Below, piece after piece: positions 1 to 64,000 of a DNA stretch of 64,000 nt. The position numbers and the translations under genes were made by a program. Source of the stretch: Clytia hemisphaerica (taxonomy: Eukaryota; Cnidaria; Hydrozoa; Leptothecata; Clytiidae). The stretch covers positions 1 through 64,000 of the forward strand of contig CACVBU010001042.1 in assembly GCA_902728285.1 (NCBI GenBank), given 5' to 3'. Positions within the stretch are counted from its first letter, which is position 1. The number at the start of each line of letters is the position of its first letter. The notes below the pieces were generated by a model that was not told where the DNA came from, did no database searches, and saw only the letters and a program-made list of their open reading frames with translations.

Positions 1-2
1 AC

Positions 3-1020
3 TTACTAAAGTCTGTCCAGATATAATTGGCAGTGGAAACAAGAATGCTTGTAACTTTTGATAGTCAAATATAATTATGGAAATTTTTTTTGTTTGTTTC
101 AGAGAATCAAAAGCGCTATAGTTGAATGTATTTTTGGTTGAAAAATTCACGATTTTTAGCGGTTAAATTTGTGATTGTAAAAATTGAGCTTTTTTTCTAC
201 TTATGCTATAACGTTCATTTTTACACCAGTGGTAGTTCAACCTTAGGTTAAGAAGTTTGTTAAATTTCAAGTCAAACAGAAGAGTCCTTCGGAAGATATG
301 GGACCCGAAATACCTCTTGGTAGCACTTTTCTGTGAAATATCAAATCTCCAACTTATTAATAAAACGGGGGTTAAGTTATCTTTTTTGAACAGTGCAATT
401 AAAAGTTGGAAAGTGTTTTAAGTGTTGGTGCATTGGTATTATTGGTATCATTGATTATTTCGAAACGAAGTGAAATCAAAGTATAATTGTTTTTATTGAA
501 AAGATAAGCATGAACTTATATTGCCTTTGTTATTTTTAAGTCATTAAAAACTTTGCTAATTCCCAAAACACAAAACACAGTTTGGCTATGAGGTCATTAA
601 AGAGATCGTAAAATGTGTTATGATCGAAAAAATGTTTTATCATATCACTACCCCCGTTTTTAGTAATAAGTTGGAGATTTGATATTTCACAGAAAAGTGC
701 TACCAAGAGGTACTTCGGGTCCCATATCTTCCAAAGGACTTTTTTGTTCGCCTTGAAATTTAAGAAACTTCTTAAACTAAGGTTGAACTACCACTGGTGT
801 AAAAATGAACGTTATAGCATAAGTAGAAAAAAAGCTCAATTTTTACAATCACAAATTTAACCGCTAAAAATCGCGAATTTTTCAACTAAAAATACATTCA
901 AATATAGCGCTTTTGATTCTCTAAAACAAGCAAAAAAAATTTCTATAATTATATTTGACTATCAAAAGTTACAGGCATTCTTGTTTCCACTGCCAATTAT
1001 ATCTGGACAGACTTTAGTAA
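3..1020. mobile_element. Fold-back element with ~380-bp inverted arms
   Basis: The first ~1 kb is one long imperfect palindrome. The left arm starts TTACTAAAGTCTGTCC and the right arm ends GGACAGACTTTAGTAA. The arms run about 3-380 and 645-1020 around a ~260-bp spacer, with few mismatches. No coding sequence is seen. Only 2 bp of left flank are in the window, so the target duplication and the class cannot be judged. It is a non-autonomous fold-back DNA element. Confidence 0.85.
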
Positions 1021-1116
1021 TACTCTTAATACTCAGTTGACTGTGAGTAGCTCAAAACTCCTGTTTTTTTTCAACCCAATTTAAATTTTGATGTTATGGC
1101 TATTCATGATATTCAT

Positions 1117-1246
1117 GATGTAATCTTTTATACGGAAGCACACAAAATAATCCGGAACTAGTGGCAAAATTTGCCACTAGTCTTTTGTTATTTTGCCACT
1201 AGTTCCGGGTTATCTCGGGTGCTTCCGTATAAAAGATTACGTCATA
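1117..1246. mobile_element. Palindromic MITE, 130 bp
   Basis: The arms pair over nearly the whole length (TAATCTTTTATACGGAAGCA at the left, its complement at the right). A second smaller palindrome, CTAGTGGCAAAATTTGCCAC followed by TAG, sits at the centre. The outer bases resemble 21960-21975 (GATTACGTCATGAAT), hinting at a dispersed family. Confidence 0.7.
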
Positions 1247-2236
1247 AATTACGGAGACCTAAATACTGAAAGGTAAATAAAACATGTTAACTTTAATCTT
1301 CAAAATCACCCCTGTGACATATACCCGGTGGGGTCCCAAACCCACTGGAAAATTTGGCAAAAATTACGTCTCCGGTGGGAAAATAACTTAGGAATTCAGC
1401 CCCACTGAGAAATTTGATTTCATCCCTATTTGAAATTCAATGTCTAAAAGATTCCACGCAACTCCAAAACCATCCTCTCTCGATTTTTTAACTTAGGAAC
1501 AATAGAATTTCTATCCCATCGGGGCTGTGAGATAAGGAGCGTTCTTTTCCTTGCCAGTGAACGTTAATATCTTGAGTGTCTTACCTAAACAACTTTGGAT
1601 CACATATTCTGATACCTAATTTTCTTCAATTTCTGCAAAAAGTCCCTGACCAATTTCGATCGACAAAAGATTCATAGTGTTAGCTGGTTAACATTTTTAA
1701 AAGACTGTGTGAAATTAAAAGTTTTCTTTGCTGTAGTTAAAGTAAAATAGGTGTTATGGTTTTATGTTACTTAGATACATCAGATTTTTACTGCCAGACT
1801 TACGATTCAGCAGTCCCCCAAAGACATCCCTACTACAGTTGTACCCGGCTGAGAAGACCCTTGTAGTGCATTCTATCAAAAGTACACCCCTTACAGTGCA
1901 TTTCGAGGGTCTCAAAAAAAACCTGCCCTTAAAAGGGAGCCACAATGCCATGGGTCGGATACCATTGGGCATTATACTGTTCAAAAACATAGAAAATAAT
2001 AACTCGCAAAGTCCCAAAAAATTTGAAAACCTACGAAATAGAGACTGAAAAGTCCGGAAAAAAAGTCCAGACCGGTTACACTGAAGTCAAACAAGGTGGC
2101 GGAGATGTGGCGGAGAGGATTTGAAACGTAAAAGGCTTTACTTGCATCCGCTGGTTAGAATTTTTCTAGATAGCTCTGATTGACGAGTTAGGCTAACTGA
2201 TATGATTGCCATCACTCCAAAGAAGCCTTTAAACAT
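1247..2236. other. Intergenic, no gene recognised
   Basis: No splice-consistent coding signal was found. Around 1320-1420 a motif close to CCGGTGGG/CCCACTG is repeated three times. The two overlapping opposite-strand open frames near 1754-2048 share no recognisable motif and look like chance frames. Confidence 0.4.
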
Positions 2237-2364
2237 TTATCTGGTACCAGATGTGGAAATATGCTACGACACGCTTTGCTCTAAAGGTCGGGCATATATA
2301 TTGGCCCGCTCCTTTAGAGCTTTAGCGTGGGCGGCCGCCAATACGCCATCGGAATATCAGATAA
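2237..2364. mobile_element. 128-bp MITE with 9-bp TSD (Mutator-like)
   Basis: The element starts TTATCTGGTACC and ends GGAATATCAGATAA. It is flanked on both sides by the perfect 9-bp duplication TTTAAACAT (2228-2236 and 2365-2373). The halves pair imperfectly around GCCCG-CTTTAGAGC-AGCGT. The right half (about 2298-2364) is identical to the last ~67 bp of the longer element ending at 9459, so the two are one family. Nine-bp duplications are typical of Mutator-like elements; the class is inferred from that alone. Confidence 0.85.
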
Positions 2365-2475
2365 TTTAAACATCTGCACCGCCTGCTGGGTTGAGGAGGG
2401 GTAGGTAGAAAACCTGGCCCACCTCTCTGGCCCGGGCCATATGGCCTACCCTTGGCCCACCCTTTGGCCCACCTT

Positions 2476-4541
2476 CAAACATTTTTTTCCCCGATTTTAT
2501 TCTCGGACAACCAGGTTATAATGATATGTGTGCGTCGGGATGCGCTATAATTTCATTATGATTTCATCATAAAGCGCGTTGGCGTTATTGAATCAGCCGT
2601 TTTACGACAAACAATTGGTCAAATCTTCTAAATGCTCTCTAAGAATTAAACGCTTTTTTTTATAAGGATAGTGTACTTTGGATGAGAGGGTCAATTATTC
2701 TTAAGAAGTGCCAAAATTGAGGGTGAAATATTTTTAACGTAAGTCTTGTCTATCTGACCAAGGGATAAGACCCTTAAAATTTCTGATTTATTACACACGG
2801 TTGTTATCGCAGCGAAATTCAGTTTGCGCATGCGTGAGTTTTGTAACGAAAACAGTCGAAGGGAAGACAAAATGGCGAATGGCAGTTCTGCTGTTCTCAG
2901 AAACTTACAATTTTCTTTCTTTCATAACTTTTACTACTTTTATGTTAGGAAAATGAAATTTGGAGGGATTATTCATCACTCAACTTAGTTTTCATCTTTT
3001 TATTTTTTAAGTCGAACTTCTTGACTGGACTTCAAATATTTTGATGTGTTTTACTGACTATTTTTTTCCCAAAAATCCAATGGGATGGTGATCTGATACT
3101 CAATATGAAAGTTGAAGAATTTTTAAAATTAATTCGTTTGGGGAATTGTTTTTTTTGATATTTTTTTCAACTTTTGGCTAAAAGGGATTTTTGCTAACAT
3201 TTTTTTCTGTTGAGTTTTGACTAGCTTCAGTTCTATTAAAATTTACTGCTTTTTCTGCCTTTGTTTTGCTCATTATATTTCTTGTAGCCAGTTAAAAGCC
3301 ATCTGGAACAAATTTTCGATGTACATTTTAGTCTGGTTTGTGTATATTGTAAGTAGTAAACCTGTCCTGGTATGTTAACTTTTTATTATGTTCTTGTTTT
3401 ATTGAATATTGCTCTCAATTTTTGCAGCTTTTTTCTACTCTAAAAGATACCTACTTGAGCCGGCTACCCTAAACAACCACTCACTCATCCAGGAATATCC
3501 AGGCGGTCGCATTCAATACAGTCGATATTTTTTTCCATGACGCTAATGTCGTAATGACATGACTCACATATTGTATTGATTATCAATTATAGTCATCTAC
3601 ATCAAGTTGGGAAAAATTATCAATTGTTTTGAATGCGACCATGTGGTGGGGAATATTCAGCTTTGCACTCCCTTAAAGTCAATAGAATTTCAAAATACAG
3701 CAGTCTTTGGGTTTGGGTGTGGTATTGTGATTTAGGAAGTTTTTTAATTATATATGCTGCTCTGCCACCCAAATCTCCTGAGTGAATATAGTTGGACAGA
3801 GATTCTTATTTCTTCACATATATCCTGGACTGTATTTATTTTTGTTATTTTTCAGGCAGTACCTAGATGCTCAAACAATTTTGGAGTAAAAGCAGTTAGT
3901 CACACTAGGAAATCTAGCTTTCAGAAAAAAAAACATCAGTCATCTACAGGATACATTTCAACAACAAGGATGAGAGTTACCTGAATCAAGTTCGCAAGAC
4001 AATATTAATTAAAACTTGAAAGTTGGAAACAAAATAAAACGTGCAGCAGCCAAAATCAACCAACCAAAATTTGTCATTCAATTCCCGAGACAGCGCTTCG
4101 ATTTTTAAGGCCTTGTTTATACGCTAAAGTAAAAACAATTACGCACATGTAAATGGGTCATTGTTTGAGGTCCGGCAAAATTTCCGGGAGATAGCCTATC
4201 CGGTAGTGCGCGGATCTAGGTGGGTTCCGCCTCCCCCGTAGATCTTTTTCTTGGTAAGTTGATCTTCAAATTAGTTTTCAAGGTTGGCTTGGCTCAAATT
4301 TTTTCATCTATGGCTCAAATTTTAGGCAATTTCTCAAAATTTTTGAAAATGTTAATTTCATTAAAAAGCGCCGGGTTATTTTTTCATGAATTCCTTTAGA
4401 AGTTTTGCGGTGCATTTTTTTGCTTGAGAGTCAAGTAAACGATATAGCGCTTTCGCAGCATTAATCTTTGATACGTATTTTGGCGGGACGCTAGTGTGGC
4501 TAACTGAAAAGAAGGTTCACTATGATTTTTCCAAGGTGGTC
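2476..4541. other. Interior of the 5.9-kb element, no gene recognised
   Basis: AT-rich sequence without a recognised coding region. The longest open frame here (76 codons near 3754-3984) has no recognisable motif and no splice context. Confidence 0.5.
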
Positions 4542-4760
4542 GATACCAACAACGTACAAAAAAGTGTTGAACGTACATGTGAAGTTGGATGAATGTAAAC
4601 AAACTTTTTTGTGTTTTTTTAAACAGATTTACCTCACTGACAAACAGTGAAAACACTAATTTTCTAAGTGAGGTGAATCTATTTCAAAGAATACAAAAAA
4701 GTTTCTCTACATTCATTTAACTTTACATGCACGTTCAACTTTTTTGTTCATTACCGGTAC
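4542..4760. mobile_element. Hairpin MITE, ~220 bp
   Basis: The left arm (AACGTACAAAAAAGTGTTGAACG) and the right arm (CGTTCAACTTTTTTGTTC) pair, as do the inner parts around GTAAACAAACTTTTTTGTG and the loop at TCACTGACAAACAGTGA. The palindrome is imperfect, roughly 80% by eye. No target duplication is clear. Confidence 0.65.
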
Positions 4761-4779
4761 TTCAAGTGCTTATACTAAT

Positions 4780-5255
4780 TACCTTAAGGGAACTAATTTT
4801 TGCGGGAACTAAATTTTGCGGTTTTTGCGGATTTTGGCCCAAACCATAAAATTAAGTTCCGCAAAATTTCTCAAATGCGAAAAACAAAGGTCGAATAATT
4901 CACAGTACGGCTCTAATTTTCTTTCAAGTGAGAAATCCGCAAAATTACCGTAAGTTGGTCTAATGTCGACATCCCTCTTCTAATTTCGACACCCTTCTTT
5001 AGAGACAGGAATATTAGGAAGGTCGGGATCGCTAATAGAAAGACAAAATTTTTCTTCCAATCGATCGCCAAGGAAAGAAAAATAGCTTCCATCAGCGATT
5101 CCGACCTTCCTATAATTTCTATCCCTAAAGAAGGGTGTCGAAATTAGAAGAGGGATGTCGACATTAGACCAACTTACGGTAAGTTCCCGCAAATATTAGT
5201 TCTTGAACTGCGAACCGCAAAAATTAGTTCCCACAAAAAATAGTTCCCTTAAGGT
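4780..5255. mobile_element. TIR element carrying a second nested MITE
   Basis: It starts TACCTTAAGGGAACTAATTT and ends with the complement GTTCCCTTAAGGTA, with TTTGCGG motifs just inside both ends. The same terminus occurs singly at 6597-6660 and, less exactly, at 44098-44150 and 61088-61369, so this is a dispersed family. An unrelated perfect hairpin occupies 4945-5182 inside it. Confidence 0.8.
4945..5182. mobile_element. 238-bp near-perfect hairpin MITE, nested
   Basis: The arms start TTACCGTAAGTTGGTCTAAT and end ATTAGACCAACTTACGGTAA. Pairing continues through GTCGACATCCCTCTTC and GAAGGTCGG almost to the centre, with few mismatches. It sits inside the element at 4780-5255 and must be the younger insertion. 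Confidence 0.8.
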
Positions 5256-5603
5256 ACTTTATCACAATAATGACTGGTTACTGAGGGCTGTACTGAGTAA
5301 TATTGCCCGAGGTCAAGTAACGACCAAGCTTGCAAGGTCGTTGCATTGACTGAAGGAAACATTCTCAGTTCTGTAAAGCCCAAAAAACTGGTTATTATTG
5401 TATTTGTTAACCGTTTCCTTTAGCTTCAGTTGATTTTTTACGCTTGATAAAAAAAATAGGAAAAAAATTTTAATTTAGGTATAGGTATAATTTATTATGC
5501 TAGGAGGGGTGGAATTGCCTCCGAAAGATTAACGACATTTGGACACGCATTAATTTACCCGAGGAGATAAAAGATTCAAGCTTCAATTAATGAAATGGCT
5601 CTT

Positions 5604-5792
5604 ATTTTGATGTTCCAAATAGACCTTTGCAAGACAAGATGACATTAATTAGTTCAGCATAAAAACAATAACAGAGGCATGTATAATTATGCAGCACGAT
5701 GATTATATACATAACTTTGTTACTGCTTTTATGCTGAACTAATTAATGTCATCTTGTCTTGCAAAGGTCTATTTGGAACATCAAAATGCCAT
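5604..5792. mobile_element. Hairpin MITE, ~190 bp
   Basis: ATTTTGATGTTCCAAATAGA at the left pairs with TCTATTTGGAACATCAAAAT at the right. The pairing continues through CAAGACAAGATGACATTAAT and TAGTTCAGCATAAAA on both sides of a short AT-rich loop. Confidence 0.8.
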
Positions 5793-5811
5793 TGCGTCTT
5801 GCAAAAGGTTA

Positions 5812-6034
5812 TACCGTGAGAATGGGTAACTTGCATCAGTGGAGGCTAACATGCATAGCCCTCAAATGAAAGACCTGGCTGGTCATTAAAATACAGAAAT
5901 AAATAAAAACAAAAATGGTAAAGTAGAGCTGCGACTGGAGCTGCGTAGTTGTATTTTAAGGACCAGCCTGGTCATTCATTTGAGGGCTATGCATGTTAGC
6001 CTCCACTGATGCAAGTTACCCATTCTCACGGTAG
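5812..6034. mobile_element. MITE, TACCGTGAG termini
   Basis: Inverted arms of ~75 bp start TACCGTGAGAATGGGTAACT and end in the complement at CTCACGGTA. The inner arm parts (TGCATCAGTGGAGGCTAACA, ATGCATAGCCCTCAAATGA) match perfectly. A shorter relative is at 6463-6548. Confidence 0.85.
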
Positions 6035-6462
6035 TCATTGATCAGAAAAAGTATCAATTGCATCGAGAGTTCACTATTTATCATAATTCAATTTTCTATT
6101 CTAGATGGACCAATCACTATCCCCTTAGTGTATTTGATAAATTGTTTTCTCAAATTTAGATCCTATCAAGACTTGATAATCTAAATTTTTTACATTTAGA
6201 AAATTCCCAGTAAACCTTTAAAAAGCCTTCCCAAAATATTATATTAGAGCAAATAAGCAGTCTGATTTGGAGGTATCTCTCTTTTATTTCCCTTTTAGCT
6301 AGATTTCCTGAAACATTTTGCAGACTGATATAAAGCTTTCCAATAATATCAGCAGAGCACAATATGAGCTTTGTCTGCAGAAAGTGGTGCTGCTATTACT
6401 ATATTGGAAATCATGCTTCCTAACAATTCATGCAAAAGCAGAATGTAATGAAGCATACTGAC

Positions 6463-6548
6463 TACTGTGAAATCGGGTAACTTGCATCAGTGGAGGCTAA
6501 CATGCATAGCATAGCCTCCACTGATGCAAATTACCCGACTTCACGGTA
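6463..6548. mobile_element. Internally deleted copy of the 5812-6034 MITE
   Basis: It has the same GGGTAACTTGCATCAGTGGA arms and TACYGTGA-type ends, but the two arms abut directly through GCATAGCATAGC. It is an ~86-bp almost pure hairpin that lacks the spacer of the longer copy. Confidence 0.8.
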
Positions 6549-7828
6549 CAATTCACATAACAAATTTACAATTTTAGTTGATAATATAGTTTTAGCTACC
6601 TTAAGGGAAGTATTTTTGCGGTGAGTTGTTTTGAGATTTTTTGCCAAACTTAATTTTGCGGATAATTTATTTTGGAAATAATTACAGCTGTTCTGAAACC
6701 TTGTAAAGACCTTCTTAGACCAGAAAAACATATCTTCCCTCACAAGAGGCTGTTTATATGGAGCCTGGCACGGCTGGGTCGTCGGCGGCCATGTGAGGTG
6801 GCATGGATCTTGGACTATCACGTCAAAGTTTTTGATGAATCAAATGGCTAAAAGTAGATCATGTGATGTTAGAAAGGTGGTAGATCATATAGTGAGTCTG
6901 GACCATTTTATTATAAACACCAGACCGGCAAAATATGTACGACATATGAGCTCCCCGTGTAAAAATCCCAGCCCATCAGACCTCTCTGCTGAATTATTAC
7001 CCACCATCCAGCTGCAATTTTTCAAATTTGAAAGAAATTTAAAAAAAATCTCAGTTTATATACATTCTTTATACCTTATACATGAATTTCATAGGGAAAC
7101 TGTCATGCCTGTGTCAGTGATGTAACAGTTTTGTTGTGGAGAAAGCACTGCATGGCTTTGCTTTTTGTCTTTTTGGGCAGTGCGCGGCCGGCGGCCCCAA
7201 TTTACTGTTTATGGACAGTATGTTTATATCAAAACCCTATTTATCATCAACTTTAGTCATTGTAATTGATAAAGGAATAAGTTAGACTGTAAAATTATAC
7301 CTTAATCATGCAAGGGTAGTCATGTGTTCAATTTGTTTGTCCAGCAAAAATGCGAAAATGGTTCTTTTGACCCGGAAAGTATGCTTGATTCATCGCCTGA
7401 AAAACTCTTGAAAAAAATGTTAGTGTTACAAATTATATATGGTTGGAAAGCCAAAAGAATATTCTTTAATGTAAACTCCATCAAAATATTTAGAAAATTC
7501 TAGATCTTAGGTTCTTGAGCTCCAAAAGCAGCTGATTTTTCAAAACAAAACTTCAAAGGTATGTTGGCTGTTGTCTCTTCCTCAATTCTTCTAGGTCCAG
7601 AAAGTTGTATATGAAAATAATCCTTGGTCATTTGTCTTTAAAATAAGCCCGGAGTGAATACTCTAAACAGAGTATATCTAAAGTTATAGAGCGTTAAACC
7701 ACACCATGTAAACAAATTCTTGACCTCTTGCCGGCTCGAAAAATGTCAAAAACAACATTCGATTTTTGACGCATGCGCAAATTGACTTTCGTTTTGAGCG
7801 CCCGCGTTAACAGCCGTGTACAATAGAA

Positions 7829-7900
7829 GTCAGCCTAATGGTAGCGCATTGTGCTATTGCACTAGGGATCCCGAGTTCGAGTCGGGTTCGGGTCAACGTC
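7829..7900 (+). repeat. tRNA-derived sequence (SINE head or tRNA pseudogene)
   Basis: CAGCCTAATGGTAGCGC resembles a pol III A box. CCCGAGTTCGAGTCGGG forms a perfect T stem-loop containing a B box. The 3' acceptor strand TTCGGGT has no partner at the expected 5' position, and the anticodon arm is irregular, so a functional tRNA is unlikely. A pol III SINE head inside the 5.9-kb element is the best reading. Confidence 0.6.
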
Positions 7901-8313
7901 AAAGTTTTTCGCCAGGTTTTGATACTTTATGTTTTTTTGGGTGAAGATTCCGAAAAAAGGGGTCCGAAGTCCTGAAAAGTTGAAGAAACAGCGCTACGGG
8001 GGTTTTTGGCACCCGTACAGGACTTAACCAGACCCTCTCCCGGGGGTTCCCTTAATCTATGTCAGGTGTATAAAATGCAGACTCAAAACTTTTTATTTTT
8101 TTTTGTTTATTTCAGTCTCGTTGTTTTTCTAAATGCCAGAAAAACCAAAGTCCAACCTCAGAATTGGTTTGTAGATTTTCAGAATGATAAGAATCAAATC
8201 TTTTTTAGAGTTGTAAGCTGGGCCAAAGGGTAGGCCAAGGGTAAGCCATATGGCCCGGGCCAGAGAGGTGGGCCAGGTTTTCTACCTACCCGTTGAGGAG
8301 TCAAGGCTCTGCG

Positions 8314-9459
8314 TTATCTGGCACCCGATGTAGAAATTTTCTTCCGACACGCTAAAGCTCTGAAGGTCGGGAAAATTTTCAACATCTGGAAGAAATACAT
8401 TACGGAATTTCGCCTGACCGCGTAATTTTTTAGAAAAATGGGCCCGAGTGCAATTTGGACAGGGAAGGTGTCATGGCCGACAAAATTTGGGTCAGAAAAA
8501 ACTTCAAAAGCTTTCACGAAATAAATTCAAATACAAACTTTTTGGAGAAGGAATCATGCAAAATATTATCATTCTTTTCACAAGGAGGGCATGTAGAAAT
8601 ACTCAAATAAGTATTTCTCCTTCTTTAATCTGATCACAGAAGCAAAAACAAAATAGAAATAACATTGTACACAAAAAAGCCTGAAAGAAGAGAAAAGTCA
8701 TAATCAGCATCTATAATAACACTAAAAGAAAAACTAAAGCTGTAGAAAATGAATACTAACCCTCAATGAACACTTTTGTGAAGTTTAATAAAGATTTTAT
8801 CCAAAAAACTTCAGTTCTGGAACACTGTCGGTTTGTCGGTTTGTCGGTTGTCGGTCGGTGGACAACAGTTATATTTGGAGGACGGTTTAAGATAGATAAC
8901 AACATGAAAGTTACTGATAAAAGCCTAAGCCCATAGGAACATACCTGCTTTAGTTTCTTTGGTCTTTGAATGGTATAAAATTTGAGAAAGTGCAGAAAAA
9001 ATCAGCCATCAAAACAAACAAAAACAAAAGTTATGAGTATCAACTTTTCTGTGGTAGAAACACATTTTTTGGGTTGGTGCACATACAGAAATTACACTGG
9101 ATACTAAAACTAATATTCAGGGAGTGATAGTACAGTTAAACTACAAAAAATCCATCAAAAGAAACCAAAAACAACCATAACAGCACACATTTTTTGAAAA
9201 TTACATCAGCCATGTTGTTTGTAATTTTTGCCGACATACTCATGACGTGGTAACTAACGACAGTGATTTGACGGTCTTTTTGAGGCGCCAGATCTCAAAA
9301 AAACAATTTTTGAGCGTTCAGCACGGCCCCGAAAATGAGGGCTAAACTTATGTCGGCACATCAATGGATGACTACTATTTCTCTCCGATGGTATATTGGC
9401 CCGCTCCTTTAGAGCTTTAGCGTGGGCGGCCGCCAATACGCCATCGGAATATCAGATAA
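8314..9459. mobile_element. 1.1-kb element, same family as 2237-2364, 9-bp TSD
   Basis: It begins TTATCTGGCACCCGATGTAG and ends CGGAATATCAGATAA, and is flanked by the perfect 9-bp duplication GGCTCTGCG at 8305-8313 and 9460-9468. Subterminal sequence (ACACGCTAAAGCTCT) recurs in inverted form near the right end. The right ~67 bp equal those of the small MITE at 2237-2364. No transposase is recognised. A short TCGGTTTG/TCGGT simple repeat lies at 8826-8860. Confidence 0.88.
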
Positions 9460-9468
9460 GGCTCTGCG

Positions 9469-9746
9469 CAGCGTTCGTGCGTAATATGCGTGCGTCCCGT
9501 GCGGTCGGATGCAAATGCAGCATTTTTCGAAGAAGCCTTCACCAAATAAAACAGGCAGCTGGAACAGATTTCCAGGAACAGCAGGAACATGTTAGTATTT
9601 AGAAGTTTGATCCTTTTTTCTTGTTTTAATGATTAATTTTCCTCATTTGTTATTGAGATACTTTGTTGGCCTTATAATATTTGTGTATTATGTTTTGACA
9701 ACTAAATCTACAACCTTTTCGGCCCTGTATTTTTGCCTATGGCTAT
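9469..9746. other. Flank of the CACTA candidate; possible exon remnant
   Basis: Once the three 9-bp-TSD insertions are removed in thought, a frame runs from about 2187 across 2374-2398 and 8301-8313 into 9469-9600 without a stop for roughly 70 codons. It has several Cys and Arg codons but no family I recognise. The rest of the stretch is AT-rich and empty. Confidence 0.3.
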
Positions 9747-9779
9747 CACTACAAACCTGAAAAATAATTAAAATCTAAT

Positions 9780-11580
9780 TAAATTTAATTAGATTTTAAA
9801 TATCATTTTGACAGACAAGACATTTAAATTAATTCGATTTTGCATTTAGGTTAAAAATCAAATAGGTCTAAGTAATGAAATTAATAAAATATTTATTATG
9901 ATTCTAATCATCTTTAATTACCTAAATATTAATTGAAAAATAATAAAATTAATAAGGTTTGTTAACCAGATAATATACAGCATAATTGTTTTATTTTGAG
10001 GTGAGAAAGTTATTTAAAATTTTCTTGATTAGCTCAATGCCTATTGAAACGAAATTAATTAAACTGAAGGATGATTTATCAATAATATCCAATTCACAAT
10101 TTTACACTTTAAAAATAGAAAATAATGTGTAGATTATTAAGACTTTGATTGTGTAAAAACAAAAATACAACCAAATTTAAATTATTTCATCAATGACAAT
10201 AATTCAATTCTTGTATGAAAACAACCAAAATTGTTGAAAAAAAATGCAAGCAATGGATCGATAGTATCAATATGTTAATCCAATGATTTTAATAATGTAT
10301 ACTGAGCAAAACAATGGACTTATCTAATCCAAATTTATTACCTTTTTGCTGACATTTTAAATCAATTATGTATGCGGTTTATTATTCTTAGGCCAGATTA
10401 AAAAGAAGGAATCCAAAATTAATGATAGTATCTAATCATATAAAATCAAAAACATCTTCAATTATTACGAGAGGCATGCAAAATTAATTGTCATTTTCGG
10501 CAATTAATTATAATAAATGTCATAATTAAGTAGTCCCAGAATGGAAAATAAATATTTTCCTCTCTACTTTTATTTTACTTTCAGGTTGAATTTAAAGGAA
10601 TAAAATGTTGTCAAGAAGAAAGACAGAAAATACGTTTAAATGGTTTGTAGATAACTGATTATATTACAAAGACAAACTAATTATCCATTTTCTTTCCCGA
10701 AATAAATTGTGAAAAAAGGGGAAATTAAATTCACATCTCAATTGCAATTAAATTATATTTCAAATGAAATGAAATTGTATTTCAATTGTAATTAAACAGT
10801 TTCTATATTGAAATCAATATTGACTGTGATTAGAAATATAAAGAAATGAGAATAAATTAATCAGAAATTCTGTTTCAAATAAAATTGATTTTTTGACAAA
10901 TATATAAAAATATACTATTTATAAATAAATAATAGTTTCACTGGAATGTTATTATCATATTGTAAACAAGCATTTTCTATGTTGGAATTAAATGTTATGA
11001 TTATAAATATAAAGCTAAGAAATGAGAACAAATATATTAGAAATTTCGTTTCAAATTAATTAGGTTCTTTCATTGAAAACAAATACATAAATATTTTCCA
11101 ATTATAACTTATTTTGTAATTAATTGGAAATTCCACTTCAAATTAATTTGGTTAATTTGTAATTAACTAAAAATTTCACTTTAAATTAATTTGGTTATTT
11201 GACATATTTATATATATAAATATTTTCTAATTGTAACTAAATTTGTAATTAATTAGAAATGTCGCTTCAAATTAATTTGGTTATTTGACAAATTTTATAT
11301 AAATATTTTCTAATTGTAACTAAATTTGTAATTAATTAGAAATGTCGCTTCAAATTAATTTGGTTATTTGACAAATTTTATATAAATATTTTCTAATTGT
11401 AACTAAATTTGTAATTAATTAGAAATGTCGCTTCAAATTAATTTCAGAATTTGGTTATTTGACAAATTTTATATAAATATTTTCTAATTGTAACTAAATT
11501 TGTAATTAATTAGAAATGTCGCTTCAAATTAATTTGGTTATTTGACAAATTTATATAGATATTTTCCAATTGTAGCTTTA
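9780..11580. repeat. Left subterminal AT-rich repeat field
   Basis: About 1.8 kb of very AT-rich DNA built from AATTAAAT, TAATTAG and ATTAATT words. From about 11100 to 11560 it becomes a tandem array of roughly 84-bp units containing GTCGCTTCAAATTAATT (four good copies from 11261, one with a short insertion near 11443) and weaker units before. No coding. Its position next to the CACTA terminus suggests a subterminal transposase-binding region. Confidence 0.75.
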
Positions 11581-11597
11581 ATTTGTGGTTTTAATTA

Positions 11598-12180
11598 GGG
11601 GACCCGTCCATATTCATTTGACAACGCAAAACGTCAAATTGACGTTATCCTCTGAACCCCCCCCCACCCCCCACAGATAACGTCAAGCGATGTACTGATG
11701 TATACCAAAAGTTGTAGCCATTTTTCGTCAAAGTTTTCCCGTTCTGTCGCAAAGTCCGACTTGGTTGTACCCGTGCGTGTATGTGTTCTTTTCACTAATG
11801 ACCTTTATTTAAAAAGAAATTAAAAGCTGCACTTGGAGCTAGGTCCGTGCCGTGCTTTAGGCAGGCGTACCACCTTCTTTGCCCACTTGTGCGATGTGGT
11901 TCACTCGATCGCGCAAACAATAAAAATGTGATGTAATGATATCATAGCGCGAACCAATGGGATTATGCGAGCAGCAAATTTTCATGTACTTCATACACAA
12001 ATATGTTTTCGAAAGCTTATAAAGTATAGTGTGGTTGGTGGTTACAAATATCTGCGATTTTCACAAAAAGGTATACCTTTGATTTCTTATAACGTCAAAC
12101 CTAACTTTTGAAAACCCCCCCACCCCCTCATAACGTCAATTTGACGTTTTGCGTTGTCAAATGAATATGGACGGCTCCCC
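11598..12180. mobile_element. PIF/Harbinger-like MITE, TTA duplication
   Basis: The ends are GGGGACCCGTCCATATTCAT and its near-complement (…GGACGGCTCCCC), with TIRs of about 50 bp extending through CAACGCAAAACGTCAAATTG. TTA flanks it at 11595-11597 and 12181-12183. A TTA/TWA duplication and TIRs beginning GGG fit PIF/Harbinger. It is 583 bp, without an open frame, and inserted in the subterminal repeats of the larger element. Confidence 0.8.
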
Positions 12181-12370
12181 TTAGGCCTAATTCTACCTGC
12201 TTCATATTAATTTGGTTATTTGACAAATTCATATAAATATATTATTGATAAATAAATAAAATAAATAAAACCAGCCTCTTTTCCATAATGGAATTTAAAA
12301 TTATTAGAAATATAAAGCAAAGAATGGCCTATTTGTTTCATTTACCTGTTTACTGCTTACTATAAAATGC

Positions 12371-12645
12371 GGGAGAGGATAATTACAAGGTCTCAAAAGA
12401 AGGTTGTCTATTGCTCATTCCGACATCGACTTATAACCTGACTGAAATTCGAGCCGTTACTAGCAACCCTGCGGGGCCCAAGGCGCCGAGTATGCACCCG
12501 GCACAGTGACAAGCCGTTACTAGCAACCCTGACCCTACCTAACTGTTAGTTAATCAATTCCAAACAACAAAACCCCCGGAAAATTTAAAATGTCGGAATG
12601 AGCAATAGACAACCTTCTTTTGAGACCTTGTAATTATCCTTTTCC
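12371..12645. mobile_element. 275-bp element, 9-bp TSD, GC-rich core
   Basis: The termini GGGAGAGGATAATTACAAGG and the complement of CCTTGTAATTATCCTTTTCC pair over ~57 bp. ATAAAATGC flanks both sides (12362-12370, 12646-12654). A GC-rich 109-bp core (12435-12543) holds two copies of GCCGTTACTAGCAACCCTG and recurs inverted at 34882-34990 inside a different element. Confidence 0.85.
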
Positions 12646-12654
12646 ATAAAATGC

Positions 12655-13152
12655 TGTAGATGCTATCTGCTAAAAGTGCTATGAAATCCCGTCTGCCATC
12701 TTGATGATCCCTGGTTGTGCGTTCGATTTTAAAAAGTGACTTTCGATCCATTGTTTATTCACGGCTGTGTGGCCACTATCCCGCCATTATGAAATTAATT
12801 GCTGTTTTGATTTCAGATATAGACCCGTGTGTGGAGCAAGCTACAGTTTCTTCACTTCTCTAATTTTATTGGTTTTAAAAATCGGCAATCAGGCTAAGAA
12901 AACAGTCTGATTTTAGATGCAATTTTTACTGTGAGGAAATGGCAATCTTTGCTTTGCTTTTGCTTTTTACTACATTAGCTGATAGCAGATAGGAAGTTTG
13001 CAAGTTTATTTACAAAAAGTGCTAAAGTTTTGGATAGAAAAAAATTGAGATGAGTGTAAATATAGCAAAAATAGCGATGAAACAAATAGGCCCAAAATTA
13101 AATTTATTAGAAATTCTGTTTTAAATTATAAATTTGGCTGGTTGTTTGTAAA
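12655..13152. other. 3' flank of the IBD gene with polyadenylation signal
   Basis: Non-coding. On the minus strand AATAAA lies at 13108-13103, about 45 bp after the stop codon of the IBD gene, and is a plausible polyadenylation signal. Otherwise nothing was recognised. Confidence 0.5.
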
Positions 13153-16100
13153 TCAATCTGTTTCGAGTTTCTTTGCCTTCCTCTTTCTTGTTGCTCCTTC
13201 AGGAACAACTAATTCTTGGTATATATTTACAGGTGGCTGATAGGTGTAGGCATAGCCAGGTTTTTGTTTTGTGATGGTAGACGTGGATGGTTTGGATGGC
13301 GGAGTGGTTGGCAATTTTGGAGTAGATGACAAATCTTAAATTCAAAATGATATTTCTCAGTCAAAAAATTAAAAATCAGTAGGACCTCTTAGTACGAAGT
13401 ATTTATATATAAATAGATAGAAGAGGGTCCCCAGATAGAAATCGAAAAGTTTTTCAAAAACATTTTCTTTGCAATTAAATTTATTTTTTTGTTTATTCTT
13501 GCTGATAGATGTTTCCTTTCCTGTAATCCTTAATTAAAATTACCCGGCTGAAATCCAAAAAAGGAACCAAAAAATCTCAAAAAATCTGAGAAGATCTTAA
13601 AAAGATTGTTCAATCTTGTTCACTTATATATAAGTGATATAAATGACCCCTCTTTCTTGATATTTACAAAATATTTAATTTCACACTTTTGATACATACA
13701 TATGACAGGAATAAACAGAGACAGACTAAAATTGAGACCAGTGTGATACTAACCTTTCTCGGGTTCTTTGGTAGCCTCCATAAACTTGGGTATTAATATG
13801 TTCGGGTCATATTTGGCTTTTGGTCTCTTTTCAGCAGCTAAAATAAATGTAAAGTTAAATAGTTGTTTTGGAGAACACAACCAGTCCGTGGAATAACAAA
13901 TACTCCCGCCATTACATACAAACCGATAAATTATCTTATACCCATGTAACCAGCTGTGTTGAAAAAGAATTAATCATTTATGACGTTATCATCAAAACAA
14001 TTTCTGCTGAAGTAATTAGCTATTCAAAAAATTCTTTGCATTCTCCCAAACAACTATTTTTGGCTCACTCAATAATCTTACTAAAAGTTAAAACAAGTGC
14101 AAAAGATGTTCGATTACCAACCAAAACCAACCAAAAATTGAAAACTCTCCTGCCCAAGAATAAAATTCTCATAGAAGTTAGGAAGTTTTTTAGGATTAAA
14201 ACCAGGGGCCATCTTACAATATTAATTTTTTAATTTATCCTTACTTGTTTTTCTAGTTTCTTCTTTTTCTTTTTCTTTATCAGCCTTTTCTCCATCGCCT
14301 TTAAAAAAGATCGTAAAGAATATAGATCTATTGCTAATTAGAATGTAATGTTGAATAACTGTAGCATTAAAAAAATGACACATTAATGTTTAATTATTTT
14401 AAGTGTGCATTATTTTTTTCTTATCATTATTTTGATTCCGGAGTTTTTAGTTATTCAATATGACATCCTAAATATAGGAAAATAGGTCTGTTGTGATTTG
14501 AAAATCCAAAATTTTAAACATTTGTTGCTCAAGTAGCCCTTTAGATGATTTGACACTATATATGTTCGATAGCTCAATGATTCAAGCAATAATTTGACTT
14601 AATTCCTTTATAACATTCATACTTACTTGATTTGACCCTTTTCATTTGAGGCCTAGCATTCTCATTTTTTGCCGCTGCTTTCTTTGCCTTTATCTTCTCT
14701 TTACGCTTCTGATTCTCTTGCTCTTCCATCTCAATTTTCTTGCTTAGCAGCTTAATTTTGGGTCTCTCTTTGTTGTTGTCTGTAGTAGTGTCGTTGTGTA
14801 GTTGTTTCTTTTTGGAGGGTCTGAAAAAAATTGTTGAATTTATATTTAAAAAAGTAACCCGATTTATAATAAATGAAATAAAAAAGCTCTTTTGGTCAAC
14901 ACAAAAATTATCACCACTATGCAGGCTACCATCCTGAAAGATTTATTCACATCTGCACTGTTTGCAAAAAAAATGCTGTTTAACAATCGGTTTAGTTTAT
15001 ATTTTGTCACTGTTTACCTATTATTCAACTTCAACGGACTAGTGTTGGTCTTTGATATGTAGAAAATGTCGCCATTCTAAACAAAAATTTTAATTTTAAT
15101 CTTACATCAATCTTGAAATTTGAAAATTTGCATTGTTTACCGGTTACTTTTTAAAAGAGGGTCACATGTATGTTGTTAAGTAATAATTATATGATAAAAT
15201 GATTCTGAAAAATCAAAACGAAACCTGAATTGCAAAAGGGTACATTTTCAAAACAAAAAAAAATTTGTTGAAAATCATTTTTTGAGTAACTTAATTTAAG
15301 GAAGGATTATATTTTGCGTATTTATATTTTTGAGTCCAAAGATGTTGAAAATTTTTGTTGGGATTAAATTTTCACAAATTTTTGAAAAACTTTTAAACAT
15401 AATCCTGATGTAAAAAAATCAACTAAGAAAACATATTTGATTTTCAAAAACATACCTCTAATAACGCAAGTTTTTCCTTCTTGGTAATTCCTGGTTGGTC
15501 TTGGTAATTATTTTTTGGTAGCACCAAAGTGTGTTTACGGGACACATGTTTTAACAAGCATAGTTTGTAAAGATTTTCTGTAGAAAAGAATTCAAAAGTT
15601 GTTGTTATAAATTTTATGCATAGAAAATTTTTTTGAAGGTTTGTTTTTTACTTTGATATCGGGAGTATTCAAAAAGTACATTCGTCCAAATTTTCAGACC
15701 CCCATCTTGTTTGTCAGCGTTTTGAGTACACCCCCCCCCCATTTTTACCTCAAATTCCCCCCAGATATATCAAAAAAAGGGGATTTGAGCAAATCCAAAT
15801 TGAAATAATAACACAAGTTTTGGGAATAAGAAAGCTCATAAGCAGATAGACTTGACTTACCATCTTTGACATCTTCTAAAATGACTGCCTCCGCTAAGCG
15901 TTGTCCTTTTGAAAATGTTCTATGAACGCACCACACATGTGAGCTGAAATATAAGTGGATTTGCTTGAGGAATGTTTTGTGTATAAAAATTTTTTGTGAT
16001 TTTTTATGCCCAATTTAGTGAATCGTGAAATTTAGTACACGCAAAAATTTCCACCCTAGTAAAATTTTGCGAATCGCAACCTGGAAAATATAATACCAGT

Positions 16101-19100
16101 AAGGTAATTCAAAATTTTGTATCAAGAAGTTCACTTACCCAGGTTTCATGTTGAAATCAGGTGGCATTTGTTGTACTATTGTCTTTGGATCCTCCATGAT
16201 CAATTCTTTCTTTGCTTCACTCACGCTCTAAATTTAAAAGGTCATGATAAAGCATTTGTAATTTGGTAAGAAATATCTTTTAAACTACCTTAGAGGAATT
16301 AATATTACAGAACAAAGGAGATCAGATTGTAGAAAGATGTAAATGGGAACTACTTACATGAAGGTACCCTCTATGGCCAGTCAAGATCTTTCTAATTTTC
16401 GACTTCAACATGGTCAATGATTTACTGCCATCTGTTGAAGTTACAGCTTCTTTGAATAGCTGAAATTTAACATTTTGGTTCAAATATTAGTCAATAGAAT
16501 TTTTTTTTTATATCAAGGGGGACTAAATTATATATCCTTATTGGATTTGTTGTCGTATATGGATTGTTTTTATGATTCTTGTGAATTTTGGCCATTCAAA
16601 AAAATAGATCAGAAAAATCATTAGTAAGTGCCAAAACCAGTTGCTAAAACGCAATAAAGAAAATGGAAAAAATCAAATGAAACGCTATTTCACATTAATT
16701 AATTTCGCAAAATCCCTAAAATGGGACTGCTGGCATTAACTCATTCTGCAAAACATAAACATCTTTTGGGGTCGTTCGCATTAATTAATTCTGCATTAAT
16801 TTATTCTTGCATTAATTTATTCCCTTAAAGTAATGCTACTTACGGAAGTCTGATGGAAATCTCTGATTTCAACATCATTCCAGTCCGACATTTTGATTCC
16901 TTCTCTGTAAATCCTTCCATTGCCAAGGCTTTGCACTACTGTTCGAATGGTATGCTAAAATAAAAAATAAAAGTGTAACTTACCTTACAACAAAATATGT
17001 ATTTAATTCAATTCAATTTATTGATGTTTTTATATCATCAAGTCTAATGAAAATTAGACTCGGTTTTCAAAAGTATCAAGACTTTTTTGATCTCTTAAAC
17101 TAAATGACTCAATGGCATAATGGATTGTACTAACTGCTTGACCCTCCCTGAAATATGCAATATGATATTCACTTACTCTTTCTAAATTTTCTTCCTCAGT
17201 TTTACTGGTACCCTTTGGTCTCCCACGTTTTGGTTTTGCAATTTTTACTAAATAGAAAAAAAATCAATCAAATACAATCTAGAAAATTGTTTCCTTTGAA
17301 AAATCCATATCAATTCAAAAAGCTTTTAGGGATTATTTGAGGTAATTTGTAAAAAACAGAATTTTCCAAACAGAAAGTTTAATTTAGTGTAAATCCAGGT
17401 AAATCGGTTCCAAAAAGGAAGACTTTAAATTGACAAAAAATCAGCAGTAGGATTTTACCTTCTTTGACAATTGGTGTGAGTCCTGTCGAAGCCTGAGTGC
17501 TTGCTGCTATAAGTAAATAATACATTCTTAAGTTAACCATACTGATTCTAATAACTTGAAAATCATTGAAAACTTATATAAACACAATGCTACTGCATGC
17601 TAAGGACCGCTTGAGCTTTCTGCCTTAAAAAATATTTTAATTACCTTTGACCTTAGGTGATAAAATGTTGAAATACATTTGTAGTAAAAAAACTAAGCAT
17701 AATATTCCTACCTTCCTTTATAGGGGACATGTTGCTTTCGGTTAACGATTCTTCCAAATCGTGATTTGGCTCTTCTTCTTCTAAGAGATAAATTTAGACA
17801 TTATGTAAATTGCAGTAAGTATCATCTTCTATTTTATAACTCCGGACTCCAATGAACATATAAAGATCAATATGACAGTGTTTATTCATTTGTGAACTGA
17901 TCAAAAGAGATCATTATCTTGTATTGATGAGCTTCTATTCTATTTCACCAGTTAATGTCAAATAATATGAATATGATATAAACTTATGGTCTACCCATAC
18001 TCAACATCTAGTTCTAGTTTTATATTTGCATAAGACAAAAAATCTCCTTACCATCATTTTCAGTACGATACTCTCCATCACTGCTCAGCTCATCTGTATG
18101 TAGAAAAAAAAATTGCTTTATTGTAACATTTTCAGGGGTGACTTTCAATATTACTGTATTGGTTTTATAGGCTGTCAAGCAAAATCGGCGTTAACAGCTC
18201 CAGATGTAAAATGATGTATCTGGTTCACTTATTCAACGTAAGTTAAGTCCTATTGTTTATGATGTTTGGAAAATTTAATTAATAGAACTAGAAATTAAAA
18301 AAACATTCGATCCTCAAAGCCTGAGTTCTAGATGAGTAAAGATAGTTTAGATAGTTAAAACATGACTTACGTCGAAATACATGGTCATCATTAACTTTCA
18401 AAAACTCTACATCATCTTCAAACACCAAATCTGTTAAATTGTCTGAAAAAAAATGATTTAAATGATATTATAAAAAATATGAAACAAAAATATTAAGGCT
18501 GGTTTTGATTTTTTACCCAACCCCTATCAACTTGTTTACATATTTCAATTTCTTTAACAATTAAATTGTATTTAAATTTTCTTAAAATTTTCAGTGCAAG
18601 TATCGTTACCTTTTGGGTTTGCCTTTTGATGGTTTCCAGGTGTCGTCACTTAAAAAGTAGGTTTAATGTTTTTTTTTAATTATAAGGTGTGAGCTTTCAT
18701 TTAAGATTTTAAATACAAAATCTTTAAATTTCCTTATCATAATCCGAATAGTTCGGTTGTTTAGATTTTAATATTCAGTGTAAAGTATGTTTATTTGCTG
18801 TTGTATATAAATCTTTAATCAAAAAGTGCTCTTGGAGTGTCTAATACATAAATAGATTTTTTCAAAATTTAATAAGTTGGTTGATCCTAACAAGGTCAGA
18901 GGGGATGAGTAAAATGTACAAAGATTAACAGATTATTAGACACTCAAAAGTAAACATTTATCATACCTCTTGAAAAGTAACTTTTAAATTTTTTGTAAAT
19001 TGCATCGGCCTTCATACAAACAATCTGGTTTGATCTGAAGTATCTTAACTGAAGATTAAATTTTCAATTGTAATAAAATCACAGCCGCAAAATACTAACT

Positions 19101-20493
19101 CATAGCCGGGGTTGGTGTTTAGTTTTGAATCTCAAAAATGTTAGGACCCAGCATTACATTTGGGAAGAGGAGGGTATATCACTCATAGTACCTTGTACTG
19201 AATTTTGGTATCTGGTAGGAAAAATAGGTAAATGGGTAAAAAATTTACCATAAGGCGAAAAAAAAAAAAAAAGTAGTGTTCCCAAAAACCGACCGGGTGA
19301 AAAAGTAACCCGGCTGCAGATTTCTTATCAGGCTTATACAGAAAACATTAAAGTGACGTGATTTTATTAGTTGTAGACACGTGTGTTCAAACTGACCTTT
19401 CTCAATAATTGTACTACATCGCTGTGCTTCATGATTTTATGAGCACTCCATTCAGTTTGTTCCAGTTCATGCAGACAAGATAGCAATTTTGGAATATTCT
19501 GAAATCAATTTTAAAATTTCAATTTTTTATAGGATCAAGATAACTCCAAGTATGAAAGAATGAAGATTTTAATGGCAAGATGGCGTTTTAAGATGTTGGT
19601 TTTAACATGTTGGTTTTGGCTGTGATATAAAATCTCTCTAATACTCACATGTTTGTGTAGCGTCAAAGAACACTTCATTTCCTTGAATATTTCCGTCGGG
19701 CATATGATCGCTTTTGTTTCTTAAAGTGAATTACATAGAAGTAGTCTGTTTCAATATTTTGTGGTAAGAATAAGTTATGATAATAAAATAAATTCAGTCC
19801 ATTTGTAATGAGATTTGTTTTAGATTTTGGCTTTATATTTTGGCTTTTCTAAGTCCGCCATATTTGTTTACAAATTCTATCACGCTTTTGTATGAGGTCA
19901 TAATGCGCGCTGATTGGTTAATTCTTCGTACGTCTACAAATTATCCAATCAGTGTGTTTGTTTACAAATTGATCACGATTTTGAATAGTTGTCATGATGC
20001 TTGTTGATTGGTCTTTTTTTATTTACGAGTTCGGATTAGCCAATCAGCTTTAACCTAACTTGTTATTCGAACGGGCATTCCGTATTACGGATCGATTTTT
20101 TTATTGTTCATTTAATTACAAAATGCACTGAAATTAAATACTTTTTGACTTAATATTAATTATTGTTTTACTTTTAAATTAAATAGTATGCTAAGGTAGG
20201 GTTTTTTCTAAGTTTAATTACAACTTTAATTACATCTCTACTTTTCCATTATGCTACAGGAAAGTGCATAGGTGTCGAAACATTTTCTTAATATCCAAAT
20301 GAACCTTAATCACAATGAAGAGAGAAAGAGAGAAAACTTCTTCCAGCGCTAGATAATTGAGATATCAATTTTGATTATAATTTTTTTCTACTTTAAAATA
20401 CAGACATAAAGATTCTTTCTAGACAAAAAAGGTTTTATTTCTAAACTTTAGCTTGGAATGCTCCTTACCGTTTGATTCTTGAAAAGCAGCCAT
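13153..20493 (-). CDS. IBD-like/AT-hook nuclear protein, 19 exons
   Basis: The spliced protein is about 520 residues. Exons: 20493-20469, 19719-19649, 19498-19397, 19048-18967, 18648-18610, 18442-18371, 18093-18052, 17780-17712, 17506-17459, 17247-17177, 16954-16844, 16459-16358, 16227-16139, 15943-15861, a small one near 15499-15456, 14820-14627, 14298-14245, 13837-13754 and 13334-13153. Phases agree everywhere except around the small exon. The start ATG has a good context (CAAGATGG) and GTAAGG follows 25 nt later. Residues ~18-93 align with the LEDGF/HRP2 integrase-binding domain (EMKCSL, CLHELE, LLRKLRYFR, IYKKFKSYF against EIKNSL, ALDELA, LKKIRRFK, LYNKFKNMF). Then come an acidic stretch, the AT-hook KPKRGRPKGT (~190), two unassigned conserved-looking blocks, a Lys-rich coiled region and a basic tail. 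Unlike LEDGF there is no N-terminal PWWP and the IBD comes first. A TFIIS/IWS1-type TND domain is the alternative reading of the same fold. Confidence 0.85.
13868..14233 (+). other. Chance open frame inside an intron
   Basis: A 121-codon open frame on the + strand lies in the intron between the 13754-13837 and 14245-14298 exons of the minus-strand gene. It has AT-driven composition and no motif. It is mentioned only because it is the longest frame in this part; I do not regard it as a gene. Confidence 0.15.
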
Positions 20494-20639
20494 CTTGTTG
20501 AAAGGTAGTATGTACTTTGAAAAAAATCCAAAAAGTAAACTGAAAGAACTGTTGATTTTTGACTGTCCTGGTCTCGTTTGAAAATCGAACTTCTTGTCAC
20601 TTTTGATCGAACCTTCAAAAAATAATCATTATTCTTCCT

Positions 20640-21290
20640 TACCATATAAGGTTAATCGGACGGACAGAAAGGAAAACCTTGCATTGCATTTATAATAACT
20701 AAAATTAAATAGCTAAAATATTGAAATTAAATAGCTTTTAAGAGTGAAATTTATTTTTTTATCATTGTCAATTTTTTTCACCATATAAGGAAATCGGAAC
20801 AAAAAACTAGTCCTTCATTCCCAGTCCTTTCATTCCCAATCCTTTTGAAGCCATTGCATTTATGAGTTGTATCAATAATAAAAGTTAAAATTAAATAGCT
20901 AAAATATTGAAATTAAATAGCTTTTAAGAGTGAAATTTATTTTTTCATCATTGTCAATTTTTTCACCATATAAGGAAATCGGACAAAAGAACTAGTCCTT
21001 TCATTCCCAGTCCTTTTGAAGCCATTGCATTTATGAGTTGTATCAATAATAAAAGTTAAAATTAAATAGCTAAAATATTGAAATTAAATAGCTTTTAAGA
21101 GTGAAATTTATTTTTTCATCATTGTCAATTTTTTCACCATATAAGGAAATCGGCAAAACGAGTCCTTCATTCCAGTCCTTTGAGCCATTGCATTATATGA
21201 GTTTGTATCAATAATAAAAGTTAAAATTAAATAGCTAAAATATTGAAATTAAATAGCTTTTAAGTGTAAAAATTTATTTTTTTTAACGTT
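20640..21290. repeat. Tandem repeats between the two divergent genes
   Basis: About 3.5 units of 140-185 bp, each starting near CACCATATAAGGAAATCGG and containing two copies of AAATTAAATAGC plus AGAGTGAAATTTATTTTTT. The array begins ~150 bp upstream of the IBD-gene start codon and ends ~2.2 kb before the visible transposase. AATTAAATAG words also occur at the right CACTA end (about 33215 and 33255), so a shared binding word is possible. Confidence 0.8.
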
Positions 21291-21800
21291 GTAATTATTC
21301 TTTCTATTTTAAATTATTTTTCTTTTTTGATTAATCATTATTTTAGCATATTTATATAGAAAATTAAAACAAATTAAATATGTGCATTTTAAATAGATTT
21401 CATTGTCAAATAATTTGACTTGTATTGCAATAGTTTGAAAAGATTAATAAAGTGATAAACAAAAGTGCTTCATTTCAATTTGTGGAAGGCAGCGGTCAGA
21501 AGGGTTGTGGGAGACGTCTTCTCTCTGCATATTACAACTACTACATTACCGTTTTTCGTTTACTTGAGAGTTTACTTATTGAGTTGGTTATTATGTTTCT
21601 ATTACTGTTCATTCGGTTATGCATTCTTTCATTTCATCGTATGATCTTCTAATTTTATATTTTACTTTTTACAACCACATTGGATTTTTTTTTCACAGCG
21701 GGAGGGGTCAGTTGTTTCTGAGGACAGTAGAATGGGATCATTTTCATGAAAAAGATGAAAGAAAGAAAATCCTGCATTGTGTAATTTTCATTCATTAAGC
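21291..21800. other. Non-coding AT-rich spacer
   Basis: No exon was recognised. The 66-codon frame near 21452-21652 is hydrophobic by composition and has no splice or promoter context. Confidence 0.4.
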
Positions 21801-21804
21801 CATA

Positions 21805-21885
21805 TTCCGCGTCACCTGCCTCGGCCCGAACCACCGACTATCTAGCTGTGAAGCTGCAGCCTCATCCACTAGACTACCGCGTCTG
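21805..21885 (-). repeat. tRNA-derived SINE head (Glu-like)
   Basis: Read on the minus strand, TAGTCTAGTGGATGAGGC resembles an A box and GGTTCGGGCC (21832-21823) a B box. A TTCAC loop like that of tRNA-Glu lies between them. The acceptor stem does not pair, so this is a pol III-derived repeat rather than a working tRNA gene. Confidence 0.6.
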
Positions 21886-22353
21886 GAGATATTGCTAGCT
21901 ATTAAAAAGTTAATTTTTGATATTCATGACGTCATGAATACGAAAAAACAAGTTCTGTATAACAGATTACGTCATGAATATCAAGAATTGTAATCAAGCG
22001 ATCCATAAATTTGGCGATCAGAATTTTGATTGATTCTTGCAGAATGGTTACGTAATCTGCCCAAAAATGTGGTGCGCGCGAGAATACCACAAGTAGTTAA
22101 TTCTCCTGAAAATAGACTCATGGAAGGCGCTGTGTCAGAAATCAAAACTTAAAAGCCGTTATGATAAGATTTCAAAATGATCTAACAAATATTTCATTTT
22201 TCAAAAGTTTCTTATTGTTAGATCTACAGTATTAATAAGTAATTTATAATTTTTACTTCCTTTGATTTTAAAGAACTTTGTACTCAAAAACGTTATCACC
22301 GCGCTGGGAATGGGGGCTCGTCCCGGGGGCTCGTCAAGAAATTCTCTCAAATT

Positions 22354-23295
22354 NNNNNNNNNNNNNNNNNNNNNNNNNNNNNNNNNNNNNNNNNNNNNNN
22401 NNNNNNNNNNNNNNNNNNNNNNNNNNNNNNNNNNNNNNNNNNNNNNNNNNNNNNNNNNNNNNNNNNNNNNNNNNNNNNNNNNNNNNNNNNNNNNNNNNNN
22501 NNNNNNNNNNNNNNNNNNNNNNNNNNNNNNNNNNNNNNNNNNNNNNNNNNNNNNNNNNNNNNNNNNNNNNNNNNNNNNNNNNNNNNNNNNNNNNNNNNNN
22601 NNNNNNNNNNNNNNNNNNNNNNNNNNNNNNNNNNNNNNNNNNNNNNNNNNNNNNNNNNNNNNNNNNNNNNNNNNNNNNNNNNNNNNNNNNNNNNNNNNNN
22701 NNNNNNNNNNNNNNNNNNNNNNNNNNNNNNNNNNNNNNNNNNNNNNNNNNNNNNNNNNNNNNNNNNNNNNNNNNNNNNNNNNNNNNNNNNNNNNNNNNNN
22801 NNNNNNNNNNNNNNNNNNNNNNNNNNNNNNNNNNNNNNNNNNNNNNNNNNNNNNNNNNNNNNNNNNNNNNNNNNNNNNNNNNNNNNNNNNNNNNNNNNNN
22901 NNNNNNNNNNNNNNNNNNNNNNNNNNNNNNNNNNNNNNNNNNNNNNNNNNNNNNNNNNNNNNNNNNNNNNNNNNNNNNNNNNNNNNNNNNNNNNNNNNNN
23001 NNNNNNNNNNNNNNNNNNNNNNNNNNNNNNNNNNNNNNNNNNNNNNNNNNNNNNNNNNNNNNNNNNNNNNNNNNNNNNNNNNNNNNNNNNNNNNNNNNNN
23101 NNNNNNNNNNNNNNNNNNNNNNNNNNNNNNNNNNNNNNNNNNNNNNNNNNNNNNNNNNNNNNNNNNNNNNNNNNNNNNNNNNNNNNNNNNNNNNNNNNNN
23201 NNNNNNNNNNNNNNNNNNNNNNNNNNNNNNNNNNNNNNNNNNNNNNNNNNNNNNNNNNNNNNNNNNNNNNNNNNNNNNNNNNNNNNNNNNNNNNN
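22354..23295. other. Assembly gap (942 N)
   Basis: This is a run of Ns. The 5' exon(s) of the transposase are expected here, because the first visible exon (23490) starts in phase 1 and needs an upstream exon. The long open frames spanning the gap are artefacts of translating N. Confidence 0.98.
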
Positions 23296-23423
23296 GCATC
23301 AGGTACCACCACCAGATTCAGGAGGCTATGAAGATGATAACCCCATTCTTATCAACAATCGAATCTCATCATTGGATAAAACATTAGAAAAATTTCTTCA
23401 ATTTCTATTACTTCCATAATTTA
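23296..23423 (+). repeat. Mosaic of three transposase segments next to the gap
   Basis: The sequence is a join of pieces found downstream: ~26 bp equal to 23495-23517, ~51 bp equal to 23691-23741, and ~53 bp equal to 27338-27390. The joins fall within exon A and within an intron, not at splice sites, with 1-2 bp of shared sequence. It is either an internally deleted derivative element or a local mis-assembly at the gap edge. Confidence 0.75.
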
Positions 23424-23489
23424 ATGACTTTTGAGAGCCTCGCATTTAATTTAATACATAAGAAGTTGACTAGTTTATTCTATATAGGT

Positions 23490-26400
23490 GCGCATCAGGT
23501 ACCACCACCAGATTCAGAACTGTCCAAGAATGTTCACGAAAATTTACCATCGTCATTACTTGAGCTCCTGGCGAATGATTTATATTGGTTTGCAACGACT
23601 CCGAATATAAGCAAAAATGCTCTTGGAAAACAGCTTCAGATGAAAAAAAAGATCTTTCCGGAGGGTAATTCATATCCCAAATGCTTTAAGGAGGCTATGA
23701 AGATGATAACCCCATTCTTATCAACAATCGAATCTCATCATGTTTGCGTGAAAGATTGTATTTGGTATTTTGGTAAATACGAGAATTGTCAAAAATGTCC
23801 TGTATGCAACGAGCCTCGCTACACTCCATCTGGGAATCCACGTCGCGTATTTTACTATATGCCTCTTAAAGACAGACTTGTTCGAATATTCTCCGATGCA
23901 AAGCTTTCAAAACTTGTTCAAGATCATGCTAATATTATGTGAGTAGTATTCATCAATTTTCAAAATCATGCAAATAATTGTTCGTTGATGTTTGTTTTAG
24001 TTAGTGAATTGTTGAGGGGTGCCACCTTTCTCAGAGAGGGTGTCTTTATTGAAAAATCTCACTTTGCAAGTATATTATACATTTAGATGTTATTACAATT
24101 TGGTCAATTTTTACCCTTAGAATTTAGAAAAAGATTTCCCTTGTGATGGAAAAGTGTATAAACCTTGCAAACCTATTGTTTCTCTACAAATTAGGGAGAA
24201 GTCGGTTGTTTCTGATGTACACGAAAGTAGATCCTGGAATGACGCAAGAAGATCTCCACGAACGATCCAGTTGATCATGAACACTGACGGCCTAAACCCA
24301 TTCAGTATGAAATCTAAGTATTCGATGTGGCCGATTATTTTTGCCATTGAAAATTTACCACGTACGCTACGATCTAGAAGAGAAAATCTTTTACTGACAG
24401 GTAGGAATTAAAAAAATTCAATTATTAAACTTGACTAATTATAACTCTTATGATTAAAAATTTAATAATTATCGCTGTTGTTATATAAGTCCCCCCAAAT
24501 AGAACTCAAAAGTTTGCTTTCACGGGATGTATTAAACAAAAAGCTCGACCATGACATTCACTTATTTTCGGTTTTAGGTATTATCCCTTCAAGCTCAATG
24601 GGTAAAGAAACTCCAAACATCCGTCCCTTCCTGAAGATAATGATTAAAGATATAGAAAGTACCAATGGGATGCTAACCTACGATGCTTTCAGGTATAACA
24701 GAAGCCAAGTATGTCGTTTCATATATAAAAAACTGTTCTGGTCGTAAATTGGATCCGTTTATTATCTTTATATTCTAATATTATTTTTTTGGACCTCTCA
24801 AACCGTTGATTGTACAGGATGTCTTATTTTTATGATTACTAAGTTTTCTGAATATATAACATCATCTTTGTTTTAATAGAGGAGATTGGTTTAAGCTTGA
24901 AGTCAACATACGTCGATTCATTTTGGACTATCCGGGAATCAATAAAATTTTCAACTTGTCTGGTTCTGGAGCCTATTCAGCGTGTATATGGTGTGATGTT
25001 ACAGGTATTTGTTTGTTTTGAAAAACAAGAGCTGCAAAAATGCGGATACATATTTCCTCTATCGCAACCTAAACTCTGAAAAAGCTTCAAAGCTGATATA
25101 GTATTTATTTCCGTACCGAACTAGAATAGCCCTAGATTATGTATGTAGTTCTAGAAATTGTCTTATTTTGATATTTTTTGTTGATATTCGCATTCAAGTT
25201 TTTCAGAGATTCACGAAAATTTGATAATACAATAATAATACAATTAATAATAAAATCAATAATACACTTGTTTTAGGCACTCGTGTGGAATCTTCCAAGA
25301 AAATTGTCTATTTGTTTAGAAGGTTCTTACCGAAAGACCATCCTTTAAGAACCGATCCTGGTACGGAACATTATTTCTTTTTATTCAGATATTCTTTCTG
25401 TAAAAGTTACAAATTCTCGAATTGATTTTAGATTGGCGTTGTGCTCTTTTCATTCATAACTCATTATTTTCGAAATGAAAAACATTACTGATATCATTAT
25501 TCATCACATTTTACCCGGGATGAATTGAAATAATTTCAGATTTTAAAGATACTTGTGTTGGGGAAGAGAACATGCACCCAGGTTATTACACCAAAGATGA
25601 CTACAAAAAGTTCAAAGACGCGTACGTTAAGTGTAAAACAGTGCAAGAAAAACAGATGCTTCTACGTAGCACTGGTTTCCATGGTGGTTGTGAATTTGAT
25701 AGTTTAAAAGTAGGGAATTCAAAATTAATTCTTTTATTAGAAATTCTGGCCCTTCAAATTTGAAATTGTGTTGTGTAACAAATGATTAACAGGAAACAAA
25801 TCCACAAGTTAGTACATTCACATCTGGTTTACAAATTCCCTTTAAAAATATAATGTATCTCTACTTAGGATTTTGATATGATCAAGCAGGTTACACCCGA
25901 TCCTATGCATACCATCACTAATGTCATTAAACACGTTGTTAAATTTCTTGGTAACCGTCACACTGGAACATTAGAAAAGTTTTTAACTGATGATGCTGAA
26001 CATAAAAGTAAGTAAACCGATTTTTTTGGGTATTTTTTCTTCGTTTTGACTAATTTTTCATCAAATTTGATTTTCATCATGTATGAGTTCCGAACAAAGA
26101 GGATAAAAACTTCATAATGCCGAGATTCTGAAGGAAAAATTCATGGATTTCCGATACCGAAACAATTTAGCATTCCGAAAAAAAAAAAAAACGAAGAAAT
26201 TTTGCCCGATTTCCGAAATTCCGAAGATAAAAAAGGGTCGATTTCCGCAATTCCGAAATGCCGAACGCCCCCACTACCATTATATTCATTAGATTTACAC
26301 GATGACGCCATTTATCAACTAAGTAAAGAGGAAATGAAAATCGCCGATGGTAAAATATACAGAGCCGTGGTAAGTGTTAATTATTGTTACTGTATATAGA

Positions 26401-27633
26401 AATCCAAATCCAATGGCAACATTTTCATAAAAAATGGGAATTACATTTATAGATTTCTATTTTGTTTGTAGAAAAAACAAAAATTGAAAATGAGAGTTTA
26501 CTCAATATTTGAAAAGGAAAACCCGATCCTCAAATCGCATGACTGGCTACAGGTAAATTTAAATTCTTATTCTTATTCCAAGAATTGAAATTAAAGTTGG
26601 GTCATTACAGTAAAATTTCACGAAAAAGACTTAACCTAACATGTAATATATTCTTATCCACAGCTTGTGAAACAAAATATAATTCAAGAAGCTATCGAGG
26701 GTTTCTTATCTCCAAGACAAGCAAATACATTGTCAAAGTTGCTTAATGCCCTTAACAGTTTAATGGCTGAAACAGTTGACGTTAGGAGAGTAGATGATAT
26801 CCAAAATGAGGTTACCGAGGCTTTGGCTTACATGGAGCGAGATTTTCCGTTATCGTTACTGGTACGTAAAAAATTTTCCATTAACATTAAGAATATCTTT
26901 AAGAGACTAACAGTCATTTAAGGAAATTACAACGAAAGTATGTATTTTTAGCCCATCAAACTGCGTCCATGTTGTTAATCTTTTTGGAAAAACTAATGCC
27001 AATTTCTAAAGCACCCCTGCCTGCCATACATCCATTCCACCAATAGAATTTCTATTGTTCTCAGGTTAAAAAATATAGTGAGATGGTCTCAAATGCAATT
27101 TTTTTCTATTAAATTTTACCTTTGATTTATTTAAATTTTTCAATTATTGTAGGTTGTTTCATTTCATTTGCTACTCCATATCGCTGAAGGATTGATAGAT
27201 GGCCCAATCCATACAAAGTGGATGTTCTATTTTGAAAGGTTTAATTCGTACATTAAACGAAGGGTGATGAGCAGGTCAAACCCAGAAGCTTGCGTGATGA
27301 AGACCTACAGAGTAAGTACTTTTTTGGATAAAACATTGGATAAAACATTAGAAAAATTTCTTCAATTTCTATTACTTCCATAATTTAATGCCCTTAGCAA
27401 AGAGGGCGTACGGGTTGGTCGGTATTAGGTCTATTTTTGATCGGTATTCGGTATTTCTATGAAAAAGCGGTGTATTCGGTATCTCTGCACTCCCGTACTC
27501 CCCCACTAGAAACCCCCTCAGAGTAAAGTTACCATATTTATTTTTAATCTTTATTTAGATCAACGATTGGGTATCTTACCTCAAAACCACTGGCCATTTG
27601 CAAATTTTGTTTGATGAAAATGATGAATTGTAG
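23490..27633 (+). CDS. EnSpm/CACTA (Tnp2/Transposase_21-type) transposase, 5' incomplete
   Basis: Spliced exons: 23490-23938, 24121-24401, 24578-24692, 24880-25004, 25277-25360, 25540-25709, 25869-26007, 26293-26369, 26472-26552, 26664-26861, 27153-27311 and 27559-27633 (stop TAG). All phases from the second exon on agree. Motifs in order: CPVCNEPRY with FYYMPLKDRL (the zinc-like CPxC…RYFPL block of Tnp2); TDGLNPF followed by SMWPIIFAIENLP, giving a probable catalytic Asp; LSGSGAYSACIWC; TPDPMHTITNVIKHVV, a second acidic motif; then a DUF4218-like end with LLHIAEGLIDGPIHTKWMF and YFERFNSYIKRR. These belong to the cut-and-paste transposase of CACTA elements. Exon 1 ends in phase 2 while exon 2 reads from phase 0, so one small exon or a one-base change is unaccounted for. 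AATAAA follows at 27656. Otherwise the gene looks intact. Confidence 0.88.
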
Positions 27634-27655
27634 AACTTTTTTGCTTTATTTATGT

Positions 27656-27661
27656 AATAAA
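27656..27661 (+). promoter_or_regulatory. Polyadenylation signal of the transposase
   Basis: AATAAA lies 23 bp after the stop codon and is followed by more AATAAAAG words. Confidence 0.5.
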
Positions 27662-28635
27662 AGTTAATAAAAGTTATAATAATAAAAGTTATTGAAATTT
27701 GAAATAAATTCTCGTACTGAAATGCCGCATGCACTCAAAAAGCTACAAAATAAAGCAACCTGTTTAGCAAAAATTCTCACTGCAAAAGCTTTTTGACCGA
27801 AAAAAAATAAAAATGTCTCTCAAAAGCAAAGCATGAGGAATCATTTTATCATCTTCATTTATAATGCTTGAATTTTCCTTATTTTCCTTAATAAAATAAA
27901 TACTAAGGCAATACTTCCTTCACTTCGCTTTCAGTTACGCTTCTTCATTACTGTTCGATCTAAAAATAAATAAAAAAGATTATCTTATTTCAGTTCAACC
28001 TTCAACCTCCTCCCGTGACGTTTTGGTTTCGTCAATAAAAAAGTCGGAATCAGGGGCCTAGCCTGGGGTACGAGGTTGTTATCAGTATTGAGATTATTTA
28101 ACTAAAGAAATTGGTCATTTTAATTTTCAACAATTGAGTCATTTTGCCCTACCCTATCCTGCTCAGTGGCTAATTATTTGGATATTCCAGGATATTTGGA
28201 AAGGTGCCGCCTAAGTTAGAATTAGTTACACAATTCAGTTTTCATTCAACCAAATAGACAAAAAATTACCGAATAATTTTAGTGTTTGATTTGCTCCCTT
28301 GTGTTTGCTCCAAACTTAAGTCGAGCAACCACGCTGCTGCAGTGAAATGCAGCAATAGATAACATTCTTGAATATATAGCTTTTTGTCGAAAATTCCTAC
28401 CAGTTAATTGACCACATAAAAATCAACGCACGTCACCTAAAAATGAACGCCCCTCCTAAAATACAACAAGATTCGCACAAATGCGACTAAATATTTCCCC
28501 CTTACACTTGCAGATGGACTCATTGAGTTTCAATCTCCAACCTTTCTCAGGCAAGAAAAAGTGAAGCCTTAAAAATGCGCCGTACTTCAGTAACTTTCGA
28601 ATTATTTATTATTTAATGCTTATAATTTTCAAGTT
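27662..28635. other. Non-coding, fragment of an 8-bp-TSD MITE end
   Basis: No gene was seen. At 28524-28570, CATTGAGTTTCAATCTCC and AAAAAGTGAAGCC match the left end of the MITE at 31441-31731, so a truncated relative is probable. Confidence 0.4.
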
Positions 28636-28802
28636 CAAGAAAGGAAAACAAAATTGGAGTTATGGAGCCAAAAAAGGGGAACATTCGATATATGGAGGTT
28701 TTTTTATATGAGTTTATTAGGAGATTTTCATGCTGCCAACGAATTTGTTCGAGTTAAGGAGACGTTCGAGTAATAGAGGTTCGAGTTATGGAGACTCTAC
28801 TG
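28636..28802. mobile_element. Right end of a Tigger/pogo-like element
   Basis: Repeated GTTCGAGTTATGGAG-type phrases end in GAGACTCTACTG followed by TA at 28803. These are the style of terminal sequence and the TA target of pogo/Tigger elements. The matching left end was not found nearby, so it is a fragment. Confidence 0.55.
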
Positions 28803-29379
28803 TATTTAAAAAAGTAAGCTCATCTCCAGGATAAGATGATAAAAACTTCGGGCATTACGATACGCTTATAAAAAAGTGTAGGCTAAAAAAATAGAAAAAA
28901 GGGCTCGGTACTGAAAGGGTTAACAGCATACACTCTTTTTTTATAAGAACAATCAGGCTTAGACTGAAACAATAGGTCTATTATTCTAGACAATAGAAAA
29001 AATAAGAACAAGCTTAGGCTTAACTCAAATTTCATGGAAAGAGCGTAACGAGGGTTCATAACAAGAAAATGTCAAAGTGAGGAACGTTGCATATTATTGT
29101 AGTCATGTGTTTTAAAAATTACACTGAATGTAAACCTCAGATTAAGCACAAAATGTATATTAATATTTATATATATGTATATAATGTATATTAAAAAATG
29201 TATAACAAAAGAACAGTAAAGCTAAGTTTGTTAAAAATCAATGAAACCAGCACAAATGGGATAGGCCAAATCAGCAGTTTTTATTGGAATCATAAAGGCA
29301 AAGGTCAAACAATTGCATTGTGACCGTTTTGTTATTTTTTTGGCAATGACTTCTTTAAGAAGAGATGCTTTATTCTATC

Positions 29380-29665
29380 GACCTCTTTGTCAAGAATATA
29401 TGTCAACCTGAAATATCGGACAATAGTTTTTCTATCGACTTCTTTTATTTGTCGAGAATGTAAATGAATCTGCTCAAGCAGACAAGGTTTATATTTTTGC
29501 CGTGTACGAAATATCGGACAATAGTTTTTCTATCGACTTCTTTGTCGAGAGTGTAAATAATCAATCTGCTCAACAAGCAGTCAAGGTCTGTTTTATCGAC
29601 CTCTTTGTCGAGAATGTAAATCAATCTGCTCAAGCAGACAAGGTTTATATTTTTGCCGCGTACCT
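29380..29665. repeat. Tandem repeats with TATCGAC…TTTGTCGAGAATGTAAAT units
   Basis: Three to four degenerate copies of a ~95-bp unit (ATATCGGACAATAGTTTTTC, TTTGTCGAGAATGTAAAT, CTGCTCAAGCAGACAAGG). Both strands stay partly open through the array, which explains the overlapping frames there. No protein family is recognised. Confidence 0.7.
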
Positions 29666-30008
29666 CTTTAGTGATCAAGCACTGTTGTTTACTCACACTG
29701 TTGGTGATCAATGCTTCCTTAATCACCAGCACACTGTATGGCACTTTTAGGAGAAAAAAAAAAAAAAAGAAAAAGAATATTGCATCCAAAAATTTCAAAA
29801 ATCCTTAGGAAAAAGATCCCTGAAAGTCACTTTTAAAGCTGTCTGACCGAGTTGACAACCAAAACAGTCCAGAACATGCACCACATGGTGAGTTAAATTT
29901 CCTCAATAAAAATCGCACATTGATTAATCCTGACTAAAGGTTTTACACTATAGACAAGAGTTCCGCCTCACTGCACAAATCGATCGGGAGAGGCGTGGGC
30001 GTTATTAA

Positions 30009-31320
30009 AGGGGCAATCCGCCACCACATAACACGGTTTGTTATTATTTTTCTAAAACTCGATTACTTTTAGGGTGCATAGGGGAATTTCCAGTTGAGCG
30101 GAGTGATCGAGATAAAAATATCACGTGACTTTTGACAGGACAAAAAATCAAAACAAACTGGTGGAAGGCACAAAAAATTATCTTCCTTTCTCAGAAAAAA
30201 GCTATCATTTTGTTTCAGCTGAAGGTAACCTGATAACAGCTGTTCATAATTTTCTTACGTGCACGGTAAACCTCTGAAGGCATTTGAAAATTATACATCT
30301 GAGGAAAATAGTCCTCCCGCGGCGCGGAAAATTTCACAACAAGAATCTTGTTGTGCGCCAGAAAGATAAAAACTGATACGGCGCCCTATTCATAAACACA
30401 ATCACGCAACTTTGTTGTCATCCCCAGTCCTTAGACGAACGCAGTCCTTACGATTTTGAGATTGCATTTTCGTCAGATCGTATTATGTTTTCACCCAGTG
30501 GGTTCGACTGACAATTCCTGCATTAAAAGCCAAGATGCAATATGTTTATTAAATACACGCTCACAGTATCTCTAGTCAGAGAAAACAATCACACATTCAA
30601 AAGTGTCTTTAGTCAGGAAAACAACCAAAACACGTACCAAAACAATCACACAAGTTTCAAAAGTTTAGAAAATCCACAAAACCTCTGACCTCATGAATGT
30701 AAGAACCAAGAATTAAAGACTTTGTTTTGAGGTCACACGGTAAACAAATCTCATATAACTTGTTCCAGAGACATTGGTCATTGTCCATATAAGAGTTTGT
30801 ATTTCAAAGCAAAAGTATTTCTCGTACTGCCCATTTTTCTCATCAATTCTTCAACTTGAACCAGTTTCACATCTCAATAGAATGTTAATACCATTTTACC
30901 AATCATTTAATGTCCAAAGTTATGGGTGTAGCGTTTTCTTCGTGTCAAGCAAATGTCTCTGAAATCTTTAAGTTGGTTGGTTTGGTATTCGGAAGAGGTA
31001 ATCCATGGATATCTTTGTAATCAATGATGAAAAACTCTTGAAATTACTGATGATTACAGTTGAAGTGTTAGCCTCACATTTCATGTAATTATTGGTCGCC
31101 AATTAGATGAAAATTGTATGTTTTTTGTTCGTCAGAAAAGAGTTTAAAAAGCCAAGAGTGAATTTTCGTCCATCTTCTATTTTGATCTGAATTATTCGTG
31201 TCTTGATTACTCAAAAACATGCGCGTAACATCAAGGTAAATCCGTGCGATTTTGTCTGAATAACTAAGGCAAATGAAAACAAAAACAAACTTCGCAATGT
31301 GGTGGCGGATTGCCGCCCCT
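30009..31320. mobile_element. 1.3-kb TTAA-flanked element (piggyBac-like target)
   Basis: The inverted ends are AGGGGCAATCCGCCACCACA and its complement GTGGTGGCGGATTGCC…CCCCT. TTAA precedes (30005-30008) and follows (31321-31324). A TTAA target suggests piggyBac mobilisation, although the termini are not the usual CCC type. There is no coding sequence. Later short repeats lie outside it. Confidence 0.75.
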
Positions 31321-31440
31321 TTAAGGGCGCAAAAAGGGCGTAAGTAGCCAAGGATCGGAGAAATGCCTTTTTAACTAATATTTCCCCTTATAGCGGGGAA
31401 ATATTCAATAAACGCCCGGGGCGAATGTGAAAGACCAATT

Positions 31441-31731
31441 CATTGAGTTTAAAGCCCGAAGGGCTAGAGTAGAAGACAAAAAGAAAAAGTGAAGCCACTT
31501 AATTTCCTATCCAGAACGCCCCCAGAACACGCTGCGCTCATGACAACAGATTGGATCTAATGGTTTCTTTGTTTTTGAGTACTATATTTTTCGAAATCTA
31601 GCGATAGATTTTACTTTCAGTCCGGCATTTGTGTGAAAACCACGCGCGGACGTTCTGGATGGAAAATTAAGTGGCTTCATTTCCCATCGAAAAGACTCTA
31701 CTCTAGCTCCTTCGGGGCTTTAAACTCAATG
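31441..31731. mobile_element. hAT-like MITE with 8-bp TSD
   Basis: The ends CATTGAGTTTAAAGCCCGAA and …CTTTAAACTCAATG pair over ~85 bp, with GAAGCCACTTAATTT and TTCTGGAT further inside. GACCAATT flanks it at 31433-31440 and 31732-31739. Size, 8-bp duplication and CA…TG ends fit a hAT-type MITE. Confidence 0.82.
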
Positions 31732-31789
31732 GACCAATTCATCAATTACGCAAAACGAAAAGGTTGGTACTTTGATTCGTAAATTCGAA

Positions 31790-33300
31790 GAAAAATTTGT
31801 ATTCTAGGGTTTAGATTAATTAATAATTCAACTTGATTTTTAAAAAGAATCTAAAATTTCCAGCATTACTTTGTTTTTTCCTTTACACTTTGCATTGATA
31901 TATTTTAAATTTTATCAGGGTTACGATATGGAATTTAAATATTGTGAAACATTGTAAACAAATCTATATCAAGGTTTTATTTTAATTGTATTAACACCAC
32001 TACATTATATCAAATTTGGAAGTATTTCAAGCAACAAATCACTGTTAAAATAAAATGAAGAGGTGGAAATCTAAACCAAAAACATCAAGCTTCCCATAAT
32101 TGAATTATCAGATTATATAGTTGTCGGGCGTGTAATTTAATAGTTTTTGACTTCAAATTAATAAGCTTTTTCTTCCACAATAATACCCGAGATTAAATAA
32201 ATAGTACCTTTCCATAACTGAATTATACAGTTAAATTTACACTCATAATTTATTAGCTTTTGAATCCTAAATTAAAAAGCTTTTCATCTCTCAAAATATA
32301 TTACAATATAATGCAAGATTAATAATGGAATTAAACTGAAAATAATCATCTTTCAATGATTAAGTTATATAGTTATCAGACATGTAATTTAATAGTTTTT
32401 GAATCCTAAATTAAAAAGCTTTTCATCTCTCAAAATATATTACAATATAATGCAAGATTAATAATGGAATTAAACTGAAAATAATCATCTTTCAATGATT
32501 AAATTATATAGTTATCAGACACGTAATTTAATAGTTTTTGAATCTTAAATAATCATCTTTCCACTATTAAATTATATAGTTATCAGACACGTAATTTAAT
32601 AGTTTTTGAATCCTAAATTAAAAAGCTTTTCAACTCTCAAAATATATTACAATATAAAGCAAAATTAATAATGAAATTAAACTGAAAATAATCATCTTTC
32701 CATTATTAAATTATATAGTTATCAGACACGTAATTTAATAGTTTTTGAATCCTAAATTAAAAAGCTTTTCATCTCTCAAAATATATTTACAATATAAGGC
32801 AAAATTAATAATGAAATTAAACTGAAAATATTCATCTTTCAATGATTAAATTATATAGTTATCAGACACGTAATTTAATAGTTTTTGAATCCTAAATTAA
32901 AAAGCTTTTCATCTCTCAAAATATATTACAATATAAGGCAACATTAATAATGAAATTAAACTGAAAATATTCATCTTTCAATGATTAAATTATATAGTTA
33001 TCAGACACGTAATTTAATTGTTTTTTAATCCTAAATTAAGAAGCTTTTCATTTTTCAAAATTGCATCTGATTTTAATAGTGAAAAATCTCGATTTTAATA
33101 TTGACATATTTCTACTTTTCTTTTTTTCACAAAGTTAAATTTTCTCCAATTTTTTTAACATCAAGATTATATAAGGTTTAAAAAAATTAATAACGTTTTT
33201 CGTTTAGGTAAAAAATTAAATAGTTACCTATTTAATTTGTCTTTGAAATTAATTAGAAATTAAATAGATTTTAATTACTTAATTAAATTTAATTAGATTT
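31790..33300. repeat. Right subterminal AT-rich tandem repeats
   Basis: From about 32110 to 33050 there are six to seven units of ~139 bp (one truncated to ~69 bp) containing GTTATCAGACACGTAATTTA and TTTTTGAATCCTAAATTAAA. Beyond them AATTAAATAG words continue to the CACTA terminus. It is the mirror partner of the left repeat field, though the unit sequences differ. Confidence 0.8.
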
Positions 33301-33324
33301 TAATTATTTTTCAGGTTTGTAGTG

Positions 33325-34790
33325 ATACGGTTTATTTACAAATTTTGTCACTACTTCATGTCCCTATAAAGAAAATTGCTATTTTTGGCAATATTTGCTG
33401 ACTTAATGTCCCACTTTCTTGCCTTCTGACATGTTTTTGTATCAATGGAAGATCCCTTTTAATATCATTTTCAATATTTTCAAGTACCTTAAGGAAAGAA
33501 TTTGATACCGTGCTCAACTGCTCTAACTTGGGACGATTGGTCAAAACATGAAGTAAAAATTAGATTAAGATGTCAGATTCTTAAAATTCTGGTTAAGGAA
33601 GTTAAAGTGATAAAATAAAATTTTGGACAAATAAAAACTTACATTATTTCTACTGATGAAGTTCATCAGCTTTAGGCGCAGTTGACAACTTCACTGGTAT
33701 TCATACCAATCCATTGGATCCTTTGATCATTAAAGATTTGCAAGGTATGTTGGAACATCTGTAAATATTGGAAAAAAATTCCGCTAGTCAATTTTCTATT
33801 CGACCCTTGCTTGGAAACTCCACATGATTTGTCAAATTTTGAAAAAAGTATCGGAAATTCCACATTTTCCACCAAAAATTTGATTTTGTATAGACTATTT
33901 TGTATAGCATATTCAGGAATTTCAAAAAAACATTTTGCCTTGGAATTCTGCTGTCGTCCAGCCCCCCTGTAACAGACTTTAACTGGAGCCCAATGGTCAT
34001 TCATAGTTATTAGTGACCACCAGAAGAAAAATGCAAAGACTGTAATACTAAAATAGAGTGAATTTCATTTCTTACGTAGAGTTATGCAAGAAGAAATATG
34101 GGGTCAAGAAAGGAGAGGTCACAAGGCAAATCAATTCAAAGTGTGGCACTGCACGTAGAAGTCGTAAGTCTTAGTGATGTTCTTCACTTATGTAAAGAAA
34201 ATAGATCTTCTTTGGCTCAATTAATAAGCACAATGGAATCTTAATATAAATTTACCTTAGTAAGTTGTAAGTTTTCTGTAGATATCAGAAAGATTGCAAA
34301 GATACTTTCGGATTTTATGGCTTTTCCATTACCAAAAATTCATGAGAAATTGATCCGCCATATTGAATCGAAGGTTTTTCGGCAAAAGAATCATGTGGGG
34401 TTTGTTTGTTCTTTTAGAGTATAGCTAATAAAGACCGCCCGTGGGCGGTACGCAGGCGGGCGAAAGAAACAAAAAACGCCAAGGCAACAAAGTAACTAGG
34501 CTGCACGCAACCCCTCTGATAAGTTTTTTAAGGCAAGGACGCGGCTACATTTCTGATTTTTATTCAGTGTTTTGATTTTATATATTTAGTTGGATTGTGT
34601 GCGCAGAGAGGACCAAAAGGCAAAAAGAAAAATGGAAAACATCAAGAGGAGCCAAGTGACAACGACGATGCGCCGTAGAGGGGCGTAGAAACCTTAGCCG
34701 ATAATTTTTTACCAGCCAATTTTTTTCAAGTATGACGTAATCTTTTTTCCCAGCAAAAAGGATTGAAACCAAAAAGTGCGATGCCAGCGC
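33325..34790. other. Right flank, no gene established
   Basis: Minus-strand frames at 33356-33544 (Lys/Glu-rich, helical) and 33672-34004 could be exon pieces, but their boundaries do not join in phase. A + strand stretch at 34080-34163 has AG and GTAAGT borders. I cannot assign any of them. Confidence 0.3.
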
Positions 34791-35335
34791 GGGATGCTCT
34801 TATATCGGATGGCCAATAGTCACCTTCATTTTTTTATTTTATTTTTTTATCCACGGATCGCTGATAGTCACTTTTCCGGGGGTTAGGTAGGGTCAGGGTT
34901 GCTAGTAACGGCTTGTCACTGTGCCGGGTGCATACTCGGCGCCTTGGGCCCCGCAGGGTTGCTAGTAACGGCTCGAATTTCAGTCAGGTTTAAAAAAGGG
35001 GTACTGTTACCCATATTATAATAATATTACCCCCGTCTTTTGCCAGTTCGATATAATATGTTATGAATTGCGTGGTTTGCTGTGCGGTGATGGCTCAACT
35101 GATAGAGCGCTGGCTTCCGAATTCGAAGGTCTTTCTTTGGTGGTGGTTCGAATCCCACTCGGTGCGAAAATGAGACTGGTCGAAATTGATGGACAAATGA
35201 TTGACAGGTATGAAAACTCAGTCAGAAATGAGAAACTAAGTCTCAGAAACTCAGACAGTCAGAAAAGAGAAAAATAGGATAAGAGATAGGAAAGAAAACA
35301 AGGTGACGATTGGCCATCCGATATAACATCTACCC
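34791..35335. mobile_element. 545-bp TIR element with SINE head and GC-rich core
   Basis: TATATCGGATGGCCAATAGT at the left end pairs with the right end near 35300-35335, both ends beginning GGG. It carries the 109-bp core (34882-34990) shared with 12435-12543 in inverted orientation, plus a tRNA-like sequence at 35082-35166. No convincing target duplication is seen. Confidence 0.65.
35082..35166 (+). repeat. tRNA-derived SINE head
   Basis: TGGCTCAACTGATAGAGC is a good A box and GGTTCGAATCCC a good B box, in tRNA-like spacing with a slightly long variable region. The anticodon loop and acceptor stem do not fold as a tRNA, so it is read as a SINE head. Confidence 0.65.
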
Positions 35336-36050
35336 GCGCGCAAATGGAGGCTGGCTTTTTTTAGTCCAGCCATAATTTTTGGCAGGGTAAGCGGCTTACA
35401 GTATTCAAATTTAAATTCCAGTTTTGTTATCATTAGCCATCACTGCCATTTCCAATGGTGAATGACAGAAAGAAAGATAAAGGTATAAGGTAGTTTTGCG
35501 TATATTTTTGGTCATTCCCATTTATTTAGAAATATTCTTGCAGTCTTATTTATTAAAAAATATACTTGTATATATATAATTCCAGTTTTTAGCAGCTTGT
35601 AGGCTTAGTCTGTTTATAGAATGTAGTATGTAGTATGTTTATAGGATGGTAATATCAATATTCAGGGATAACTTCTCTGTCAATCTTAATATCCATTATA
35701 TATTTTTATTCCCTTGCTTTCTTTCTAATGTTTAAATGTGCATAATAGTTAATAGGAAGTAGGAGGCCTGACAGCTACTGCTTAATTTGGGCCATTCCAG
35801 AATTTGTCTGTAACAGGGGGCAGATGACACAGGATTTCCGAGAGTAAAAGTTTCTAATTTCGAAGGTGAGAGAAGAACATGTATGAATTTCCGAGGCAAT
35901 TGAATTAAAAAAGGCAAAAAAGAGTGGAATTTCCGATGCATTTTGCAAAAGTACATGAATTTTCATCGAAATTTTCGACTACCACAAGGCTAGAAAAATT
36001 TTCTGGGATGGACCATGGTAAAGCCGCAAAAAGTGTAAAGAAAAACATGA
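35336..36050. other. No gene recognised
   Basis: AT-rich sequence with scattered TTTCCG phrases. The overlapping minus-strand frames at 35732-35966 are in different phases and show no motif. Confidence 0.35.
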
Positions 36051-36167
36051 TTTGTCGTGTGTACTGATGTGTACTAATGTTTACAGCTTGTTTACTGGCT
36101 CAGCGTAAGCAATGAAATGTACTGCAATGTGTACTACAAGTGTACTGTAAGTGTACTGAAATGGGTC

Positions 36168-36450
36168 AGTACACAGTTGACTGTCTCATTTACGTACTGT
36201 ATTGTTTACTCATTTCAGTACACTGTGTACTAGATTTTTTGAAGTACACAGCAAGTAAACAAGTACACAGTTGACTGTCTCATTTACGTACTGTATTGTT
36301 TACTCATTTCAGTACACTGTGTACTAGATTTTTTGAAGTACACAGCAAGTAAACAAGTACACAGTTTACTGTCTCATTTACGTACTGTATTGTTTACTCA
36401 TTTCAGTACACTGTGTACTAGATTTTTTGAAGTACACAGGAGTACGTAAG
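36168..36450. repeat. 94-bp GTAC-rich tandem repeat, 3 copies
   Basis: Three almost identical units, each with AGTACACAGTTGACTGTCTC, TTTACGTACTGTATTGTTTA and CAGTACACTGTGTACTAG. The preceding 100 bp (36055-36167) is a degenerate lead-in full of TGTACT words. The units contain several short GTAC palindromes. Confidence 0.85.
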
Positions 36451-36552
36451 TAGTACACAATTGAGACAAAAAAATTTACTGATTGTGTACTTAGAAGTTT
36501 ACTGCTGATTTTTCCTTAAGGGTTTGCTTTTGTATTTGTCCCCATTTTGTAT

Positions 36553-37525
36553 GTATTTTGATGAACTTACGGAAGTGTGTTTATCAAAAAAGTTTTTTGC
36601 AATTCATTGTTTCTCCACTATTACTTTTCTTCTATCTTCATTTGGATTAGGTTTTTCTTTCACATACCACTATTTAAATTCCCTTTAACTTTTTGCTAAA
36701 TTACCCTCTGTTTCGGAATGATTAAAAAATAAAAAATAAAAAATACCAAAAAAATCGTAAATACACACAATTAACAAAAATATTCTTAACTTTTTTCGTT
36801 TTTATCAGTTTGAGTTATTTATATATCAATACTTTTCTTCTTCTAAAATGACAGATATTATATATAGTCTTTGACATTTCCTACTTCACATTTCCTACTT
36901 TTCTTTGCCCTGTGCAGTTCTCCCGTCGCGGCACGCCGAACCGGGTTCTCGGCCAACTTACGATTCTATTCTTTTCAGTTTTTGTGTGATTTTTTCTATT
37001 TTTATGTAAGATTGTGTTTGTTGTAGTGTCTGTTTGTTGTCTGTTATTTATTTGGAAGCTGCTGGTCAGTTCCTTTTTCTACTATGTTTTCCGAAGGCGA
37101 CTGAGTGTGGGCCCTTAAACACGTGGAAAGTCACTATGCCAGTCACAAGTCTGGGACTTCGGGTTTTGTTTTGTTTATTTTTTTTTTTTTTTTTTAATTT
37201 ATTTGATGTGTTTGCTTTTGTATTTTGATGAACTTACGGAAGTGTGTTTATCAAAAAAGTTTTTTGCAATTCATTGTTTCTCCACTATTACTTTTCTTCT
37301 ATCTTTATTTGGATTAGGTTTTTCTTTCACATACCACTATTTAAAAAATTCCCTTTAACTTTTTGCTAAATTACCCTCTGTTTCGGAATGATTAAAAAAT
37401 AAAAAATACCAAAAAAATCGTAAATACACACAATTAACAAAAATATTCTTAACTTTTTTCGTTTTTATCAGTTTGAGTTATTTATATATCAATACTTTTC
37501 TTTTTCTAAAATGACAGATATTACA
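36553..37525. repeat. Direct duplication, ~306-bp copies 667 bp apart
   Basis: 36553-36860 and 37220-37525 are nearly identical (TATTTTGATGAACTTACGGA … TTTCTAAAATGACAGATATT). Indels are minor, such as AAAAAT or an extra TAAAAAA. The 360-bp spacer is non-coding. A tandem segmental duplication or a pair of short repeats is possible; I see no LTR signature. Confidence 0.75.
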
Positions 37526-37534
37526 TATCTTCAC

Positions 37535-37556
37535 TATATATATATATATATAGTCT
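37535..37556. repeat. (TA)n microsatellite
   Basis: About ten TA units directly after the duplicated segment. Confidence 0.8.
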
Positions 37557-38298
37557 AGAAGTATAAAACCTTCAACTACTCAAAATGGAAACAATAAAGA
37601 CAAAAACCCACAAAACAAAAAGACAATACAAATACAACAAAAATCTAGAATGAACATTCACAGAAAATCAATCAGGTTGGAGTGGAAAAGGAAAATATGA
37701 TGACATAGAAATCCGTCAATGTAAAACTAGTGATCTAAAATGACTTTAAGGAAGAAAGTAACTCAATATGAGTTAAGATGGAAAGAAGTAACTCAATATG
37801 AGTCAAAAAATATTTCAAAAAAACACATTATCTGTTCCTCAGTTTTCGACCTACACAGGATTTCGGCCATTTGTGAAAATATCCTCCTATATGATGGAAA
37901 TAGGGTTGTGTAGGTAGGCCAAGCAGTGTTAGCTAGACACCACCACAGATAAAAAGATGTAAAAAGATGTGTTTAGGGAAAGTATGTAACGCGCGCAAAT
38001 ATAAAATAAACTAAAACTTAAACTCCACGGAACCAGCCGAAGAAACTAAAATAACAATGAAAAAAGAAGTGTACTTTCTACTAGACAAAGTTGCCACACC
38101 TTTGCCACGTTTCTGCCACAACGTTGTAGAAAGCATACTAGATGGGAAGGAACTGGGATTGGATCGCCACTATCCAACCCTGTGGCTCTCACACACATTT
38201 TACAGTTCAAAGAAGAAGATGGAAAGAGTGGGAAAAGAATGAGAATTTAAAAAAGTCGGACTATAACCCGGTTCGAAGCCCCCGTACACCGTGACCGC

Positions 38299-38958
38299 TC
38301 ACCGCAAGAGCTGGCGAACGAGTGAATCTTGAGAGAGTTGAAATCTTGAAAATTCTGAAAAATGACGAACTATACCCCGTCGAAGACTGTAATCTAACTT
38401 TGCGTTTTCAGCACCTTGACATCGCATTCTTTGTATAAAAACTTTGGCTTTAACTTTCAAGTCCTCGAAAAGTAACGTAGAACGAGCAATCCTGAGAAGT
38501 TCACCAACAAAAGAAGAATAAAAAATCGATTCTGGCAAGTTGCTATCTTTATGTGGCATTCGGACTATGGAAAAAGGAAATGCATCCCGTTTATCAAACA
38601 ACTTATAAATAAATATCCCGTCTTTGATGGTAATATCCAGGTTTAAAAAAGAAGCATGATTACTAGAGTGCTCAATTTTGAGTTCAAGCTCATCTGGATA
38701 GATATCTCTATACACAGACTGAAACAAGTTACCGTCATTGATCGCACACAAATCATCAATGAATCTTTTAGTCGAATGAAAATGGCGAGCCTTAACCTTA
38801 TTTTCCTCAATGACCCTGCTCATATACCTTTGTTCGTATTGGTAGAGGAAAAGATTAGCCCAAAATGGCGCCGGATCGATTCCCATGGGAATCCCGATCA
38901 CTTGACACATAACAATATCACCTGCATTGAAGAAACAATTTTTTATCAGATGTTTCAT
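38299..38958 (-). pseudogene. Reverse transcriptase fragment, copy 1
   Basis: A 219-codon frame with RT motifs: IGIPMGIDPAPFWANLFLY near residue 21 (fingers/palm block), HSTKRFIDDLC near 82 (the xxDD catalytic box, here FIDD), followed by FLNLDITIKDG and LFDKRDAFPFSI, as in the RT family common in marine-invertebrate retroelements. The frame starts just inside the element; N-terminal RT motifs including the first catalytic Asp are missing, so it is 5' truncated. It sits upstream of a 3' region (down to 37826) that is repeated in copy 2. No endonuclease or LTR was seen. The class is uncertain (Penelope-like or non-LTR). Confidence 0.75.
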
Positions 38959-39438
38959 AGCAGTTCATTATCTGTTCCTCAGTTTTCGACCTACACAGGA
39001 TTTCGGCCATTTGTGAAAATATCCTCCTATATGATGGAAATAGGGTTGTGTAGGTAGGCCAAGCAGTGTTAATTAGACACCACCACAGATAAAAGATAGT
39101 AAAAAGATGTGTTTATTGAAAGTATAAAACGCGCGCAATAATATAAAATAATCTAAAACGTAAAAACCACGGAACCAGCCGAAGAAACTAAAATTACAAT
39201 GAGAAAAGAAGTATACTTTCTACTAGACAAAGTTGCCACACCTTTGACACGTTTCTGCCACAACGTTGAAGAAAGCATACTAGAAGAGAAGGAACTGGGA
39301 TTGGATTGCCACTATCCAACCCTGTGGCTCTCACACACATTTTACAGTTCAAAGAATAAGATGGAAAGAGTGGGGAAAGAATGAGAATTTAAAAAATCGG
39401 ACTATAACCCGGTTCGAAGCCCCGTACACCGTGACCGC

Positions 39439-39855
39439 TCACCGCAAGAGCTGGCGAACGAGTGAATCCTGAGAGAGTTGAAATCTTGAAAATTCTGAAA
39501 AATGACGAACTATAACCCGTCGAAGACTGCAATCTAACTTTGCGTTTTCAGCACCTTGACATCGCATTCTTTGAATAAAAACTTTGGCTTTAACTTTCAA
39601 GTCCTCGAAAAGTAACGTAGAACGAGCAATCCTGAGAAGTTCACCAACAAAAGAAGAATAAAAAATCGATTCTGGCAAGTTGCTATCTTTATGTGGCATT
39701 CGGACTATGGAAAAAGGAAATGCATCCCGTTTATCAAACAACTTATAAATAAATATCCCGTCTTTGATGGTAATATCCAGGTTTAAAAAAGAAGCATGAT
39801 TACCAGAGTGCTCAATTTTGAGTTCAAGCTCATCTGGATAGATATCTCTATACAC
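39439..39855 (-). pseudogene. Reverse transcriptase fragment, copy 2
   Basis: The last 138 codons of the same protein as copy 1, differing at only a few positions (for example N/G and Y/C changes). It is cut at 39860, where the homology with copy 1 stops and ATATATATTATG begins. It lacks the FIDD box and cannot be active. Confidence 0.75.
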
Positions 39856-40094
39856 AGACTATATATATTATGATTTGAAGCTGTTATAACATTGCTTTTA
39901 TAGCAGTTAACAATTGTGAAATACATTTCCAGTCACCCAAAACTAAAACAAAAAAGCAAGTGAAAATTGTATAACAAATTCAAAGACAATAACTTCTTAG
40001 ACAAGGTTAGTGTACCAGGGAAATGAAATGTAATCCTCATTGGCAGTAGGTAGTTGATATATATATGTAAGTGATTCTATTGAAAATCAATAAA

Positions 40095-40330
40095 TATCGA
40101 TTTACAGCGGTATTTACTGAACATTACGATGTCAATCGAACAATAGCAATATATACATTAAAAAATTAAAATCATTTGAACGCAATTGAAAGATTGGAGT
40201 TCGATTGCCGAACACAATCCAACCAATTAAAACTTACAAAGAAAAAAATTCTGAACTAAATTATATTCCTATGGTTCGATTGACATTGCCATGTTAAGTC
40301 AATACCGCTGTAAATTCATTTAACACAATC
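40095..40330. repeat. Imperfect inverted repeat
   Basis: TTTACAGCGGTATT (40100) and AATACCGCTGTAAA (40302) are inverted partners. AACACAATCCAACCAATT and AACACAATCTAACCAATT are additional direct copies at about 40210 and 40323. It is probably a degenerate MITE. Confidence 0.45.
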
Positions 40331-41532
40331 TAACCAATTGAAATTTACAAAAAAATTCTGATCTAAATAAATTTCGATTGTTTTGATTGTTATTTTAGTT
40401 CAATTGGAACTCGATTACGTATGTTTGATATATATTGCAATTTAACAAAATTTATTTTTATTATTGCCGACCCAAAAAAATATCAGCGTTTTGATTGGTC
40501 GAGAGCATCGAGATATTTGCGATATTTCATATTTCTTTAGTCTGGAAATATGACCGCGTTGACTTTTGGGGGACTGGGTAAGCGGCGGGATAAAAATCAA
40601 AACAAAACAGCCGAAAAGAACTGACTTTCGGAGAAACTGACTTGGGAATCAAAGGGAAAACCGCAACAAAAATATGTTCAGATTAACTTTTACTTTGGAG
40701 TTCTTCCATAAAAGACACTAAAATCAAATCTGATGAACTAAGAAATTATAAAACTACTTGACACCACCCAAATATTTTCAACTTTTGGCAAATTTGTCCG
40801 TGTGGTAACCAAACAGTTTTTTATCAATGCATACAAAAATAACTTGAGATTCTTGAATGTTGGCCAATAAAATTTCTCATAACATAACAAGGGAAGTGTA
40901 ATGTCTTGTATTAAACCAAATGACGAGTGATTTTTATAAAAGTTCTCTCCTAATTCTCGTTCTCGACAACAACGTACGTCCTTGACTTTTCAACTCAACA
41001 ATCATTACATCTTCCTTCTGAAATTCGAAACATTTAGAGCTTGACAATAATCAAGAAAGTATCCGAATTGTTTTGCTGTTGAAAAAATGTTGTTCTTTAA
41101 CCATTATTACAAGCATACATTTCCATCGTGGGACTCCTTTCCTCTGCTATTCTTTCCCATGGCCATATGCATATGTCATCGAAACAAAAAAATAGAAAAA
41201 GACTGAATGTTATCAATCTGATTAATCCAATGATGGAGGGTTTCTTCTCCATCGAAACAATACTGTACATCATTTGCATTTTGAATTATCAATCTAGAAA
41301 CTTTCAAATACATCTCTGAAAAATCTGCAACTTTTCAAAACAAAACTTCTGGATCGAAAATGATCGAAAAGTTTTGTTTTTGTGTGAATATTTTCAGCGG
41401 GAAGTTATCGAATGTTTTTGTTCGAATCTAACGTTCGAATTAGATTTTCGAATAAAAACATTCGAAACTACACAGAATCAGAAGAAGGCGGAAGTAAGTT
41501 TTGAAACAAAAAGAGGACAATTTTTTTGAGTC

Positions 41533-41701
41533 GACAATAAATTAGTTATCACATGACTTCTCGTGCAATACTCGATATTTTACTCGTTCCGAGATTTTAC
41601 CGATATTTTTCCTCGCCTAAAGGCTCGGAAAAATATTACGGAAAAATCTCGGAACTCGTAAAATATTTCTCGTATTGCACTCGAAATCATGCGATAACTA
41701 G
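41533..41701. mobile_element. Hairpin MITE, ~169 bp
   Basis: TAGTTATCACATGACTTCTC pairs with the right end CATGCGATAACTA, and TTCCGAGATTTTACCGATAT pairs with its complement across the short loop CCTAAAGG. It is nearly a perfect hairpin. Confidence 0.8.
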
Positions 41702-42448
41702 TACATATTCGATTGCGTTCAATTAGTTTTGATTATTTTGACAATCGAAAAATTCAATTCTGGACTGAAATCATCACTTTTTTAATCAATCGATTATATA
41801 TCTATCCAAGACTGTCTTTAAAAAATCAAACAGTTCGATTAATGAACCAAGCGACCTTATAATCAAACTTATCGAGCGACAAAAGTTTGATTAGTTAGAT
41901 TAAGTTCGAAAAGAGAAGATGTTCGACAAATTCGACAATGAATTAGAAGGTTCGATTAATTGCGCCACGATATTGGAAAAATTTGTGAGGATTCGATTTC
42001 AGTTCAATTATACACCAAACTTAATCATACTTCAATCAGCAGGTGACAAAGTTCGATTAATTTCGACAAAGTTTGACTAAAAACCTGTTCGATTAGTTAT
42101 ATTAAGACAGTTTGGTCTATTGTTGCACTTACTCTTACACACAGAATGATGGTATGGTTTATTAGATTGATTTTACGTATCAATTACACATTGACAAGAA
42201 GCTATAACAGAAAACCCCTAGTAAGAAATGCAAATTAAATACCTCTTATCTGTATCTCTCTGGTCTATTTCCTGAAACACCATATACAGCAGTACTGATT
42301 TTACTTGTAGGACACTTTAGATTTGTACAAAAACAAACAAATTTAGCTTCACTTAGAGCTACAGTACTTAACTCTTCTCAAATTGAAGAGCCATGTAATG
42401 TTTAAAATTAATCCATCTATTCTAAGAAATAAAGAATTAGTACTAGTA

Positions 42449-42602
42449 ATCGTATGGTTTGGAGTGCAATTAACGATTAATCACGAGTAACAAAGGAGAA
42501 AATAGTAATTTGCACGAGTCCGAAGGACGAGTGCAAATTACGTTATTTTCTCCTTTGTTACGAGTGATTAATCGTTAATTGCACGACAAAACATACGATT
42601 CC
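42449..42602. mobile_element. Hairpin MITE, ~154 bp
   Basis: AATCGTATGGTTTGGAGTGC at the left pairs with CGACAAAACATACGATT at the right. The inner arms AACGATTAATCACGAGTAAC and AAAGGAGAAAATA match, ending in the loop GCACGAGTCCGAAGGACGAGTGC. A partial relative (CAATGAACGATTAATTGCAC) is at 42870-42890. Confidence 0.85.
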
Positions 42603-44931
42603 GAGGTAATCGTCAGTAAATACATTCGAAAACCTCCTTTTTTTCTTTTGTTTAAAAAGAAAACATTGCAGTGTAATTTTTCTTTGTTTTCAATTAAAAG
42701 AAGCTATTGTAACGTAAAATTTCTTTGTTCTTTTTTATATTGAAGAAAAAAAAAGTCTTTGTTTTTTATTATATAGTAAAAAAAAGTCTCTGACACAGGA
42801 CTTGGGAGAGAAAAGAATAAGGGGACAAAAGTGACCCCCCGCCGAAGAGTGCAAAAAGTGGTAATAGTGCAATGAACGATTAATTGCACTCCTCTAAACC
42901 AATCAGATTCGAATAATTTTGCACGGCTGACGATTATACAACCAATCCATAGCATAGAAACAAAATCTTCCATCCCATCATTTGATAAACGTCCCTCCAT
43001 TTCTATTGAAATTTCAAAACAAAGCTACCCATATTGATCTCAATCAAAGCAATATATATTAGTCCCGAGTTAGTTCCGAATTAATGTGGCAAACTTTTGC
43101 AACTCTGGGTAGTCAATGTCTGAATTTTTTCGAGATGCTTTTTCAGCTATCTCATGCGAAACTACCTATGCCATCCTCGCTTGTTTTAGGCTCGCTGCGG
43201 CGGCAATTACAATCTCAGGCAGGAAAGATTGCCTAATTTCAATTAGGACATATTAGGGTGACTTATTTAGGACATCTTAGGACATCATGTCCTTTTTAAG
43301 TAACGTAGGATGGCAAAAGTTATGACCAAAAGTTATTTTAACCATTTTTTCAAATGTCACACAATTTTTGATTGCAATCCTCCATCACCCCAGTCTCTTC
43401 TCTGTCACCCCTATTTTTGAAAGGTTGTTTTCTTTGTTGGTGAGCTTTTTATTTTAGGTGGAAAGATGAAAAGTCAAAGTTTAGCTCTTTAACTTTCAAA
43501 GTTGCTAATTAAAAAGGGGTGACTGATTTAGGACTATCTACGGTATCAAGGGGAATATCTCTGAAATGAGGGAAAAGAGCATTATCTCATCACCACCAAT
43601 AAGTCAGGGAATATTGACAAGTTTTTGTCCTCACTTGTATCTTTAAAATCCAATAAAAGCTTTTCCACCTTAAAGCTTTTGTCTTTACTCTCTTTCATAA
43701 AGTTTTTAAATTGCTCTATATGTTTTTGCATCAGTTTGCATTACTTGAAATTTTCAATAGTGATATAAAAATATAATTTGAACAATTCTATCCAGCGCCA
43801 TTTTCATATTTCTCCTTTCTAGGACCCTATCGGTACGCTGGAAGCTCCAGTGTTTTCCAGATGCAAGGTTTTTAGTGTGCAGTAAGTTTTCATAAGGTTA
43901 GCAGAGAGAGCGTGTTTAACTGTTGTTGCAAAAATACAGCACTTGAAAGAATAGCACCAGAATGTTCCAATGCTTCTGGTGCACAAATAAAGTCATCTTT
44001 TTGCACCAGCACTTTCCAGTGTACCTTTTCTTTCTTCTTAATAAAGAACTGAATTATGACATGAGACATGAAAGAAAAATGTCCGTACAAAAGACTTACC
44101 TTTAAGGGAACTTATTTTGGTGAGTACTAATTTTGGCAAATTTTGTCAAAATTAGTATTCGCCAAAATCAAAGTGATTGTTTGCCAAAATTGATATTTAG
44201 GCGAACACTTTTTTATTTTTTGGCTTGCGGATCGGCCGACGTTTCTTTTTGAGAAAATAAAATAAAAATAAAATGGAAATTTCGAAAACCTTTATTAATA
44301 TTTTCTCCTCCGACATTTAAAAAAGAAGAACAATTTAAAAAACATTCTTTTAGACAGGAAAAGGGAGAAAGAGAAAGAAAGAGAGTTCAAAAATATAACA
44401 CAACTGTGCCCTATTCTACCAATATAAAGACACTTTTAATTATAATCCCATTATTTCAAAGGAAATACCCTGTTGTTTTTAAAACTCAGGTGGAACAAAA
44501 ATTATGCAATTATGACTTTTAGGATACCCTTCTAATGTCATAAAACTCTTTTGTACCTGCATTTTTTCTTTTAAGTGTCACTTTCATTTCGTTATTACAG
44601 TAAGAAGTAAGAAAAGAAGAACATAAAAGTTGTGCTGCATAGAATTTTTCAAACGCAACAGTATTTTTCTACCACTCTTAAACATTTGTACCTATTATGG
44701 ACATGCTCCTATATTACGGACACCCCCTTCTAAAAAAATACATATTACAATTATTATATTACATATTATTATCCCCGTTTATTCAGCACCTGAGAGTAAG
44801 TATTATATAGAGTGTTTGCAATTTTTCATAGCAGGGTAAAATTATCATGTTGAAAAGAATAAGTGTGTTACTGAAATGTGAATAAAAATATTTCTATTAT
44901 ACCAACCGACATGCCCATTTAAAACTGACAA
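42603..44931. other. No gene; one MITE terminus
   Basis: AT-rich and non-coding as far as I can see. At 44098-44180, CCTTTAAGGGAACTTATTTT and a TTTTGGCAAAATT-type palindrome resemble the TACCTTAAGGGAAC family of 4780-5255. Confidence 0.4.
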
Positions 44932-45637
44932 CTCGGTGGCATTAAGGGCGGATTTTTCATTTTTCAAACATTTTCAACTAGAAATTATATATTTTCGTTA
45001 ACTATGGTTTATTCTATTGATGAACATTTGTTTGCTCATTGCGTAAGAATATGTTCTGGAAAGTTGGTCACTAAACTCCTACAGGCAACAGTTTACTGGC
45101 AATTTACCTTGGAATCGTTTTCGCACGGCTAATATCAATTTTTTTTAGGAAACCTTCAATTCAAATTCAATGGAATTACATTAAAGAATGAAAGTTTGTG
45201 GAGGGGGGTTTTGTTTTACGTCAAGAAGTGAAAGATATATAGGATTTTATAACTTCAATTGATGAAAAAAGTGCTTTTAACCGGCATAATATGTAGAGTT
45301 GAAAATAAATTTAGACCCCCCCCCTTGACAAAACTATAACAACAAAGGTTAGCTTTGCACACAATGGCAATTTTGAAGCCATTTTTTTCAAAAATAGCCG
45401 CGCGGTTTGGAAAAAACTGAATTTTAACCAGATTTATGCAATATTTCCACAAATTGAATACCTAAAGAAAATTGTTCATATGTGATATTGGGCACGAAAA
45501 AATTGTAAATTCTATGTAGATTAAGAATATATCAATGAAAAAAAATATTTTAACAATAAATTTGATTTTTTTGAAGTTAAAAACTTCTCATCAAAATCTT
45601 TTTTGAAAGCCAGGTGACTGCCCTTAATGTCACCGAG
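44932..45637. mobile_element. ~706-bp inverted-repeat element
   Basis: CTCGGTGGCATTAAGGGC at the left and GCCCTTAATGTCACCGAG at the right are inverted partners with one mismatch. The interior is non-coding. The target duplication is not clear. Confidence 0.55.
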
Positions 45638-46337
45638 AATCTGCCTGTAGAACAATAAATTAAATTTGTCGGTCCTTACCTAAGTAAAGATATTTGTCAT
45701 CAAAGTTGGCTTTTTCCAGCTCTTTTTTGTGATTTTCGTCATTTTCCATAGTTTTTTGCAACTTTGACTGCAAATAACTCTATAGCTAAAATAGCTATAC
45801 AACCTTAAAAGTTTTCTATATATTTTGAGAGCTTTTGATATAAATGATAAAAGACAAAAGTGATTTTGAAAATTTAAAAAAAGCTCCCCTTAGGGTTTTG
45901 TGGGAAAATTAAATAATGACCGAAAAAAGGGTGACCCCATGGTCAGATTTCAGGCGATTTTTTTTAGTGACAATGCATGTTTAAAGAAAGTCTAGAGAAA
46001 GTTTCAGCTTAATGTTATTTTTTTTCCAACAAACAGTCTGCTTTTATCTACCACGACCGCACTATACTTGCACTTATAGCACTTGCTATGGAATTCTGTT
46101 TAACTAAAAAAGACACAGTTTGGAATTCCGACCACATAATGTGACCTGTCTATTGGAATTTCACGCTAAATTAATAAATAGTATGATAAATCCACTCGTC
46201 ATTTAGTACACTTACCTTATTCACCACCCTCTCTTCCTCCTAAAAACTGACATGGTATGAAGTTTGATGGAACCTCCATTGTCGGTGTAAAACAACCTGA
46301 TTATGATTTTTAAAAAAAAATTCAAACTTTTTTATAG

Positions 46338-48626
46338 GTTTTGGCATTCCTAACCGCAAGAGGATACAAGGATGAAGTCTTGAAAAATATTCAAGACAGT
46401 AGGGTAAGCATTTTAGATTCTCTTTTATAGGGAAAAGGGAAATTTAAGATTTTGAACATTTTCTTTTAACTTGTTTTGAATTAATGCTGAAATCTCTTTG
46501 GTTCATACCTGGAGGTCCTATAAATTGTTTTTTTTGCACAGTATTAGCTGACTTTAAACCCCAGACAGTGAATGGGTTTTTCAAAAAAGATCTCATTCGG
46601 CATATTTTGGCCCAAATTGGCCCAAAATGGTTTTTTTTTGAATTTGCTAAAAATCCAGTCATATGAACTTTCTGATTTTTTGCATGAAACTAGAGGGTCA
46701 TTTAGTCCAGGAAAAAAGGGCCAAAATCCCGCCTTTTACTGGACAAAAGGAACTATGGTTTTTTAGCTTCCTATGAACCTATAGATTATGTTTTTAGATG
46801 GTTCCCAGGCTGAATACGTGATAAAAGCCTGAAATTAGGTCGAAAAGGGAGTCTTTTGGTCAATCAAGGGTCCCCCCTTTACAAATGGATTTTTGAAAGT
46901 CTCCAAATGAACAATCTGTTAAGTCCATCAGATTCAGCTCGAAGTGCTGATGAAAAAAATGGGATCAGATGTTAGGTTTCGACCATCTGGTGCAGAGTCA
47001 TGGTGCTTTAAAGAGGTGGAAATTGCCGTTTTTTGCCTTTTTCTGCTGAAGTCAGCATTTTTCTTTTACATTTTTAAGGAATTTCAACCCCTTCACTGGG
47101 TAGCCTTGAAAGAGTACTATTAGAAAATGGTATGGTTTGTTGCGTTTAGACTTATAGATCTCGAGATTTTCGAAATTTCATTTGAAGTTCTTGAAAAAGT
47201 GCAATTTTCTGCTGACTCAGCACTAATTTTTGCGTTTTCAATCATTGGAAAAAACTTGTTTGGGTCTTAATTGACGTTTTACTTTAAAAGAACTTTTTTA
47301 CAAGCACATGATAATTTTCATAAGCAAATGATTTTAATGATCTCGTAATTTCAGGTAGGTCCAATCATGTTTTCAACTTGTTAAAATTTGAGCTCTCCTT
47401 TAAGTTCAATATTTTATTCACTTTTAGGTTACTGCTGAATCATTCAAGCTGTTATCAACATCTGAATGGGTGTCCATGGGCATTGGAATTGCTGATGTAC
47501 GACTATTAATGGAAAAATTCAAAACAAAAACAACCAAAAACAAAGAACTACAAGAGAGACTAAAGAACATCAGAGAAAGTAGAACGGAGAGGAAAAAACA
47601 AAAAATAATAGTCGAATTCGGATGGCGGGATTTTAATCATTCTAAGAATAAATATTTAACTGTGAAACTATCCGATGGAGGAGGACTGAGGAAACATGAA
47701 TTTGATAAGGAGGAAAAACTCATAGATGTTTTTCAAAAGTTAAAAGAGGCGTTTTCCCCTAACAGATATAATAAAAGAAATGGTTACCTAAGTTTGCACT
47801 TACAAAAACTGCTTGGCCCGGATACGAGCGAAATCACTGATCAAGAATCCAAAACTTTATCAATAAAAAAATGTATCGATCATTAAAACTTTATTTCTCG
47901 ACAAAAAAATGGAAAAAAATTGATAACGATCTTTCCGATGAAGAATTCGAATTAAACCCAAAAACATCAACTCCTATCGTCAAAACAAGACAACAAATGA
48001 GAAAAGAAAGGGTTCCAATAGAACCCACACTACACCAAAGTAGTTTATTGGTTGTAGTACAGCACCCCCATTTAGGAAGAGTCCAACGGTTTTTCTTGAC
48101 CAATGAAATTATGGAATCAGTATACAACTGGGCTGGCAGCTTAAATGAAGAACCTGAACTGTTTGAGCTCTTAACCGGACATCCTCAAAGAGTGGTGGAC
48201 CCTATCGATAAAATTATTGTTGCACAAAGCAATATTTTACTAGTGCGAAAAACTGACAACTCTAATTTTACAATGGACATTGTTTTCAACCAATCTTTGG
48301 GAACTCAAAGACCTGGCCTCAACCCAAATTCGACAACTGCTAGCCTCAACCGACCTTCGGGAACTCAAAGACCTGGCCTTAACCCAAATTCGACAACTGC
48401 TGACCTCAACCAACCTTCGGGAACTCAAAGACCTGGCCTCAACCCAAATTCGACAACTACTGGCCTTAACCAACCTTCGGGAACTCAAAGACCTGGCCTC
48501 AACCCAAACCACCGTTGATCTTTCTTTGCCTGCAGACAGCGACGAAGCAAGGAACTTGGACGAAGTAAACACACACATTCCAAAGGCTCCAAAAACAAAA
48601 TGTGAATTCTCAAAGATTTTAATTCA
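46338..48626 (+). pseudogene. SAM-domain / G2E3-like N-terminal protein, frameshifted
   Basis: The exons 46338-46403 and 47428-48626 join in phase. Residues 1-55 resemble a SAM-type domain (FLTARGYKDEVLKNI, LLSTSEWVSMGIGIADVRLL). Then comes a block like that of animal G2E3-like/HECT-associated proteins: VEFGWRDF, KLSDGGGLRKHEF and FSPNR, followed, after a -1 shift at the A7 run 47865-47871, by MYRSLKLYFSTKKW. A ubiquitin-like block (LLVVVQHPHLGRVQRFF … RVVDPIDKIIV) follows. Without the shift the frame stops at 47884. A second, compensating shift near 48270-48300 returns to the first frame, which continues through the 60-bp repeats to a GTAAGT donor at 48627. Homopolymer assembly errors or decay are likelier than programmed shifting. 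No HECT domain follows in the window. Confidence 0.6.
48295..48517 (+). repeat. 60-bp coding tandem repeat, 3.7 copies
   Basis: GGAACTCAAAGACCTGGCC recurs exactly every 60 bp (48299, 48359, 48419, 48479). Because 60 is divisible by 3 the array is open in more than one frame: one gives GTQRPGLNPNSTT units, the next Leu-rich LRELKDLASTQIRQLL units. The second frame agrees with the downstream splice donor. Confidence 0.85.
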
Positions 48627-49235
48627 GTAAGTTTGTGAATACTTAAACATTTTTCATACGAATATCTTTCTCTATCCCTTGTTAAAAGAGACTAGTTTCG
48701 AAAAGTGTTCTGTTTTCAATGCAATTCGTTTTTACTCATTTTCAATGCATGACTTTTGCCTGTGATGTTAAAAGTTTACAAGTCTGTCCCAGGAACAGCT
48801 TTCCAATTGCGGATTGGTCCCCTGGGGGATCAACAATCTACCCCAGGGCCGTAGAAACATGTGAGAAATACCAAACGTCGAGATCATTTAAGCTGATTTT
48901 TGAAATTTCTTACCATAGGTACTGTCCAGAATTTTACCAGAGGACAATGATTCATTCAAAAACTCCTCGTAAACTCAGCTCAGCCAACACCCAGCTCAGC
49001 TCGTAGACCAGTCAATCCGCCTGTGCCGTCTCACGACCAAACTTGTGTTGCACCAAGTTGTGTTGTCTAGGATGGGTAATGTGGCATGGTAGTCTTGTTT
49101 AAGGCTTGATATTGATCTTACTGCTCGAAGCCGATGATTTGAGGAGCCTGTAGAAGCATGACCCCCCACACTGGCCACCATTGTGAGAAAGTGGGTCATT
49201 GGGTCAAAATGAAATGACTCCATGTGATGTTTGGT
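48627..49235. other. Unassigned stretch between opposed genes
   Basis: A minus-strand frame at 48996-49223 (with HFDPMTHFLTMVASVGGHAS) follows directly after the helicase stop, but shows no helicase motif and no family I know. The + frame at 48719-49006 also has no motif. Confidence 0.3.
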
Positions 49236-50139
49236 TCATCTTAAACCAGCATAATCCTCTTTGTCTTTAATCTTTATAATGTTTAATTTAATGTTTGGAC
49301 GATCACTGCAAACAGAAACAATTTTCAGATGTTTCGAAAGTTCCACGCTATTCATGATGAGTTCCGTTAGGTCAGCATTGACAGTGGCACTAACGGCCAA
49401 TACAGGAAGGTCTGGTTTGCATATCGATCTCAACTCTGAGATGCGAGAAAACGATTCACGAAACGCAGATTCTGTTTTGCCAAAACAATTTTTGGATGCT
49501 GCTCTCCTAAAAATTAAAATGAAATCAAATTATGACTTTTATTTTCATTCAAACAGTAAAAAGACTCACATAGTGATTCATGCAAGTTCCTGCTATCAGC
49601 TTAGCCTTAATAGTTATTAGAGATAACATCAGAGAAAAAAATGTCATAAATTCATCTAGCAGTGACATCATTGGGGCTTTAATTAAATACTAAAAATCTC
49701 TATTTTCCTTAATGAGAGATCTATTTATGTGACTAGTGTAGTCTGGTATAGGGTAGGTGGAACCAACATCATTAACATAAGAGGAACGACACAAATCAAT
49801 TATGAAGGGTTACTAAAGAACACTCACCAGGTAACTTTATGAACCTCGTCGTCAACCAAGCAAACCAAATTTTTCCTAGCAAATGTTGACTTCAGAAATT
49901 TTTGGGCTGTGCTGTTTTGAAGCCAGTTTTCTGGAGTACCAAATATCATGTTATAGCTCTTCATTTTTTCTTCCTGAATCGTACAAGCCTTTAAGTTGAG
50001 TGGTGAATTATTGGCTTCATGAATTTGGTCCTTAATAAATGCCAACAGAGGTGAAACCACAATGACAAAGGGAGAAGGTGCAATATCAAGGTTTTTGGTA
50101 AGAACAGGTAGTATTTGAAAAATTAAACTTTTTCCAAAT
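49236..50139 (-). pseudogene. RecQ-like DEAH/DEVH helicase, first lobe only
   Basis: Exon 50139-49828 encodes a Walker A (TSFGKSLIFQILP), the motif Ia region VIVVSPLLAFIKDQ, a TPENWL phrase and the DEVH box in VDDEVHKVTW. It splices in phase 2 to 49506-49236, which gives AFRESFSRISELRS, motif III as VLAVSATV, and SDRPNIKLNI. The stop after YAGLR ends it before the second RecA-like lobe (motifs IV-VI). The 5' side is lost: immediately before the Walker A the sequence is the 480-bp CGTT/AACG microsatellite. It would be a 3'-5' DNA helicase of the RecQ superfamily if complete. As it stands it is truncated at both ends. Confidence 0.75.
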
Positions 50140-50625
50140 GACGTTCGTTCGTTCGTTCGTTCGTTCGTTCGTTCGTTCGTTCGTTCGTTCGTTCGTTCGT
50201 TCGTTCGTTCGTTCGTTCGTTCGTTCGTTCGTTCGTTCGTTCGTTTTTCGTTCGTTCGTTCGTTCGTTCGTTCGTTCGTTCGTTCGTTCGTTCGTTCGTT
50301 CGTTCGTTCGTCGTTCGTTCGTTCGTTCGTTCGTTCGTTCGTTCGTTCGTTCGTTCGTTCGTTCGTTCGTTCGTTCGTTCGTTCGTTCGTTCGTTCGTTC
50401 GTTCGTTCGTTCGTTCGTTCGTTCGTCGTTCGTTCGTTCGTTCGTTCGTTCGTTCGTTCGTTCGTTCGTTCGTTCGTTCGTTCGTTCGTTCGTTCGTTCG
50501 TTCGTTCGTTCGTTCGTTCGTTCGTTCGTTCGTTCGTTCGTTCGTTCGTTCGTTCGTTCGTTCGTTCGTTCGTTCGTTCGTTCGTTCGTTCGTTCGTTCG
50601 TTCGTTCGTTCGTTCGTTCGTTCGT
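50140..50625. repeat. (CGTT)n microsatellite, ~485 bp
   Basis: About 120 CGTT units, interrupted only at ~50244 (TTTTT) and ~50309 and 50425 (CGTCGTT). Both strands remain open through it, producing artificial RSFV and NERT polypeptides. It abuts the Walker A codons of the helicase exon. Confidence 0.97.
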
Positions 50626-50626
50626 T

Positions 50627-51560
50627 ATTAGCTTTCCTCATGATTGGCTCGTTAGTTTTTTCTGATTTTTTGCACAAAGATGCATAACTATAAACCCTCG
50701 AATGTGACGGAGCCCGATTTTCAAAAAAAAATTTTTTGGCCAAATTTAGGCTAAAAAACGGCTAAAAAACGGGTATTTTGGACTTTATGAAAAATTAGGT
50801 CGTTAATTTTTTCTGATTTTTTGCATGAAAGTAGGGTACCATCGTAGGTAAAAGATGGCTTAAGCAGATTTTTGCAAAAAAATTTTGTTGGCTCAAAAGA
50901 CGCATGTTTATCTATAAGAATCACTATTAATAAGCATACATGAATGTTCTTAGTCAAATTACTCAATTTTTTTGTGAGATAGAAGTTTTTTTTGCTCAGG
51001 AGGGCTTACTTTTAAAGAATATGTGTGTTTCGACATGAAATTTTGGTTGCTTGGCGTGTTTTTACAGAAAAACTGGCCAAATTCGTTATTTTTTTATAAG
51101 CACATTATCAATTACTTAGGTATTAGCTTTTCTCGAGATTGGCTCTTTTGTTATTTATGGTTTTTTGCACAAAGATGCCTAACTATAAACCCTCGAATGT
51201 GACGGAGCTCGATTTTTGGAGAAAAAATTTTTTGGGTAAATTTCAGCTAAAAAACGGCTAAAAAAAGGGGTTTTTGGACTTGTTATTTTCTGACTTTTTG
51301 CATGAAAGTAGGTAAAAGATGGCTCAAGCAGATTTTTGTAAAAAAAGAATTTTTCAGCTCAAAAAAGGCATATTTATCTATAAGAATCACTATTAATAAG
51401 CATACATCAATGTTCTTAAAATTACTGAATTTTTTGATGAGATAATAATGTTTTTTTGCTCTCGAAGTCTTGAATATGAAAGAATATTTCAAGAGCATGA
51501 AATTTTGGTTTCTAAAAGTGATTTTTTTATAAGAGACAATGATTAATTTTAATAGATCGT
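50627..51560. repeat. Two degenerate direct copies, ~495-bp period
   Basis: ATTAGCTTTCCTCATGATTG at 50627 and ATTAGCTTTTCTCGAGATTG at 51122 start two related copies. They share TTTTTTGCACAAAGATGC, AACTATAAACCCTCGAATGT, TTGCATGAAAGTAG and TCTATAAGAATCACTATTAA. Non-coding. Confidence 0.75.
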
Positions 51561-51620
51561 CACTTTTTATGTTCTGAATGATTGTTTAATGGTCACGCTT
51601 ATGTAGATACCAATTATATA

Positions 51621-52877
51621 CAGTATATGGCCCCCAAAACGGAGACGGCCCCCAAAACGGAGGTTTTCATTGAAATGAAGATTCTGACTTGTAGATTTAT
51701 CAGAATTAAACGATTTTTGTTTATTTTGAAAGAATGATGGTTATACTTAAAAATGAGCATGTCTTTGCTGGTTTGAGACAGATTCAAAATAACATATTTG
51801 CGTCTAAAGGAAATATTTTAGCACCAAAATTAGATAAAAATTGCATATAACTCACTCTAGCTCCTTGGATATTGAAAATAAGTTATGAAAACGGGGTATA
51901 GGAAACTTGCTACACCTAATACCGTTCAGAAAATGCAAATACATCTGTGACTTTAGAGGCTGGGTAAAAGATAGCATCTTGAAGGTCAACCAGTATTTTG
52001 GAGCCCTAGAATCAGCATTGACAAAACCGAAAATTCTAAAATTGAGAAAAAGCAAAAAATCTTGGAATTCTACTCCTACCACCTTGAGTTAATAGTTTAT
52101 AACAAGAAATTAACATTATATATAAGATTTTTCGTTGAATCAGCAAAAACGGCAAATTCTGTCATTTTTTTGCAAAATATAGGAGAAAAATATCTTTAAA
52201 GCTTAATATTTTCAGTTTCAGTTAAGCTTTTTTTCTAAAATTTTCACAGCTTATTCCATACATGAATGGAACTATTTTCAAAAGAGATTGGTTTTCAGAA
52301 ACTTGATTAAGACGTTGTTAAATCAAAATTGTCATTTTGAAAATTTCTAAATTTTCAGTTTGGAATTTGCATCATTGAAAATCTTGAAATATTTCATAAA
52401 AATCATAAATTTTACATCCATCGGGTCGTAAATTTAAGGGAAAACACAAATATGTTCACCCCCTATTACCACTGGGCTTAATAATTTGATTTTAACTATA
52501 CCTCCGTTTTGGGGGCCCCAAACCTGCATTTTGACAACCAGGGATATACTGTAAAAATTTTATCAAATAAATTTATGCCCAAAACCCTCTAAATCATATT
52601 TCAAAACTATGGTCAAAATTTTGTATTCATATCTTAAAGATATCTCGAGAAATCGCTAAAATTTCAAACCTCCGTTTTGGGGGCCATTAGAAAAAAGCTA
52701 CCTATCTTTAAGCGATTGAAAAATATTGGTGAAATTGAAAATTTTGAAAAAGAACTTCCAGGAAATAAAGTAGAGATGTTAAAGGTTTTCATGCAGCAAA
52801 GATTTTTGTAAAATCTCTTTTCCTCTAGATTTGAGAGAAACTTCAAATTTGATCGCCGTTTTGGGGGCCACATACTG
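51621..52877. mobile_element. Tc1/mariner-type non-autonomous element, TA target
   Basis: It starts CAGTATATGGCCCCCAAAAC and ends GTTTTGGGGGCCACATACTG, flanked by TA at 51619-51620 and 52878-52879. The CAGT start and TA target fit Tc1/mariner/pogo. The phrase CCTCCGTTTTGGGGGCC recurs internally at ~52502 and ~52671, and its complement at ~51649. No transposase was seen. Confidence 0.82.
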
Positions 52878-53196
52878 TATGTGTTAAATGCATAACCAGG
52901 TAGGTCCATAAAAGTATCACTTGTTCCGACTTGTTTCTCTCCTCTTTTCGCCAATCTGATTTGTTTTTGTTGAGAAACGGCGCTCAAATTCAATAATTAG
53001 ACCGCGGTTGTTTTCACTAAAATAAATTAGCGAGTAATCACCTAATAATGTTTTCTTCGGTCGAATAATCACGGCAATTTATATAATTTCACGAGTTGAC
53101 ACATGCCCTAATTTTTTCCCTCTGACGTCCTATTGCAGCGCCATCATTCAAGTCAGAAAGCGAAGATAGTATATGGCAGATTTTCTGACTAAGCGA

Positions 53197-53537
53197 CTAA
53201 ACGCCAAGCCATGCAACTTTTTCATCGGATTTAAAAGAAAGTTTATCTATATTAGTGTTCAAAGAAATCTCACTTAAAGTGACATTGTTATTTGCTTTTT
53301 GTTTGTCGTCATTATTGTTGTCTTTATTATCATAAAATTGCATCACGTCTTTCCTATCAAGTCCAAAAAGCTTAACACCAGGCCATTTTTTGTAGTAGGC
53401 ACCTCAAGCATAGACACAATTTGATTTGTAAGGGTTTGAATTTTGATTGCGGTAAGTCTTTGAATATAGGGGTTTTCCTGATCAAAACCTATCACTTCGT
53501 CTTCCTCCTCCAACACTCTCACTCTTTCCAATTCCAT
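53197..53537 (-). pseudogene. Small unassigned protein, frame broken at an A6 run
   Basis: A frame beginning MELERVRVLEEEDEVIGF runs from 53537. At the A6 run 53391-53386 a one-base shift links it to a second open frame (KLFGLDRKDVMQFYDN …) that ends at TAG 53199-53197. Together they give ~113 residues, acidic at the start and Asn/Asp-rich later. No family is recognised. Both parts look coding by composition, but this is weak evidence. Confidence 0.35.
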
Positions 53538-54080
53538 ATGTATTTCTTATTACTAAACTAAAAAGAAAAATATTATATACCTTTAAAATGTGTAAAATGA
53601 AACTTTTGAGCTAAAAAATCAACAACCAAAGCTTCCCGCCTCTCCTTACGAAAGGTTCTATGCTACCATTTTTAATTCTCGGCTTTCGATTTTTTGGCGC
53701 TTAATATGCAGTTCCCTCAAAATCCCTCCACATCCCGCGTGAGTTCCCTCATAAAAGAATCCAAATTCAGACCATAAATTTGAATAAATTATTGTAAAAC
53801 TAGGTTTATCCAATCAAAGTATATGTTATTGTGTTATTGTGTAATAATTAAAAGTTCCTCATTGACTGCCGTGTCTCAATTCCCTCGGGCATAACAGTAA
53901 TCTCGGAAGATCGCCGTGTAATGTAAAAGTTATACTTACTTCCAAACCCCTTGTTAATTACAGATGCACTTGAGGGTGAATGAATTAGTATTTCACATTC
54001 CCTTCTCTTTAAAACAACTTACATAAATTTTTGGTACTAGTATTGTGCATTGGCTTGAATTCTTTATATGTTCTTCTTAG

Positions 54081-54695
54081 GAGCTCGTCCACAGTCAGCA
54101 ACATACTCTACGCTGCCTACTCGTCAGCAGAAGCACCCCTACACTGAAAGATTTGGTGAAGTAGCAGATATGATGCGAAAATGGTACCATACTAAAGACG
54201 CACCCACTTCAGAAGGCTTCTACGTTGCCCCAGATATTGCTCCTGTGGTAGCACCTGAGCTTGCTCCTATGGTTGCTTCTGAGATGCAACAGAGGTCGCG
54301 ATTAGTTCGAAAATGGTGAGCATGAATGAATATTTGATAGTTGGTTTTTTGTTTTTTAAAGCCCAAAAAATAGGCAACATTTATGTAATCAATCCAGACG
54401 CACCAGTTATTCTGGAGTACATTGGCTTTTAATATTACACAGATGTTATGCCCTTATATACATCATCTGTTTTATTTGAAATACCCATAGTCTTTCCTTA
54501 CTTCATTCAATTGACTTTCTCTTACTATTTAGAGCCGTGTTTGTAAAAAAAGCCAACGAGATGATTTAGGCAATGCTAAGAATGGTGAGTACATAATAAT
54601 TACAAGGATTTGGGAGGATGAGGTGATAAGTAAGGGATATAGTGTAATTATATCTATTTTTTCTTTTTGCTTTACAGATTGCTTCATTTAATGTG
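54081..54695 (+). CDS. Unassigned terminal exons of a spliced gene
   Basis: The exon 54081-54315 (acceptor TTCTTAG, donor TG/GTGAGC) encodes a Pro/Ala-rich segment with PYTERFGEVADMMRKWYHTK and repeated VAP-E/D motifs. It joins in phase with 54535-54584 (CRVCKKSQRDDLGNAKN) and then with 54679 onward, which reads DCFI and stop. I do not recognise the family. The upstream exons are not identified; the minus-strand frame at 53.2-53.5 kb lies in that direction. A separate open segment at 55448-55531 (ANHIFILDSQC … LLLPEYC with a GTAATT donor) may be a further exon of this or another gene. Confidence 0.4.
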
Positions 54696-55532
54696 ATGCA
54701 GCTGAAGGTATATATCGCAATTGGTTATTTTGTCAATTTTATCAATCTTTTAACAAGTTTAACAATTTGTTCTTACGTATAACTTTCCAGATAGAAATTA
54801 AAGAAATTGCCCCAATTCATTTATAAACCTTACATTATGGAATTTATTAAAAGATATGTTAACCAATATACCCTTCATAGTTAGTACGAAAAGGCTAAAT
54901 TTTGACTGTTATTTTCTTACAGCTGTGGGCAAGATGGTTACACAAACCACCTGAAACCGCACAAAATCATTTGACGTGTTGTATTGACAAAGTTGGTTTC
55001 TATATCGAAATGATTTCATAGATATTATCAAAGGAGAGCTAAATGGAAATGTAATATACACATATTTGAAATGTCTTGAGGCTAATGCAAATAAAGAAAA
55101 GGTAATATTTGACTGGTCGTAAGAATGCTCTTTCGCTTAAGGCACGAAATTCAATGTATGGATAATAGATACTCAAATGATTTTTCATTGGAGGTCTGTC
55201 ACCCATACTTGATGATAAAGTTTATCCAAACAAAAAACCAAAAAAACAGGATTGATAGGATTTTAATTATGATGTGATTATATAATTGTCAAATAAAATT
55301 TATTCGACAAGTATATAATCACATCATAATTAAAATGTCCCGGAGTGGGGTATTATTGTATGAAAATTATTCTAAGATCACCATTGCCACAATGAAACTT
55401 CAATGTTAGAACGATATTTTAAAGTAATAATTAACTCCTTGTTTTAGGCAAACCATATTTTCATCCTTGACAGCCAATGCACCACCAATATTGTTAGGAA
55501 AGCCAATAATCTTTTGCTTCCCGAATATTGTA

Positions 55533-57010
55533 AGGTAATTAGATGAAATCTATCTCAAACAAAGTGCATGAAACTCTGATATTCTAGATATTTGTTTTTG
55601 AAATATATTTCAATTAGACGAAATCTATGAAATTTACAACTCTTTTCTCTCTTTTTTTGGAAATTTCTCTGAGCAGTGACCATATCTTCTTGTTCGTTTG
55701 AAAAAGAAAAAAAAGCAACATTGTCTTTGTTACGTCAATACTTTTTCTCTTAAAATTTGGGTCAAATATTATTGAAATAAGAACTTTTGAATAAAATAAT
55801 CCCTCTTTTAAAAGTTTCTCCCAAAAAGGGCAACGGATTAAGGGCCTTTCATTATTTTCCTCTACTGTACCTTTTTCTCTTTTCCCATAACTTTTTGACT
55901 TTTTTAATAAGGTGTACAAGTTTTTTTTGAGTAATTTACCCCCGGGGTGATAGTGGGTTAGGGGATGCTGGGTGGTATGTGCGAACCAGACCTCCGAGCC
56001 CTGACCCTTAGTTTAGATCAATCTTCCAATTTTCAAAAAATATTCTCCAATTTTTTAAAATAAATCCTCCTTTTTTGACTCGGTAGTGTGAAAAACCTTA
56101 TCCTCAGAGAGACTGTGTTTTGGTAACTCTTTAAAGAGACTTTGGGAAAGTGAAAAACCCGACACTTTCGACACAGTTCGACATTAAAAAGTAGTCGTCA
56201 CTGTGGAAGCATGTCTTCTCCGACAGCTTAATTATTCGAAAACAGATGCGTGAGGTGACCTCGAAACTCCCAAACCCTGAGCGAACGTACAGTGTATTTT
56301 AGGAAAATATTTCAAGAGTTGTACTTTGCTCTGCCAATAGATCGTATAATTAGAGGGATGTATTGTCACAAAGTGACAATATTTGTGACTCCCCAAGCGA
56401 TTTGGAGTACACCAAAGTCCGATCGGTCTAATGACCGTTCCTCTTTGGCCTCTATTGGACCGGTCTTTTTACCGTTAAGGCCGTTCAAATATCGAAAAAG
56501 GCCGATGCATGACCGATCATGAAAAGCGGCCATAACGAAGAGGCTTTGAGGCCGCTAAAGGGGCCCGAGCGGTCCAATGCCCGGTACGCTTCGTCCCGAT
56601 CGCCGCTATTGATTTCTTTACTTATATACTTACTTTTACTTAGCCTCGTTTTCGAAAATGTAAACACTGAGTTCGTTTCTTGGACAACGAGTTGCCGTGA
56701 AATTGGAAACTGAGATTTTCTTCTTGCAGTTTTAAATCATTCGGATTTTATTTTGATATGGTAGAAATTTTTAACAACGTGGAAATTCGTGGACATTTGA
56801 CATTCCATGGCAAAATACGGTGGCTCCTACCTGCCATTCGATTTGCACCACCATACACCGCTGTGTTGATGCAAATAGCCAATCATCTTTTTTAATTATT
56901 TAACATATTCGAGCAAAGTGCAATGCTCTGTGTAGGGTAATCCTGAAATTTTGTTAGAATTTTATTTAGCTAATGAATTTTTGTTGGAGTTGTTTTCAAA
57001 CCGTATGAGT
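55533..57010. other. No gene recognised
   Basis: It contains imperfect inverted GGCCG/CGGCC-rich phrases at 56420-56590 (GACCGTTCCTCTTTGGCC against AAGCGGCCATAACGAAGAGG), probably a degenerate MITE, with overlapping chance frames on both strands. Confidence 0.35.
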
Positions 57011-57292
57011 AGCGAGTCTCTATCGTGTAAATTTACAAGATAGCAACACTCTATCGTGCAAATTTACAAGATAGCGAGTCTCTATCGTGCATTTTACAAG
57101 ATAGCCAGTCTCTATCGCGTAAATTTACAAGATAGCGACTCTCTATCGTGCAATTTACAAGATAGCAAGTCTCTATCATGTAAATTTACAAGATAGCGAC
57201 TCTCTATCGTGTAATTTACAAGATAGCAAGTCTCTATCGTGCAAATTTACAAGATAGCAAGTCGCTATCGTGCAATTTACAAGAAAGCAAGT
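57011..57292. repeat. ~30-bp hairpin minisatellite, 9 units
   Basis: Units such as CTATCGTGTAAATTTACAAG followed by ATAG recur nine times with small variations (GTG/GCG, presence of one extra A). Each unit is itself palindromic (CTATC … GATAG around TAAATTTA), so the array is a row of potential hairpins. The linkers are only 3-6 bp (CGAGT, CAAGT and similar). Confidence 0.85.
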
Positions 57293-57559
57293 CACATGAC
57301 TAACTTTCCGATTTTGGACCATCGAGAGACAATTATATGGAAATTTTTCGGCTTCCGGAGTATTGTTTTGGCGAATTAAGGCCTAGTTTCATCAAGGAAA
57401 ATCAGATTTTTTTATGATGTGTAGAGGCCCTTATGTGTAAAGCCCTCTCTATGATTTAGTTTCCTCAGGAATTGGGGTTGTCAGTAATGTGAATGGGAAT
57501 TGACGTGGACTCTAATTATGTTTTGGCTCTTGGAGTTGGATTATGAATGATTGAAAATA

Positions 57560-58750
57560 ATGGATATTGAAGATCGCAATAATCTAGTGAAGCAGTATTT
57601 TAATCGAGGTTAGAGCTATGAAGAAATACTTTTTACTTTGAGGGAGCTTCATAACTATACATTAAGCATAAGACAACTTCATCGGATTTTGAGAGACTTT
57701 AGCCTATATAGAAAGAAGGCAAGGCTAACTGAACTAAGAGATGTTATATCTTTTATTCGAAGACAATTGCAGTGAAGTGGGTCATTATTAGGGTACCGCC
57801 TTATGCACCAAAGATGTATTCAGAATGGACTCAATGTTACAAGAAGAAATGTTGCTATTATCTTAAAAGAGCTTGATCCGGAGGGTGTTGAGAAGAGATC
57901 CCGAAATGTTCTGAAAAGGAGACAGTATTGGTCAAAAGGACCCAACTACGTGTAGCATTTGGGCGGGTATAATAAATTGAAACCTTTTGGTTTCAGCATA
58001 CATGGTGCGATTGGTGGATTCAGTAGGCGTATTCTCTGGCTCAAAGTTGCTGCATCAAACAAGGACCCTGCTGTAGTTAGCAACTTTTACTTGGAGACCG
58101 TCAGAACTATTTCTGGTGTTCCAATAAAGGTAGTGGGAGACAGAGGCACCGAAAACGTCTTCATAGCCGCATCACAACGATTTCTTAGAAGAGCTGATAA
58201 TGATCAAAGCGCAGGAGAGAGAAGTTTTAAATATGATAGATCAGTCACCAACCAAAGAATTGAAGAATATTGGTCAATGTTGAGAAGAACATGTACAAAT
58301 TGGTGGATAAATTTCTGTAGTTCATTGATAGATGATAACATTTTCGATACATCAAACATAATACATTGTAAATGCATCAAATTTTGTTATTACCAAATGC
58401 TTAAAAGAGACTTGGATAATGCAATGTTAAGTTGGAATAACCATCGCATAAGACGAGCAATGAATTCTGATAGAAAAGTAAGACCTGCTGGAAGACCAAA
58501 CAATCTTTACTTCACACCTCAACTCTCTGATGCATCCATTCGTGACTACAAGTTCCCATTAGATTTGTTTGACTTTAATGTTGTAAAAGAGGTATGCTGT
58601 AGAACAATTGTTACTGATTATATTTGCTCTAGTGAGTTTTTTGAATTAGCCCATATTATTATCCAAGAATATTCATTGAACATTCCTAATACTGCTGATG
58701 AAGGAATTGACCTGTTTAAAACACTTATTGATAAGATAGGTAGAATTTAA
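57560..58750 (+). pseudogene. Integrase-like (rve/DDE) transposase relative, three stops
   Basis: A 396-codon reading frame aligns by eye to the animal family with an N-terminal helical region and an rve-type integrase core. It is interrupted at 57611-57613 (TAG), 57773-57775 (TGA) and 57953-57955 (TAG where Trp is expected, before HLGGYNKLKPFGFSIHG). The first catalytic Asp of the usual H-x-D-G-Y-D pattern is Gly here, and the later I-D-G-F is I-G-G-F. GDRGTEN keeps the second Asp, and TNQRIEEYW keeps a candidate Glu. It is clearly inactive but preserved well enough to suggest recent loss. Confidence 0.7.
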
Positions 58751-59069
58751 TATCAATGAATAGTAAATATAATAAAGATCTAGTATAAATACGTTAGTGT
58801 TATCTGTGTTAATATCTGTGTATCCATTTTTATGATATCTAATTGTTTCCATATTCTACCTTAAATTTGTATCTGATTGTTTTTCGTTTGATGTTGGCCG
58901 GCCTATAGTTATGAGAACAAAATTGAGAGGAAGGTGAAATCTTTGGGTTTTCACAACCAACGAGTTTGAAAGTATATAATTTTTCAGTTTTGTTTCATTC
59001 AACTTTCATTGTAATATTTCTATTTTTCTATTTCTGGAGCAAAATAAGAAACAATGATAATTACAAGTA

Positions 59070-59436
59070 ATGATAAGAAGAATGGTACTGCAAATTTCTA
59101 CACAACCACCAGGCATGAGATTAAAGTTTACTAGACCTATCGAAAAGTTGGAACTTAGGCTTGAATTCTGGAAACAGAGCATTTTTTTTTATTTGGATGG
59201 AATGAGATTTATTTACACAAGAAAAACCCAATATATCAAGCCAGGGTTCCAAGTGCCAAAACGTGGAGACAGACTGGAGGACCTGACTTTCGCTAAAGTA
59301 AAGAAGGAGGAATTAAGCTGAGTTTAATTAACATGTTGACTATTTCTTTTATGTGTTGTGCTCTGTGAACAATATGATAAAATGATGTCTGACCAAAGTG
59401 GTCGGAAAGAAGTTCAGTGGCTTTTTTGCTTTGCAT
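59070..59436 (+). pseudogene. Tc1-like transposase remnant, 5' part
   Basis: EFWKQSIFFYLDGMRFIYTR resembles the central DD-containing region of Tc1-like transposases, followed by KRGDRLEDLTFAKVKK. The frame then shifts and decays. The homologous 3' part resumes after the MITE at 59695. Confidence 0.5.
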
Positions 59437-59694
59437 CATAGTCCGCATAAAAAACCCTGGTCTGGAAGTCTATTGTTGTAACTTTTTGTTAAATCTTTTC
59501 CTTTGTGAAGTTAAAAATGGATTTCCTCAGTTTTTTATCACGTTACCAAATTCTCCTCATGGGATTGGTTCATTATTTAATAATATGATCAAAAACTGAG
59601 TAAAACAAACCAATTTATATGTACGCAAGTTCAAGCTATTAACAACAGAAATAAACAAAAGGCTTCCAGACCAGGGTTTTTTATACGGACTATG
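59437..59694. mobile_element. MITE inserted in the Tc1-like remnant
   Basis: The ends are CATAGTCCGCATAAAAAACC and the complement …GGACTATG. The arms pair through CCTGGTCTGGAAG. TTTGCAT flanks it at 59430-59436 and 59695-59701, a 7-bp duplication (or 8 with one change, as in hAT). 258 bp. Confidence 0.8.
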
Positions 59695-59835
59695 TTTGCA
59701 TAAATCCAAAACTCTAAAAAGGGAATACATGCCTTGGAACGCGTTGGGTACACTTATTTTGCATCCTCGCCCCTGCCCATTCACCAAATTTACACCCGAT
59801 TGAAAACCTTTCTCATCTGCCTTTATAAGGCCGCC
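59695..59835 (+). pseudogene. Tc1-like transposase remnant, 3' part
   Basis: PAHSPNLHPIENLSHL corresponds to the PxRSPDLNPIEN signature around the third catalytic residue of Tc1/mariner transposases. The catalytic region is altered (Asp to Asn) and the reading frame is broken by the MITE and small indels. Confidence 0.6.
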
Positions 59836-60396
59836 ATTCAGAAAATGCTAAACTACTGAAAGTAAAAAAACAAGGCAATTTTGAATTTTTTAAATGAAAA
59901 GATGACAGGACATTGAGCTCGCTATATATTTTGTAATTAATATTATATAATTTGCTCATTATTTTCTATTACCTTTTGGTGATAAGGATTTTTTACGGAA
60001 GAATGGATTGATTGATGGAGTGTGAGCGCTCCCCTTTTTTGCCCATTGGTTTTGAAAGTGGCCTGTTCTTTCCCAGCAAGGTTCAGTTGAAGCTTGACCA
60101 CTTATCTAACGTTTGACTTGAGAATAGTTTTGAAAAGGATTTTTAAGAGGCTATTACTGAAGAGGCTATTACTAATTTCATTATACATCACTGAATAACT
60201 TTCTGTGTCAATCGATTTTTGTCCACTTTAACCCCTCGTAGGATTTCACCTGTGCCTGGTTAAAAAATATTCACAACGTAAAAGTTTTGCTGTACGTAAA
60301 AAATTTTGTCCCGTAAAGTTTTTACGTAACATTCCCTTTCCAATGGAAATAAACGACTAACAATGGTTTGATGGTTTAACTTTTATTTGAAATCTT

Positions 60397-60677
60397 TGGT
60401 GAGTCCGTAAAAAAAGGAAATAGAAAATGGCAAACAAAAAAATCCTCATAAATCATTTTACATGGGATGTAATTAATGCGTGTGTATGTGTGTTCATAAA
60501 GAGAAAGCTATTCACAAAGTCGTTGAAATTTGATGTTTTGATGTTTTGATGTTTCTCTTTTATGTTCTTTATTATTAATCAAGTTGTTGTAACATATTAA
60601 TTGCATCCCATAAGAAATAATTTATCAAGATTTTTTTGTTTACCACTTTCTATTTCCTTTTTTTACGGACTCACTGT
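60397..60677. mobile_element. TIR MITE, TA target likely
   Basis: The inverted ends share GTGAGTCCGTAAAAAAAGGA; the right end is …ACGGACTCACTG followed by TA. The arms continue through TTTCTATTTCC, AAAAAAATC and GGGATG. The left terminal CA is degenerate. Tc1/mariner-like by its ends. Confidence 0.65.
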
Positions 60678-61087
60678 ATTCTGTTCAATGACAATCGAAT
60701 CTCTTCTCTCTTACAATATTTTTAAAGTAAACCAAAAATCGCCTTTTCTGAAAATTTACCCCGATTTTGCTATCAAACAACCTAAGGAACACTTTTAAGC
60801 TCTGGAAAGGTTTCGATCCTTAACATAACGTTACTTCAACCTATTTTAACAAGACTTTTATGAAGATATTTAAGACTCCATTGGGATTTTGTTACTGCTA
60901 AAACCGTTAAAGATTTTTCAGACTTTAACCCTTTCCGGACGAGAGGAATGTACTTATGGAGAAAAGAAATTCAAAATAATTCGCACGACATCTCGTGCAT
61001 GCGAGACGATCATGTTAGTGGTAAGGGCGCGCCAAAACTAAACCTTTTTTACTAAAAATTTTATGCTCTTTCCAACGTTAGCTGAAC

Positions 61088-61369
61088 TTTAATGGGATAA
61101 ATTTTTGCGGGGATTAAATTAAGATTTGTCAGGATGGCATTATAGGGAGACAATATTTTCACCATTTTGGTTGCCGAAATACGCATTATTAGCGCTTCTT
61201 TGGTGCCAGTAAACAATTTAAAAGTAGTTATTTGATATTTTTTTAGTTCTTTTGAAAAAATTTTCGCGGATAAGGAAGGCCTTTCGAAATTTCCATTGGG
61301 ACTTAATTTCGCGTATGACACCCAAATCCGCGAATATTAATCACTGCGAAAATTTATCCCATTAAAGTA
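61088..61369. mobile_element. ~282-bp inverted-repeat MITE
   Basis: CTTTAATGGGATAAATTTTT and AAATTTATCCCATTAAAG pair, with GCGG and CGCG motifs inside. This is the same layout as the TACCTTAAGGGAAC/TTTGCGG family at 4780-5255. The minus-strand frame across it (61061-61321) is a by-product. Confidence 0.7.
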
Positions 61370-62048
61370 TCTATTTTCAACCGAATCATGACCCCGAAAC
61401 CCCCATAATAAAATCTCAAAATATATGTCTTAACTCCTTCAGTACTGTACTGTGGAAAACGGAAAATTTTTTTCAAAATTACAATGGACAAACTTCAAAC
61501 CGATTTTTCTGGCTTTGACAAAAGTAAAACGGATCATGTTTGGGTTTGTTGTGAAGCTCATCTAAAGGGCCATCTTTTCAGCGTGCCACTTTGATTTAAG
61601 TCCCAAAAATACACTGGTGGCCAGTATTAAAACGCAAACCTTAACACGGGCTAATTTTGATTTGACGCAAATAGACTTATTAAAACACTGTGGGTGACCC
61701 ATGAAAAAGTTCGAATAGTTTTTGGCGTCTCCAGGTCGAACAAATGTTCAAAAAGCTTAGAGTTTTAATATTTAGAAAATAGATACCCAAACTAAAGTTT
61801 TGAGCTATTAATTTTTGAATTTGACCCACTAGTTCCAAACTTATGAGGTTTAAAGGTGTAAAAAACAAGTAAAAAAGGGGTATTAAATTAGGCATTCTGA
61901 GACCGTTTGTAGCAGGGCAGGACCGCTAGGGATGTTTGTAACACGTGATTATTATGATATGGAATAGTGAAGTGTTCAAACTGAAATGAATACAAAGAAA
62001 ATAATTTAGAAAAATTGACAATTTGACTAAATAAATGAAAACTAGGAA

Positions 62049-62172
62049 TGATGATGCTAATTAGTGAAAATGACTAATTAGTGAAAAAATGACTAATTAA
62101 TGAAAATGGCTAATTAGTGAAAAATGACTAATTAGTGAAAAAAATGTCTAATTAATGAAAAAATGACTAATA
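62049..62172. repeat. ~20-bp minisatellite
   Basis: About seven copies of AAATGACTAATTAGTGAAA with small length changes. Confidence 0.85.
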
Positions 62173-62237
62173 ATCAAACAAAAAAGGCACGAAACGTGAA
62201 CAAGGTAGAACCACAGCTGTGACCGCAAGAAGCCTGA

Positions 62238-62433
62238 GCACGAACGTGCGAATGAGATTGGCGGCGAAACGAGTTGCACAGCTGAGAAGACCATGAAACC
62301 AGGGCACGAACGTGCAATGCAAATGAAAAATGAAGGCCAGAAAATGAACTGAACTGAGCCAAAATGAAAACAAAGCAAGGTCGAGGAAAAGGAAAAGGAC
62401 TAAACGAGCCAGAGAGCCTGAGCACGAACGTGC
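62238..62433. repeat. Three copies of the palindrome GCACGAACGTGC
   Basis: The near-palindrome GCACGAACGTGC occurs at 62238, 62304 and 62422, twice preceded by GCCTGA. It keeps all minus-strand frames open here. Function unknown. Confidence 0.7.
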
Positions 62434-63059
62434 GTGAGTGCAATGAAAGTCTAATGAAAAGAAGAAAGTAAATGAAAATCTAAGTTTTGAATAAATATTT
62501 TTGTAAATTTTCTGGATTTATAAATGTCAAATAACTAGAATAAATGCTTACCAGATTGCCCAAGTGTAGTCACTGTGTAAAAACTGCCATGAAAAATGTA
62601 CTTGAATGTGAATTGAAATCAAAGTAAAACAATATCAAAATTTGAAACTTAAAACATGTCTCGACACCATACGTTTTATCTCTCTCATAGCTCTCGTGTA
62701 ACTGAAGTGAGAGTGACGAAACAGAAAATGTGACTATGGGCGAAAAAAGTCTCAAGGGACGATGACGTAATGAAATATGTATTAATGTTGCATATATGAA
62801 ATAATTGATATATACTATATACTAACGACTTTTCAAGTCATTTGAGAGTCCTTTAACACCGTTTTCAATATAAAGCTTTAGAGAAAATTTTAAGACAATG
62901 CTGAAAATTTCTTCCCTTAAGCCATATGAGTGAAAGATGTTCACTTCGCGTGAGCAAGATGTCAGGCGTACAAATGACCATAAGATGTGACACGATTAAA
63001 AGTGCACTTTAAAACTTCATAGTGCCTATCGTTGTTGATAGATACTTTGTTATATCATT

Positions 63060-64000
63060 TCGTTGTCTATGGGATGTTTTTGATGAAGACCTTGAAAAAG
63101 CCAACTATAAGCTTGAAAATAAAAGAGAAGAGATCGAAACCATAATAAAGCGTTTTGATGAAGTGATGCTTTACTTTTTTTGTCTTTGTGGCATGAAAGT
63201 GAGCGACATGAGACTAATTAACTAATTAAACGAAAAAGGCAAGAAGAAGAGAGAAGAGAAGCACCGTTGGATTCGGATGAGGATTATCAAAGTTACGAAA
63301 TAGACGGGGAGAAAACCGTCATACCAGGTAAAAATTTATTTCATAATTTGATTTTTATTCGACAATATTTTCTAAAATTGATCATGATTATGGCCAAATT
63401 TAATTTTTTTTCACACTAGTCTCTATTTCTCTTACAAAATTTCTTCTCTTAAGGTATTGAAACTTTGTTCTTTTGTTGATTGGGACGGACTATTTTTTAG
63501 GGATTTCATATTGGATAGCGATATATTCAACACGAGGTGGTGCAAATAAAATCGAAGCGGAAATATGTAAACAAATTATGTTGGCTGGCTTGAATGTTAG
63601 TGATTGCAAAGAAATCATTGTCAGAGGTAAAAATTATTGTATATTAAAAGGGGCGGCTTCAAGTTTTGTGAATCGGTACGGCATCTTTTGTAATTTTGTT
63701 TTTAAATTGAGAAGCCAACCTCATTTTGAAACACTAATTTTACAAATATTAAATTGCGTTTTCCCCATTTTGCAAAGTGTTAAAAGTGCGTCTTGACCAT
63801 TAGCCAGTTGGAAATTGTTTTTTACATTTTTGGAAAATTGAATGAAAATTGGGTTCACCTCAAAAAAACTTGATGTGAATGATGTTCACTGTTTAAAAAA
63901 TGTATTAACGGAATTGAAAGATAACAACAACAGTGGTGAAGTAGTTTTAACAAATGGAATGGTCTTGGAGTTAAAGTCCTACTGGCTTAAAAATTTTGAT
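63060..64000 (+). CDS. Unrecognised spliced gene, runs off the window
   Basis: Coding-like pieces lie in order on the + strand. About 63060-63170 is helical and charged (DVFDEDLEKANYKLENKREE). About 63232-63328 is RKRQEEERREAPLDSDEDYQ and ends in GTAAAA. 63501-63629 (acceptor TTTTTAG) joins the previous piece in phase and reads SYWIAIYSTRGGANKIEAEI and then NVSDCKEIIVRG before GTAAAA. From 63842 an ATG frame, MKIGFTSKKLDVNDVHCLKN, stays open to the last base of the window. No domain is recognised. The exon limits are approximate and the last piece may belong to a separate exon. Confidence 0.4.

Follow-up and report, generated by a model that had tools for sequence, protein, structure and literature searches.

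A CACTA/EnSpm-type element of Clytia hemisphaerica with a divergent gene for an LEDGF-type integrase-binding domain and an AT-hook

Which protein, if any, helps the transposase of an animal CACTA element at the element ends? In maize Spm, TNPA recognizes the subterminal repeats and transposition requires both TNPA and TNPD (PMC2613891), two proteins that interact with each other (PMC1636069). Plant CACTA elements need such a second end-binding protein; for animals, the literature that we found offers only the proposal made for SmTRC1, whose authors, in the available text, suggest that SmTRC-PrA plays the TNPA part and ask for experimental tests (PMC1636069). Our literature search, based partly on excerpts, returned no animal protein tested for that role. 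The question is raised anew by a 64,000-nucleotide stretch of the Clytia hemisphaerica genome (contig CACVBU010001042.1, positions 1 to 64,000; hereafter the window), in which an earlier note had described a giant CACTA element carrying a transposase and a divergent gene for an integrase-binding domain (IBD) and an AT-hook, a gene either captured from the host or encoding a second protein of the element itself.

The element spans 9747–33324, a length of 23,578 bp that counts nested insertions and a gap of 942 N, and is complete, with 45-bp perfect terminal inverted repeats at 9747–9791 (+ strand, starting CACTACAAACC) and 33280–33324 (− strand). The earlier note had seen these ends as identical over ~44 bp; the 66-nt arms are 88% complementary. 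Perfect 45-bp repeats starting with CACTAC, as expected of CACTA/EnSpm (CMC) elements, bound both the window element and a second full-length copy on C904. The AT-rich repeat fields reported inside both ends are likewise present: A+T reaches 79% at both ends, and the repeat-rich subterminal regions typical of CACTA/EnSpm elements are represented by an AT-rich 83-bp tandem array (5.1 copies, 11154–11586) on the left and an AT-rich 139-bp tandem array (32246–33061) on the right. CACTA/EnSpm elements are expected to make a target-site duplication of 2 or 3 bp, and here the evidence for one is mixed. The AT dinucleotides at 9745–9746 and 33325–33326, possible halves of a target duplication, do flank the element; yet the duplication is not reproduced at C904 or C168, the flanks of the copies with both CACTAC ends intact being AT/AT in the window, TG/AT in C904 and TA/CA in C168, a 2-bp match in one of three, and a matching AT/AT flank alone is a 1-in-16 chance event. 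A search with the left flank yielded no empty site, its matches being dominated by a repeat at 9247–9461.

On the + strand, 13 visible exons (23488–27633, all phases closing) encode a 659-aa Tnp2-type transposase with Pfam matches to Transposase_21 (PF02992, E=1.2e-26) and DUF4218 (E=9.8e-14). The motifs TDG, DYPG, CIWC, HLLLH and FERF follow one another in this order, and DDE, C(2)C and H(3-4)H motifs mark the Tnp2-type transposases of CACTA/EnSpm elements; the C(2)C and H(3)H pairs here conform to the C(2)C plus H(3-4)H definition of the EnSpm transposase (PMC12730594). Among 5.8 billion proteins, compared by protein matches alone, 21 relatives were found at E up to 0.001, with 27–35% identity. 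The catalytic D and E presumably lie within the TDG, DYPG and FER motifs. Exons 1 and 2 are hidden in the window by the assembly gap between the two genes (22354–23295, 942 N), which the earlier note had overlooked, and are readable in the C904 copy, so that the gene has 13 visible exons plus two seen in C904; exon 2 there contains a (GACCAC)n run, which may have caused the gap.

On the − strand, 19 exons (13153–20493) encode a protein of 553 aa: 20493–20469, 19719–19649, 19498–19397, 19048–18967, 18442–18371, 18093–18052, 17780–17712, 17506–17459, 17247–17177, 16954–16844, 16459–16358, 16227–16139, 15943–15861, 15577–15456, 15076–15018, 14820–14627, 14298–14245, 13837–13754 and 13334–13153. 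The exons were assembled by visual inspection of splice sites, with a script confirming the result, automatic prediction having missed the IBD exons; the reading frame is open from ATG to TGA and all splice phases close. Exons 2–4 (18967–19719) encode the LEDGF-type integrase-binding domain, residues 18–95 (Pfam PF11467, E=3.1e-10; bit score 40.2, cut-off 26.3), which also matches PSIP1 structures (best E 2.9e-7). Exon 9 (17177–17247) encodes the single AT-hook of the protein, KPKRGRPKGTSK, whose core, KRGRPK, lies at residue 177; when the protein was shuffled 20,000 times, such a core arose in 17 cases. Both the Tnp2-type transposase and the apparently intact 19-exon gene with its two domains, as read in the earlier note, are confirmed. 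The region to the left of the gap between the genes (20494–22353) includes a 171-bp tandem array (20700–21282) and is part of a candidate bidirectional promoter.

Is the IBD gene part of the mobile unit? The gap-free C904 copy (C904:803049-826877), the sole other full-length copy found, has the same 45-bp ends and both genes, with start codons 1,700 bp apart; the check proposed in the earlier note, whether other copies with these ends carry the IBD-type gene, is positive there. A 4.19-kb insertion in exon 12 has since disrupted the IBD gene of C904. IBD-gene exons occur at at least nine loci. Among the copies read in DNA, a set from which loci C926 and C797 were left out, all three other copies that extend more than 2 kb from the left end (C904, C882 and C408) hold the IBD gene, whole or in part. 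At the diverged locus C882, read from two flanking stretches, transposase exon-2 sequence (C882:394124-394600) lies 3 kb upstream of the IBD exons (C882:397623-401575), in divergent orientation, so that the layout recurs in a third copy. There are also several right-end fragments that lack the genes, as well as short derivatives whose ends are related, including C168 (C168:88631-89887) and C367, neither of them full-length; these count against the gene being an integral part of the element. Such short derivatives might suggest that, in the window, an old host gene lies together with an unrelated transposase between two independent short insertions whose ends are alike. We regard this as ruled out for practical purposes: in C904 the two genes and the sequence between them stand together with these ends at another locus, and the whole is therefore one mobile unit.

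Between the window and C904, the 541 codons compared in the IBD exons carry 19 synonymous and 10 nonsynonymous changes, giving a dN/dS of 0.13 (p=1.6e-7 against neutrality), and the only exon indels are of +3 and +9. Assigned by branch, the changes number 14 and 9, with six not assignable. Because the changes are mainly synonymous, the IBD gene has been kept by purifying selection between the copies. At synonymous sites these exons differ by 5.8%, roughly sixfold the 0.9% measured in the non-coding sequence around them, an excess that weighs against the reading favoured below. The transposase shows four synonymous and four nonsynonymous changes over the same interval (p=0.06), which is only suggestive of selection.

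Taken together, the purifying selection and the presence of the gene, whole or in part, in all three longer copies favour the element's own second protein, of the two options left by the earlier note, over a captured host gene. On balance we lean towards reading this as an autonomous CACTA/EnSpm element of an animal, in which two genes point away from each other and one of them supplies an element-owned IBD accessory protein with a TNPA-like job. Under this reading, one gene would supply the Tnp2-type DDE transposase and the other, starting ~1.7 kb away, the accessory protein; the AT-hook and the basic C-terminal region of the latter would bind the A/T-rich subterminal arrays, while its IBD would grip a short motif in a partner protein, for which the transposase is the simplest candidate. 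The two ends could in this way be drawn together and the transposase kept there, which is TNPA's job in plant CACTA elements. DNA binding, a partner and a transposition role are inferred for the IBD protein. More tentatively, the element may have a LEDGF-like tether of its own that fills the TNPA role, its IBD binding the element's own transposase and its AT-hook binding either the A/T-rich ends or chromatin. Two observations weigh against parts of this scheme. No motif common to both ends was found above chance (k=8-11, both orientations, 100 second-order Markov simulations each), which counts against end binding; plant TNPA binds short subterminal motifs, and the second protein here differs from it in having an IBD. 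In addition, F-x-G-F is a motif of IBD partners; a scan of the transposase found no strict match and just an acidic stretch ending in DDDDIFFEN, which counts against the transposase as partner (the number of His-Asp repeats in its N-terminal part is approximate, with no effect on the motif).

A less probable alternative is that the IBD protein, likewise owned by the element and selected, acts on the host, either tethering the transposase or the element to certain chromatin and so influencing target choice, a service that LEDGF performs for HIV, or countering silencing. This alternative predicts purifying selection equally well. It also has precedents: LEDGF tethers its partners by the IBD and binds chromatin by its PWWP domain, its AT-hook-like motifs contributing further DNA contacts (PMC10854676), and fungal EnSpm elements with a captured TET/JBP gene, thought to aid methylation escape, similarly join an added regulatory gene to a CACTA-type element, although gene, kingdom and proposed role all differ (PMC12730594). 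Against a chromatin tether, a Pfam scan of the 553-aa protein found neither PWWP nor any other chromatin-reading domain. That the gene is instead a captured host gene riding as a passenger, with no role for the element, seems unlikely. In its favour, host proteins contain the IBD and 19 exons look host-like; but the transposase gene is itself intron-rich, and the IBD gene recurs both in C904 and at diverged loci, of which one shows the same divergent layout. Purifying selection between copies also speaks against a passenger, and the N-terminal IBD and missing PWWP give a layout unlike LEDGF/HDGF.

LEDGF/p75 (PSIP1) and HRP-2 share with the Clytia protein an IBD of the same family and an AT-hook, whereas the N-terminal PWWP is absent here and the order is reversed: the IBD (18–95) precedes the AT-hook (177), while LEDGF has AT-hook-like motifs before its IBD (PMC10854676). 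With the best 8,000 word-sharing candidates from 5.8 billion proteins scored, the whole protein had two relatives at E up to 1, one being a Clytia protein and the other, at E=0.61, a PWWP-LEDGF protein; unlike LEDGF/p75, the middle part (residues 185–385) has no known relatives, the same Clytia protein being its sole match among the 5.8 billion at E up to 10. No TNPA/TNP1-type Pfam family matched the protein at E up to 5, and plant second proteins are described as mutually dissimilar (PMC2613891).

The preferred reading, an element-owned accessory protein, provides a concrete, intact and selected candidate for a TNPA-like helper of animal CACTA elements, and because its domain has a known structure and a known binding mode, the question is directly testable. 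Human LEDGF holds HIV integrase on chromosomes through its IBD. If the reading is true, a DNA transposon has recruited this host handle of HIV integrase, and tethering by an integrase cofactor, familiar as a host function that HIV exploits, is built into an animal cut-and-paste element. We found no description of a CACTA/EnSpm element with such an IBD/AT-hook gene in the literature searched, from parts of which we worked and outside which lay subscription journals and Repbase reports.

Among known systems, the animal TRC elements (SmTRC1) resemble the window element in having a Transposase_21 transposase, inverted ends and an intron-containing unit, and in showing short target duplications in part of the copies, with 2-bp repeats at 7 of 14 (PMC1636069). 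They differ in that their smaller proteins, reported to be without detectable relatives, arise by alternative splicing of one unit, whereas the IBD/AT-hook gene is separate and divergent. Plant Spm/En and Tgmt* likewise combine a transposase with a second protein and repeat-rich subterminal regions (PMC2613891); however, a single transcription unit yields both TNPA and TNPD in plants (PMC1636069), in contrast to the two divergent genes here. Tgmt* is about 20 kb long (PMC2613891). The window element contains three nested insertions that the earlier note had overlooked, at approximately 11599–12190 (with 52-nt inverted ends), 12370–12648 (with 56-nt inverted ends) and 28467–31399 (2.9 kb); because all three are absent from C904, the element proper measures, by subtraction, ~19–20 kb.

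The CACTA/EnSpm-type element spans positions 9747-33324 of the window (23,578 bp) and carries at both limits perfect 45-bp inverted repeats, which read CACTACAAACCTGAAAAATAATTAAAATCTAATTAAATTTAATTA, in agreement with the identical inverted ends claimed in the earlier note. Long fields at both ends are 79% A+T, and their tandem arrays differ (83 bp left, 139 bp right), which bears out the AT-rich repeat fields also described there. The element is flanked by ...GGCTAT on the left and ATACGG... on the right, a possible AT/AT duplication. The AT/AT pair, likewise claimed from the sequence, is present beside the window element, and the other copies with both ends are flanked by TG/AT (contig C904) and TA/CA (C168). 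In the animal CACTA-superfamily element SmTRC1, a 2-bp repeat is reported at 7 of 14 copies (PMC1636069).

On the forward strand, at 23488-27633, 13 exons in phase encode a transposase of 659 residues that matches Pfam Transposase_21 (E=1.2e-26) and DUF4218 (E=9.8e-14), consistent with the Tnp2-type assignment made earlier. The transposase contains, in this order, the motifs TDG, DYPG, C(2)C, H(3)H and FER; C(2)C together with H(3-4)H is described as characteristic of such transposases (PMC12730594). Exons 1-2 are hidden in the window by an assembly gap of 942 N (22354-23295) but are readable in C904, where exon 1 has a Cys-containing start (MYYCGCNICKG...) and exon 2 has an acidic tail and a (GACCAC)n run coding a His-Asp repeat, which may be the cause of the gap. 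Directly right of the gap lies a short mosaic (23296-23430, identified by eye) in which parts of exon 3 of the full transposase gene (from about 23493 and 23691) and of the intron near 27325 recur; it could stem from misassembly or belong to a copy with an internal deletion.

The second gene, on the reverse strand (20493->13153), is intact, in line with the apparently intact gene claimed earlier: its 19 exons have all phases correct and run from ATG to TGA, encoding 553 residues. The Pfam family LEDGF, the integrase-binding domain or IBD, is recognized at residues 18-95 (E=3.1e-10; score 40.2 bits, cut-off 26.3), which also match PSIP1 IBD structures at about 3e-7. A single AT-hook core lies at residue 177; such a core turns up in 17 of 20,000 shuffled versions of the sequence. 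In contrast to LEDGF, the order is reversed, with the AT-hook after the IBD, and a Pfam scan of the 553 residues gave no PWWP match. A search with residues 185-385 found one Clytia protein and no other match. The best homologue is an uncharacterized C. hemisphaerica protein (P0001, C753:509906-526094), 81-87% identical over parts from exons 13 and 16-18; this protein fuses element exons with a region weakly matching a Pfam PHD finger, probably through an error in joining the gene model.

When other copies with the same end were sought and the IBD gene was looked for in them, a single further full-length copy, C904:803049-826877 (23,829 bp, gap-free), proved to hold both genes, whose start codons lie 1.7 kb apart in it. 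Its main blocks outside the tandem arrays are 96-99% identical to the window element and the arrays about 91-94%. It lacks three insertions of the window element, and exon 12 of its IBD gene is interrupted by a 4.19-kb insert of its own (copy positions 5681-9873) that contains an open frame of 870 residues, judged by eye to be reverse-transcriptase-like. In total, the 104-bp left end gave 25 matches at 13 places in the 417-Mb assembly, both ends of the window and C904 copies included. Left-side fragments at C882:583648-588832 and C408:901675-903972 each contain parts of the IBD gene; because they have 17 bp of flank and further upstream blocks (95-97%) in common, they appear to represent a single insertion present on two contigs. 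Right-side fragments on C273, C928 and C674 have only the last part of the transposase side or just the terminus. C168:88631-89887, with both ends and neither gene, and C367:601161-601462, with one end complete and the other incomplete, appear to be short, non-autonomous derivatives from related families. At C547 and C694 the left end is related, and nothing else in the 10.5 and 6 kb examined there resembles the element.

Searching with the IBD protein gave exon matches at at least nine loci (C720, which is the window locus, C904, C882 twice, C408, C753, C926, C797 and C456), a lower bound with 78 of 114 candidates scored, and two further single-exon matches elsewhere on C926. DNA was read at C904, the C882 fragment, C408 and C456, and over short distances near C753 and the second C882 locus; for C926 and C797 the evidence is the protein matches. 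The C456 fragment showed no ends and no transposase in the 30 kb read. C753 retains the region upstream of the IBD gene, with no transposase in the 3.4 kb read beyond it. At the second C882 locus (397623-401575), transposase exon-2 sequence (88-94% identical in the three longest blocks) lies 3 kb upstream of the IBD exons, across an unread interval, in divergent orientation and then breaks off; the divergent layout thus predates the split between the window and C904 copies.

Over 541 codons, the IBD exons of these two copies show 19 synonymous and 10 nonsynonymous differences (dN/dS 0.13; p=1.6e-7 against the neutral share), and exon indels are +3 and +9 only, the C904 exon-12 insert aside. 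The IBD gene is under selection. When the C882 fragment is added for comparison, 14 changes can be assigned to the window branch and 9 to the C904 branch, with 6 not placed. The fragment, whose own reading frame is disrupted by single-base deletions and a stop, has 34 synonymous and 38 nonsynonymous changes over 323 codons. The neighbouring sequence counts against a simple reading: 29 of 1,663 sites differ in the IBD exons and only 62 of 6,715 in the surrounding non-coding sequence, so that synonymous divergence is about 6x the non-coding divergence (p=3e-9). Exchange with a third copy might account for this. The transposase (652 codons) shows 4 synonymous and 4 nonsynonymous changes (p=0.06) and no such synonymous excess (p=0.56).

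The second gene belongs to the mobile unit and, within the known CACTA superfamily, is unusual and apparently undescribed; its role is open to direct testing. Maize Spm requires both the transposase TNPD and TNPA, a protein that recognizes subterminal repeats (PMC2613891); TNPD and TNPA also interact with each other (PMC1636069). Second proteins are described as differing among CACTA elements (PMC2613891). The authors of the SmTRC1 study propose that a splice product lacking detectable relatives takes the TNPA role in that element (PMC1636069). The Clytia protein has an AT-hook and an IBD, a domain that binds short motifs (IBM) of partner proteins (PMC7835958). In the simplest model, drawn by analogy, the second protein would be a TNPA-like bridge: its AT-hook would bind DNA at the A/T-rich ends, and its IBD would hold a short motif of a partner, for which the transposase is our guess.

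F-x-G-F is the motif of IBD partners. The transposase contains none; what it has is an acidic stretch followed by IFFEN. Nearly as good a fit as the bridge would be a protein that acts as a chromatin tether in target choice, or one that counters silencing.

Elsewhere in the window, 9247-9461 is part of a very young repeat family, with 39 other places at 99-100% identity among the 40 scored of 1,573 candidates. Open frames named by eye include two copies of a reverse-transcriptase-like frame (38302-39858), an integrase-like frame (57956-58747) and a helicase-like frame (49239-49529), the last adjoining a (CGTT)122 microsatellite (50142-50626) that is open in several frames.
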